64,000 nucleotides of DNA from Apostichopus japonicus (Eukaryota; Echinodermata; Holothuroidea; Aspidochirotida; Stichopodidae). The stretch is from the NCBI RefSeq assembly GCF_037975245.1, contig NC_092573.1, positions 7,924,501-7,988,500 on the forward strand, in the 5' to 3' direction. Under the pieces are notes generated by a model. That model worked only from the letters and a program-made list of their open reading frames with translations. It ran no database searches and had not been told where the DNA came from. Of this stretch, positions 1 through 64,000 are shown piece after piece. The position numbers were made by a program, and so were the translations under genes. The stretch's first letter is position 1. Each line of letters starts with the position of its first letter.

Positions 1-1451
1 TCTCGTAACTTCTTTTATTTTGTTTTCTCATCTCTACTGATGTATGTAAGTAAGGATGTTCGTGTATGTATTTATAGGGGTGTGTGCGTGCATGTGCGTG
101 TATGTCAGTGTGTGTGTGTGTGCATAGATGTGTGTATGCATGCACGTGACCTCAAAATTACTGCAGGGTCAACAACAATATTTTCGTGAAACAGGGTTGG
201 AACTGTTATGCACATATCTTTCAAAGCATTAAATGAGAATGCAAAAATTAACTGACAGACTTCCATTGCACTTTCCGGGCAAACGTGTGTAAGGAGAATC
301 GAGCCTCAGAAAATATACACATGGAGATAACTATATTGATGCTCAGCTTCGCCAGAGCCAAGTTCAGAACCAAGAAGTGGAGCAAACGGTAAGTGGGCAT
401 ATACATGTGGTTCACATCCTTAAATATGCTAGAAAAATGGCTAAATGTTCACATTGGGGAAATCGATGAATTGTTAGAGCATCCCTTCAGACAGTCAGAT
501 GCATGAGTTCTTTTTCGATTTAGAGTTATTCGTTGTGTTCATGGAGTGTGTGTGTGTGGGTGGGGGCTGTAAAAGCGAGCTGGTACTACCCACACTCCTA
601 CAGTTTTGAGTGCCACTTGTATGACATATTTTCCGGATATTACGGCACGTTTTTTTTGTACATCGCATTTTGAGGGGGGGGGGGTTGTTCGAGCAGTGGG
701 GGACACCCTCTACTACCCTACTCCTCTGCTCCGGGGCACTATGTCGTAGCGCGCGTCAGGTGGAACCAGAAAGTGTTCCCAGCGCCAGGAAATTGGGCCT
801 AGCGGGGAACTAAATGCGATTTTGACAAGCCTTTTTGGAAAACAAATCAAAACTGTAAATACATTGGTTATTACAATTCTCGAGGGCCTCTTTTAAAGAC
901 ATGGGTGATCGCCGCCCTTGGGTAAAGAGGGGCGTCCAGGTCCCCTGTTGGTGTCCGATGGCGAAGCCCCTGAAAGCAAAGCGATTTGGTGCACTCTAGG
1001 GGACTCAAAATAATATAATAAGTTTCGCTAAAACAAAGGCAGGTTAAACAATTAAAAGCTGTATAATATCTAAGCAATAGAGGACGGAGTTTCATCAATA
1101 GGTATACAACATGAAAAGTCTTTCCTAACACACCAGAAATGGGATCTTTTCTCAAACCTTCCAAATGCATGTTTACTAGCATTGTTCATGCTCACAAATT
1201 CCCTCGCTACCGATGTGATATATATGTTTCCCATGCGTTGTTTGTGTACATTGCACACGGCAACCCAGTTCAATCTCTTCTGAGTCAGTGTGCTTCTCCG
1301 CCAGGATTTTACACGTCTGAATGCACCAAATGAGCGTTCTGCCTCTCACGAGGACACAGGGCAAACCAATAGCAATCTTAGAAGCTGCTCAAACTGTGGA
1401 AAAGGGATCTCATTTCTGGTGATATATGTGCGGTATATCTGAAATTAAGGG

Positions 1452-2340
1452 CTAGCATTTTCCCCGGATAAGTGCTTGTGCCCTGTTGTACTTTCCGTCC
1501 ATGTTAGCTGTGCCGACGTAGGTTTGGCCACAAAGGTTATCCTTGTTGATTCCTAGTCTCAGCATGACATTGAATATCATGGATGAAATTGCTTTACCAA
1601 TGGTGTCCTCTAGCTTATGAAACCCATTGAACCCCTCTTGTACTTGGAGGAAACCATCCACGCAGCGTATGCACACACTTTCCTGTTCGACACCACTTAT
1701 ATCTTGCGTGCCATCGACAATAACTGTCGATATTACGGATCGACTGATATCCTCAATGATGTTCCGTGGTATCTGGTGGGCAAAAAATTGAAGCATATCT
1801 TCTACACACTGGTGGTGGGTCACATTTGTGTCCGTTCTAGCCAATCTTTCAATTCCTGGTCTTCTTTCGCTTGCATCAGGAGTAACTGGTTGAAGTTGTC
1901 CTCCTTTCTTCGTGTCGACGGTGTGCGAAACCTTGCCTGAGTAGGAAACGTACAGCTCGAACAATCTTTAAAAGGCACCTCCGGTTCTGTTCTTGTTGCT
2001 GTTTGTGGATGGATTGAATCTGTGCTGATACAGCTGTGCCCTCTCTCTGTTGTAGTAGATTACTCACTGCCATCCTATGGCACATTGATGTTTGGTGAGC
2101 CCTAAATTTATCCCGACTTTTCTTCCAAGTTTTTAAGGGAATGCAGATGAAGGTCGGCTCAGAATCGTTTTCAAGTTTCATCAAGCCATATGAATCCGTC
2201 TTTGCACACTGGGAACACACCACAGAGCCTAACCTTGGGATGAAATGATGCCAGATGAAATGGTTAAACCACTTCTCTTGAAAGTATAATTTTCTGGACC
2301 TTAAACAGGGAAATAATTTCAATACATAAATCAAATTTGC
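1452..2340 (-). pseudogene. ZMYM1-like hAT transposase (TTF zinc finger plus DUF4371-like), broken, copy 1
   Basis: Two adjacent minus-strand frames join into one transposase-derived protein. The first (2334 down to about 1880) has the TTF-type zinc-finger pattern: FQEKWF, then CSQC, then KTWKKSRDKFRAHQTSMCHR, then a stretch ending RFLLRQGFAHR. The second (1964 down to 1452) has the start of the hAT catalytic region, with STVIVDGTQDISG and LCGQTYVGTANMDGKYN; families of this kind conserve the DGTxD and GQxYDGAxNM motifs. A frameshift near 1900 and a scrambled linker break the gene. Downstream minus-strand sequence (about 1360 to 870) is decayed. A minus-strand open stretch at 2794-3213 may be an upstream part but shows no domain I can name. 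I see no terminal repeats that bound it. Confidence 0.75.
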
Positions 2341-4040
2341 AGGTCATCTTAGTTTCCTACATTGCACAAAATTTGATAGATATACAATATTTTATAATAA
2401 AACTAGTTGCACATATGTTGGTGGGAAATATGAAGAACTAGATAATTGTGTAGGCCTAATAGTCAACACTCTGACCAATATCAAACTGACATTACTGGCA
2501 TTGTTATACATGGTTATTATAAAGCCAATACTAAACAAAGACATACTTATATTACTCATCTTGCAAACTCACTGATAATATGGAAGCCAATAGATTACAG
2601 TTAACACATAAATATTTTTTCAATGATAATTTTTCTTTTGACTCAACAATATTCTGTGTGGAATTGTGTGGAGGAGTAAACTGTGTGGAAGGGTATGACT
2701 AATTTTGTTTGTATTTTGATACATATTGACATCAGAACTCTTGAGGTGGTATGTTTTTCGCTGGTTCATGATTCGGAACTGAATGCCCTAACGTCATGTA
2801 ACTAAGTTGTGGTGGGGTGGTCTTTTGCTCCTTACCTCCAGTTTTGAACGAGTCTGGTGGACGGGTGGGCTCCGGAGGTACTTGTTCAATCGCTTGATCT
2901 TTTGCTGTAAGTGTGTGGATGTACTCAAGTAGTATTTCCTTGTAAAGTGATGCAGTTGGGTTGGTACACCACTCTGCAATTACTCTCCAGTAATTTCACG
3001 TTCAAGTGAACCTGCAGATAAGCTGGATGATTGCTTGGACCTTCTAAAAGACGCCTGGTTGAGTTTTTCATCGCAAGATGACTGTCGTGTTTTTGGTATG
3101 GAATGGCATAGTTGCGCAGATTCTGATGAGTGAGCATCTTTACTTGTGGTGCCCTGTGTGATAAAAAACAATAGGTCAAATATTTTTATGTTTATAGGGG
3201 TCCGGGTAACCATTTCGGGAAGGGATATATCAAAACCCCTTATTGTGTTGCAGTAGTTCCTGGATCCTGGTTGTGCAGGCTTTTCAGTTTAAAAATTACA
3301 TAGCAGGTTACCTTGGTTGCTGTTTGTAAATTTTGACTCTTGCACGTGCATTACGATGTTTGTAGGTAGCTCGCATATGTGAGTACCTGAGGTGCGCAGA
3401 GGTGAGCAGAACGACTCACCTCAATTAATTCTAGGTGAATTTAGCTGCTGTGATAGCTAAATCATAAGGCATGTTGTGACCAGCTGCACTTGGCACACTC
3501 GCATTCACTAATCTCTACAATCTTCACATGTAAGGCGCATGCTCACCACTAAATTTGCTCTAGCTACAACCCTGCCTGGGGGGGGGGGCTCCGGACTTTG
3601 CCCCAGAGATGTATGCAATTTTCTTCGGGCCCATTATTCACATTAACTCGAAACACATATAGCCAGCATTGGCAGATCTATGACCATTAACTATATATAA
3701 AAAGCAATATCACTTTGGCACACCCATGCATGTTTACCAAACGTTAGTGAAATTTATTGCATGCACATACAATACTAACATCGACCCCCTAGCCCACCCG
3801 CCCCACCTCATAACTAGAAGTCCATGTTGTTATTGATTAGCAGAAAAGCTGGATATCTTGGTACAGTTCTGAAGACTGTTTTGGCTTGAAGGTCAAGACT
3901 GCTTGGTCATGTCTGCTTGAATCGCTTCACGAAAGGACTGCTAGACATTGTCCTGGATCAGACCACCAAACTGGGAAAATACAATAAAACAGTACAAGGT
4001 CTAGCCCGTACAATTCCAAAGGTGCTATTCAACATATATT
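2341..4040. other. Duplicated non-coding stretch of copy 1
   Basis: This has no supported gene. It includes a degenerate minus-strand open stretch (2794-3213), a G-run at 3580, and AT-rich sequence shared with 52880-54570. Confidence 0.5.
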
Positions 4041-5345
4041 TTTTACACCTTTCTTCGGTAACGACGCATAACTGACCATGTAAGCTACCATACTAATTAC
4101 ACGTACATACCTACGTGTACTATGTCAATGCAATATGTGTTCGGTTTCGTGATAATTATATTTGACGAGCTAGCTTAGATCAAGCCGATTGAATATTTGA
4201 ATACATGATAATAGAGTTACTTGAACCACGCTGATCAGGGCTGGCGTGTATCTAAGCATTTCAAACCTGTTGTATTTCAGTAATTTACAATAATTCAGTA
4301 GTTTACCTGGAGTAGTATGGTTCTCCCCGAAAGTGCACGGCACCATCGAAAACGATTCCTCATATCACTCACGTGCAGGCATGCGCACGTGGGCCACCAT
4401 TCAGTCAGGCGCCATCGTATGACAAACGTAGTGTTGCGTTAGGGTACTGAGTACACGTACGGAGCAAAATGTAATAATATTACATACGCGATCAACGTTG
4501 GACCGTGTGTCACGGTGGACTCAGCATACACTGGTAATATTAACGACCAACGACATTAGGGACTTTACCACGAGCGGTGATATGTCCTACATCAGAAAGT
4601 ATTCACTACTGACAAATGTGTATCAGAAAACCTCATACCTAATTAAACATCGAGTCGACACCTCATATAACACAATACAGAATTCTTGATAAATGTTGAC
4701 TACTGTAATTGATGCACTATTTCGCAAACGTAGATGATTGAATAATCAGGGGCTCTCTCGATAAGATCGGAATGCATGATGTGCATTTCTGCACATGGTT
4801 TCTCCGGGGCTGCCATATAGCTGTTGTGCTAGAGCCCTTTTTGCCTATTGTTTTTTTTATCGGCAAACCAAATTTCATTACGGGTGCGGTCCGGCTAGCT
4901 TATTTTCATTTCGCAAATAAGGAAAAACTACTTTCGGTGAAAGTATATGACGAAACCCAGTGAACCCATATCGATATGGATCATATTTATGATTGCACGT
5001 ACTTTCACCCATACACAAGAGATGTACAGACATTATGATAATAATCATGAGTGACAACTTGCTACGGTCACAGGTCACAGAAACGACCACGAAGTGTCAT
5101 CTACCTCATGCAGCATGTGTTGGATGAAGTTTTAGCCACCGACAAATATGATTTGGATAAATAATCTCAGGCATTATTTTCTATTTACAGGCAAAACAAA
5201 CAATTATGCCACCAAATAAGGGGGGTGGGATATTACATACTATATCCCCTACCTAAAATATTGGGGGTGGGCATGTCCCCCCACCATGATCGCCGACCAT
5301 GGTAACATGTCATATCGTAACTCCTATGGTTCTAGTTGGAAGAAA
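4041..5345. other. Segment present only in duplication copy 1
   Basis: Copy 2 passes directly from the sequence matching 4040 to the sequence matching about 5346 (junction near 54578), so about 1.3 kb is an insertion in copy 1 or a deletion in copy 2. The two edges share a short ATATTTTT stretch, which fits deletion or insertion at microhomology. Inside, no gene is supported. There is a G-rich, partly palindromic patch around 5219-5300 of the kind often seen at the ends of small DNA elements, but I could not match a pair of termini. Confidence 0.7.
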
Positions 5346-5625
5346 TCTGGAATATTTTTCATTCTACCGTTACTCCTATGCTGAAACCAATTCTGTACAA
5401 AAAATTCAATCAATGTACAAACAAATACAATAGTGCTACTCCTTTGATTGTAATTGGGTGAAAGTTGGGATATTTGTCATTCTACCGTTACTCTTATACG
5501 AAAGACAGTCATATTCATAGTGACCTCATTGTTCAAAAAAATAATGTTGTACTCATACGATTGTAATGAGGCAAAGTTGGAATATTACTCATTCTACCGT
5601 TACTCTCTTATGAAATACAATCAGA
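5346..5625. repeat. Degenerate tandem repeat around a CATTCTACCGTTACTC core
   Basis: The core CATTCTACCGTTACTC recurs three times in copy 1 (near 5360, 5478 and 5590) with partly conserved flanks at a spacing of about 115-120 bases. Copy 2 keeps a shortened version (about 54585-54795). The repeat could have mediated the nearby length difference between the two copies. Confidence 0.7.
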
Positions 5626-6119
5626 TTCTACATTCAAATTGATAGATGAAATCTCCATCTCATTTCTCGTTCCGTATTATAGCAACTGATAATTAGAGAC
5701 GATTTTTTTTTCACAAGTTTGTTGATAATAAACCAGTTGACAAATATAAAGCTTAATTTCACTTAATTTCAGTAATTTTCTAAAACGATAAATCAGAGCA
5801 ATAACTATAGAAGTACTTGACATTTCATCAGTTCGTATCGGTTCTTTGCAACACCGACAGAACATTATGACGAAATGAAGAAATCACCCATACATCGAAG
5901 GGAGTGTTCATATTTTACTTGCTAATTTGTGGTCTAATGATTTAATCACTTCACCATACCATTGTGATTGTTGTCGCTAAATATTTTCATTTCCTGAATT
6001 TGAGATCTGTCTGTTTCCTGAGTTCAGTTTTCCTTTTGTAGCAGATTTTATTTTTCATGAGGGAGGCGAATGTATTCAGTATTCAGGTATCATTTTGCCA
6101 AAGACAATCGACGCGTGAC

Positions 6120-6127
6120 TATATAAA
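6120..6127 (+). promoter_or_regulatory. TATA box of exon 1 A
   Basis: TATATAAA lies 55 bases upstream of the ATG at 6175. This fits a TATA-driven start in the short 5' leader. The leader (CGATTGGATAAGGAAGC) is conserved in the diverged gene B leader at about 27510-27520. Copy 2 reads TATACAAA at the same place. Confidence 0.55.
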
Positions 6128-6174
6128 CAATTCTATGTTCGATTGGATAAGGAAGCTTACAGATATCAAGGGAG

Positions 6175-6256
6175 ATGGATCGCCTGTTCCTGACACTGAT
6201 TCAGCTATGTGCGCTTACGTTTTCTATTGGGGCTTGTCTAATCAGAGATGCTAGTC
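6175..6256 (+). CDS. Exon 1 A: signal peptide of the FN3/module X family
   Basis: This is the first coding exon of a secreted protein. It starts MDRLFLTLIQLCAL and continues with a hydrophobic core ending ...FSIGAC, a typical signal peptide with an Ala-Cys/Leu boundary. It ends in phase 1 at AGTC|GTAAGT. The start is chosen because the same ATG, the same 82-base length and the same donor occur in exons B and C, while the longer overlapping + frame from 6057 has no such support. No FN3 or module X exon follows before exon 1 B at 27542. So this is an orphaned first exon, or an alternative first exon that splices to distant exons; phase 1 fits all family acceptors. Confidence 0.7.
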
Positions 6257-7488
6257 GTAAGTTGCGTTTTATTCAGTTAATCGGTTAATGTAGTACGCAA
6301 AGTTCAAGCAGATCTATAGTGTTACTGGGTAGATCTGCGATACGTGACTTTCCATCAGTTAGTATTTGCGAGATATAATGATATGCTGCTCAAAAATTTA
6401 CGTATAGTGAGAGGTCTGTTTCATTTTTTTGTGCCTTTTATTCATTAAGGCGTAGGAAACGAAACCGAAGATTGTAGTATGCACATCAAAAGCCAGCTAA
6501 GAAAATGTGATCCTTCCCATTTCAATTTTGAGTATTTGTCTCATTTGTCACTTGTAAATCCCTATGCGCATATATCTAAAAGAATCACTTACCTTGAAAA
6601 ACAAGCGTTAGATCACTGAATAACGTTATCCTTAACTATACATCTTTGGTAGATAAATTGAAATCTCTATAAGAATACAATAATATCGACAAATTATATC
6701 ATAGACCTGAATTTTCATACTTTAAAATATGTTGTATAAACATTTTTGTCATGACATTTATAAGCTAATATGCATGTCAAGAAGATCCATAGAGCGTAAT
6801 GTTTGTAACATAGGACACAGTTAGACTCTTTTAGTTATGCCAAGTCATGGTAGCCTATAAATGTGTTCTGTGGACATCACTTCATGAGACGTTGTCAATC
6901 TTAATCGAAGACAACATGTTCGAAGTACACCCTAACCAGTGACAGATACAGATATTCTCCATGGAAGGAACGGGATGGGGTTGGGGGGGGGGGGGAACAT
7001 CACAAAACGTCAAGACTCGTGCAAAGTGAGATAACATTTTCACTGTGTTGCTTTCTGAATGATTTTCGTATGAAATGATTTTCGTAATGCCACCCTCCGC
7101 TAACCGAATGCCCTGTTAACCATACCAACAGTTATGCTTTCTCTCGTGCATTCATTGAGTATCTTATTTACCTCACTTGGCAATCGACCTGTATCATTAT
7201 ATAAATATAACGCAACGAGGAAAAGAGAAAAGGACATTTCACTTCTGTCAGAAAGCTGCAAACAAAATAAGGAAATTGTTTGACACGTCATATGCCAATT
7301 ATGAAAATAATTGTAATCCGTTAATGGAAATGCAATTGTTTCAATCTTTATAAGACGCGTAAGCATGAAGGATGTGATTGCTTCCCACTGTCAGTCAAAT
7401 AAGGTATTATAAAATACATACCATCGTTATGTCTGTAAGCTAATGTTGTAATATAGTGTAGGAGAATGTGTCAAACCACTTGTCATTT
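6257..7488. other. Intron-like duplicated sequence, no gene seen
   Basis: This is AT-rich DNA shared with 55437-56693. It contains a poly(G) run near 6980. No domain is readable in either strand. Confidence 0.5.
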
Positions 7489-7529
7489 AGCCTTTGAAGA
7501 AGATCCTTCTAGGATCGAAACGTCAGGCC
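7489..7529 (+). ncRNA. Hammerhead ribozyme-like motif (Penelope/retrozyme type), copy 1
   Basis: The order of parts matches a type I hammerhead with minimal stem III: stem I strand GCCT, core TTGAAGA, stem II GATCC-TTCTA-GGATC, then GAAA, the palindromic ACGT, C (predicted cleavage after GTC), and stem I return strand AGGC. The consensus core is CUGANGA; here the first C is T, so self-cleavage is probably lost or weak. Such ribozymes with a two-base-pair stem III are known from the terminal repeats of Penelope-like elements. The duplicate is at 56694-56734. Confidence 0.6.
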
Positions 7530-7640
7530 AACTCACTTTTACACACGTAATAATTAGTAAAGTGACTGGATGGATCCAGCGACGGAGGGAAAAGGGGCCA
7601 TGGCCTTACCTTGGGAGTTTTCGCATGCACGCACGCACAC

Positions 7641-7946
<306 letters not shown>

Positions 7947-8743
7947 GACATTCATTTCCTTTTTACTGAAATTTTCTAATCTTTGGTATTTACAAATATT
8001 TGTCCGGTCTGGGCCCTCCACTTCCTAGAAATCCTAGATGGGTCACTGTATGGTAGTTTTGCGGGGATTTTATTTTTGAAGAGAACCTGTGGAGAAAAAA
8101 AAATGAGCTAAGTGAAAAAAAACGACTTTGGATAAGTCAATTTTCACAAGATTCACTGAAATGTTTATTTGGAAACAGTTACAAAAACAGATGTAATTGA
8201 ATGCATACTTACTGTAAAGAAATACAGTTGTTGAAGTCTCAAAGTTTGCAAGAAGAATTGACTTAATGCATGTATGGTCTGCTTTAGCAGGTGGGGAATA
8301 TATCGAATTGTTTGCGATCTTCTGCCATGAGCTCTATAACGAAACTTAACTAAATACTCAACAAAAGTACGACATGAATCTATAAATCAATGGACTAGAT
8401 TAAATATCAGAGACTTTACTGAGTTAAGGGGGAAAACGGGGTAAATTGTATATCGATGCATAAATTCAACTTACTTATGTTGTATATTTAATTACTTCAA
8501 GCTACCACGGTAAGTGATATGTATTGTCGATATGTTTAGTAAGTACTACCGTCAGTGGGTGGCATAATTTTGGCGAATGGGCGGTTGAGGTTTATCAATC
8601 AACGGTTCAGTGCATGGTTCCTATCATTTAGAGAGACAGTTTGTTCAAATGGTCTTTAGACTGGATTCTGATTAGCCCGAGTAACTGGCGTCATTTCAAA
8701 CACCCGTCGAAGACAGATCTGTGTTACTCACGTATGTGTTAAC

Positions 8744-10423
8744 CAGTGGCGTAGCCAGACTTTTCCATCTGGGGGGGGGCAAAGGGGAGGGGCGAAGGGT
8801 CTGATTGGTGGGGCAGACTAAGCTAGTACAAAAGACATACCAAACAGTTTGCATGACAATTTGTGGCAAATCGGGTATTGTGTCAGCAATGTAGGGCACA
8901 GATGGTCACTCTAGTTAGCTGACGTTTTATGTTATTTCCACATAGGTATTATTAACGATTAAACAGATCACTGAAAAAGTCATCGATAATTCTCTCTAAA
9001 AATCTGAATAGACTATGCTCTTTCTGTCAGTATTCAAAGATGATCAGCATCATATCTGACTTGCCTGGGAGTGTAACCACCCCCCCCCCCCCAATCAACA
9101 AAAGATGTTATCATTCCCCATTCGGGCCCTTCTTTTGCACTTTCTAGGGCTCACTCAAACAGTCTAGTGAAGGTTAATTCGCCTATTCTGATGACTGTCT
9201 GCGAACTTATCAACGAATTTCGCGCCCGGGGTGACCATATTTTCGTGACTGAAATCGGGGACATTTATTGCGTGACTGATATGGGGGAGGGGTTTAAGTG
9301 GAGGGGCTGTCCCCCTTCCCTTTGGAAAATTTTCAAGTGCCTAAGGTTCTTAGATGTAAAATGGTGATACTTTGAAGAACTTTTTAAATCAATTTTATTT
9401 TAAAAAATGTAGCTTTTTCTTAAATGAAATCCACTTACTTTACCGTGGTTCTTTGAGAGCTTGTGATTTGCTCATGCTCACACTATAAGTGTCGTTGTGT
9501 CGCCGTAGTTGCCATTGATACGGTCGAAAGAGTACTAGGCTAGATCGATCTAGCATATTTTTAACGGTGTTTCCACTTTACACTGGCCCACCTAAAATAC
9601 TGTTTATAAGTTCCGTTCTGCGACTGCACACTTTACTTAATTTTGTTTTTACAATTATTTTACTAATAATGTGGGATATTTTCGAAATTCCTGAACATTT
9701 TGACGAATCGGGGACATTTTCGGGGACACTTGTTCATCGGGGACAGCACACTGTAATCGGGGACTGTCCCCGAAAATCGGGGACGTCTGGTCACCTCGGG
9801 CCTATGAGCTCACTACTGAAACACAAACGTATATAGACAACTAGGCTGTTCTGTGTTGAATGTACCTAACCCAAGAAACACATCGCGATTGGTCGCGTAG
9901 GCGTAGCAATACATGTTTTAAGTTTCAGTCAAAATGCAAATTGTTTCTAGTAAATACTGCGATATTCATTCTGCCATACACGTCACTCACGTGTGAATTA
10001 TTTCGGAACACAATCCAGGGATAACCATGTGAACATAAACTGAACGTAGCCTCCGCTTGTGAGTGCCGCGGAGACCGTTTAATTAAATTGCCAACCCGTT
10101 TCCACATTTGACAATACAGAGACAGTTGCGTTTTTTTTTGCGCTGCTGCTTGGGTCAAAATCTTTTTCAAGGCAATGTTCCCATGGAAGTGATTTTTATT
10201 TTGGCCACCTAATTTCGCAGATAGAAAATTAGGTAAAAGGTAAAGAATAAAAATTGCATAAAAACCATGGTAATATGCACATAGGCCCAGCAACATATTT
10301 AGTGTGCATTCAAGTTTTTTCTTTCTCAGTTAATAATTCCATTTGGGGGGGGGGGCAAGTGGGGGGGGGCGAGCATTTCAACTGGGGGCTCCCTCCCCTG
10401 CCCCCGCTGGCTACGCCCCACTG
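8744..10423. mobile_element. Non-autonomous hAT-like transposon with 8-bp target duplication
   Basis: The left end is CAGTGGCGTAGCCAG and the right end, on the other strand, CAGTGGGGCGTAGCCAG. The flanks are the identical 8-mers GTGTTAAC (8736-8743 and 10424-10431). Eight-base target duplications and CAGTG-type termini are hallmarks of hAT elements. The 1680-bp interior shows no transposase and holds a second inverted-ended unit at 9224-9801. Confidence 0.85.
9224..9801. mobile_element. Candidate inverted-repeat element nested in the hAT-like unit
   Basis: The left end GCCCGGGGTGACCA and the right end, on the other strand, GCCCGAGGTGACCA match at 13 of 14 positions. TCGGGGACA-type motifs recur inside near both ends (9255, 9708-9790). 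I could not find a target duplication, so the exact borders are open. Confidence 0.5.
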
Positions 10424-10705
10424 GTGTTAACATTACAATAGAAATGATGACAACTGTTTAAACAGTCTTTATTGTCTTCTTCAGTTCTAAATTTAGCATG
10501 GAATGAATAAGTTTCGTTTGTTCTTACAAGTCATGAACTAAGTTTGGCATTATCATAGCTGATTAATGTAGTTATAAATATAAAAGGAACGTGACGTATA
10601 CATATCATGCTTGCTAGGTAATGTAACATTTCCGCCATGCATTGTATAAAAACATAAATAAAAACGAAGAGTGTTAACAACACATGCATAAATGCTTATA
10701 CATAT

Positions 10706-11698
10706 TGTAACGCCGCCAACGGCTGGTAGTGTAAAACCTGTCTCGAAACCAACTGGAGGAGGGTAGGGGAGGTAGATGGGGGACGGGTACAGATTAACTC
10801 GAAATCAGGAAGCAAACACTAGAGTTGTATGTTTAATAAAAGTATAATTTCTCATCTCGTTCTAAATCTACAGTGTAATATACAATATTTACATTTGCCC
10901 AATATAACGTACTGTGGTCGGGCACAACCCAAGGAAACGCAGGCATAACACTGGGGCTGCGCAAGGGTCGGGCAGTCTAGACGTCGGCAATCAACCGGTG
11001 TCGGGCAGCACAGGCTTCGGGTGATTCACCGGTGTCGGGCAGCCTAGGCGTCGGGCATTCCGCTGGACTCGGGCAGCGCAGGTGTCGGGCAATCCGCTGG
11101 ACTCGGGCAGCGCAGGGGTCGGGCAATCCGCTGGACCCGGGCAGCGCAGGTGTCGGGCAATCCGCTGGACTCGGGCAGCGCAGGTGTCGGGCAATCCGCT
11201 GGACTCGGGCAGCGCAGGTGTCGGGCAATCCGCTGGACTCGGGCAGCGCAGAGATGCGGGCACTCTAAAATGCTTAAACACATTTGTTTGGACTTAGCAA
11301 ATATCAAAGGCTTTACCACGAGCCGCCGGAAGGAAAGTTCCTCGTCTTGCACTCGACCGACTCTCCGACTCACTCTCTCAATTACGAAAGAACCCTTCAT
11401 TAAATACTCCGGAAATAACCCCCGTATACACACGTCCGTACAGAAACTGTAAAAAGGCTTAGACCAATCAGGGACTACCTGTATATATAACTACAGTGAG
11501 CTGCGACCAATGGGATCGACTCACACACCCGCCGCCGTGCCTGCCTTTGCCAGTCACGGGAATACATCGATATAGCAAAATTACGTAATCAGTTCCTGTT
11601 CCGGATAAACATCTCTCGTTACCTCCGCGGAGCGCAACAGATGTAACCCCTGAGGGAACGAAACGTATCTCACTAAGGAAAAGTATCTTTCCGCTACA
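10706..11698 (+). mobile_element. Candidate solo LTR
   Basis: The unit starts TGTAACGCC and ends CCGCTACA, that is TG...CA as in LTRs. It contains a promoter-like pair: CCAAT at about 11464 and TATATATAA at about 11482. ATAT flanks both ends, and the wider flanks are a 14-base direct repeat, ATGCTTATACATAT (10692-10705 and 11701-11714). The repeat could be the target duplication, or the insertion may have landed in a short tandem repeat. No gag/pol is present. An alternative reading is a DNA element with ends ATTGTA/TACAAT and a 12-14-base duplication. Confidence 0.5.
11047..11250. repeat. 34-bp GC-rich minisatellite, six units
   Basis: Six head-to-tail 34-base units run here, with core GTCGGGCAATCCGCTGGACT; degenerate half-units extend back to about 10960. 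It is strongly CpG-rich in an AT-rich neighbourhood and lies wholly within the candidate LTR. Because 34 is not a multiple of three, every frame stays open, which explains the overlapping long frames on both strands. Confidence 0.95.
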
Positions 11699-11714
11699 AT
11701 ATGCTTATACATAT

Positions 11715-12640
11715 ACGGCACAGTACACGCTTACATGCAAAGAAAGACGTGTGTTACTTAATACTACATAATAAATGCATATACCCGCATAACATCATTT
11801 TTATCATTTTTATGAACAAGGTTATAGAATATGAAGGTACTTTTAATGGTACTCTCCATATCAAGTATTCAAGCTATAAAGTACTTTGACTTACTAACTT
11901 ACAGTGCACGTATACTCTCTAGTAAGAGTATGGCAGGGCGTACTGCAGCTGCATGGTTGTGTTGTGGTCCCCAAAAATATTTCATTGAGCCCCACACCAG
12001 CGGCACAACCAGAAAGAAAAATAAATAAGAATCTTGACCACCATCCCCAGCCCCAAACCCATCATTTTCCCGGTGTCATTTGACACTCTATGGAAAATAT
12101 ACTTTCCTCTGTATAACCATTTATGGCATATGTTATAATTGTCATATGTATCAATAAATTTAAAACAAACAAAAACTATACGGACTCGAGTGGAGAGGGA
12201 AACATCTTAAATATCTACCAACAAAGCAAGGAGACTGGAAATCCAAATTAATGTTATGTAATTGCATATAGGCCTACTGCTTTAATTTATGGCACAAACG
12301 TGACCAACGTATAGACTTATAGGCTATTGAAAATTAATATCAAATGAGGAGTGGATTTGTTGTGTCATGCAGAGCCAAAACAGCCAAAATTAGTGAATCA
12401 TTTGGCACTCTGTTGTGTCCTGTGTTCATTTTAAAACTTGTTACCTGTACCTCTAATATTTTATCTACAGCCCAGTTCTTCCAGATGTTCCAGGTAATGG
12501 CAGTTTCCTTGTGTGTATGTGTGTATTACATAATCATATTTCCACACACACACACAAAACGTCCGTGTTTTGACTCGACATCTGTAAAATTTGCGTCGTA
12601 ATGGAGTTTTTTTTTAACCTTCATACCCACAGATATATAA
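11715..12640. other. No gene seen
   Basis: This is AT-rich sequence with short CA/GT tracts near 12515 and 12545. It is upstream of the DUF4440 exons, where a first exon would be expected, but none is recognisable. Confidence 0.4.
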
Positions 12641-12644
12641 AAAG

Positions 12645-12771
12645 AGATTGATGTTGTTCGAGGAAAGCTTGAGGAAGCTTTTCTGCAAAGAGGTTCGAAG
12701 ATGTCAGCAAGCTCTATACAGAGGATTGTCGGTTCATGCCTCCAGGCCAACCACTCATTAGTGGTAGAGAA
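12645..12771 (+). pseudogene. DUF4440 (SnoaL-like) protein, N-terminal exon with frameshift
   Basis: This codes the start of a DUF4440 / NTF2-like fold protein. The first frame reads IDVVRGKLEEAF; at the T-run 12679-12682 the reading shifts by one base to AKRFEDVSKLYTEDC and then RFMPPGQPLISGRE. LYTEDCxxMPPGxPxxxGRE is the family signature around the active-site pocket. It ends in phase 1 at GAAG|GTGAGT, matching the phase of the next exon. The acceptor is uncertain (12644 or 12646) because an in-frame stop lies just upstream. The frameshift makes it a pseudogene unless it is a sequencing error. No intact first exon was found. Confidence 0.7.
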
Positions 12772-13582
12772 GGTGAGTTGATGAAACAGAACACCATGTA
12801 GAGATATTGGCTGTACAGTCTCCTTGGTATTCTGTGAGTACCGATATATCTTGTGAGTATCGCGTATGTCTAATTTGTTTCATATATGCCTACTGTGTTT
12901 AAACATATACACTTTTCAACGTATGATGTTGTAGTTAATATAACTATAACGTTAGTTTGACTGTTTGGAATATGACGTTGTTTCAATGAATGAATGAGTA
13001 ATACATTATAATGTTTTGTTGTTGTTGTATAATTACGTTGTCCATGTTCCGAAATGACCAATACGACGAAAAGTGTGGACATGAAACTTGTTCCATATCT
13101 CCATATCTCATAATGATCAATGTTATACACAAAATGGTTCGGACATTGTTATATTATACATACCCTGTAAATCGCCAACATATCATAATGGTGAGCGCTT
13201 CCAATGGCGTATATATACGATATGACGTGTTGGACAATGGTGTTGTCTAAATGAAGTGATCAATAAATGATCACAGTGTACTAAGTTCTTGGGTCTTTTT
13301 CTTGTTGACCACAACGAAACATATAGCTAACTTGTGATTGTTAAGTAATCCGAACCAAAACAGAATATGCTTTCTCTGTATACTGATGTGCATTTGCTCC
13401 TTGAATGATTTTAAGTAAGCCATTCTGATAACACAGTGTGTCTCTATACATAACCACATTTCGCTCAATAGCACCACGTGTCTCTCTCTCTCTAACTCTC
13501 TCCACTCCTGGCCACCACCCCCTCCCCTTCCCCGTCCTCCTCATTGCTCCCGCTAACTCTAACTTGTTATTGTTGTCTAAAG

Positions 13583-13736
13583 GACTATGTGCAGCCGCAA
13601 CTCAAATGTGGGCTGGAGGTATCAGAACTATCAAACTAGAAATGGAAGAAGCAGTTGGTCTTGGAGGTGACTGGGCCTACTCTAGAGGGTTCGTTACATT
13701 TCTCTTGGAAGACGGTTCTGTCGCAATGCCCGGAAA
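13583..13736 (+). CDS. DUF4440 (SnoaL-like) protein, second exon
   Basis: This continues the DUF4440 domain after TAAAG|GACT in phase 1. It reads ATQMWAGGIRTIKLE, then GDWAYSRGFVTFLLEDG and PGK. The GDxAYxxGxxTxxxxDGxxxxxGKY pattern is typical of the beta-sheet half of this NTF2-like family. The frame is fully open and ends in phase 2 at GGAAA|GTAAGT. The last exon, which should carry a W-K-rich strand and the C-terminus, is not found before the LINE at 14613, so the gene is truncated, interrupted or continues far away. The function of the animal DUF4440 proteins is not established; the fold binds small molecules. Confidence 0.7.
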
Positions 13737-13892
13737 GTAAGTTATATCTCACTTCTGGACATATTAAAATATGAGTATTATTTCAACAAGTAATATACAA
13801 TCAATAAATGATACATGACGTTGAGCGGCTAATGTGTCCTTCTTCTAGAGGTTCATGTTTTACGTGTCTGTGCGGGTGTGTGTGTGTGTGCG

Positions 13893-14073
13893 TTTGTGTT
13901 GCTATCTGAGGGAGGACTTGAACAAAAGAATTTCAGGTCCTCGGTTGTGATTTCTAAAGAATCACCACGTCCTCGGAAGAATTCTATTGTATGGGGTATT
14001 GTTAAAGTTAGGGTACGTGGATTTGAACAATGGAAAATACAATGGGGTCCTCGGTCTGAATGAAACACAAACA
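13893..14073. mobile_element. Second copy of the microsatellite-nested MITE-like element, inverted
   Basis: This is the reverse complement of 7641-7819 with few changes. It is flanked on the left by a GT-rich tract (13876-13890) and on the right by (GT)n followed by a poly(G) run. Both copies therefore sit inside simple repeats, which suggests a preference for, or generation of, microsatellite flanks. Confidence 0.75.
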
Positions 14074-14401
14074 TGTGTGTGTGTGTGGAGGGGGGGGGGG
14101 GGTACATAACACTGCCGTAATTAGAGGTTCGATCAGCTGGTTTGCATATTCAGTGCCATTCAAGTTACACGTACAAAAAGCATACCTCGTGAGTACAACG
14201 ATGAATTTTCTCTTGAGTGATTAATTATTAATCACACTTTATGTTTTTATCAAACAGATGCACTTTCTTCAATTATGTTGCTTCTGTTACCTGGAAATAT
14301 AACGTATGTCACGCAAACGCGCAATAATGAATCGCCAAATTCTTCTGAAACAACAAGGTCACATTCTCCTTGACCCCAATAAACGAAGTTTTAATATTTG
14401 T

Positions 14402-14616
14402 GGTTTGTGAATCTGTTAATGGGAGGGTTGAGTGTTGTTAGGGTGGAGATATGGGGGTGGGAAGGGGATTCAGATGAGAGTATCATGCCATACGGTTAAG
14501 ACTTCGTGTTCACATTCGTTTGTGGCCTGTGAGGTTTCTTAATTGGAGGGGTGAGGGTTATTAAGGTGATATATTGAGGTGGGTGGGGTGTGTAGTCAGA
14601 ATGAGTATCATGCCTT
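14402..14616. repeat. Imperfect direct duplication of ~100 bp before a LINE
   Basis: The stretch 14402-14495 is repeated imperfectly at about 14520-14616, each ending GAGTATCATGCC. The LINE body begins directly after the second unit. Confidence 0.55.
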
Positions 14617-17102
14617 ACGTGTCATCTACCTCGGGCATAGTTTGTGACGACATTTCGGATCATTTCCCTGTTTTTACTATTGTTGACATTGACAATGTTA
14701 AAACTAGTATTCCGTCAATTACTTTAAGGAGGCACGTTAATCCAGCAACTATACGGTTATTTCGGTCTGCTATTGAAAACGAAACTTGGCAAGATGTCTT
14801 TTATGGCAATGATGTAAACGTTGCATTTGATCAGTTTAATAAAATATTTAGTAAGCATTTAAACAACTGTCTTCCGTATGTTCCTAGTACAAAGAAGGGT
14901 ATTAGTGACAAGAATGACTGGATGACTCCTGCCATCCTTAATTCTTGCCGTACAAAGAATCGTCTATATAAAAAATATCTCCGTAGCCGTACTGCAAACA
15001 ACTTGAACGACTACAAACGTTTTCGTAATCGTCTTACGTCTGTTATCAGGCTGGCCAAAAAGTCTAACTACACCAATATGTTTAATAATAACAACCAGGA
15101 TGCGAAAAGTATGTGGCGGTCAATAGATACCCTTTTACATGGTCGACAAGCTAATCGCACTCCTGAACAGATTAATTATCAGGGGGTCAGTTTTTCTAAT
15201 CCATTGGATATTGGAAACATTTTTAATGATTATTTTACTACTATTGGTCCAGCCACTCAACATAAGATTCCTAATGTTAATTCTCACTACAAAATGTACC
15301 TGCAAGCACCAGTCATTGACTCTTTATTCATATACCTGCGACAAGAGATGAGGTCTTTAAAGTACTTCTATCACTCAAGCCATCCGCTGCTGGTTTTGAT
15401 GGTGTTTCTGCTATTATTGTAAAACATGTTGCCCATTCATTATGTATTCCACTCACATATCTTTGTAATCTCTCTTTTGAGCTTGGTGTTGTCCCCACAT
15501 CTTTAAAAATAGCTCGAGTTGTTCCTGTATTTAAGGCCGGTGAAAAGGAATCCGTGAATAATTATAGACCCATTTCAGTTCTCCCATGTTTCTCCAAGGT
15601 AATCGAAAAAATAATGTTCTCACGGTTATATAACTTTATTGCTAAGCATAATTTACTGTATAACTATCAATTTGGTTTCCTTCCTGGCCGCTCAACTACA
15701 CATGCTGTTTTACATTTTACTTGTAAAGTTATGGAAGCTTTCGAAAATAATCAGTATGCTTCTGGTATATTTCTGGATCTGTCGAAGGCGTTTGATACCC
15801 TTGACCATAACATTTTACTTGAAAAACTTAGTCATTATGGAATCCGGGGAACTGTACTTCAGTGGTTCAAAAGCTATCTTGCTGATCGTCACCAGTTTGT
15901 TGTTATTAATAATATAAATTCTGTTTCTAAGCCAATTAAGTTTGGTGTTCCTCAAGGGTCCATACTTGGTCCATTGTTGTTTATAATTTATGTTAATGAC
16001 CTCTATAGAGCCAGCAACAAATTTCATATAATCTCTTATGCTGATGATACCAACCTGTTCTTTTCCAGTAATGACATTAATTTTCTATTGGATACTATAC
16101 AGAATGAGTTTACATATATTCGTGATTGGTTTTGTGCAAATAAATTGTCACTAAATGTTAAAAAAAATACCTCTATTGTGTTTAGTACACCTTCAAAGCA
16201 CTTAAATCCTAACATTAATAGTATCAGACTTTGCGGTGTTGATGTTATGCTGTCTAAGACTACTAAATTTCTTGGGGTTTATATAGATAATCATCTTTCT
16301 TGGAATAATCATATTCAGAATATTTGTATGAAAGTGTCTAAAGGCGCTGGAGTTCTTAATAGACTTCGCCAAATCATTCCCAGAAGCACATTGGTCACTT
16401 TGTATAATACACTCATACTTCCCTATCTTACATATTGTAATGTTATTTGGGGCAGTACCCATGCCTCTAGAATTCAACCCCTTTACTTACTTCAAAAGAG
16501 AGCCATTCGTTATATTTGTAATGCGGATTACCTCCAGCATACAGCACCCCTGTTTACTACTCTTAACGCTCTTAGTATCTATGATATAAATCGTTACTAT
16601 GTTGGTATTTTTATTTTCAATTGGTTACATGATAATGCTCCGTCGACTTTTCGCAATTATTTTCAGTTACGTAACGATCCTTATCCCAACCGTGCGCCAA
16701 ATCAATTGACTGTTCCTTACTTTAGACTTAAGTCTGCACAACTTGGTATTCGTTATGTCGGCGTAAAACTTTGGAATTCCCTCCCTACTACTATTACTGG
16801 TTGTAAAACTCTGAACACCTTCAAAAAACGTCTTAAAGAGTATCTTATATCAAACTATCATTGATTTTGTATTTTCCTTTCTTTGCCATCTTTGTTCTGT
16901 TTTCTCTGTATACTTAAGCTTTCTTTCTATGTCTTATTTGTAAAGGGGTGTCAACGTAAACAAGCTCTGCAGAGCTTCTTGCTGGCACTCCTCAATCTCT
17001 TGTTCTCTTGTACATTTACCCACGTCTATTGTCATAATTGCATACTTTAATGCGAGAGATTGAAATAAAGTCTTATGAATTGAATTGAATTGAATTGAAT
17101 TC
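14613..17102 (+). mobile_element. Jockey/CR1-group non-LTR retrotransposon, 5'-truncated, one frameshift
   Basis: The 5' end is cut inside the APE-type endonuclease, leaving its last motif SDHFPVF. The linker frame (to about 15330) shifts by one base, then the reverse transcriptase follows: NYRPISVLPCFSKVIEK, then LDLSKAFDTLDH, GVPQGSILGPLLF, the catalytic YADDTNLFF, and KFLG. The C-terminal region ends ...RLKEYLISNYH at 16861. The 3' end is AATAAAGTCTTATGAATTGAA followed by GAATT repeats, and LINEs of this group often end in short tandem repeats. The family name is inferred from the motifs; Daphne/Crack-like clades are the alternatives. Confidence 0.9.
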
Positions 17103-17152
17103 TGTTCCGGTTTAGGTTATACAGACGCTTTCCGGCCATCGTTAGTTGCATG

Positions 17153-17740
17153 CAAAGGCGGCGGAAGCACTTTTAATCTGGGGGGGGGGGGTGGGGCACC
17201 GACGTCGGAGGGCACTTTGCAGAAATTCGATTGTACTGATGCAGCCTGATATTTAGTACCCTTTATAACTCTTATTGTATTATCTTATTTGCGTATACAC
17301 ATCCCTCAATCAACGCCCCCCCTCTCAAGTAAAAAATGCATACTAGCACTGCATTATCCAATGTGCAAATTGGGAAACAAGGAACAAGTTTTCTTTCATC
17401 AATCTATGTTTACAAGTTGACGATTGATTGGCGTAACCATTCAGGTACTGACACAAAATGCTAATTGCTAAAGTAGGAATCTGCCGAATTAGAGTTTATT
17501 CTTGTTAAGAGCTTAACAAATATTTTCTATTCTAAATAGCTTTGAGTTTGACCCACAGAAATTCATTAATAGTTCTAAATTAGGATTAGATCTCTTACTC
17601 AAAATATCGCCTACCTAATAATGTGATCAAGAGTACAATTTTTATGTAGAAAAAGGGCACATTTTTAACCTGAGGAAAAGTGTGTGGGGGGGGGGGGGGG
17701 AGGAGCACGTGCCCCAAGTGGCCCGGTTCCGCCGCCCTTG
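17153..17740. mobile_element. hAT-like MITE, copy A
   Basis: It has the terminal inverted repeat CAAAGGCGGCGGAA / CAAGGGCGGCGGAA, flanked by the perfect 8-base duplication GTTGCATG (17145-17152 and 17741-17748). It is non-coding, with G-runs next to both ends. The same family sits in the opposite orientation only 45 bases away (17786-18571), which creates nested palindromes. Confidence 0.88.
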
Positions 17741-17785
17741 GTTGCATGCCTGTAAGTTTACATTGATATAGCCGAGTTTACTAAC

Positions 17786-18571
17786 CAAGGGCGGCGGAAC
17801 CGGGGGGGCACAGGGGGCACGTGCCCCCCCCCCCACTTTTCCTCAGATTAAAAATGTGCCCTTTTTCTACATAAAAATTTCTAAATAAAAAAAAGAGTTT
17901 ACAAAGCGAAACCCACGTCGAATGAATTATTTCGGGAAGTTTTAAATGTTTACTACCACAGGCGTAGGAGCCCAATTTGATTTGGGGGGGGGGGGGGGGG
18001 CTGTAACGACTTGCCCGAAAAATATTACCAACATTTTTCGCGCGCTACGCGCGCGTTCAACATCTTAATGTGCATATCATATAGGCATGCGTTGGTTATT
18101 ACATCGCATGCCAATAACATACAATCATTTGCCGTGTTATAACCCTTCCAAATTGGTTAGAATTATTCAAAAAGTCGTTACAATAATAATCATCATAATA
18201 ATATCAGTTTAACCATTGAAAAACACATAGAAAATTACTTTTCTTTCAGTATTTTGACATATTTCATTTGCTTTCATGCATGTATCGATCGCGTGTGCAG
18301 GGACTTGGACTTTATAATGATTTCACCTCATTTTGTCTTTTTCCTTGTTTCCCAATTTGCACATTAGATACTGCAGTGCTAGTATGCATTGTTTCCTTGA
18401 GGGGGGGGGGGGGGTGGCGTTGATGGAGTGATGTGTATACGCAAATAAGATAATACAATAAGAGTTATGAAGGGTACTAAATATCAGGCTGCATCAGTCC
18501 AATCGAATTTCTGCAAAGTGCCCTTCGACGTTGGTGCCCCCCCCAGATTAAAAGTGCTTCCGCCGCCCTTG
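17786..18571. mobile_element. hAT-like MITE, copy B, inverted relative to copy A
   Basis: It has termini CAAGGGCGGCGGAA and, at the right, TTCCGCCGCCCTTG. The 8-base duplication is TTACTAAC (17778-17785 and 18572-18579). Its left 95 bases match the right end of copy A and its right ~235 bases match the left end of copy A, both inverted. The extra length comes from a piece of another element starting at 17957. Confidence 0.88.
17957..18255. mobile_element. Partial copy of the CATAGGCGTAGGAG-end element inside copy B
   Basis: The left end CACAGGCGTAGGAGCC and the following ~270 bases match 19115-19385, including CTGTAACGACTTGCCCG and a CGCGCGCTACGCGCGC palindrome. The right terminus is missing, so it is truncated. 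Confidence 0.7.
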
Positions 18572-18579
18572 TTACTAAC

Positions 18580-19106
18580 TGTTTATTTATATTTCTTCAC
18601 AGATATTTTGCTCTATGGAAACGAGTTGATGGACAGTTACAACTCTTTACGGATATTTTCAAACCGAATCAAGTAAACTGACGTACCGAAACCGTCATCA
18701 TTTATAATCATATGTAAAACGATTAATGGAGGATGAATTACTAACCCAACAAATCCAAATAAAATTTAAGGTAATAACAACGTTAAAGGATTAAGTGAAA
18801 CCTGACAGCATCTACAGACATGTTATTATCATTTACAGGCGCGTATCCGGGGGGGGGGGGCGTTGGGGCGGACGCACCCATCACTTCTTGAGATTGTTTC
18901 CATCTGCCTGAAAACGCGCGCCCACAACCCTACGCCTCACCCCTCTTATCGCTTCCCGATGAGTAAAGAAACTTAATTAATGACCTTCGCCGTAGTACCA
19001 AGACCTTGACAAAATCCGGCAACACACCACTTCATCGATAACAAGTGATGGGGTTGTGTATTAGTGACGTCTAAAGGTCGTGCACTGATCTACATGGAGT
19101 GTGACC
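18580..19106. other. No gene seen; one single-ended repeat terminus
   Basis: ACCTGACAGCATCTACAGACA at about 18802 matches the ~90-bp unit at 24413-24716. CAGGCGCGTATCCGG plus a G-run at about 18836 looks like a transposon terminus whose partner I cannot find. Confidence 0.4.
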
Positions 19107-19114
19107 ACTCCCGA

Positions 19115-20239
19115 CATAGGCGTAGGAGCCTCATTTGATTTGGGGGGGGGGGGCTGTAACGACTTGCCCGAAAAATATAACCAACATTTTTTTCGCGCGC
19201 TCCGCGCGCGTTCCACACGTTAATGTGCATATCATATAGGCATCCATCAGTTATTACATCACCTGCCAATAACATAAAATCATTTTTCGTGTTATTACCC
19301 TTCCATATTGGTTAGAATTATTGGGGAAGTCCTTACAACAATAATGATAATAATAATAATATAAGTTTAACCATTGAAAAACACATTGCAAATTCTTCTT
19401 CTTTCAGTAGGTGCCAGTGGCGGAGCTAGGGGTATTGGTCAGGGGGGAGAGAATGGTCTGTAGGGGCGCTTTTGACACTATCTAAGCGGAGCGCCACCAC
19501 AGGTTGGCGCGGAGCGTACAGAATTTTTTTGAGTAAAGATACTCCCTAGATCGCCGGAAATGACCCTTTCCGGGCCTTGCTAATTTGCAGATAAACGAAG
19601 AATAAATAGGTGTCATCGCCATTTGTCAGAAAATTGCTACAACAAAATGTGACAAATGTCAATAGGTATTTGAGAGCGCAATAAAAAAGTCAATAATCGC
19701 GATTATGTAAAAAGTGGTAAAAAGCTGAAAAGGGCGCCAGCAGTCCATTTGAGTCCGTCAGGGGGGCATCCGCCCCCTCTGACTGTATGGACGCTCCGCC
19801 ACTGGTAGGTGCCTGCAAAATTCTCAGCATATTGCCCAAATTTTCACCCAAAAAATTTTTAAAAAATGCAAATTATTATTCTTTCAGTAGGTGCCTGAAA
19901 AAAATCTCAGCATATTGCTCGAATTTTCACCAAAATATTTGAAAAACACATTGCAAATTATTCTACTTTCAGTAGGTGCTCGAAAAATTCTCAGCATATT
20001 GCCCGAATTTTTACCCAAAAAATTGAAAAACACATTGCAAATTATTATTCTTTCAGTAGATGCCCGAATAATTCTCAGCATATTGCCGAATTTTCACCCA
20101 CAAAAAAATGAAAAACACATTGCAATTATTATTCTTCCAGTAGGTGCCCGAAAAATTCTCAGCATATTGCCCGAATTTTCACCAAAAGAATTGGTTGGGG
20201 GGCTGCAGCCCCCCAGCCCCCCAGCCTCCTACGCCTATG
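19115..20239. mobile_element. hAT-like element with internal tandem repeats
   Basis: It has a perfect 14-base terminal inverted repeat CATAGGCGTAGGAG and the 8-base target duplication ACTCCCGA (19107-19114 and 20240-20247). The right half is a tandem array of about 84-bp units marked by TTTCAGTAGGTGCC and TTCTCAGCATATTGCC (units near 19401, 19881, 19965, 20050 and 20132). A different hAT MITE (19415-19804) is inserted in the first unit. No transposase is seen. Confidence 0.88.
19415..19804. mobile_element. hAT-like MITE nested in a repeat unit of another hAT-like element
   Basis: It has the inverted ends CAGTGGCGGAGC and the perfect 8-base duplication GTAGGTGC (19407-19414 and 19805-19812). 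The duplicated 8-mer is part of the host repeat unit, so removing the element and one duplication gives a normal ~84-bp unit. This fixes the insertion order. Confidence 0.9.
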
Positions 20240-20555
20240 ACTCCCGACTTTCCAATTTCCCAAGACCAGGCCCCAGAAAATCCCAAGAATTCCCAAGGAC
20301 ACTGTACTGATGGATATCTAGCAATATCTAGAGATATCTAGGCATGAAAATCCCAAGATCTTCCCTAAACTGAATATCGAAGCCTTCAGTGTGTAATGAA
20401 CTTGAAACTGTGCGTCTTTGGAAATGAAAATAATGTGGGGCATAGTAGCGTAACTACTATGGGCTCGGACCGTGCTGAGCCGGGGCCCGACCAAAAGGGG
20501 GCCCTGCTTTATTGATTCACAGAAAAGGGGTACCTCTTTGGATAGGGAGGGCCCG

Positions 20556-22256
20556 TTTTACTCAAGCCATCCGCTGCTGGTTTTGATGGTGTGTCTGCTA
20601 TTATTGTAAAACATGTTGCCCATTCATTATGTATTCCACTCACATATCTTTGTAATCTCTCTTTTGAGCTTGGTGTTGTTTCACATCTTTAAAAATAGCT
20701 CGAGTTGTTCCTGTCTTTAAGGCCGGTTAAAAGGAATCCGTGAATAATTATAGACCCATTTCAGTTCTCCCATGTTTCTCCAAGGTAATCGAAAAAGTAA
20801 TGTTCTCACGGTTATACAACTTTATTGCTAAGCATATTTTACTGTATAACTATCAGTTCGGTTTCCTTCCTGGCCGTTCAACTACACATGCTATTTACAT
20901 TTTACTTGTAAAGTTATGGAAGCTTGCGAAAATAATCAGTATGCTTCTGGTATATTTCTGGATCTGTCGAAGGCGTTTGATACTCTTGATCATAGCATTT
21001 TACTTGACAAACTTGATCATTATGGAATCCGGGGAACTGTACTTCAGTGGGCCAAAAGCTATCTTAGTGATCGTCACCAGTTTGTTGTTATAATTAATAT
21101 AAATTCTGTTTCTAAGCCAATTAAGTTTGGTGTTCCTTAAGGGTCCATACTTGGTCCGATGTTGTTTATAATTTATGTTAATGACCTCTATAGAGCCAGC
21201 AACAAATTTCATATATTCTCGTATGCTGATGATACCAACCTGTTCTTTTCCAGTAATGACATTAATTTTCTATTGGATACTATACAGAATGAGTTTACAT
21301 ATATTCATAATTGGTTTTGTGCAAATAAATTGTCACTCAATGTTAAGAAACCTACCGCTATTGTGTTAGTACACCTTCAAAGCACTTAAATCCTATAGCA
21401 TAAATAGTATCAATTTTTGCGGTGTTGAAGTTATGCTGTCTAAGACTACTAAATTTCTTGGCGTTCATATCGATAATCATCTTTCTTGGTATAATCATAT
21501 TCAGAACATTTGTATGAAAGTGTCTAAAGGCGCTGGAGTTCTTAATAGACTTCGCCAAATCCTTTCCAGAAGCACATTGGTCACTTTGTATAATACACTC
21601 ATACTTCCCTATCTTACGTATTGTATTATGTTTTTTGGGGCAGTACCCATGCCTCTAGAATTCAACCCCTTTATTTACTTCAAAAGAGAGCAATTCGTTA
21701 TATTTGTAATGCGGATTTCCTCCAACATACAGCACCCCTGTTTACTACTCTTAACGCTCTTAGTATCTATGATATAAATCGTTACTATGTTGGTATTTTT
21801 ATTTTCAATTGGTTACATGATAATGTTCCGTCGACTTTTCGCAATTATTTTCAGTTACGTAACGATCCTTATCCCAATTTACTATTCCTTACTTTAAACT
21901 TAGGTCTTCACAACTTGGTATTCGTTATGTTGGCGTAAAACTTTGGAATTCCCTCCCTACTACTATTACTGGTTGTAAAACTTTGAACACCTTCAAAAAA
22001 CGTCTTAAAGAGTATCTTATATCAAACTATCATTGATTTTGTATTTCCTTTCATTGCCATCTTTGTTCTGTTTTCTCTGTACACTTAAGCTTTCATTCCC
22101 TATTTTATTTTTCAAGGGGTGTCAACGTAAACAAGCTCTACACAGCTTCTTGTTGGCTCTCCTCAATTTCTTGTTATCTTGTATACTAACCACGTCTATT
22201 GTCAAAATTGCATACTTTAATACAAGAGATTGAAATAAAGTCTTATGAAATGAATT
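20556..22256 (+). mobile_element. Second, more truncated copy of the Jockey/CR1-group LINE
   Basis: It matches 15373-17095 of the LINE at 14613. It begins at the sequence coding the linker before the reverse transcriptase and keeps NYRPISVLPCFSKVIEK, the YADDTNLFF box and the AATAAAGTCTTATGAA tail. Several frameshifts and a stop in the GVPQGS motif (CCTTAAGGG) inactivate it. It was inserted into, or joined to, a truncated GC-rich repeat end (20450-20550, AGTAGCGTAACTAC). Confidence 0.9.
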
Positions 22257-22259
22257 GAA

Positions 22260-23490
22260 AAAAGAAAGATTCATGTAAGACTGAACAAGACAGTTTTTAT
22301 GTGATACGGAATACGGACATTATAATCATGGGCTCATTGGTTATTAATGTTTGTATCGAGCTGTTTGTGCTATTTATTATGATAATGAAAATTAAGTATA
22401 TAATTTAAAGCCCAATTCCAGCCAATATTGTACTGAGTACAACATCAGGACATATTATTTTTTTGGAAAATTTTTAAAGCAATAAACCAACACCCCACAG
22501 ATTTGAAACTGCGATCATTTGAAAAAAGCAGTGCTTTCATATAATATAATAATAAAAGGTAAGAATAAAGATTCCTTCGGTGTATGTGGTAAGTAAAAAA
22601 TGACAGGAAATTAGGCTTAGATGGAGACAAAGTTTCAGCCGAAATCAGGCCTATGCTTAGGTTTGATAACTGTATTTTTACAGTAGTCTCCATTAAAACT
22701 ACATACTGGGAAATCAAAATTTAAAAAAAAACTTAAGCATCGACTTTTCAATGATTTCACCCAACCAACCGTTCTCTAGTTATGTTCATTGCATGCGGAC
22801 CCATAATGCATTACTGAAATTATTGCAAGTCAAAAACCTATTACATGAGATCTCAAAATAACCGATGTGTAAATGCAACTTGAACGGAAATTATCTTTTC
22901 CGACGATATAGGAGTATGTCTTGGCCAAAAACAATCGTCGTACGCTCTGCGCCAACCGATGGTGGCGCTCCGCTTAGTATCAAGTAGTGTGTTACACCTA
23001 TATGACCTACTGATCCCCCTTGTAACCATTTCTGAGGACGAACTTGCTTGGACCTCCTGATAGGGGTCCCCATGCCCACCAGGCTAACTGGAGTGGCATT
23101 GCACAATAAACGGATTAAAATGATTTATATCAGTCTCATTCCAATTATTCGAATATGTAAAGCAAACTGCAGATATCACATGATATCAGTGAACATGAAA
23201 ATGGCGTTCCAGGATGAACAGCCTCCAAACTGTTTATGTGTGTAGTGTTCGGTTTCGGAAATATCTGGTATTTTAATTCCTTGCGAACTAAATTTTATAG
23301 TAGCCGTTATAAGAGGTTCCAATAATTGTACACCAATAAATTAACTGTTTCTGAATTTTCGAAATTCCCTGACCAAAATTCGTCATCATACTTCCTTCTA
23401 CTCATGCAATTTTGACCGGTCTGTTAGAGGTTGTAGGAGGTTTTTCTATATTGGTTGTCCATAGATGAAATTTTGTGCAACATCATTGGT
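22260..23490. other. No gene seen
   Basis: This is AT-rich sequence with no recognisable domain or repeat terminus. Confidence 0.4.
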
Positions 23491-23513
23491 ATTTTTTGAA
23501 GGTTACAGTATTA

Positions 23514-24412
23514 GAACATTGAATTATGTATTTGCGAAATCCGCAAATGGATGCAGGAGAACTTCCTCAAGTTGAACGATGATAAGACTGAGTTTGTTTT
23601 ATTTGGTTCCAGACAACAACTTTCAAAAGTTCATGTTCCGCATATTACAATTGGGGATTCTGACATTACTCTTGCTGCAAGTGCTCGTAACCTAGGGGTT
23701 ATTTTTGACTCGTCAATGTCTACTTAAGAATCATGTTTCAAATATTGTTCGTTCTGCATCATTTCACACCAGGAACATTGGTAGATTAAGAAAGTACTTA
23801 AATCCTCGTGCCACTGAACAAATTGTACATAGTTTTGTAACCTCCCGGCTTGACATGGGTAATTCCCTCCTTTTTGGCCTTCAACAAGTTCAAATTAATC
23901 GCTTGAAGCGCATTCACAATGCAGCTGCGCGCTTAGTTACTTTAACTAAAAAGAGGTCTCATATAACATCCACTTTGAGCGAATTACACTGGTTGCCGAT
24001 GGATTGCAGAATTAAGTACAAATTGCTTCTTACTGTGTTTAAAGCATTGAATGACTTGGCTCCGGACTATATGTGATGTCTCATCACACCATATAATCCA
24101 TCACGTTAGCGCCGCTCCATCACCAAATTGCTTTTCTCAGTTGCTGCACCTCGCCTTTGGAACAGCCTTCCCATCAAAATCAGATCTTGCATTTTCATTG
24201 GCACAGTTCAAAACATTGCTGAAAACCCACTTGTTCAATGGAGCCTTTGCTTAACTTATTGTTTTGCATTTCATGTTTTCATGTGTAGATTAAGTTGTTT
24301 TGTAGGTTAAGTTGTAATTTTAAGATTTTGTTATTGTAATGCGCCTTGAGCGCCTTGTTTACTTAAGGTAGATTTGTCCGCTGTATAAATCCACATTATT
24401 ATTATTATTATT
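23514..24412 (+). mobile_element. L2-like LINE, 3' fragment
   Basis: It codes only the reverse-transcriptase thumb and C-terminal region: WMQENFLKLNDDKTEFVLFG, then NLGVIFDSSMS, then (after a frameshift) RLKRIHNAAARLV and LHWLPMDCRIKYKLL. The 3' end carries GCGCCTTGAGCGCC and terminal ATT repeats. It is inserted into a ~90-bp tandem repeat, splitting a unit at GGTTACAGTATTA. Confidence 0.85.
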
Positions 24413-24716
24413 AACAGAAACCTGACAGCGATCTACAGACATTTTATTATCATTTATGAAAGATGAATTATTAAATGTTGACCATTAGTGAAGGTTACAG
24501 TATTAACAGAAACCTGACAGCAATCTACAGACATGTTTCTATCATTTATAATGAATTATTAAATGTTAACGATTGTTTAAGGTTACAGCATTAACAGAAA
24601 CCTGGCAGCAATCTACAGACATGTTAATATCATTTATTAGGATGAATTATTATATGTTAACTATTATTTAAGTTTACAGGATTAACATAAACCTGACAAC
24701 AATCTACAGACATTTT
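24413..24716. repeat. ~90-bp tandem repeat, about 3.4 units
   Basis: Units begin AACAGAAACCTGACAGC at 24413, 24504, 24593 and 24683, with ATCTACAGACAT and GATGAATTATTA inside. The tail of a further unit (GAAGGTTACAGTATTA) lies at 23498-23513, on the other side of the inserted LINE. Confidence 0.85.
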
Positions 24717-26284
24717 ATCAAACTGCTCTGTTATTATTATAAAGCGATGACATTGTGGCAGAAAAGAAATTTGAACCACTTAATAAATCACAACGAAGCA
24801 GCCCTTGTCATTAAAATATGACCTTGTCCATTATCAAGCAAACGGTTGACAGTGGCGCACACATAGGGAACACCCCACACCGTATCCCCATCGTCAATCA
24901 TGGGTGGGTACGGTTCGGTCGGGGATGTTATACCCTACCCCTGTACCTCCCATCATCAATCAGGGGAGAGGTACGGTTCAGTCGTTTTTTTTGTTTACAT
25001 TCAGCCAAGGAAGAATTATACATAAAACGCTGAAGGAAATTAATTTCGTCACAAACAGCTAACAAAGTATAACATAACCATAACAAAATCTAACAAACCA
25101 TAAGAAAACTATATAACAAACCCTTTCAAACCCAAAAGAGAAACATAACATATTTACAATGGTTTCAAAATTTAAGGGCAAATGGTGTTGTTTTTTTCTC
25201 TTTACTTGGTGAATGTAATATGTAATAAAATGTATTAAATGGATATAATATATGCTTATAGTTTATACCTATAGTTTTTCGACACATCTAAATTGTATTC
25301 TTTATTTTGGTTTTTATTTTGTTTTGGTCGAATTAGGTGTGACGGATGAGTGTCAAAAGAAGAACGTTGATCGCACAGTGTTGGGACACTGAGCGAAAGA
25401 AATTAAATTGCCACTATCGCTGCACCCTTTAACACGGTACACCCTTTTACTTCCAATTGAAAATTTATTAAATTATATGTAAACAATTAAAAGTATTTAT
25501 ATCGCGTTAGGTGTTGCTTAGAAATGTCACGAAATGATCGCAACATTTGTTATAATAATGGGCCTTCGGGGCATTCTTTGGATTCCAAGCCTGTTGACAG
25601 TGATGACATTAATGTAGTGAATGGAATGTTGCTTTTAGAAATATACTGCTTGTGTATATATGATTCAACAATTTAAAGAAAACGGTAGAGTATTCCGGTC
25701 AAACGTTAACCATTGATAACGATGAAATAAGAGTACGCAATTGTCAATTGTCCGCCACCAAAGCTTCATATTTAAATTTTCAAATACGACACTGTCATGC
25801 CGTCCCAACCATTGAGTTCCTGCTTGTTTAATGCGACTAATAGACTTGTTGTGATGAAACTCCGCACAATCTCATATCGGCTTTTATCTATATAGAGAGA
25901 CGTCTCCAGCAATGGTCCGAGTCCCCAAACTGTCAAAGGCGACATAAACAAGTGGCAATATAAGAAAACGAAATATGTAAACAGGAAATACGGCTCTTAT
26001 CTTGATATCGTAATAATAAATAAAAAATTTCATAGGCCATTTGGTCATTGCAGATCAAATATGCCCAATGAAAGTAAAGGTTGGACAGCGTGTTTATAGC
26101 AATCTCTGCCGAAGCGGTACGGCGTATAGACTTTAACCTTTAAACGTAGCGGACATACGTTATGACTGTGCATTTGTGAGAAATGATGTCCTAGCTGCAG
26201 TTTGTAAACAAATTTTGGTATGAGACTTTTAACTCCATGGATTACATGATTGTTGACATTAATAAAGAATTCCATTAAAGAAAG
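24717..26284. other. No gene seen; one short direct duplication
   Basis: GGGTACGGTTCGGTCG near 24906 and GAGGTACGGTTCAGTCG near 24967 mark a ~65-bp imperfect duplication. Otherwise this is AT-rich sequence without readable domains. Confidence 0.4.
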
Positions 26285-26776
26285 CATAGAGGTAGGAGCC
26301 GGGGGGGAGGGTGGATTGGGCAATGGGGCACGTGCCCCTAAATTTATTTCCAAAGTAGCAAATGTGCTATTAATAATAGCACAAATAATGCACAAATGAG
26401 ATGTGCCCCTTTGATGAAGAATTGTGTTTTGGATTTCTTAAACCTTTTTTAATTTTAATATTTTATTTTAATGATTTATTTTTAGTCTGTACATGCTAAG
26501 GATTTAACCGAGGTTGCTAAAGACTTTTGTTCAAGGAATGAACACAGGAGATTTTTTTTGGAAAGTTCTAAATATGGATGGACAGAAGTACATATGTAGG
26601 TTGATAGAGTCACGTGCACCATAATAGTATTGATATTATATACTAACACGTCATATTTTTTTAAGTGATATGGCTGGTGTGTATCGGTTTATAGCATAAC
26701 GAGTGGTGGTTGTGGAATGAGAAAGTGGCCCTCTGATGTTGTGCCCCCACTTTTGGAAGCTTCCTACTCCCCTGAT
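26285..26776. mobile_element. Candidate hAT-like MITE related to 19115-20239
   Basis: The left end CATAGAGGTAGGAGCC resembles CATAGGCGTAGGAGCC. The right end, on the other strand, reads TATCAGGGGAGTAGGAAG. Short AGAAAG-type flanks resemble each other but are not a clean 8-base duplication. Confidence 0.4.
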
Positions 26777-27541
26777 AGAAAGTCAAACTATTCCGCATTA
26801 CAAGGTGAAAATGCCAATTCTCTTTAATTGCTCTTGGATATGAACCACAGAAGGTGGTCGTAACAACCGATGTTCCCTTTATGGCACTTTGTTGATATGA
26901 AGCTCACATTTAAAGATTCACCTTACTAAATTTAATAATAGTTGTTTGCAATAAATTTATAACAGTATGATCAATATCAGTGCTTGACATGATGAAGCTG
27001 ACTATCACTGGAGTGTAATAGTAGCAGAGGTTACGAGGTCATAACGAGAAAAAAATATGTATTCTCATATTCATTATATGTTGAAAGAAAATGGAGCATT
27101 GAAATAAGGGTATTGCACAAAATTATCCCCAGTGTCCGACCGGGTACTCTACGATCTTGGAAGTCAAAATAATACATATACAGAAGAGAGGGCAGTGTGC
27201 CCCATGTCGGTTTATGGACCGTTAAACATGTCTTTTATCTAAAATTTTGTTACTCTTTACCCGGGATAAAAGAAAATCCACATTTCTGATTAATGACTTT
27301 TAACTATTATTTCTGTTGAAATCACGATTAGTCATCACTTTAAAGCCAGGTTTTGTTTCTCAACGTATAACAGTTCCGGAAACGTCTGTTTCCTGGGTTG
27401 GATTTCCCTTGTAAAGATATATTCTTTTGCGAGAACGTAACCACAAATATTATTGGTACCAGTTTACGATAAATAATCGAAGCGATCGCGAACGAATTTC
27501 AGAATTGAATTGGATGAAGAAGCTGCGAGAAATCAGAAGAA
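26777..27541. other. 5' flank of gene B
   Basis: No gene is seen. The last ~40 bases (GAATTGGATGAAGAAGC...) are homologous to the leader of exons 1 A and 1 C. A weak TATA-like GATAAATAA lies at 27468-27476. Confidence 0.45.
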
Positions 27542-27623
27542 ATGGGTCGTTTTTGCCTGACTCTCTTCAGCTTCTGTGTTGTAATCTTTCTTACCGGGGC
27601 CTGTGATGTTACCAATGAAAGTC
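27542..27623 (+). CDS. Exon 1 B: signal peptide of the FN3/module X family
   Basis: This is the diverged paralogue of exons 1 A and 1 C: same 82-base length, same AGTC|GTAAGT donor in phase 1, and a conserved leader. It starts MGRFCLTLFSFCVVIF and ends its hydrophobic core at ...TGAC, a plausible signal peptidase region. Joined to 44111-44392, 44644-44925, 45741-46067, 47082-47366 and 50109-50401, it gives an uninterrupted 516-codon secreted protein. This model skips the broken module X exon, which is possible without a frame change because the flanking exons are all phase 1. Confidence 0.75.
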
Positions 27624-27722
27624 GTAAGTTGTTTTGTTGTTGTCAAATTTGTCTAGTTATAGAAAGTTTTATCATTAAAAGAAAGTTTTTCTATTTATAA
27701 TAACCAAAAACTGTAGAACTCT

Positions 27723-27759
27723 TCACTTTTTTTATTCATTCCATTAGACTTCAAGTATG

Positions 27760-27855
<96 letters not shown>

Positions 27856-27889
27856 CTTGAAGCCTAATGGATTGAATAAAAAAAAGTGG
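27723..27889. repeat. (TA)n tract at the apex of a 45-bp inverted repeat
   Basis: CACTTTTTTTATTCATTCC...CTTCAAGTATGTATAT on the left is mirrored at 27845-27889 with few mismatches. About 80 bases of TA lie between. A cruciform or hairpin is expected. It lies 100 bases into intron 1 of gene B, next to a Penelope-like remnant. Confidence 0.9.
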
Positions 27890-27924
27890 TTGAGATTCCC
27901 AATATTGAATGTGACCTAATACCC

Positions 27925-28380
27925 CATTCCCTCTCTTGTAATTTAAGCAATGTCACTTACATAGTCTACTGTGTTCTTTGAAAGGAGGGCAATTATATAG
28001 GTGAAACAGGTTCTCGGTTCCGCTTACGTTTTAACAATAAAATCAACAATCAAACTGTAGCAGGATTCCCCGTTTCCGAACATTTCAATCTTCACAGAGA
28101 TTCACTCAAAACCTTAAATGTATCTTAATTTCCTGGAACTTCAAATCCGTAACAGATCGTAAACGAAAAGAAATCGATTGGATCGTTCGTATAAAGTATA
28201 CTGTGTTCTTTGTAAAGAGGACAGTAATGTAGGTGAAACAGGTTCTCGGTTCCGCTTACGTTTTAATTATCACAAAAAACTTCAAATCCGTACCTGAACA
28301 AAATGAATCGATTGGATCGTTCGTATTAATTCTCAACTCACCGGCCTCAGCAAAGACTTGGGACTTCCAAAACATCTACG
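27925..28380 (+). mobile_element. Penelope-like element remnant: GIY-YIG endonuclease end
   Basis: The frame reads SNVTYIVYCVL, then NYIGETGSRFRLRFNN, then GFPVSEHFNLHRDS, and near 28160 RKEIDWIVRI. The NVxYxxxCxxC lead-in, the YIGET core and the GxPVxxHF stretch are characteristic of the C-terminal GIY-YIG nuclease of Penelope-like elements. The second cysteine is lost to a stop. From 28197 a shorter second copy (CVLCKEDSNVGETGSRF...) repeats the same region with an internal deletion and ends QLTGLSKDLG. It is non-functional. Confidence 0.8.
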
Positions 28381-28756
28381 AGTTCCAAAAATATATGTAA
28401 TCCGTTCTTTATTTGTTCCTTAACCCGCTTCCTATATAGTAATGGTTTATTGGTATTAATTCCATCACTGCCGCTAGTACTTATCATACTTTCATTGTGT
28501 TTTTCAATTTGTAGTTTCACAGTAGATACTTGTCTTAATTGTTCGTATCGCAATCTATAACATGTTGCTTTCTTATGTTATTCGGGGAAAAAATGTTGCA
28601 CAACAACACATTGTTTCGAACCGCAACTGTTATCAATTATTCTTGATTGCAATTCGGTGAACTTCAAGAACTGTATATAGTATTGTTGGTGTAAAATTGA
28701 TAACAATAAACTCATTAAAAGAACATCGAAACGATTATAAAGCATTTGCCACGACA

Positions 28757-29797
28757 AAGAAAATAGAGGAAGAAAAAAAAAACCACTCATGTTACTTCAG
28801 AAGCTTCGCAAGAAATTCAGGAAATTGTGTAAGACGTCTGTAGGAGTGACAAGCGATGCTCAGTAAATCTAGTGGAAGAATTAATATTATTTTAACCATA
28901 TAGATGGAAGAACGTTTAGGATGTTCCATCTTCCCGTTGTGTATAGTAAACATTTACCGTTATTCCAATGAACTTCTGTCACTTTCGTTATTGCAAATAG
29001 TAGAGCCATCGGAATACTGGATTTTATTTGTAGAAGAATATAACCTACCGAAAGAAAATAGAGGAAGAAGAAAGAAAACAAAAACACTCATGTTATTTCA
29101 GAAGCTTCGCAAGAAATTCAGGAAATTGTGTAAGACGTCTGTAAGAGTGACAAACGAGGCTCAGTAAATCTAGTAGAAGAATTAATATTATTTTAACCAT
29201 AATGAGATGGAAGAACGTTTAGGATGTTCCATCTTCCCGTTGTGTATAGTAAACATTTACCGTTATTCCAATGAACTTCTGTCACTTTCGTTATTGCAAA
29301 TGGTAGAGCCATCGGAATACTAGATTTTATTTGTAGAAGAATATAACCTACCGAAAGAAAATAGAGGAAGAAGAAAGAAAACAAAAACACTCATGTTATT
29401 TCAGAAGCTTCGCAAGAAATTCAGGAAATTGTGTAAGACGTCTGTAAGAGTGACAAACGAGGCTCAGTAAATCTAGTAGAAGAATTAATATTACTTTAAC
29501 CATAATGAGATGGAAGAACGTTTAGGATGTTCCATCTTCCCGTTGTGTATAGTAAACATTTACCGTTATTGCAATGAACTTCTGTCACTTTCGTTATTGC
29601 AAATAGTAGAGCCATCGGAATACTGGATTTTATTTGTAGAAGAATATAATCTACCGAAAGAAAATAGAGGAAGAAGAAAGAAAACAAAAACACTCATGTT
29701 ATTTCAGAAGCTTCGCAAAAATTCAGAAAATTGTGAAAGACGTCTGTAGGAGTGACAAACAAGGTACAGTAAATCTAGTAGAAGAATTAATATTATT
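28757..29797. repeat. ~303-bp tandem repeat, about 3.4 units
   Basis: Units start at GAGGAAGAA near 28766, 29061, 29364 and 29667, giving spacings of 295, 303 and 303 bases. They are nearly identical, which indicates recent expansion or homogenisation. Each contains TTTAGGATGTTCCATCTTCC and CAGAAGCTTCGCAAG. Because 303 is a multiple of three, an 80-residue frame repeats in each unit; it has no recognised domain and I do not call it a gene. Confidence 0.95.
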
Positions 29798-31930
29798 TTA
29801 ATAATAATAATAAATTACATTAATATAGCGCCTAATACAGCGTGTCTAAGAGCTTTACAAAGTATGAAAAAACAAAGGAAACCAAGGAAAAAAGGAAACT
29901 ATGAATCAAACAGAAATGTTTTAAGTTGTTCCTTGAAAATACTAAGATAGGGAGAGTCACGAATGTGAAATGGGAGTTCGTTCCAAATTGAAGGCGCAGC
30001 GACAGAAAAGGCACGGTCGCCATAACGTGTGCGGGTACGTTGACCAGGAGTTAATTGCAAATGCGCATGATAGGAAGAGCGAAGCTAGCGAAACTGTAGT
30101 TGACCGCGCAAAGGAATAAGTAGGTCAGTGATATACTTAGGGGCAAGGCCGTTGATCGCTTTGTAGGTGTGAGGTAGTAGTTTTAACTGGATGCGATGAG
30201 AGACGGGAAGACATTGCAATGAACGGAGTACTTGGGTGATGTGATGAAACTTTTTAGTGAGTGAGACTAGGCGCACAGCAGCGTTCTGAATTCTCTGAAG
30301 GGGAGCTATATGAGAAAGTGGCAAATTCACATACAAACTGTTGCAGTAATCCAGATAGGAGGAAACAAAAGCGTGAACCAGTCGTTCAGTTGAGCCTTGA
30401 TTTAGATACCTCCCGAGTTTACCAATTTTGTAAATACTATACGCAGCTGAACCAAAAGTGTTCTGAATATGTTTTCGCACTCGAGTTTATCGTCAAGCAA
30501 GACACCAAGATCACGTGTATTTTCGGAAGGAGTTATCACATTTTTACCAACACTGACGTCAGGTAGGTTACTCTTATCTCTAAACTGGGAGGTGACGTGG
30601 ATGACTTTGGTCTTTGAATCGTTAATGAGTAAACTGTTGCAAGTGGACCATTGCTTGATGTCAGCGATACAATTGGAGAGACTGGTTTAGACTTGTATCA
30701 TGATCATTTTGTTTCATGATAATGTAAAGTTGCGTATCGCCAGCATACATAACGTGTTGAACACCCTTATGTGAATCGAAATGATGACTTAAAGGACCAA
30801 TATACAAAATGAATTCAAGTGGTCCAAGGACAGGTATTAGGTAAGGAGACGAAAGAGAATCTTTTACGACGATAGTTTGCTTTCGGTCTTCAAGATAGGA
30901 CTCAAGCATCTTTATAGCCGATCCAGTAATACCGTAGCTTTGCTACAAACTTTTAATGACGATTTGCTGGTCAATTATGTCAAAAGCTGACGAGAAGTTA
31001 AGGAAGACGACGACGACAGCCTCAAGACCTTTATTAATAGCAATGAGCATATCGTTGTAGATTTTGATGAGAGCAGTCTCAGTAGAGTGGAAACTACGAT
31101 ATGCCGATTGCATCATAGAGAAAAGCCCACAGTCGTGTAAATATATACGCAATTGCGCAGTAGCAATTTTCTCTAAAACCTTCCCGAGAAACATTAGTTT
31201 GGCAATGGGTCTGTAATTATCTACAGTGTAAGTCATTATTTTTCATGATTTCTTTAATAGTGGTTAAACATGGGCCACTTTTAAAGGTTCTTGAAATGAA
31301 CCCGAAGAGAGAGAAATATGTATAATGTGAGTAATGTACGGGTGAAGAACGTCAGTACAAGGTTTCACCAGTAAGGTAGGTATATGGGTCCAGTTTGCCG
31401 GATTTTGAAGGACACTCCATGATAGTCTTGCGTATTTGACTCTCAGTGACAAGTTCCAAGGAGGTGAATTCACTTTTGCAATCAGCACCCACGTCGGGGA
31501 GAACAACTAGACTTGAGTTTTCAAGACTGGTGGTGACTGTGTTGACTTTGTTGAAAAAGAAGGCAGCAAAATCGTTAGCGCATGCCCCATTGGACTCGTG
31601 GTTTGAAAGGACTGGATCAGACTTGACAGTGGACAGCCTTCGTACGAAATGGAAGAGGTTCTTGTTATCGCAAGTAGTGATTTCTGCTGTTAGATATTCT
31701 GAGTTTGCTTCCCCAATTAAGTGGTAACAGATACAACATTGCTCACTATACAACTGTCTATGGACCTCTAACCCTGTTTTAATCCAAGTGCGCTCAGAAC
31801 GTCGTCGCCTCCGCTTAGATTCCCTAATGTCTTCTGTATACCAAGGAGAATTTGGTCTCAGCGAAACACATGAGGTCTTGACGGGGGGTGATTGTCTATC
31901 AGTTGGCGGTGAGAGGATTCATATTGCACA
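29797..31930 (-). mobile_element. L2-like LINE, minus strand, 5'-truncated and decayed
   Basis: Read on the minus strand: a linker (LFHFVRRLSTVKSDPVLSNH, then FAAFFFNKV), a reverse-transcriptase start (DNYRPIAKLMFLGKVLEK, SAYRSFHSTETALIKI), a degraded catalytic box (YAGDTQLYI in place of YADDTQLY), and the C-terminal thumb (YLNQGSTERLVHAF, LDYCNSLY, LQRIQNAAVRLV). Frames are broken several times. The 3' end at 29797-29815 carries ATT-type repeats. Its 5' end stops just before the flank of the broken module X exon at 31987. Confidence 0.88.
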
Positions 31931-31986
31931 ATTACATCAGATGGATTCGATAAAACAACAAATACATATTCCATCTTTTTCTATAG

Positions 31987-32017
31987 TTTGCCCTGATAAA
32001 AATCCCCTCGTATTCTG
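31987..32017 (+). pseudogene. 5' part of a module X exon (gene B exon 2), interrupted
   Basis: After TTTTTCTATAG the sequence TTTGCCCTGATAAAAATCCCC matches the start of the intact gene C exon at 58611, and the ~45 bases of upstream intron also match. In phase 1 from exon 1 B it reads LCPDKNPLVF, against HCPAKSPLVF in gene C. Homology then stops; the rest of the exon resumes 7.7 kb away at 39731. LINE sequence fills the gap. Confidence 0.8.
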
Positions 32018-35000
32018 CATCAGTCATTAATTTAAATTTTAAAAAAGACGTTTATATGGAGTATATTGAGACTACGAGGCTAATCGATGGAAGGCTAAAC
32101 ACCACGTAACGTTTACGGGGTGCTTGAAATTTACCAATTTTTATGGCGAAAGGAGCATTTATCTGCACAGGATTGTATTCAGTAACTTATTTATTGTATA
32201 ATACATCCAATATCATGTCTCAATAAAAAAGTAGAAGAGGCAAACCATCAAAATCAGCCACAACATCTTTACCCAAAGGCGTACGTGCTTTGACTGAGCG
32301 TGTTGGCCTATTGCGCTACATATCTGAGGAGCCCAAGGTTGACGAGGATTTAAGTGATATAGATGTAGAAGGAGGTTAGAAGACTTCATTAGAGGAGTTC
32401 CAACAAACTGTGGCAGATGCCATGAAAACTATATAAGCCTCGATCTCGAACCTGGATAAAGACTTGCGCATATCTGTGGAATTTCAGGCAGAACGTATAA
32501 ACAAATTAGAATTAAAGATGGCGGCAAAAGAAAAGGAATACGAGGATCTTTCCCGTAAAATCACTCGCTTGGAGCAGACAATATAATCCACCGACACCGA
32601 AGTTAATAAACAGGAGAGGATGGCAAGAAGGAACGACTTTCGTATTGTGGAGATTCCTTCAACAGAAGCGGGGGTATGTGAATACATAGTCAAAACAACA
32701 GTACTTCCTTTGTTTACGGACATTCCCGAGATATTAATCGAGCGGTGTCATAGAGACGGACGAAGCAATGAGGAGATATCGCCACACATTCTAGTCCGGT
32801 GCCTTTCAAATAGAGACAAGATCGCTATCATGAAAGCCAGACGAACGACCTAGCAGACCAGTCATTTTTCATCGTCGATGATCTAACAAAAATCGATCTG
32901 ACTGGAAAGAAGATTTGGGCGCCTAAAGTCAGCGATCTGTACAAGCAAGGTACCAAACTTAGTTTTATCGGAGGAAAATGGAGAGAAGCTTCGGGAAAGT
33001 CATACCAGTTCTGAGAACTTTTGATTGTTTCTTCTTAATTTGGACAACTGGGTCAATTTCGCTAATTTAAAAATGAATTAAAAGTCCTGTAAATATGTAC
33101 TACCATACTTGTTATTCTCCTTTTATTATTGACAAAAAAACTCCGCTAAGCAGTGGAGGGTGTTATTGTTGTTTAGGCTCTTCGTACAGGTTCCATATGA
33201 ACCGTATCAGTTGGATAGACGTTCACCCATTTGGGGTTTACGTCCTGGCCAATTGTATAGATATTTTCTTTTTTGTTTTGTCTACTCGTGTTTTATTTTC
33301 TCTCTTCTGTCTCTTCTCTACGCCATCAGTTATAACATTAGATTAAATAAGGTATTTGCAAAAGCATTTTTCATTCAAATGTTATACGCTTTTAGTCAAG
33401 CAAGCAGCTTATTCAATTTTTATTTCTAAATGGCTGACTTGAAAATTTGTTCCTATTTAGTTCGTGGAATTCGGCAGTTTAAGAAAAGGCGTAAGATTTT
33501 TTGCATACAGGCGAATTGATGAAAGACATATTTATTTATTACAAGAAACTCATAGCACCCCCAGTGACGAATCTTATTGGAAAAATGAATGGGAAGGTCA
33601 TATAATTGTTTAGTCATGGGTCATCTTGTAGCAAAACTGGGTGTTTGTATTCTTTTTAACCCGTCTTTAGACGTGACCATAATTCAGTGTTTGCCGTCGA
33701 CTAATGGTAGATTTGTTATAGCTGAGGTAAACACTTTTGATAAAATAATTGTTTGCATCTATGGCCTAACTTAGACAGTGCTGATTTCTTTCAGGAATTA
33801 TTACAAATATTGTGTAATTACTCGAGTGATTCTATTATCATGGGCGGTGATTTCAATTTCGTTCTCAACTTAAATCTAGATAAACAAGGTGGGAACTTAC
33901 GAACTAACTTTAATGCTAGATCAAAATGTTTGGAAATCATGTCAACTTTAGATTTAATAGACATCTGGAGAGACAGGAATCCTTTTCAAAAAATTTTTAC
34001 TTGGAGATCAAATATCTCTCCAGACATTTGTTGCCGTTTAGACATTTTTCTTATCTCGCGCAAACTTGGGTCATTGGTAACTCGTTGTTTTTTTCTCCCA
34101 GTTTGCAGTCTGATCATTTTATAGTTAATTTAAATTTATTACTGCATTCTGAAAAAAAGAGGACCAGGTTTTTGGAAATGTAATTGTTCATTTATTAAGG
34201 ACATACAATACACTCAACTCATCACTAATACCATATTTTCTACTGCTATAATATGCCAGTCTCAGAATTCCTCGGCCACTTGGGAGATTGTGAAATATAA
34301 AATTCGTAATGTTTCTCTAAGGTATGGTAAAGTTAAGGCAAGCGAGCGCAGAAAGAAGTAGAAATAATTAAACAAATTTAAAAGTTAGAGAAAGAATATC
34401 ATTTTACTCTCTCCTCAGATACACTTAACAAGCTAACTGTCGAAAGAAATAAACTAGAGAAATGCTTTGATTATAAATTACATTGTATTATTGTCCGTTC
34501 TAGAGCTAGATGGGTGGGACAAGGTGGAAAAAATACAAGCTACTTTTTAAGTCTTGAAAGACGTAACAAATCCTCTAATGTTATTCGTAAGTAAAAAGAT
34601 CGGTGTGGTACCGATATTACTGATACCACCTTAATTCTTCGAGAACTCTTCTATTTTATAAGGATTTGTATACGAGCCAGGATAACGACAATTTTCTCTT
34701 TTGCAAAATTTCAAAATTGTTCATTGTTTAACTGTTGATGAAGCCAAACTTTGTGATGGTCCATTAACAGAGGATGAGTATAGATCTGCTCTTTTTTCAA
34801 TATGTAATGGAAAAAGCCCAGGGAGTGATGGCCTTTCAGTTGAGTTTTATAATCATTTTTGGCCAAATATTAGTAACATGATCACTGATTCCCTCAAGTT
34901 TGCTTTTCAGCAATCTGCTCTCTCCATGGAGCAATCATGTAGTTTGATAACGCTTATTCCGAAACCAGATAAAGATCATACTTTGGTCAAACATTTTCGT

Positions 35001-37082
35001 CCAATCTTATTAGTAAATATAGATTACAAATTTTGTTCCAAGGTGTTAGCAACGAGAATAAAAAAGTACTTAACTTGATCATCGGCTCCAGTCAAACAGG
35101 CTATATTGAAGGTCGTTTTATTGGAGAACATATTCGCTGTATTTTGGACACTATTGACTATTGTAGGAAAAATTCGATCCCTGGATTTTAAAATTTTATT
35201 GATATTGAGAAGCCTTTTGATAGGTTGAATTGTGACTATATTTTGCACTGCTTACATTTATTAAAGTTTAATGATAACTTTTGTCAGTAGGTTCGTACCC
35301 TCTACGCATGTTCTGCTGCTACGGTTTGCAATAATGGTTTTGCATCTCATTATTTTGACATTACTAGAGGTATTAGACAAGCGTGTACATTAAGTCCTTA
35401 TATTTTTATAATTTGTGTGGAACTGTTGGCTATGAAAATTGATGCTAATGAGACTATTAAAGGTATTTCTGTTCATAATGAGGAGCTTAAAATTCTTCAG
35501 TACGCAGACGACACAGTTTTGTTTTTAGATGGACCTTATAATTCATTAAAGGATACTTTTTTAGTTTTGAAGCATTTTGAATTGGCCTCACGACTTAAAT
35601 TTAAATTTGACAAGTCCAATATTTTCTCTCTTGGTCCTTTCATTGGTCTTAAACCAAATTTTATTGATTTGTATTCGTTCAAGTGGACTGAAAGCCAAGT
35701 TACTGCTTTAGGAATCGTTGTGAGTAATGACCGTGACAGCCTTTTCAGGCTGAATTTTGTGCCAAAATTATCTCGGCTAAAGAGTATTTTGAATTTGTGA
35801 TTATGTCGTGATTTAACCTCAATTGGTAAAATTATTCTGGTTAAAAGCTTTGGTATTTCCCAGTTTGTATACTTATTTCAATGCTTGCCAAATCCTCAGG
35901 ATTGGTTTATCGAGCAAATGGATACTATTTTATCCAAATTTATCTGGCGTGAGACACCAGACAAGATTAAACGTAATACGCTGATTAGCTCTATCCCAGA
36001 AGGTGGGCTGAATGCAACTCATATTCAAAGTTTCATACACGGTTTGAAATGTTCCTTATACTAGCAATAACACTGCTTTTTGGAAGTTGTACTTTAATTA
36101 TATTATTTATATTTATTATTATAAGGATTATGGGGCCCATTTGGTTTTTGACTGTAATTATAAGGCAGTTGATATGCACACAAATAATGTATTTATCAAC
36201 GATATTTTACACGGTTGGACTCTCTTTGCTTCTAAAGATGTCATTAAATAATTTGAAAGTCAAGTGATATGGAATAATTACTACATAAAGGTGAATAATC
36301 GTATTATTTTTTATAAAGCATTGTATAACAATGGTTCATTTATGAGTAGCTTATTCAAAGGGTAATCACTCGTCCTAAGTCTATTGTTAAATGGAATGAT
36401 AAGTTTGATTTAAATGAGAGTTAATGGATGTAATCTTTCAAATTCCGTTTAAGTCTTCAAGGGAAACAAAGATAAAGTATTTCCAGTATCGCTGTCTTCA
36501 CCATATTTTGGGAACAAATTATTGATTATTTTAATAAAAATGACAGATAAACCTCGTTGTAATATCTGCGGAATTAATGATGAAACAATAGAACATCTTT
36601 TTTGGAAATGTAATATTAGTGCTAGCTTTAATTTTAGACGTTGAGCAAAATTTTTTCAATAGACAGTTTTTTTTCTCCAAAAAAGATGTTTTCTTTGGAT
36701 ATCAACTGTTATCAAAACATCCATTGAACTTCTCATTTTTTTTATAAATATTACACATTTCAGAAGAAAGTTAACAATGATTCGTTAATTATAAAGGAAT
36801 TTTTGTATAAGTTCAAATTTCAACTACAAGTGGAACATTAATTACATAAGAACAAATTACGTGGGCCGTTTCCGTTCCAGACCTTAAAGGCCACTTTTAG
36901 TACTTACCCATTTTTATTTGAAGAATAGTGTTTGCTGTTATGCCATTACTGTTTATATGTATAAAGGTTTTAATGCAGAATGTTTGCGTTTATGTATTTA
37001 AGACAAAATATGTAATAAATGTTGAACAAAAAAAAAAGCTGAACAATAAATGATGGCTCAAAAAATGATCATAATAAATCAA

Positions 37083-37129
<47 letters not shown>

Positions 37130-37130
37130 A
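32018..37130 (+). mobile_element. Tx1/L1-group LINE, near full length, heavily decayed
   Basis: Order of parts: an ORF1-like coiled-coil and RRM-like region (32230-33015, with MARRNDFRIVEIP, IERCHRDGRSNEE and HILVRCLSNRDKIAIMKARR), then an APE endonuclease region (33440-34150, with IIMGGDFNFVLN and LDLIDIWRDRNP), then reverse transcriptase (34500-35800, with NGKSPGSDGLSVEFYNHFW, LITLIPKPDKD and LQYADDTVLF). A C-terminal region runs to about 36930 and includes a CNICG...EHLFWKC-type zinc knuckle (36560-36610). Stops and frameshifts are frequent. It ends in an A-run at 37028 and an (AATA)n tail. Confidence 0.85.
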
Positions 37131-37133
37131 TAC
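37081..37133. repeat. (AATA)n microsatellite
   Basis: About 12 AAAT units follow the A-run of the Tx1-like LINE and precede the next LINE. They are probably an expanded poly(A)-derived tail. Confidence 0.95.
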
Positions 37134-37139
37134 AATTTA

Positions 37140-39470
37140 AAAATGATGCAGAAAAAGATATAAATGACCTCCAAATAAATAACTTTCAAAGCACCTCATT
37201 TGAAAAAAATTGATACAATATCTCAAATCCTCTCAAAAATTATATTGGATAAATATAATAAAAATTGCCCCCTAAAAGTAAGCGTTAATAATAACAGGTC
37301 TTACAAATGAAATCTTTAATTAAATCAAGGCCAGGAGAACACTGAGAGGGGAATTTCAACAAACTAGTACTTTTTACTTAAGACTAAAATAAACAGAATC
37401 AAACCATGAAATGAACAACAAAATTAAAATCCAAAGTAAATATCCCATTGAAAAAGAGTATAATAACATTTCAAAAGAAAAAGACCAAAACAAGTTTGGT
37501 AAAAATTTAATGCCATCTTTAAAACCAACAGAAAACCCAAACCTAGAAATCAGCACTAATTATTTAATTGATAAAAAGTGGAACAAAATTCAAAACCTCA
37601 AAGAACAATTGAACTCTTCGCAACTACCATTAAAAATATCTTTACTGTCCCGACTGACCCAGTTTCAATAACCGCTTTAAAGAAGAAATAGACAACTTTG
37701 TCCAAAGAAATGCTAATAACCTTCTCCCATGCCTCAGTGGTACTTTAGATAACCATAACCCCCTTACCAAACCAATTAACCATAACGAATGGAAAAGGGC
37801 AATGAACAAATCAAAATATATTCCTCCCCTGGGAAAGATGGGGTAATGTACATAATGCTACAAACTTGCCCAGATAACTTTATAAAGCTAAATATACATC
37901 TCTTTAACAAGACACTTAGAACAGGCTATATTCCAAAGCCATGCAAACATGCTCTTGCGATACTTATAGTTAAACCAAACAAAACCATAGCTAACCCAGA
38001 AAACTACAGACCTATAAGCCTACTTTCAGCAATAGGAAAAATTTTCGAAAAAATAATGGACAACAGAATAAGAACCCACCTAGAAAGCAATAATTTCTCT
38101 AATACCTCTCAATCCGGATTCAGAACAAATAAATCTACAATAAACCCCATTGCTAGATTAACTGGAGGAATCAAAACATGATTTAAAAGTAAACTCAACA
38201 CAACAGCAGTCTTCCTTAAAGCACAAAAGGCATTCGATAAAACCTGGCATAATGGTCTCAAATACAAATTATTAAAATTCATCCTCCCAGTAAATATCAC
38301 CAGGCTCCTTTGTGCTTTCGGTTTATGCAAATTAAGTACAATTCCATCCATTCCGATCCTTTCATTCTTGAAGCTGGCACTCCCCAAGGCTCAGTATTTA
38401 GTCCTCTTGTATATACTCTTTGTATATAAACGACCTACCAACCAATAATGTCAGTAATACAAAAATGGGCCAATTCGCCGCCGATATAGCCATGTGGAAC
38501 ACATGTAAAACAGTCACAAATGCATTAAATTATTTACCAAACTCAGGCTATATAATAGAAGAGTGGTGTTACCGGTGGCGAATAGAAATAAACCCAATCA
38601 AGAGTAAATTCATAATATTCGAATACCCGTTTAGTAGTAATAAAGTAAAAACCAAACAATCAACCAATTTAATAATACAATAAATAATAGTAAAGAAACT
38701 AAAATATAAAACTCATATAAATAAAGTTACGGGGATAGCATGGAGAACCCTTAAGACTCTACGAACATTAAGTAATACAAACATATTAAGAGCCGAAACT
38801 CTCCGCAAAATCTATCATTCCAAAATCAAACCTATTCTTCTGTATGGTAGTTTCGCCTTTATTAGATCTCCGAACTTTAATAAATTAAATAGCATCCAAA
38901 CTCTGCCTACCATATCTGCCTCAAAACCCCAAGATATACACCAATAAACAACTATATGAAATTGGCAAAACATCCAGCATTGATATAACTATCAAAAACT
39001 TAAACACCAAACATCTCAACAATAACTTAATACATGACCCTCTAATAAAAAATCTACGCCTTGATTATATAATATCAACTACCCACCCAAAGCTTAAATC
39101 AACCAGAATCATAAGTACCCTGGATATCCTTAAATTTAACTCGTGGAAGGAGGCCTCGGCCTTAGCAGAGGGGGCATGGTAGACTGGTGGCCCCTAAGAC
39201 CTATAACAAACTAGGAACTCGGTGGCTACAGTGCTTGTGAGCTATGCAGCACAGTCACCGGGTGGGATATGAATGCTCTTTTCTCCTTAAAAGTTATCCA
39301 GCCAGGGCAGGGGCAGCCTTCCAACTCCACTTCCGCCTTCCTACAATTTTCATTGTTTTACTTAACACTTATAAAAAAAAATTAAAAAAAACACGGCTCG
39401 TCTTATACACAAACTGTTTCCTTTCTGCTAAGCATTACTTAGGTCCTTATTAAAATCGTTGCAAGATACT
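37140..39470 (+). mobile_element. Second LINE (I/Jockey group, Nimb-like), decayed
   Basis: It is very A-rich on this strand. The reverse-transcriptase motifs are SPGKDGVMYIML, PNKTIANPENYRPISLL, IGKIFEKIMDNRI, SQSGFRTNKST, a broken FADDIA-type box (QFAADIAMW), WCYRWRIEINPIKS and a thumb with INKVTGIAWRTLKTLRTLS. The 3' untranslated region spans 39120-39400 with A-runs at the end. Clade assignment is tentative. Confidence 0.75.
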
Positions 39471-39730
39471 GATCAAAAAATACATATATCTATTAAAATA
39501 TATATCTATGTGTATCTATGCATATTGTTGTATAAAAACATTTCCAAATTCTGCAGGAGCTGGGCTTAGCCCAGTTCGATCAGAGTAATGACTTTACACA
39601 CTCACTAACGTCAGTCATTTTGTTATATTTTTTATTATTGTCATCTTTAATGAGGGTAGTCCTGCTCAGTGCAGAAGCACTGCTTTTTCCAGAGGAGCCT
39701 GCAAATACAAAAGACATATATAATCATTCA

Positions 39731-39830
39731 GCCACAGGATCCTGATGATTCCCTATGGGGAAATTGAAGGATGGTATTTGTGTTTCAGACACCTCCGTCA
39801 AACACTCGCAGTCACTTGAGGCTATCAGGT
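39731..39830 (+). pseudogene. 3' part of the broken module X exon (gene B exon 2)
   Basis: ACAGGATCCTGATGATTCC and the following 80 bases align with 58655-58755 of gene C. In frame it reads QDPDDSLWGN, then a stop (TGA for GGA), then RMVFVFQTPPSNTRSHL, against QNPDDPLWENGRKVFVLQTPPANTQNHL in two parts of gene C. Homology fades after 39830, so the C-terminal half with its cysteines is lost. Confidence 0.8.
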
Positions 39831-41620
39831 GGTTATGAATTGGGCATTATGCATTTCATCGTAAATCTTGTTTATTATGCATTCTGTCTCAAATATTGCA
39901 CGAAATAGGTAGTCTTAGAGTTGTTTTTTCCCTTCAAATTTTATGTCCAATTATTTGTTTTTTCCATAGCCACACTTTCCCCGCCGCACTTTCCCCTACT
40001 TTATCCCGCCCTACTTTCCCCGAACCTCCAGCCTTGATTCTAGCTTGAGATTATAGTAAATTGAGGCATATACAATAACATATTAAAAGTCAATACCCAT
40101 CATAATTCGTAGAATATTTAAAAAACAAACAAATAGTAACTAAACTCACTTGTTGAATATGGGTTATTATTATCTGGAAAAACAAAGTCAGGACATACGT
40201 AAAGTATACGTATTCGATGAATTTCAAATAAGAAGAATCTGTTGTCATTGCTACAAACCCGGATGTGTTATCAACAGATTTCATGACACTCGATACATTT
40301 CGTGGATATTTTTTTAAAGTTCAAAGAACTTCAGTCATATCCTTGACAATTGTTCAGATGATTAGTTTTAAAAGAGAGACTTATTCTTCGTCTTCATTTT
40401 CTGCAGTGGCCATTAAATTAAACTTGGAAATAAGATTATTCATTTCAATTGACTACTAAAGCTTTATGGCTTTTGTAAATGCGTTGATAATTATAATGAT
40501 AAACTTTTAATAATAAAAAAAGTTACCATGAAAAGAGAGGAGGGGATTGAGGAGGGGAGGGGGATTGAGGAGAGGGAGGGGGATTGGGTATATCGAGGCC
40601 ATGTAAGGGTAACTGGATAATCTTTGTTGAGCGTGAAGTATTATAAGACTAATTCTTTGAAAACCTCATGTGTCACTTTACAAAATGCTGTCACAACAGA
40701 AGGGAATTGATTACATCATTAAACCACCGTGAAACACCTTGCATTCAACCCTAACACCATTACAACATAACACCATGTTAAAAAATTACACCATGTTATA
40801 CCCTTACAACATAACATCATTACACATTTACACCATTACACCCACAACCTTGGATATATCTTCCGGCTATTCGTTCAGCATCTCAAAGTTGACAAATGTT
40901 GCCAAGAGGCTTTTGACCTTTTGTAAACCATGCCAAAACAGGTATAAACTCAGTGCTGTAGCCATCAGCGAAACCCCCTCCATCCCCAGTCAGTAAACAG
41001 GTTTTGGTTTTACAAAATTGTTTTTGCGCCCCCCCCCCCCCCCAAGCACTGTTAACGAGTAGAAACATGATATGGAGCTTTATCGCCATATGAGTATAGA
41101 GAGCGCTAACGTCAACCATTGTTGTGCTATGATGAAGCATGATACTACGTATTTACTGTTAGTGAGGGGTTGGAAGTCAAACAGCCAATATTTTAACTAG
41201 CTTTTCTTCAGTGCTTGGTCACCGAAAGTGACATGGAGAATATGGCGGGAGGGGAGTGGGTTTGGTGGTAGGGGAAAAGCCCGATCGAGCAGTTAGGTTG
41301 GTGGATATATAAAGCAGAATAATATGGGGGGAAATAACAAAGGTGTATATTAAATAAAAACAATTTATTCCAAATGGAAGCATAAAACTTAAACAAGAAC
41401 GAGCCAGGGCAACTGACTACATTGTCGGGGCTGCCAAAACCACCCTCCCATTAGTATCTAACCACGAAAACCCTCGATGGCTGGGCAGTTCTACGAAAGT
41501 AAACTTTACTACAGGAAGTTTATTCACAAGCCTAACAGCCACCGGGTTCCTCAACTGGGTGCCCTCCCAAACTGGGGCCCCTTCCTCTGCCAGATCCGAA
41601 GCCCCCTCCCAGTTCTTGAA
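39831..41620. other. No gene seen
   Basis: This contains a repeated CTTTCCCC patch (39966-40022), a purine-rich GGGGATTGAGGAG minisatellite (40535-40590), an ACACCATTACA-rich stretch (40745-40850) and a poly(C) run at 41025. No domains were found. Confidence 0.4.
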
Positions 41621-41631
41621 GGTTGTCTAAT

Positions 41632-41664
41632 CAGGGAGTTGTTATGTTCCATAACAACTCCCTG
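41632..41664. repeat. Perfect 15-bp inverted repeat with 3-base loop
   Basis: CAGGGAGTTGTTATG is followed by TTC and then its exact reverse complement. The hairpin is flanked by the direct 7-mers GTCTAAT (41625-41631 and 41665-41671). Confidence 0.95.
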
Positions 41665-41671
41665 GTCTAAT

Positions 41672-42110
41672 AAAGAGATGATTTATAAGAGAGGAATTTC
41701 TTTTTGCTAGGTTTTAATCACCAGATACCCTAGGAGGAGTCTTTTGTTTTGTTTTGTTTGATACACCTAAGTGATATAAGGCTTGGGGGATGGTATTGAT
41801 CGCTTCGAGGAGCTTCTGCTTATACGTTAAATGACTTAAGCTCTTAAGGGTATTCAGAATCCTCCAGGCTTTCCCAGTATCAATGTTAATATGTTTCTTA
41901 AAATTGAAATTTGTAGACTAGAGAAATTCCAGGTAAACAACTTCTTCACTAGTAGGAATGGTTTTGATATTATAGTCGTCAATAATCTCTTTGGCAAAAA
42001 GGGTATTTGGAAATTACAAGTTTGGACTTTTGGTGATATATTTTGGCTCTCCATTTGTTACAGCATGTCCTAATAATATTAGTTAACCATTTGAATGGCT
42101 GTAACACAAA
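41672..42110 (-). mobile_element. LINE reverse-transcriptase thumb fragment, minus strand
   Basis: On the minus strand, KEIIDDYNIKTIPTSEEVVY is followed after a stop by STNFNFKKHINIDTGKAWRI and LNTLKSLSHLTYKQKLLEAI. The HINxxTGxAWRxLxTLxxLS pattern matches the thumb of the LINE at 37140-39470. It is decayed. Confidence 0.5.
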
Positions 42111-42259
42111 ACTTGACTTTCTTACTACAGTGCCAGATATATAGCAAGAACCTCAGCGAAACGGATAAAGTGCGTTGATATATGGTTTTTGTGAGGGAAG
42201 TCTATGACAAAAATGTGAATGTAGCAGAGGACTGACGACTCAACACTGGGGTGTATCAT

Positions 42260-42286
42260 TTGATTTGATTTGATTTGATTTGATTA
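42260..42286. repeat. (TTTGA)n short tandem repeat
   Basis: Five TTTGA units occur here; such pentamers often mark LINE 3' ends. Confidence 0.85.
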
Positions 42287-42289
42287 ACA

Positions 42290-44110
42290 TTTCTGGTTGA
42301 TTAGTAGTACTATTCTAGTGTGCGTCAGCTTTCCTTTTCAGTTTCATTCCTCGGATTGGCGTCAGTTTTTCTCCTTTTTATGTTTTGCAGTACTCTGTAA
42401 TTTTGGATTTGTAATTTTCTGGCGACATACTAGGGGACCAAACTAGAGAGTTTGTAAGCATTACTTGTATTGGGATCACCTCATCTGGGTGTCTCTTCCC
42501 TCCAAACGGTAAAACAAGCTTATATCGTCAGATTGGAAGCTTCTAAGTTCCTGTTTTTTCCAGCCTGCTTCGCCGGGCAGAGCTAATCTTCATCTATAAT
42601 GGCTAATATCCATTATCTCTCCTATTCTGACCCAGATCTCTCAAATTGGTAAATCCACCTAAACAAAGTAATAGTCTCCGGAATCCTGGCTGAAACTTCC
42701 CGAAATCCTATTGCATGGACCAAACGTATCCGTTAAGCTAACCCAAACACCCAAATATCCTCAATCAGAACCTTGAAAATATCAAATATTGATATCGCAC
42801 CAGGAAATTCCGAAACTGCGAATTCTCTTCTAAAACCTGTGTCCACACGGTACAAAACTTGGCAAACCTCGCCTAAAAAAAGGGTTAACCAGTTCCTCTA
42901 AAAATGAACCTGCGGTTGTTTGTGGTCTAAACCCTGGCATTACGGACAACGAAATAAAGTATAATTAATTGTCTACAGTGCCAGATAAGAATTGGCTAAA
43001 CTGCGTTGACTATTTGCGAGGGACGACATTGACTAAAATTGTTGTATAAAAGAGGATCAAGGACCAGCTTTATACCCAATCGACAAAACAAAACTTCAGG
43101 TTCCTACCTGACACTATAGTTTGAGCTCAAACGATATCGGAACTCAGACCGTTGATATTAATCTCCATTGAGGGGCCTTGGAGATAGGAAGAGGGTATCC
43201 TGACAGTATGAAGGGGGGCGGGGGAGATATTAGTTACAAAACATGTTCCACTGGAGGGTCCCATCCCGGGATCGAATACGGTGTACCTATATTTACAACA
43301 ACTCCTTTTCCCTTTTGGTGATCTGTTTCTGAGATATAGTTAGATAGCTATAGTTGTGTTCGATGCTTTATATATAAAGATATATATATATATATATGGG
43401 AGGGGGGAGGGTGGAGCAGAAAGCCTGTGGGATTTGAGTTGTGTGTGTTTGCGTGTACCAACAAACTTAACGTTATTCCATTATTTTATGAATTTTAATA
43501 ACTCAACCACAACTTGTTCTTTTAGATTCATATAAAGGCAACAAAGTAACCTTGCATGGCGACACCATTTCTCCTTAACATATTTGTAACACATTGTTAA
43601 CACTTGAGGCCATAAAAAATCTATGTTTTCCCATAGTGTTTGCTGTTGCATCTTAGGAACTGGCCTAATGGTGTGTTAGACTAAATAGTTCAGTCAGTTT
43701 AATTGATGAACTTCAACAGTGTAAATGGTCATTCCTCAACAACTGAAAATGACATACATAGAAATTCAAACGAGATTGATATCAGTATTTTTTAACCATC
43801 TACAATATATCAATATTTATTTTGTGCCTAAAATTATCCTCTATAATCAACTATATGTGCACAGGAAAGCTCGACCTCTTTGTGTGTAAAATGACGTAAC
43901 AGGGTACTTCGAAACACATTGACTCCAATGTTTTGCCGGGCTTTTGCAGAGCGAAACAGTTTCAGACTTTTTCACTTGGACATTCAATTGTCAGGGACTT
44001 TTACAAAGTAACACATGACTACTGAACATACATCTATCAGCAAAAGGTATGGCACCCTCAAAAATTCATCACAGCTGTTTTTCTTTCTATCTATATTGAT
44101 CCAACTGAAG
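42290..44110. other. No host gene seen; possible LINE ORF1 trace
   Basis: Around 42650-42730 a + frame reads VIVSGILAETSRNPIAWTKR. It may be an ORF1 relic, but I cannot confirm this. The rest is AT-rich, with a short (TA)n at 43380. Confidence 0.3.
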
Positions 44111-44392
44111 CTCCCAGCGATATTTTACTGACTGGAGTGACCCAATGCTCACTGAAATTCACCTGGAAACCTCCTCAAGACTGTCAGACACAAAATGGTA
44201 ACATCACCAGTTATTCATACAAACTACAGAACGTTGATGGAGAAGAAGTGCGTAATGGAACAACGGAGAAGACTTACGTAGCTCTTGGTGATCTAGAACC
44301 GAACAGAAAATATTACTTAATGGTGAGCGCCGTCAACTCTGAAGAAACAGGACCATACAGTGAACCCGTTTGGGAGGAAACGCGTTACAGAA
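44111..44392 (+). CDS. Gene B: FN3 domain exon 1
   Basis: This exon encodes one fibronectin type III domain of 94 codons, phase 1 to phase 1 (CTGAAG|CTCCC to CAGAA|GTAACA). Visible landmarks: the B-strand tryptophan in FTWKPP, the C-strand in SYSYKLQNVDG, the tyrosine-corner region LEPNRKYYLMVSAVN, and the closing GPYSEP. It has the same 282-base length as the gene C FN3 exon at 59717. FN3 domains of this type mediate extracellular protein contacts; the partner is unknown. It sits directly before the intact module X exon. Confidence 0.9.
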
Positions 44393-44643
44393 GTAACAGT
44401 TCTTTCACTTCCTTCTTTTCTTTAAATTGGTCTCTATTACCTTCAGTTGATTGAATGGAAGAATTTTACAAATGTGTAAAACTATTATTAATTATACTGT
44501 TTACAACTGTTTGACAGCTAAATCATCATGGACATTATATCACAATTAAGACAAATATCAGACAAATTTGATCTCATCTAAAGCCCTACCCATTTATTAT
44601 ATATGTGTTTCTTTGTGTGTGTCTATGTGTACGTCTGTATTAG

Positions 44644-44925
44644 GACCCACATGTCCTGGCAATAGTCCATTGCGGTTTGGAGGAGTCTTACGGAGTACTG
44701 CAGGCACAGTTAGCAGTCGGCCATGGGGAACTGGTCAACCTATCTTTATTCTCCCTCATCACCTCCGGAAGAATCCATTCAAAAGGGGAGGTGCAGTTAT
44801 AATAGTCTGGTTCGGTACAGCTAAAAACTGTGGTGGCTCTTCAGTTCCCTGCCCAGGAAGAGTAACGGAAACTCAGGTATCAAGCGCGTGCCCGATAGAG
44901 GATGAATTCTCGCAGTGTAATGCAA
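44644..44925 (+). CDS. Gene B: module X exon (unrecognised cysteine module)
   Basis: This is a 94-codon exon, phase 1 to phase 1 (GTATTAG|GACCC to TGCAA|GTTAGT). It reads PTCPGNSPLRFGGVL, then WGTGQPIFILPHH, RGGAVIIVWFG and NCGGSSVPCPGRV, and closes with ACPIEDEFSQC. It is homologous to the gene C exon 58611-58901 and the broken exon at 31987/39731. Shared features are CPxxSPLxFGG, W-x2-G-x2-hydrophobic-F-x-L and five cysteines in the same order. An odd number of cysteines leaves one free or linked to a neighbour. I do not recognise the fold; an Ig-like sandwich is one possibility. Confidence 0.8.
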
Positions 44926-45740
44926 GTTAGTTTTTGCTTTGTGATCGATAACATATGACAGATTCATATGAGTCGAATTTCTTGTAGTTATTAATATCTC
45001 TAATGGTTGTTAATGAGCATAAATCTTAATTGCAATAAATCATCTATGTCTGTAAGGTGATGAGCCGGGTCAGTTGGTGGTCCACTGAACTTTAATTTCA
45101 AGAATTAATGTAGTTTTGAAGCCTGAGTTGGTCTGCATAGGAAATGGAAATGGAAAATCTTAAAAATCATTCTACTTTTCTGATATATTATGCATCAAAG
45201 AGGTTTCTTTGAATGCGCAACATTAGTTATTAACAAATAAAACATTGTATTAAACCTTCGCTCGAATTATCAATTGCTTACATGGTGAAATATGGAACGA
45301 AACCCTCAGTGGTTGATGTAGCCTATATGGTCAGAGTGACTTCACTTCTGGCAAAGATCAGCATATATTGTAAGCACTTTTGATTTACAAATCACATCCA
45401 ATAATTTCTCCAATTGCACATTCACTCATGTTCTGAAAGTGTCCATAATCAAATATATAAAAAGTAAGTAATGAAAGGTTAATGACCTTTGTCCGCTGAA
45501 GCTATGATGCCGTCACTCAAGAAGTCACAATAGCCCAGGTCAGCAGGCGCCCATTTGAAGTCTATTAACCTTAAGGTTTCGGATAAATTAAAAACCTATG
45601 TGGTTCAACTTATGACATGGGGACCTTAATACAATATTCATACATTAATTGTCATATTTTCCACATGGCGTATTACAGTTTCGGCCATTTTGGCATAGTG
45701 TGGTTGTTAATTAATTTATACATATATATCTCTTACTCAG

Positions 45741-46067
45741 CTTGTCCACGGTATTCGGATAATACCACAAAATTTAGCAAAGAGAGTAATAGTTCGTCAA
45801 ATCTTCTCCTAACCTGGAGGGATTGGGACGTCACAGTTGACAGAGGTATCGGACCTATTACAGGTTACCTTCTGCGCCATGGCAAACTGGGAGAGCCTTC
45901 AACCGATATTCAGAAGGGGCTTAGCCTGCATCATCTGTTTACTGACCTCATCGATAAGCAGTGGTACTCTTTCGAAGTTATCGGAATGACGGGCACGTCA
46001 ACTGTGGGTGGTGGATTATGTGACGGCTCTGCGTCATTCAAGGTTCTACACTTTGCAGGCTGTGAAG
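45741..46067 (+). CDS. Gene B: FN3-like domain exon with extra cysteines
   Basis: This is a 109-codon exon, phase 1 to phase 1 (TTACTCAG|CTTG to GTGAAG|GTAGGT). The FN3 pattern is LLLTWRDWD (B strand), GPITGYLLRHG (C strand) and QWYSFEVIGMTG (F strand). It starts CPRYSD and has GLCDGSASF and FAGCEG near the end, so it is longer than the other FN3 exons. The extra cysteines may pair within the domain or with module X before it. Confidence 0.85.
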
Positions 46068-46330
46068 GTAGGTGGCTTCAAGTAGATGTCTATGCCAAAA
46101 ATAGGGTGGACGACTGTTGATATATCAAGCTTTGGTACCCTTGGTACTCGAACGATAATTGATGACATCTGTTATGTGGCTGCTGGCTATTTATAAGATG
46201 GATTCAACTATATATATATATATAATATAACGAAAATCCACGTTTACTCCAAAAGAAAATATTATTAGAGAAAACCAGAGAAATAAGATATGACTCATAA
46301 TTGACAAATAAGGAGTAAGTTTTAGAAAAT

Positions 46331-46372
46331 ATATTGGAATTTTCGGTCCCCTGGGACCTTCGTCAGCATTAC
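46331..46372 (-). ncRNA. Hammerhead ribozyme-like motif, minus strand
   Basis: Read on the minus strand: CTGACGA (46366 to 46360), stem II AGGTCC-CAGG-GGACC, GAAA (46344 to 46341), then the palindromic AATT for a minimal stem III and C as the predicted cleavage base. Stem I would pair TAATG with CAATA, with one mismatch. All core positions (CUGANGA and GAAA) match the consensus, unlike the motif at 7489. Penelope-like terminal repeats carry such ribozymes. It lies in the intron after the 45741 exon, beside a (TA)n tract. Confidence 0.6.
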
Positions 46373-46461
46373 TTGGCAGTCGAATGAGAAGTACAAAATG
46401 TGACACAATGAAAGTATGACGCTAGATAAGTGTAAGTTGCAATGATGGAATTAAAACCAAA

Positions 46462-46489
46462 TAAACCATGACTATACAGTCATGGTTTA
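46462..46489. repeat. 12-bp perfect inverted repeat
   Basis: TAAACCATGACT, loop ATAC, AGTCATGGTTTA. A second small hairpin (CTATACAG...CTGTATAG) follows at about 46490-46515. Confidence 0.85.
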
Positions 46490-47081
46490 CTATACAGAAA
46501 GGGCTTCCTGTATAGTCATAGACACGTTAACAACTTTATCATTTAGGGTTAGCCTCTGGGGAACAGACGGTAGACTATCAAAATAAGGCTACACACACAT
46601 ACTGTGGTCACAGTTTTCGTAATCATGTTTGGGCCTTTGATTCCTCTTATCCTTTATATCATCAGGAGTACCATACGTTCATGTAGAAAAAACTTTTTGG
46701 TCCATATCAAATTTAGACTGCTTCATTCCCCCGAAAAAGGCGGATACAGTATACATTCATTCTAACTGTAATGTTCTTCCCACAGTTCTAAAATGGATAC
46801 ATTGGTAGCCTAACACATATCGCACATATAATAAAAAAAAATAGGTACTATGTTTTAAAATGTTTCTATATACTAGTTTATTGCACGCTCCTCACCTTTG
46901 TTATTCATTATACTGTAGAAAATTCCTCAAATTGTTATTGAATTCCTTAATTCGCAATCAATTTATTTAACAAATTAAGGTTTTTTCTTGGTTCTCCTTT
47001 TATACTCTCTTGCCAGATAATCACCTCAATTTTCACCGGAATATTATTTATCTTTTAATATTTTAATAATTTCTTATATAG

Positions 47082-47366
47082 AACCATCAAGAAAACCAGT
47101 GAAACCAATAAGAGTGTACCTGGGAGGGACGAGCCAAACGTCACTCGAGTTTCGATGGTATAAAGCTCCACCCTGCAACATCGTGAACTACAGCCTTGTT
47201 AGTGATAACAGGATAATCAAAACAGAGATACTAGTATGCACACCTACATCTTCTATCGGATTGAATAACCTCACCGTATGCACAGAATATGAATTTCAGT
47301 TACAATTTGTCAACACCATTGGTGCAGGGCCAAAAGGTTTCGCGAAAGGAACGACGAATAGTGATA
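47082..47366 (+). CDS. Gene B: FN3 domain exon 3
   Basis: This is a 95-codon FN3 exon, phase 1 to phase 1 (TATATAG|AACC to GTGATA|GTAAGT). Landmarks are LEFRWYKAPPC, IVNYSLVSDN, LNNLTVCTEYEFQLQF and NTIGAGPKGF. Two or three cysteines (APPC, VCTP and TVCTE) are unusual for FN3 and suggest a disulphide. N-linked glycosylation motifs are possible at NLT-type sites. It was chosen over the longer read-through frame because the donor GTAAGT is strong and the phase fits its neighbours. Confidence 0.9.
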
Positions 47367-47469
47367 GTAAGTTGAGAATTCAAATACTTGTTCAAACAAA
47401 GTTACCCAAAAAATGGCGTAACATCACAAACTGCCAGGGTGTGTTGGGTGCCAATTAATAACTAACTCA

Positions 47470-49180
47470 CATGTGAAAGCCCGACCAATCACGACCCGAC
47501 TCAAATTCGACCTCCGCAACTCCCATCGCACAGAACCCAACCAATTATAACCCGACTCATATCGACCTTCGTCGAGTCCGCCGGACACTTCCCGACCAAT
47601 CACGACCCGAATCCGCTCGATCACGACCACGACTATTTTTTACCTTCGGAGAGCCCCAGGCACACTGTCCGAACAATTACTTACGACCCGACTCTTTTCG
47701 ACCTTCCTTAAAGAGGTTATGAAATGAAAAATGTTCATGTCTTAGAATGGTTTATCTATATTACTACAACACCACCCATGCACAACTTTCCGTAAATACG
47801 GCTTCAAACGCTAGAAATTTGCTGTCAAAGTATTCCCTAGAGACCTCTCGAGCTGCCACTCGTAAGAAAACGCAAAGCTGCCCACCGCAGTTCATCTGAC
47901 GTCATCAAAGGAACCAATTCAGCCAAAGCCGACTCCCCGCTGTTTATCGATAGGCGTTATACAGTTTACAACATGTAACCACAACACTCTTCTCAAAAAT
48001 TGTCTTCTCCCGAATCTTGCGATTCCGAGGAAATAGGACTTCACCTCTCAGGACATTCGTAAGCTTTGACTAAAATTATTTTCTTGAGGAAGAAGAGGAG
48101 GAAATAGTTTTGAGGGTGATGAAGATAATCTCGGTGTTTTTCCCTATCAATTGAGCCCCTTGCAGAAGAATTCTAAAACGATCCCGATGGCCGAGACGCG
48201 TCGCTGCCGTCCGAAGTCCCCGAGCAGAACTGTTGGACGACCCTCAACCGAAACTGGTCGGATGTCGATGATCTTGCTACTTAACTTCGTTGCGAAGCTT
48301 CTAGAATTTTGTGTCTTACAATGCAAGGAAAATGTGACATTCTGTTACAGTGCAACCCTATGGTAGTACTGGTAACATGGCCCTTGACCTAACTAATAGA
48401 CGTTGTAAAACAGGCTAGCCAGTGTAATTGTATCATCCAACTGTTAAGTAATATCACAACACAACGCCAGTTTTACCACAAAAGAAAACTTGCAGATCTA
48501 GAATTGATTGTTCTAAAACCAACTGGCTTTAAGTTTTGTGCAAAATTATAGGTAACCAAAAAAAAAAATCGTCACTTGCTGTATCAAGGAGGCCTAGGCT
48601 ATGGTCATAACAAGTAATTTGGCAACAGTATAGGCCTACATGCACTCATTACGTTGTGTATGTGTAGTGTTTTGAGCGAGTCGTGTTCAAATTCTTCGAT
48701 TTTGTCGTCTTTTGGAAAAGCTTGCAGTAGAAATCCGTCTTTACTTGTGGTGGAGCCTGATACCACATATCGGCTCGGCATATTTAACAGTAACGAGATA
48801 AATTTACGTAAAAACAAAACTCGAAACACCAAATCTAAATTACTACGGAGCGCTGCAATAGTGTAATGTTGTGTGTTCTCAGACGTTTAAGAATGTAAAC
48901 AAAGCGTCTCGTAAGTGAGCTGAGTTCCTCGACTGACGTCACGCCGCATTACCGTAAATACAACAATTTTGCGAAAGTTTTTATTACCCTTGAAGTTTTG
49001 ATCGTTTATTCCTCGAGGATGCAAGCTTCGTTTGACACAAATTGGGTATCATTGGAGAGCTACGAGTACACAAAATACAATGAGAAAGATTTTTTTCCCA
49101 TTTCATAACCTCTTTAAGCCGGTCGCACACTGTTCGACCAGTCACGACTTGACTTCGTCAAGTGGAAAGTCGTGGATAGT
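47470..49180. repeat. Degenerate minisatellite split by a transposon
   Basis: Units of about 57-80 bases share CCGACCAATCACGACCCGACTC and CGACCTTCG-like cores (47480, 47540, 47595, 47665). One further unit (TTCGACCAGTCACGACTTGAC) continues at 49131, after the TTAA element. Removing that element rejoins the array. Confidence 0.7.
47712..49113. mobile_element. Non-autonomous DNA transposon with TTAA target duplication
   Basis: It has inverted ends AGAGGTTATGAAATG, perfect over at least 15 bases, with TTAA on both sides (47708-47711 and 49114-49117). TTAA targets are used by piggyBac and Kolobok groups; TTA by PIF/Harbinger. No transposase is readable in the 1.4-kb interior. It is inserted in a minisatellite. 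Confidence 0.85.
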
Positions 49181-49199
49181 CGGACAATGTGCGTGTGCT

Positions 49200-50100
49200 G
49201 AAGTTTCTGTCAGTTATAAGTCCCTCCGGATTTAGTCGGTAAACCTTTACATGAAGCGTTTCCTCGCAGGCAGCTGTGGTAACGTATCATGATAAATTCT
49301 ACAGACATTACTGTGAGAAATAAGATCCAATCACAAACTGAGCCCAAACTATATAACTTTATAACGAGGAGTGGATGAAATATGCTGCTAGTCTTTTAAA
49401 CCTACAATTCAGTCGTTGACAGTTATTTTTCATCAATTCCTAATGCTGATAACTTAGTGAGGGACAAATTACATATGTTAGCTAGAGCCACAGGATGTAA
49501 ATTAAAAACGAACTGATTGAGAAAATATGGGCAAACAAACCTTAATGAAGCAGAGGAATAAAAATATATGAAAAGTAAACGAGTGTTAGGTTGACTCTTA
49601 TATAATCAACATTACCTCTGTAAAAGGAAAGTGTCAAGAGATCAATAATTGGAGAATCGTCGACAAAACATTAGATAAAAATGTGAGAAATTATACCTTC
49701 AATAGTTCAGCCTTCAGAGGTAACACAGAGTACCATGTCACCCTCAGAGCTAGAATAGAGAAGGTGAAAGTGACTCAGAAACTGCCAAGGAACTCACAAT
49801 ATTGTAGGTGAGGCGGGTTGCTTTTAAGCTACAGAGGATCCATATTTCGATATAGCGCCAAAGTTTAAATGGGGCGTCTGTATTTTCTATGTAAAATATT
49901 AACAACAGAAGTTGTCCGTTTAATATCAAAGAGTCTACATGTTGGTCACTCATTTACAAGGTTACTTATGAGTCTCTGTGGCAACCAAGAGGTACATGTA
50001 AATCGTGTACAATTTGAATATGTCTTAGCAGAGTAAAGAGGAATTAATTGTTCTCGGGAAAGTTTAAGCAATAAACATACTGCGTATATGTTTATTCTCC
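49200..50100. other. Gene B last intron, no gene seen
   Basis: This is AT-rich sequence without repeats I can name; the acceptor tract TTCTCCCCCAACAG closes it. Confidence 0.45.
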
Positions 50101-50108
50101 CCCAACAG

Positions 50109-50401
50109 CGCTAACTGGTATCCCTGTGGACGTCGATGTCAGCCAGGTCAATTCCACATCTGCGACTGTCTCGTGGGGAAAGGTTACTTGCGTCCAATCC
50201 AAAAACGATAACGTCATTGGATACCGCTACCGGCTCACATCGGACGGCAATGGTGTACGAGAAGATACAACGAAAGAACTAAAAGTGGAGCTGAATAGCT
50301 TAACTCCTAATTCAAAGTACAAGTTTAAAGTCAAAGCTATGACTTCATCTAAAGAGGGTGGTCCTTTCACTGATGACATCGTCTTCGACACTCCTGAGTA
50401 A
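50109..50401 (+). CDS. Gene B: terminal FN3 domain exon with stop
   Basis: This is the last FN3 domain of gene B, entering in phase 1 after CCCAACAG and ending with CCTGAG-TAA. Landmarks are ATVSWGKV, GYRYRLTSDG, LNSLTPNSKYKFKVKAM and GGPFTDD. The stop falls immediately after the domain. AATAAA follows at 50510 and 50574, so the protein is predicted to be secreted with no membrane anchor. A competing donor, CCTGA|GTAACT, would leave in phase 2, unlike all sister exons, and is disfavoured. Duplication copy 2 begins about 10 bases after the second poly(A) signal. Confidence 0.85.
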
Positions 50402-50509
50402 CTTTCCTCCCGTTGGAGGTGGACTTCAGAAGATCAGACCCGACTAAGGAATATTTTGGTGTCTTGCGTTACAGTGTGACAAGATATGTTAAGCAATTAT
50501 TTGAATGAA

Positions 50510-50515
50510 AATAAA
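50510..50515 (+). terminator. Poly(A) signal of gene B
   Basis: AATAAA lies 109 bases after the stop codon; a second AATAAA is at 50574-50579. Confidence 0.6.
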
Positions 50516-51919
50516 AACATAAAAAAATAATCGGTTCAATAAGCGATGATATTTGTATCCAAGTTGGTACTTAAATAAAAAGAAGACTTCTTTTATTTTG
50601 TTTTCTCATCTCTACTGATGTATGTATGAAAGGATGTTCGTGTGTTTGTATTTATAGGGATGTGTTGGTGCATGTGCATGTATGTGTGTGTGTGTGTTTA
50701 TGCATAGATGTGTGTATGCATGCACGTGAACCTCAAAAGTACTGCAGGGTCAACAACAATATTTTCGTGAAACAGGGTTGGAACTGTTATACACATATCT
50801 TTCAAAGCAATAAATGAGAATGCAAAAATTAACTGACAGGCCTTCCATTACACTTTCCGGGCAAACGTGTGTGAGGAGAATCGAGCCTCAGAAAATATAC
50901 ACAGTGATGCTCAGCTTCGCCAGAGCCAAGTTCAGAACCAAGGAGTGGAGCAAACGGTAAGTGGGCATAAACCGGTGGTTCACATCCTTAAATATGCTAG
51001 AAAAATGGCCAAATGTTCACATTGGGGAAATCGATGAATTGTTAGAACATCCCTTCAGACAGTCAGAAGCATGAGTTTTTTCGATTTAGAGTTATTCGTT
51101 GTGTACATGGAGTGTGTGTGTGTGGATGGGGGCTGTAAAAGCGAGCTGGTACTACCCACACTCCTACAGTTTTGAGTACCACTTGTATGACATATTTTCC
51201 GGATATTATGGCACGTTTCTTTGTACATCGCATTTTCAGGGGGGGGGGGTGTTCGAGCAGTGGGGGACACCCTCTACTACCCTCCTCCTCTTCTCCGGGG
51301 GCACTATGTCGTAAAAAAAAATGTAGTAAAGGAAATTTGGCCCAGCGAGGGAACTAAATGCGATTTTGACAAGCCTTTTTTGAAAACAAATCAAAACTGT
51401 AGATACATTGGTTATTACAACTCCCGAGGGCCTCTTTTAAAGACATAGGTGATCGCCGCCCTTGGGTAAATGGGGGCGTCCATGTCCCCTGCTGGGGTCC
51501 GATGGCAAAGCCCCTGAAAGCCAAGCGATTTGGTGCACTATAGGGGACTCAATATAATATAATAAGTCTCGCTAGAACAAAGGCAGGTTAAACAATTAAA
51601 AGCTGAATAATATCTAAGCAATAGAGGACGGACTTTCATCAATAGGTATACAACATGAAAAGTCTTTCCTAACACACCAGAAATGGGATCTTTTCTCAAA
51701 CCTTCCAAATGCATGTTTTCTAGCATTTTTCATGCTAAAAGATTCCCTCGCTACCAATGTGATCTCTATTTGCCATGAGTTGTTTGTGTTCATTGCACAC
51801 GGCAACCCAGTTTAATCTCTTCTGAGTCAGTGTGCTCCTCAGCCAGGTTTGTAGATGTCTGAAGGCACTTCATGAGCGTTGTGCCTCGCATCAGGACACA
51901 GGGCAAACCAGTAGCAATC

Positions 51920-52874
51920 TTAGAAGCTGCTCAACCTATGGAAAAGGGATTTCATTTTTGATGATATGTGCAGCACATATGAAATTAAGGGCCAGCATTT
52001 TCCCCGGATAAGTGCTTGTGCCTTATTGTACTTTCCGTCCATGTTGGCTGCGCCGACGTAGGTTTGGCCGCAAAGGTTATCCTTGTTGATTCCTAGTCTC
52101 AGCATGACATTGAATATCATGGATGAAATTGCTTTACCAATGGTGTCCTCTAGCTTTTGAAACCCATTGAACCCCTCGTGTACTTGGAGGAAACCATCCA
52201 CGTAGCGTATGCACACACTTTCCTGTTCGACACCACTTATATCTTGCGTGCCATCGACAATAACTGTCGATATTACGGATTGACTGATATCCTCAATGAT
52301 GTTCCGTGGTATCTGGTGGGCAAAAAATTGAAGCACATCTTCTACACACTGGTGGTGGGTCACATCTGTGTCCCGTTCTAGCCAATCTTTCAATTCCTGG
52401 TCTTCCTTCGCTTGCATCAGGATAACTGGTTGAAGTTGTCCTCCTTTCTTCGTGTCCACGGTGTGCGAAACCTTGCATGAGTAGGAAACGTACAGCTCGA
52501 ACAATCTTTAAAAGGCACCTCCGGTTCTGTTCTTGTTGCTGTTTGTGGATGGATTGAATCTGTGCTGACACAGCTGTACCCTCTCTCTGCTGCAGTACAG
52601 TACTCACTGCCATCCTATGGCACATTGATGTTTCGTGAGCCCTAAATTTATCCCGAGTTTTTTTTCAAGTTTTTAAGGGAATGCAGATGAAGGTCGGCTC
52701 AGAATTGTTTTCAAGTTTCAGCAAGCCATATGAATCCGCCTTTGCACACTTGGAACACACCACAGAGCCTAACCTTGGGATGAAATGATGCCAGATGAAA
52801 TGTTTAAACCACTTCTCTTGAAAGTATAATTTTCTGGACCATAAACAGGGAAATAATTTCAATACATAAATCAA
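51920..52874 (-). pseudogene. ZMYM1-like hAT transposase, broken, copy 2
   Basis: This is the duplicate of 1452-2340. The TTF zinc-finger part (52874 down to about 52440, with FQEKWFKHFIWHHF and CSKCAKADSYG) carries a further frameshift near 52665. The catalytic part (52504 to 51920) is better kept than in copy 1: it retains LMQAKEDQELKDWLERDTDV, where copy 1 is scrambled, and VIVDGTQDISG plus GQTYVGAANMDGKYN. It then loses similarity after ALIRGKC. Comparison of the two copies shows independent decay after the duplication. Confidence 0.75.
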
Positions 52875-52879
52875 ATTTG

Positions 52880-55299
52880 CAGGTCATCTTAGTTTCCTAC
52901 ATTGCACAAAATTTGATAGATACACAATATTTTATAATAAAACTAGTTGCACATATATTGGTGGGAAATATGAAGAACTAGATAATTGTGTAGGCCTAAT
53001 AGTCAACACTCTGACCAATATCAAACTGGCATTACTGGCATTGTAATACATGGTTATTATAAAGTCAATACTAAACAAAGACATACTTATATTACTTATC
53101 TTGCAAACTCACTGATAATATGGAAGCCAATAGATAACAGTTAACACATAAATATTTTTTTAATGATAACTTTTTTTCTGACTCAACAATACTCTGTGTG
53201 GAATTGTGTGGAAGAGTTAACTGTGTGGAAGAGTATGACTAATTTTGTTTGTATTTTGATACATATTGACATCAGAACTCTTGAGGTGGTATGTTTTTCG
53301 CTGGTTCATGCTTCGGAACTGAATGCCCTAACGTCATGTCACTAAGTTGTGGTGGGGTGGTCTGTTGCTCCTTACCTCCAATTTTGAACGAGTCTGGTGG
53401 ACGGGTGGGCTCCGGAGGTACTTGTTCAATCGCTTGATCTTTTGCTGTAAGTGTGTGGGTGTACTCAGGTAGTATTTCCTTGGAATGTGATGCAGTTGGG
53501 TTGGTACACCACTCTGCTCTCCAGTCATTTCACGTTCAAGTGAACCTGCAGATAAGCTGGATGATTGCTTGGACCTTCTAAAAGACGCCTGGTTTAGTTT
53601 TTCATCACCAGGTGGCTCTCGTGTTTGGTATGGAATGGGACAGTTGCTCAGATTCTGATGAGTCAGCATCTTTACTTGTGGTGCCCTGTGTGATGAAAAA
53701 TGATGGGTCAAATAATTTTTATGTTTGTAGTGGTCCGGATGGCCATTTCGGGAAAGGGATATATCAAAACCTCTTATTATGTTGCAGTAGGTCCTGGACC
53801 CTGGTTGTGCAGGTTTTTCAGTTTAAAAATTACATAGCAGGTCACCTTGGTTTGCTGTTTGTAAATTTTGACTCTTGCACGTGCATTACGATGTTTGTAG
53901 TTAGCTCTCATATGTGAGCACCTGAGGTGAGCAGATAACGACTCACCTCAATTAATTCTAGGTGAGTTTAGATGCTGTGTTAGCTAACTCATAAGCCATG
54001 TTGTAACCCGCTGCACTTGGTACACTCACATTCACTAATCTCTACAATCTTCACATGTAAGGCGCATGCTCACCACTAAATTTGCTCTAGCTACAACCCT
54101 GCTGGGGAGTGGCTCTGGACTTTGCCCCCAAGAGATGTATGCAGTTTTCTTCGGCCCCATTATTCACATCAACTCGAAACACATTTTGCCAGTATTGGCA
54201 GATCTATGACCATTAATCATAAATAAAAAGCAACATCACTTTGGCACACCCATGCATGTTTACCAAACATTAGTGAAATTTATTGCATGCACATACAGTA
54301 CTAGCATCAACCCCCCCCCCCCTCCCCCACCGCCACCTCATTCCTAGAAGTCCCTGTTGTTATTGATTAACAGACAAGCTAGATATGGTAGTACATCTTA
54401 CCTGTTTTGAAGACTTGTTTTGGCTTGAAGGTCAAGAATGCTTGGTCATGACTGCTTGAGTCGCTTCACGGGGGGACCGCTAGACATTGTCCTGGATCAG
54501 ACCACCAAACTGGGAAAATATAATAAAAAAGTACAAGGTAAAGTCCTTACAATTCCACAGGTGCTATTCAACATATATTTTTCATTCTACCGTTACTCCA
54601 ATGCTGAAGCCAATCATATACAAAACATTCAATCAATGTACAAACATACAATAGTGCTACTCCTTTGATTGTAATTGGGTAAAAAGTTGGACAATCATAT
54701 ACACATGGACATCATTGTTCAAAAAATAATATTGTACTCCTACGATTGTAATGAGGCAAAGTTGGAATATTACTCATTCTACCGTTACTCTCTTATGAAA
54801 TACAATCAGATTCTACATTCAAATTGATAGATAAAATCTCCATCTCATTTCTCGTTCCGTATTATAGCAACTGATAATTAGAGACGATTTTTTTCACAAG
54901 TTTGTTGATAATAAACCAGTTGACAAATGTAAAGCGTCATTTCACTTAGTTTCAGTAATTTTCTAAAACGATAAATCAGAGCAATAACTATAGAAGTACT
55001 TGGCATTTCATCAGTTCGTATCGGTTCTTTGCAACACCGACGGAAAATGACGAAATGAAGAAATCACCCATACATCGAAGGGAGTGTTTATATTTTACTT
55101 GCTAATTTGTGGTCTAATGATTTAATCACTTCACCATACCATTGTGATTGTTGTCGCTAAATATTTTCATTTCCTGAATTTGAGATATGTCTGTTTCCTG
55201 AGTTCAGTTTTCCTTTTGTAGCAGATTTTATTTTTCATGAGGGAGGCGAATGTATTCAGTATTCAGGTATCATTTTGCCAAAGACAATCGACGCGTGAC
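52880..55299. other. Duplicated non-coding stretch of copy 2
   Basis: This matches 2345-6119 apart from the missing 1.3 kb (junction near 54578). A minus-strand open stretch at 53334-53711 corresponds to 2794-3213 without a nameable domain. Confidence 0.5.
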
Positions 55300-55307
55300 T
55301 ATACAAA
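55300..55307 (+). promoter_or_regulatory. Altered TATA box of exon 1 C
   Basis: It reads TATACAAA where copy 1 has TATATAAA, at the same distance (55 bases) from the ATG. Confidence 0.45.
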
Positions 55308-55354
55308 CAATTCTATGTTCGATTGGATAAGAAAGCTGACAGATATCAAGGGAG

Positions 55355-55436
55355 ATGGATCGCCTGTTCCTGACACTGATCCAGCTATGTGCGCTTACGT
55401 TTCCTATTGGGGCTTGTCTAATCAGAGATGCTAGTC
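55355..55436 (+). CDS. Exon 1 C: signal peptide of gene C
   Basis: It is identical to exon 1 A except for one amino-acid change (Pro for Ser in the hydrophobic core, TFPIGAC) and a silent change. It starts MDRLFLTLIQLCAL and ends in phase 1 at AGTC|GTAAGT. The next family exons, 58611-58901 (module X) and 59717-59998 (FN3), are in phase, so this is the start of a plausible working gene. A proline within the signal core just before the cleavage region is tolerated in many signal peptides. Confidence 0.8.
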
Positions 55437-56693
55437 GTAAGTTGCGTTTTATTCAGTTAATCGGTTAATGTAGTAGTTCAAACAGATCTATAGTGTTACT
55501 GGGAAGATCTGCGATACGTGACTTTCCATCAGTTAGTATTTGCTAGATAGAATGATAAGCTGCTTAAAAATTTACGTAGAGTGAGAGGTCTGTTTCATTT
55601 TTTGTGCCTTTTATTCATTAAGGCGTAGGAAACGAAACCGAAGATTGTAGTATGCACATCAAAAGCCAGCTAAGAAAATGTGATTCTTCCCATTTCAATT
55701 TTGAGTATTTGTCTCATTTGTCACTTGTAAATCGCTATGCGCATATATCCAAAAGACAATCACTTACCTTGAAAAACAAGAGCTAGATCACTGAATAACG
55801 TTATCCTTAACTATACTTCTTTGGTAGATAAATTGAAATCTCCATAAGAATACAATAATACCGACAAATTATACCATAGACCTGAATTTTCATACTTTAA
55901 AATATGTTGTATAAACATTTTTGTCATGACATTTATAAGCTAATGTGCATGTCAAGAAGTTCCATAGAGCGTAATGTTTGTAACATAGGACACAGTTAGA
56001 CTCTTTTAGTTATACCAAACTAAGTCATGGTAGCCTACAAAAGTGTTCTGTGGACATCACTTCATGAGACGTTGTCTTATCTTAATCGAAGAACAACATG
56101 CTCGAAGTACACCCTAACCAGTGACATATACAGATATTCTTCATGTAAGGAGCGGGGAGGAGGGGATGGGGGGGGGGGGGGCAACTATCGGTAGATACAG
56201 AAATTAATACCGAAGTAGAGGTGCAAAGTGAGTTAACATTTTCACTGTATTGCTTTCTGACTAAGTTATAGTGACAAATGATTTTCGTAATGCCACCCTC
56301 CGCTAACTGAATGCCCTGTTAACCATACCGACAGTTATGCCTTCTCTCGTGCATTCATTGATTATCTTATTTACCTCACTTGGCAATCGAACTGTATCAT
56401 TATACATAATTATAACGCAACGAGGAAAAGAGAAAAGGACATTTCACTTCTGTCAGAAAGCTGAAAACAAAATAAGGAAATAGTTTGACACGTCTTATGC
56501 CAATTATGAAAATAATTGTAATCCTTTGATGGAAATGCTATTGTTTCAATCTTTATAAGACGCATAAACATGAAGGATGTGATTGCTTCCCACTGTCAGT
56601 CTGATAAGGTGTTATAAAATGCATACCATCGTTATGTCTGTAAGCTACTGTTGTAATATTTAGTAGGAGAATGTGTAAAACCACTTGTCATTT

Positions 56694-56734
56694 AGCCTTT
56701 GGAGAAGATCCTGCTAGGATCGAAACGTCAGGCC
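56694..56734 (+). ncRNA. Hammerhead ribozyme-like motif, copy 2
   Basis: The same layout as 7489-7529: GCCT, core TTGGAGA, stem II GATCC-TGCTA-GGATC, GAAA, ACGT, C, AGGC. Two core positions differ from CUGANGA, so it is less likely to cleave than copy 1. It lies in intron 1 of gene C. Confidence 0.55.
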
Positions 56735-56835
56735 AACTCACTTTTACACACGTAATAATTGGTAAAGTGACTGGATGGATCCAGCGCCGGAGGGAACAGG
56801 GGCCATGGCCTTACCTTGGGAGTTTTCGCATGCAT

Positions 56836-56922
<87 letters not shown>
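56836..56922. repeat. (CACG)n microsatellite without the nested element
   Basis: About 21 CACG units follow CGCATGCATG. This is the empty-site counterpart of 7621-7946. Confidence 0.97.
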
Positions 56923-57440
56923 GGCATTCATTTCCTTTCTACTGAAATTTTCTAATCTTTGGTATTTACAAATATTTGTCCGGTCTGGGGCCCTCCCCTT
57001 CCTAGAGATCCTAGACTGGTCACTGTATGGTAGTCTTGCGGGGATTTTATTTTTGAAGAGAACCTGTGGAGAAAACAATTTGAGCTAAGATTTCACAAGA
57101 TTCACTGAAGTGTTTATTTGGAAACAGTTACAAAAAAGATGTAATTGAATGCACAATTACTTTAAAGAAATACAGTTGTTGAAGTCACAAAGTTTGCAAG
57201 AAGAATTGACTTAATGCATGTATGGTCTGCTTTAGCAGGTGGTGAATATATCGAATTGTTTGCGATCGTCTGCCATGAGCTCTATAACGAAACTTAACTA
57301 TTTACTAAACAAAAGTACGACATGAATGTATAAATCATTGTACTAGATTAAATATCAGAGACTTTACTGAGTTAAGGGGGAAAACGGGATAAATTGCATA
57401 TCAATGCATAAAGTCAACTTACTAATGTTGTATATTTAAA

Positions 57441-58140
57441 CGATATTTAAAAGATTTAATAAGGTTCATATTAACACCCCAAAATGGATTTCTCCAAAAT
57501 AATTAGGAACTGCACATTGGTTCGTATGAAGTTGGGATAGGATGGAGCAGTAGGCCTGCATTTACTGGCGTCTTACTACAAATAAAATTCGACGAACGAC
57601 CGTAACTCTTGTGCTAAAATACATGTATCTCAAAAAGGGCGGAAGGTGTTCTCCTTAACGTTCTCAAACCATGTTGAAATTCAAGTCCAGTCAAGATTTC
57701 CTTTAGCGTGTGGAATTGATTAATATGCTTGATAGACCATGCGTACCCCCCCCCCCCCTCCCACCCCGCCACGCAATACCACCCATTATTCCTTACACCC
57801 ATTCAATGTCTTAAACGCTCTTACTTTAAGACTAAGAACGGAAAAGCATTTTTTCCTCTACGTGCATAACATAGACTCATCTAACCAATAACAGTAATTT
57901 GATCATCTTTTCTTATTTATGCATTAACTTGTAAGGAAGTATCTGCTAACGCGACAAGTTGTTTTGTCCTAAATGTCAGTACGGCATTCACTTCCGCTAA
58001 CACGTCAGGATAACATTTTTAATGGTGTTGTTATGTTTCCGTATTTTTACATATGTAAATCAAAAGTTTAATCTGAGAATGCCATTGTTCTCAAAACTAC
58101 GTCAGTAACTGAAAAGACAATACCACACTGGGAAATTATA
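57441..58140. other. Gene C intron 1, no gene seen
   Basis: This is unique relative to copy 1, AT-rich, with a poly(C) run at 57748. Confidence 0.4.
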
Positions 58141-58151
58141 AACAATGGAAA

Positions 58152-58215
58152 AGCAATGTTTGGCTAGAACGAGAATCGAACCAGTGACCTCAGAATTTCA
58201 ACTGAGCTATCTATC
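58152..58215 (-). repeat. tRNA-derived SINE-like head, minus strand
   Basis: On the minus strand an A-box TAGCTCAGTTG and a B-box GGTTCGATTCT are present, too close together for a full tRNA. It is a Pol III promoter relic. Confidence 0.5.
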
Positions 58216-58282
58216 CAAAATAGTTCGTGGTGATCCCTTCTAGCCATTTCTTTGATGGGCCCTGGGAATGGCCAACAGCTTA

Positions 58283-58346
58283 GAGCTGGATAGCGCAACT
58301 GATAGATCACATGGCTTGTATCCCTTAGGTCACTGGTTTGATCAAT
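58283..58346 (+). repeat. tRNA-derived SINE-like head, plus strand
   Basis: It has an A-box-like TAGCGCAACTG and a degenerate B-box GGTTTGATCAA. The shared GGTCACTGGTT shows kinship with the minus-strand unit, with which it forms an inverted pair. Confidence 0.45.
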
Positions 58347-58610
58347 TTCTAGACTTTTTCGTTTGCTCCTCTCTCAGTTTGAAACTACTCTGAAATGCAA
58401 TAAACTATGAACGTTTATTTCGGGAACATTTTTGCGGTTCACTGTTGCATGTGGTCCTGTTCTGGGGCAATTGTGTGATATCTTAGGGCAAACATCACAT
58501 CATGTTAGAAAAATTGTTATCAAATCTGAGGATAAATGTCCAATTCTTTCGCTGTATAGTTTAGTCAATAATCATCAATAACAATGGATATCTATTTCAT
58601 CTTTCTCTAG

Positions 58611-58901
58611 ATTGCCCTGCTAAAAGTCCCCTCGTGTTTGGAGGACGGATCCAGGCACAAAATCCGGATGATCCTCTATGGGAGAATGGAAGAAAGGTAT
58701 TTGTGCTTCAGACACCGCCCGCTAACACTCAAAACCACTTGGGGTCATCACGACGTTTTAAAGTAAGAGGATCGAGAGGCGTTATTCGAATTGCATCAAA
58801 GAGCTGCGCCAGATCGGGAAAAAGATCGAATGTCGCATGTCCCGTCACCCTTCCCTCGAATTTGCCATGTCGTTTGCAGGGTATTGGTTCGTGCAGCTCG
58901 G
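58611..58901 (+). CDS. Gene C: module X exon
   Basis: This is a 97-codon exon, phase 1 to phase 1 (TTTCTCTAG|ATTG to GCTCGG|GTAAGT). Joined to exon 1 C it reads SHCPAKSPLVFGGRI, then WENGRKVFVLQTPP, RGSRGVIRIASKSC, VACPVTLPSNLPC and closes with IGSCSS. The five cysteines and the CPxxSPLxFGG start are shared with 44644-44925. The middle is basic (many Arg/Lys), unlike gene B. It directly follows the signal peptide and so would be the N-terminal domain of the mature protein. The fold is not recognised. Confidence 0.8.
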
Positions 58902-58909
58902 GTAAGTTG

Positions 58910-59700
58910 GACGTATTGAAGCTTTCTCATCTCTCCTTCCACCCCCTGCAACCACATTCTTTCATTACCAACCAAATAAGAAGGAACCGAATAGAACATG
59001 GTCGACATTACACACTCGTTCATTTTTAATTCTGAACAAACTTTCTCTACGAGATATTAGATTATCTCGCGGGAGTGGAGGAAAGGTGGTGCAGGCAATG
59101 GATTGCTACCAAATCAGTGTATCCTAAAATCATGCCTTTGGTTATATTAATGAAATTTCGATGCTATGTCATATTATGTCTAAATTCATAACTTTCTGAA
59201 TTTACACAGTTTGTGAACTCATTTTTCTCGACATTCTGGTGCACCCTTCAGTAGGTGCCATGGTTTCTGAAATCGCAATTTCCTCTCTTAAGAAATTCTG
59301 CAAGGGATTATTATTATTCATGGCTTAATTTCAACCATCAAAAAAAAAATTGATACTAACGCATCTGGTGGTCCTGTCAATAATCTCTTTCTATCTCCAC
59401 CCTGGATGTCATTAATTAAACGCTAATGTGATAGATACTAACAAAAGGCAAAGAAAGCAATCGTTCGATTCTCCCTATCCAACCCTTACTATACATCGCT
59501 CTGCACGCACTTCCACTTCCCTTCTATAACCTAATCTCACCTGTGAAAAGGTCGTGATGGAAAGTAAAATTTATCAAATTGTATCATCCCGCACCGTCCA
59601 CCCCATCATGTGACAACCTATGCGCTGATATATATTTGCTGAATGTGATGTTTATATATATTTATATAAATAATAAACCAGTCTATTGTCTGCTATCTCC
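58910..59700. other. Gene C intron 2, no gene seen
   Basis: This is AT-rich sequence without named repeats; a short (TA)-rich patch lies before the acceptor ATCTATATAG. Confidence 0.4.
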
Positions 59701-59716
59701 CCTCTTATCTATATAG

Positions 59717-59998
59717 ATCCTTTGTCTTTTTCTAACATTACATCATCTGGATTCCATATTGATTGGAAACATTTCGACCCTATTGTTCGCGCGAGAATTG
59801 CCGTTACTGGATATATTGTCCAAATTCGAGAGATCGGAGGTCCGTTCCACCAGGTTACAACAGGAGCAGAAGACCCTTCCTACGACTTCGATCTGCTAAC
59901 ACCCGACACTACCTATGAAGTCCAATTAGTTCCTATAAGTAGTTCTTCTAACGATATTGCACCTTCAAACATACAGGCTGTCACGACATTGTGCGGAG
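59717..59998 (+). CDS. Gene C: FN3 domain exon
   Basis: This is a 94-codon FN3 exon, phase 1 to phase 1 (CTATATAG|ATCC to TGCGGAG|GTAAGT). Landmarks are FHIDWKHFDP, VTGYIVQIREIGG, LTPDTTYEVQLVPI and a closing AVTTLCGG. Its length and its place after module X match the order module X then FN3 in gene B (44644 then 45741). It is less similar to any one gene B FN3 than the module X exons are to each other, judging by eye. Confidence 0.88.
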
Positions 59999-60519
59999 GT
60001 AAGTTATTATACACCGTAAAGCTGTCCTTAACAAATCAATCTCCATGTTTTTAACTTTAATCACTTTAGTGTACGACAGACTTGAAGTAGGAGTACAACT
60101 GTAGGAATACATGTATACAATCATAATTCGACTTCGTATGAGTACGAATAGGAGTACAAGGCTCTACGCGCGAGTGCTGTAAAAAAAGCTGAGGCCACTT
60201 TTCTTCTAAAAGTGGGTGCAACCAGGCTGCCCTGGTGTAATCTCAGATTTCAACACAGGGTAAAATGAAGGCTTTCTCCCAAGAAGGAAAATTAATAAAT
60301 TAACAAGTTTCAACACTTCAAGAGGTAATTTGAGTTTACCTCCAAATGTGATGGCAACAGAAGTTGCATCCTAAAAAGAAGGGTAACCTCTACTTTAACT
60401 TCTATCGTGGAAAACTTCGGATTTCCACCATCCAGTATCAAATATGTTGCAATAGGGAGGGGAAACCACTCCCAGGCAATCTAAGCCCACAATAATTAAA
60501 CTGTCTCCCTCCCTTTGAC

Positions 60520-61600
60520 CCCTTCCCCTAATAATACTGAATAACAAAACTAGCATGTAAACATTTCTGTTATCATGATTCCGTCAAGTAAGAAAATGGT
60601 AAGTAAAACCAATGATGTAAGCTATCATAAGCAAATATTGGTGATTTCGAACCCAGCATTAGATGACCATTTCTGTCTTATGAGCCATTAAGATAATATT
60701 AATTGCAATACATTTATATCATAACCAAAATTGTACATTTGTCCACCCCATAATAGTGAATGTAAGCCAAAAATGCTTACCAGGTTTGATTTCTGAGCAA
60801 TGAATTGTGGTTTGGAGAAACAAAATTCTCTTGCAATGTAACTTACAGAGGCGGAACTACACTAAAAAACATTTTTGCCACCTGGATGCTCATTTTCACA
60901 CATAAAATAAAGAAGTGGAGCTATATTTAAAAGATAGTAAAATAATACTGAAAATTACCACTATCATGTAACTATTCTGTTAACATATTGCCACCATTTA
61001 AGAAAAATGGTAGCTATAAAAAATAGTGTAGGATATCACAACCAATCTTGGATTTTTTTGTAAGTCCTCAAAGGTAAATGAGTCGGTCGTTTCACTCATT
61101 TTGTAAATAAAGGAAATAGCATTTTGTTTTTTATGCCTATCAGTCAATCGTGATAATTGCTAACCCAACACTTGCTGGCCACTACAGTCTCTAAGGCGTT
61201 ATGACAGAATCAACTGCAAATAACTATTTCATAACCTTACAAATTTGATCTTTGTCCACCAATTCCTGTGTGTAAATGACACACCAGTTTTTTTTTTTGA
61301 TGAGCATTACATTTTAGATAAGAATATTATTTTCTCTTCATAGTAACTAGTACAGAGGCTGGACTTATTCTTTATAACAATATTATACCTCCTGGATGGC
61401 CATTGTCCCAAATAAAACATAATAAAGAACTGTAGCTCTTAATTGATAAAGTAAAATAATACTGAACAACAATACTAACAAATTTAAACGTTTCTGTTAA
61501 CATAACACCATCATATGAAAATAATGGTATAAGCCTATGTAAAACAAATATTTTAGGCTCTCACAACCAATACTAGATATTTTAAAAGTTCTCAAAAGGA
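60520..61600. repeat. Degenerate ~0.4-0.5 kb tandem repeat, about 2.5 units
   Basis: Landmarks recur near 60535, 60945 and 61450: AATAATACTGAA, then TTTCTGTTAACAT-like, then ATCACAACCAAT-like sequence. ACAGAGGCGGAAC / ACAGAGGCTGGAC and CACCTGGATGCTCATT / CTCCTGGATGGCCATT mark the other half. The units are old and diverged. Confidence 0.65.
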
Positions 61601-61639
61601 TAGTAAGTTTTACTTTCTTATTTTCTCATCAAAGGAAAT

Positions 61640-61895
61640 TACCTTCGTGGTGTTTTCTGTCTGTCAGCTATACCCATAAGGAAGTTTTGGAAAAAGGTGA
61701 AGGTTTCTCTGTCCCCTCTGGGGCTTGCTAGGTTACATGCGTCATAAGCCCTGAAGGGGTGACAAGCGCCTAAAGTGGAACGACCTTCCTTACCTCTGGA
61801 CACCCAATCAGCGTCGTCCATAACCTAGTGGTTAGGGTGTCCGCGTACAAAGCGGGAGGCCCGAATTCGAATCCCGGTGGAAGCTGGAAGTTTTT
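61640..61895 (+). repeat. tRNA-derived SINE-like unit
   Basis: The tRNA-like part (about 61815-61885) has the A-box TAGTGGTTAGGGTG, an anticodon-like arm CCGC-GTACAAA-GCGG and the B-box AATTCGAATCCC. The T-stem does not pair, so it is not a working tRNA gene. Flanking sequence upstream may belong to the SINE body. Confidence 0.5.
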
Positions 61896-61927
61896 TCACT
61901 GTTCTTGATTTTCCAACTCATTTACGA

Positions 61928-61936
<9 letters not shown>

Positions 61937-62013
<77 letters not shown>

Positions 62014-62050
62014 TTATATATATGTATCTGTATATATATATATATATACA
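61937..62050. repeat. (TA)n microsatellite
   Basis: About 75 bases of uninterrupted TA are followed by interrupted TA/CATA. The Ile/Tyr-rich frames are artefacts. Confidence 0.97.
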
Positions 62051-62059
62051 TATACATAT

Positions 62060-63540
62060 GATACATATATTTATTTGTGTGTATGCGTGTGTGCATACAT
62101 ATGTCCACCTCCTTTTCCTCCTATCCCTCTGCCCCTCCACCCCACCGTCATAAAGTAGGGCCTTGTATGAGAGATGACAATGACATAATTCGTCAACTAA
62201 AGTTATTAAGCCAGTGCCTTAGCCTACGTGTCATATTTCTACTCCATCGAAAAACAAAATATAGTTATTTTTGCTTTCGAAGTATAAAAAAAACAAGCTT
62301 CAAGTGATTCTTCCTTAAATAATGTTTTTTTTTATTGCCTTTTTTATTATCACTTCAAACCCGGATGCGCTCTGAACACACAGGGCAGTGCGGCCTTGTT
62401 GACTTGACCTGTTGTTCAAATTACAAACATAATATATTTTGTAGGGAAATGTCATTATAACCTTCTAGCTTGTTAACATTGTAAAAATTAAGAAAATCAT
62501 ACTTTGTTGATGTTCCTTTTATCTAAATTCGACAAAGATACTGTAATCGATTTGCTCAAAGTTAGTTATAACTATATTTTCACATAGTGTCTCCTTTCGT
62601 AATGACATAGAAACACGATAAACGCACATATTATTGCAACCGCTTCTTCGGGTTTTGCGTTTTTGGTATTTTTAACGACTCTATGAATTTGATTATAACA
62701 AAAAAGTTTAATATATAAGGTCCAGTTTCAAGGAGTGAATTTAAGTTTTTCTTAGGCTTTTATGAAAAGAGAGTCAGAGGACAAAACTTGTTCTTCAATG
62801 GAACTATTTTACAGATGCGAACCAAAAGGTGTTGAAGTTTGCCCAAGTGTTATTAAAAGTTTCATTTGCTGGGATTTGTAAAGATGAATAGAATTGGTGA
62901 CAAACAAAAGAAGAAATGTTGTTTTAAAGAGCGACCACCATAGGCTGACTTTTAATCATGAGATTGACATCATCTAAGACCACAGAAAGAAATGGGTGAT
63001 AATGTTGTATTCTTCTTTCGGTGTTCAAAATACTCAGCATTAAAGTGTGATGAATATCTGGAATGCTTAATTCTCAATTGATTTCGGCTCCTCTATACAT
63101 TAATTCACTGATGAAGAGATGGTTGGTCTTTTTCCGGGAATCAACATTACTTATATGTTGCACAAATCTTTCAGGACCACAATATGTATTTGGTTACACC
63201 GTCACATTATGGCTCCATGGCGTCAAGTCAGCATGATCCATGAACGCATGAACGCATGAACAATATTATCACATTAGCTCACCATAATAATCTTACATTA
63301 AGGAAACTAAGCTTTTGTCATTTCGCAAACACCCTACCCGACTATGAGATTTGTAAGCTGACAGACCTCATTACTAAGCGAAGATAATTTTAAACGAGCA
63401 TAAATTTGAATGGGTTAATCTCCTAATTATGTGTAAGAGTTCTTCCTATAGTTTATAGAATGTATGCATAGGCTTATGGTTTTCAGTTTGCCACCCACAC
63501 AAGATTTCTTGGAAATGAAGTGACACTCATACTATTATAT
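62060..63540. other. Gene C intron, no gene seen
   Basis: This is AT-rich sequence; ATGAACGCATGAACGCATGAAC at 63239 is a tiny tandem repeat. Confidence 0.4.
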
Positions 63541-63547
63541 CTTGCAG

Positions 63548-63612
63548 TTCCTGCCTCCCCTGCAATTTCTGTTAGCGAAACTACGTCAAGGACAGCAACG
63601 GTAAATGTCCAG
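63548..63612 (+). CDS. Gene C: N-terminal half of a further FN3 domain
   Basis: A 65-base exon after TATCTTGCAG, entering in phase 1 and leaving in phase 0 at GTCCAG|GTAAGC. It reads VPASPAISVSETTSRTATVN when joined to the previous exon, the A and B strands of an FN3 domain before the core tryptophan. The intron inside the domain differs from the one-exon FN3 modules upstream. The second half was not found in the last 390 bases, so it lies beyond the window. Confidence 0.6.
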
Positions 63613-64000
63613 GTAAGCTCATCTGAGGTCATTGTCACATTCCATACGTAGTTAGTATAGTCATCTAAAGTCTGTACTTTGTTGTCCAGTTTCAAGGCAC
63701 TTCAAAGCACTGAGCAATGTGAGTATCATGCTTTCGTTAGATAATGGTTCAGAATTGTTCATTCTGTCAAAACTAGTGCCTCGAGACACGGTATGAGAGA
63801 ACAGCATATAAAGTGCATGGTATGAATATGGACCAAATTAAACATCTGGGACATCTGAAATGATTTTTTTTTTGCGCTCTCACATCTACCCACACCGTCG
63901 CTCTCCAATATCGTGGCAATGTTCCCGTTCACGTTCATGTAAATTCATTTTTCTTAAGATATACACTTAAATTTATGCCAAACTGTGATGAAAATGTGGT
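63613..64000. other. Intron at the right edge, no gene seen
   Basis: No acceptor with a following FN3-like frame is evident before the window ends. Confidence 0.4.

Follow-up and report, generated by a model that had tools for sequence, protein, structure and literature searches.

The window analysed here, 64,000 nucleotides of the Apostichopus japonicus genome (contig NC_092573.1, forward-strand positions 7,924,501 to 7,988,500), is part of a tandem array of about 380 kb in a genome of 671.58 Mb. It holds gene A, whose exons lie at 27542-50401 and which closes with a stop codon, and the beginning of gene B, which starts at 55355 (Table 1). The tandem family that had been proposed from the window alone turned out to be larger than first described: six short genes like gene A were found in the genome, and four gene bodies of the long type of gene B lie within the 264 kb read, where five long-type signal exons were counted. 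The family had been placed at 27542..64000; two genes do lie there, but a third signal exon (6175-6256) lies outside that range. As had been claimed, the signal exon is common to family members, with 26 of 27 residues identical between this third copy and the exon at 55355 (tblastn).

Table 1. Features of the window (positions are those of the window)
Feature	Position	Strand	Remarks
Segmental duplication, copy 1	8..8491		pieces 90-92% identical to 50586-57439 (BLAST)
Orphan long-type signal-peptide exon MDRLFLTLIQLCALTFSIGACLIRDAS	6175..6256	+	tblastn; donor GTAAGT
Gene A exon 1, signal peptide MGRFCLTLFSFCVVIFLTGACDVTNES	27542..27623	+	phase 0-1
Decayed remnant of long-type first X exon	39726..39842	+	one in-frame TGA
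Gene A FN3 #1	44111..44392	+	phase 1-1
Gene A module X (X_A)	44644..44925	+	phase 1-1
Gene A FN3 #2	45741..46067	+	divergent, three cysteines; phase 1-1
Gene A FN3 #3, fast-evolving exon	47082..47366	+	phase 1-1
Remnant like penultimate FN3 exon of gene B (genome 8002555-8002875)	49590..49808	+	translations compared by eye
Gene A terminal FN3 #4 with TAA	50109..50401	+	AATAAA at 50510
Segmental duplication, copy 2	50586..57439		starts 185 bases past gene A stop
Possible second-half FN3 remnant	50840..50956	+	by eye; no Pfam match
Gene B exon 1, signal peptide MDRLFLTLIQLCALTFPIGACLIRDAS	55355..55436	+	phase 0-1
Gene B module X (X_B)	58611..58901	+	phase 1-1
Gene B FN3 #1	59717..59998	+	phase 1-1
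Gene B split FN3, first half	63548..63612	+	phase 1-0; gene then leaves window

Gene A consists of six exons with five phase-1 junctions and AG and GT at all of them; joining exon 1 to the other five indeed yields the open frame of 516 codons given by the sequence-only reading, with a stop codon, here TAA, directly after the terminal FN3, as that reading had also stated. Gene B runs beyond the window to genome position C13:8005939, where the stop codon comes next. Its 18 modelled exons form 1635 codons without an internal stop; behind a signal peptide they encode at least 14 FN3 domains and two X modules, and the stop comes directly after the last FN3. The symmetric phases noted earlier hold for the internal exons of both genes (phase 1-1), with the exception of one gene B FN3 that is split over two exons (phases 1-0 and 0-1), and a strict alternation of FN3 and X does not exist, the order in gene A being FN3-X-FN3-FN3-FN3. 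Two further long genes, T4 and T3, comprise 1597 and 947 codons, respectively, and contain no stops, although both models are incomplete. In a Pfam search of the joined proteins, which had been suggested as a check, fn3 (PF00041) was found with 117.4 bits in four stretches of gene A and with 321.1 bits in 12 stretches of gene B (cut-off 25); taken alone, FN3 #2 and FN3 #3 of gene A score 18.3 and 22.7 bits and thus stay below this cut-off.

The second building block, previously described as an unrecognised cysteine module, is still without a known counterpart in the collections searched. The two copies of this module X in the window, X_A and X_B, align with a Smith-Waterman z of 8.7, and none of 2000 shuffles was as good, so their likeness is not due to chance. 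None of 11 copies of the module matched Pfam at E <=10 (the filters drop most matches above 0.1), no PDB chain was hit by a profile of it at E <=10, no relatives could be confirmed in IMG/VR and GTDB contigs, and a search of this genome located it in this array only. An AlphaFold model, computed from an alignment of only two rows, reached a pLDDT of 33 and gave no usable fold. As a sequence domain, module X has no counterpart in the copies of Pfam and the PDB that were searched.

The signal exons, together with the stop right after the last FN3, support the earlier suggestion that the products are secreted. A membrane exon at a distance, which the sequence-only reading had named as evidence that would speak against it, was not encountered: the terminal FN3 is followed at once by a stop in all three long genes whose 3' end was read (B, T3 and T4), and no membrane exon was seen downstream of them among the listed plus-strand frames of at least 55 amino acids, which were read by eye. 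The last FN3 frame likewise runs into a stop right after the FN3 in all six short genes. This answers the question of a membrane exon as far as DNA can, and a membrane receptor with distant exons was rejected, as reading on reached stops in B, T3 and T4. It is also very unlikely that the genes go back to a receptor tyrosine phosphatase or kinase that lost its membrane and catalytic exons and survives as a soluble decoy or remnant. Among solved structures, gene A does match best to FN3 domains of the receptor-type tyrosine phosphatases F and delta (PTPRF and PTPRD, the LAR group), but these PDB matches cover FN3 only, and the stops of the three long genes argue against such a descent. Unlike phosphatases of the LAR type, genes A and B carry module X and stop after FN3, and no classical immunoglobulin (Ig) domain, membrane segment or phosphatase was found in them; we know of no receptor tyrosine phosphatase or kinase with module X. 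In gene A no Pfam Ig model scored over its cut-off. Two Ig-named models exceed the cut-off of 27 in gene B, Ig_ILCR1 with 38.9 bits and Ig_RIMBP2 with 31.4 bits, yet their best stretches (1585-1615 and 410-489) fall on FN3. Dscam, an invertebrate protein with many FN3 domains that is discussed in immunity, offers another comparison, and FN3 stretches of gene B score 88.6 bits with the Pfam model FN3_DSCAM-DSCAML_C. In contrast to Dscam, we saw no classical Ig domain, membrane segment or alternative-exon array here; scans for FN3 and X over 264 kb revealed no runs of alternative exons.

The long genes are conserved. Between B and T4, all 15 exons compared diverge less than the flanks, 14 of them at p <=0.010, and with a pooled dN/dS of 0.49 for these two copies the long-type exons are under purifying selection; the first X exon has a dN/dS of 0.21 and the long-gene terminal exon one of 1.04. 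This conservation, the many FN3 domains and the predicted secretion could also be reconciled with extracellular-matrix or adhesive proteins, in which the long form would be tenascin- or fibronectin-like (in the body wall or mutable collagenous tissue), the short forms would modulate it, and FN3 #3 would co-evolve with a matrix partner. Secreted proteins with many FN3 domains are commonly matrix proteins, and tenascins and fibronectin are secreted FN3 strings, often with one exon for each domain. However, Pfam scans of the joined genes A and B brought up neither EGF or fibrinogen nor FN1 or FN2 domains, the genes possess module X and are clustered, and excess variation in a single exon, as described below for the short genes, is atypical of structural proteins. 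We consider a matrix function rather unlikely.

Exons have indeed been lost, since a short gene resembles a long one that lacks the middle exons, and the short kind most likely arose from the long kind in this way. Two decayed long-type exons remain as remnants inside gene A. All five exons are kept in each of the six short-gene bodies, and each body is preceded by one of six short-type signal exons; exon 1 of gene A together with its 5' flank is one of these six genomic copies. The first four exons of each body keep their AG and GT, none of the 30 exons (six copies of five) has an internal stop in its frame, and insertions and deletions within the domains are multiples of three. Four of the six short genes, however, share a loss of seven bases at the start of the last exon, which throws its usual acceptor out of phase; no bridging exon that would restore the phase was seen by eye in the sequence between the two exons, which was read in frames for g1, g5, g4 and gA.

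One FN3 exon of the short genes varies in excess. Among the four recent short copies, which were chosen after their flanks had been found to be alike, 34 of 279 columns are variable in FN3 #3 compared to 22 of 476 in the flanks (2.6 times more; p = 2.5e-4), and FN3 #1, X, FN3 #2 and FN3 #4 show no significant excess over the flanks in these copies. Amino-acid changes occurred in 21 codons of FN3 #3, and 4 codons carry silent change alone. The excess does not extend to all six short copies (56/279 versus 87/472, p = 0.63) and is therefore claimed for the four recent ones alone. The dN/dS of FN3 #3 is 1.53, with a bootstrap range of 0.91-2.92, and the corresponding exon of the long genes is conserved. 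Silent change in FN3 #3 is also raised (pS 0.057 versus 0.024 in the flanks), so that recombination or mutation may contribute. Copy g1 differs by 0.4% from g4 in the 250 bases upstream of FN3 #3 and by 0.4% from g2 in the 250 bases downstream, so that a crossover lies in or beside this exon. Variable residues of FN3 #3 are not significantly concentrated in loops (23/52 versus 12/42 in strands, p = 0.14), and we do not claim loops as its sole variable part. The AlphaFold model of FN3 #3 has a pLDDT of 70; a fold search with it returned no match at E <=0.001, and the top rows were mostly other beta folds.

The short genes might instead be decaying copies of long genes, their exons evolving under relaxed constraint rather than positive selection and the remnants staying open by chance. 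The two remnant exons in gene A and the loss of seven bases in the last exon of four copies would fit such decay, as would a dN/dS near 1 for X, FN3 #2 and FN3 #4 and the observation that, in the four recent copies, FN3 #1, X, FN3 #2 and FN3 #4 are not significantly less variable than the flanks. Against it stand the thirty exons without an internal stop and the in-frame domain indels. In addition, over all six copies FN3 #2 and FN3 #4 vary about half as much as flanks that stem partly from two old, divergent groups (p = 1.1e-4 and 0.012), and in the recent copies FN3 #3 lies above its introns, which relaxation alone does not produce. Decay is decidedly unlikely in our view.

Our best guess is a secreted recognition role. 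The fast evolution of FN3 #3 in the four recent short genes fits such a role, since a part in contact with a changing target should itself change unusually fast. The proteins would then act as soluble multi-domain binders. Most of their modules would bind partners or serve as a conserved scaffold, while in the short proteins FN3 #3 would touch the changing target, its variants being passed between gene copies by gene conversion and unequal crossing-over. Judging from other echinoderm families, the likeliest target would be non-self, such as microbial surfaces during recognition in the coelomic fluid, and an immune role may be suspected on this ground. To the whole explanation, i.e. a tandem cluster making secreted multi-FN3 proteins of two kinds, long and derived short, with FN3 #3 of the latter contacting a changing and likely non-self target, we assign a probability of about 0.5, the recognition role included. 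In proteins of reproductive recognition (egg coat or sperm ligands), evolution likewise proceeds through tandem duplicates and one rapidly changing domain; the fast-evolving exon, the tandem array and the confinement of module X to it could be read in this sense, but domains of gamete proteins are absent among the Pfam matches, and a reproductive function seems quite unlikely.

The SpTransformer (Sp185/333) family of sea urchins can also be compared. SpTransformer proteins are secreted, as is predicted for the present ones, and are not known to contain FN3. The resemblance further lies in the echinoderm host, clustered copies, some of them in segmental duplications, and variable paralogues; clustered paralogues with mosaic variation occur here as well, given the array and the mosaic copy g1. 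SpTransformer genes are described as having two exons, compared to six (gene A) or at least 18 (gene B) exons of FN3 and X in the present family. Echinoderms are described in PMC13428168 as gaining recognition diversity via expanded germline families. A bolder and unlikely extension of the recognition role would be a germline-diversified family, in which the short protein was stripped from the long one, FN3 #3 serves as a variable head where most change gathers and crossovers between gene copies fall, X and the remaining FN3 domains make up an invariant stem, and each animal holds a small repertoire of FN3 binders. If true, short copies that carry one fast FN3 exon and derive from a long, conserved FN3 protein would be a counterpart in nature to the FN3 binders obtained by engineering. 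Judged by titles and the beginnings of abstracts, no paper on such a family of FN3 and module X was found among the matches listed.

The window also contains a segmental duplication, whose copy 1 includes about 1.3 kb (4044-5351) absent from copy 2 and carries the orphan signal exon. Between this exon and position 27542 an HMM scan of both strands detected neither an X nor an FN3 exon. At the site of the possible FN3 remnant in copy 2 (50840-50956), copy 1 has one base fewer and 14 extra bases.

The two-type tandem family of secreted proteins that combine FN3 with a cysteine module lacking a recognised family (module X) is real, and one of its exons is fast-evolving in recent short copies; for the structural part of this finding we estimate a probability of about 0.9. 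When gene A, the short-type gene of the window (exons 27542-50401), was rebuilt, its six exons joined at AG and GT junctions, with all internal exons in phase 1-1, and gave the 516-codon open frame with a stop directly after an FN3 that the sequence-only reading had described. The HMM search of the joined protein proposed there yielded Pfam fn3 at 117 bits, and the claim that no membrane segment follows the closing FN3 agrees with a maximum hydropathy outside the signal peptide of at most 1.07 (19-residue scale). A neighbouring plus-strand gene sharing the signal exon was likewise recovered: gene B, a long-type gene which leaves the window unfinished, opens at 55355 with a signal exon from the family to which that of gene A belongs. 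The X copies of gene A (X_A, 44644-44925) and gene B (X_B, 58611-58901) align with z = 8.7, and none of 2000 shuffles was equally good. The window is animal DNA, and an HMM scan of both its strands revealed no additional full FN3 or X exon; Pfam was applied to the plus-strand frames of 43001-53002 and 54001-64000.

Beyond the window, the whole genome (671,581,487 bases, 35 contigs) was searched, which places the window at C13:7924501-7988500. A 264-kb region that contains the window (7844501-8108500) was read, as were three more stretches of about 5.7 kb each; the remaining array is known from search rows. The array consists of two gene types in tandem, with every modelled exon on the plus strand. 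Each of six short-gene bodies (g1-g5 and gene A; exon order FN3, X, FN3, FN3, FN3) is preceded by one of the six matching short-type signal exons in the genome, and four long-gene bodies (T1, B, T3, T4) lie within the 264 kb.

Array features on NC_092573.1 (C13), genome coordinates
Feature	Position	Strand	Type
g1 body start	7716735	+	short gene
g2 body start	7762346	+	short gene
g3 body start	7818413	+	short gene
g4 body start	7861497	+	short gene
g5 body start	7919170	+	short gene
gene A body start	7968611	+	short gene
T1 signal exon	7874256	+	long gene
gene B signal exon	7979855	+	long gene
T3 signal exon	8019596	+	long gene
T4 signal exon	8058517	+	long gene

For a fifth long-type signal exon at 7930675 (window 6175), the third signal exon in the window, no body was found up to the next gene. 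This exon lies within a segmental duplication of roughly 7-8 kb (8-8491 / 50586-57439; BLAST identity of the pieces 90-92%), whose second copy begins 185 bases past the gene A stop. ACGC-type microsatellites occupy corresponding places in both copies (7818-7946 and 56827-56926), and minus-strand frames within the duplication have the look of a hAT/ZMYM-type transposon.

Long genes were modelled by requiring open modules and agreeing phases of neighbours; phase 1 was not imposed, and the agreed phase was 1 nearly everywhere. T1, with a frame change in X and broken FN3 matches, was left out. The gene B model comprises 18 exons and 1635 codons without a stop, with two X and 14 FN3, the latter a minimum because the model overlooked a half FN3 at 7996660; its internal exons are in phase 1-1 except for one FN3 split 1-0 / 0-1. 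T4 (1597 codons) and T3 (947 codons) also have frames without a stop, and both models are incomplete: that of T4 misses the first-half exon visible at 8065023 and takes an early donor for one of its FN3 exons. Two half exons, one at 8037948 (T3) and the other at 8072618 (T4), are also absent from the models. In B, T3 and T4 the last FN3 is followed at once by a stop, and by eye no plus-strand frame of at least 55 aa continues the gene downstream (B and T3: as far as the following signal exon; T4: as far as 8095000). Two long-type signal exons are closely preceded, at C13:8019202-8019444 and 8058098-8058331, by a short open frame (MKKSR.H.REC..LYLLFCGVMMSIT) that is conserved and includes a hydrophobic stretch; it may serve as an alternative first exon or represent an upstream frame.

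Compared module by module, paired by eye on translations, gene A resembles gene B with a group of FN3 exons missing. A decayed piece with a TGA in gene A (39726-39842) corresponds to the first X of gene B, and a piece at 49590-49808 to the penultimate FN3 of gene B. Of the ten rows of the X_B genome search, five cover the four X copies of long type, one of which is split over two rows, and the other five are remnants: one precedes each of g1, g2, g3, g4 and gene A, and none was returned ahead of g5. The eight X_A rows are six short and two long copies. Neither whole-genome search returned an X outside the array. Four of the six short copies have lost 7 bases where their last exon begins, so that splicing at the usual acceptor would break the phase; the FN3 frame that follows is intact, and gene A is free of this problem. 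The affected copies either use another acceptor or encode proteins that stop after four modules.

Between B and T4, all 15 exons compared (signal exon and half-exon pair left out; one T4 donor placed by likeness to B, unlike the T4 gene model) are less diverged than their 150-base flanks, 14 of them at p <= 0.010. The pooled dN/dS is 0.49, with 0.21 in the first X and 1.04 in the terminal exon. The six short genes give dN/dS values of 0.54 for FN3 #1, 0.86 for X, 1.12 for FN3 #2, 1.53 for FN3 #3 (bootstrap 0.91-2.92; 47082-47366 in gene A) and 0.89 for FN3 #4 (first codons trimmed). FN3 #3 shows no excess over its flanks across all six copies (56/279 vs 87/472, p = 0.63), because the adjoining introns differ strongly between two groups of copies. 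Within the recent copies g1, g2, g3 and g5, picked after their flanks were seen to be alike, it does exceed them (34/279 vs 22/476, p = 2.5e-4), in all six non-independent pairs (p 1e-8 to 1.4e-3), and the other four exons show no excess (p 0.12 to 0.90). Silent sites of the FN3 #3 exon are likewise raised, and g1 is like g4 upstream of this exon and like g2 downstream. We consider a recognition role for the family an even bet, and immunity as its setting a tentative suggestion.

The genome search for FN3 scored 150 of 679 candidates, and its counts therefore read as "at least". Among the matches listed is a dense run of FN3 exons at C23:15068877-15124715, many spaced about 510 bases, perhaps a giant FN3 protein; the X_A and X_B searches had no match there. 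Just past the last long gene, C13:8089009-8089763 holds two weak FN3-like matches (E 0.0067 and 0.00026), the sole minus-strand matches in the 264-kb scan. A tRNA-like match at 61814-61885 (RF00005, 35.3 bits; no ARAGORN call on the window) may belong to a SINE. The first intron of gene A contains a tandem repeat (28770-29808; 303-base unit, 3.4 copies, 96% matches). A LINE-like reverse transcriptase region occurs in two copies (15373-17089 and 20560-22259; 93.6% identical), and further frames, named from translations, are presumably LINE-like as well (30085-31918 on the minus strand, 33744-36064 and 37786-39182).
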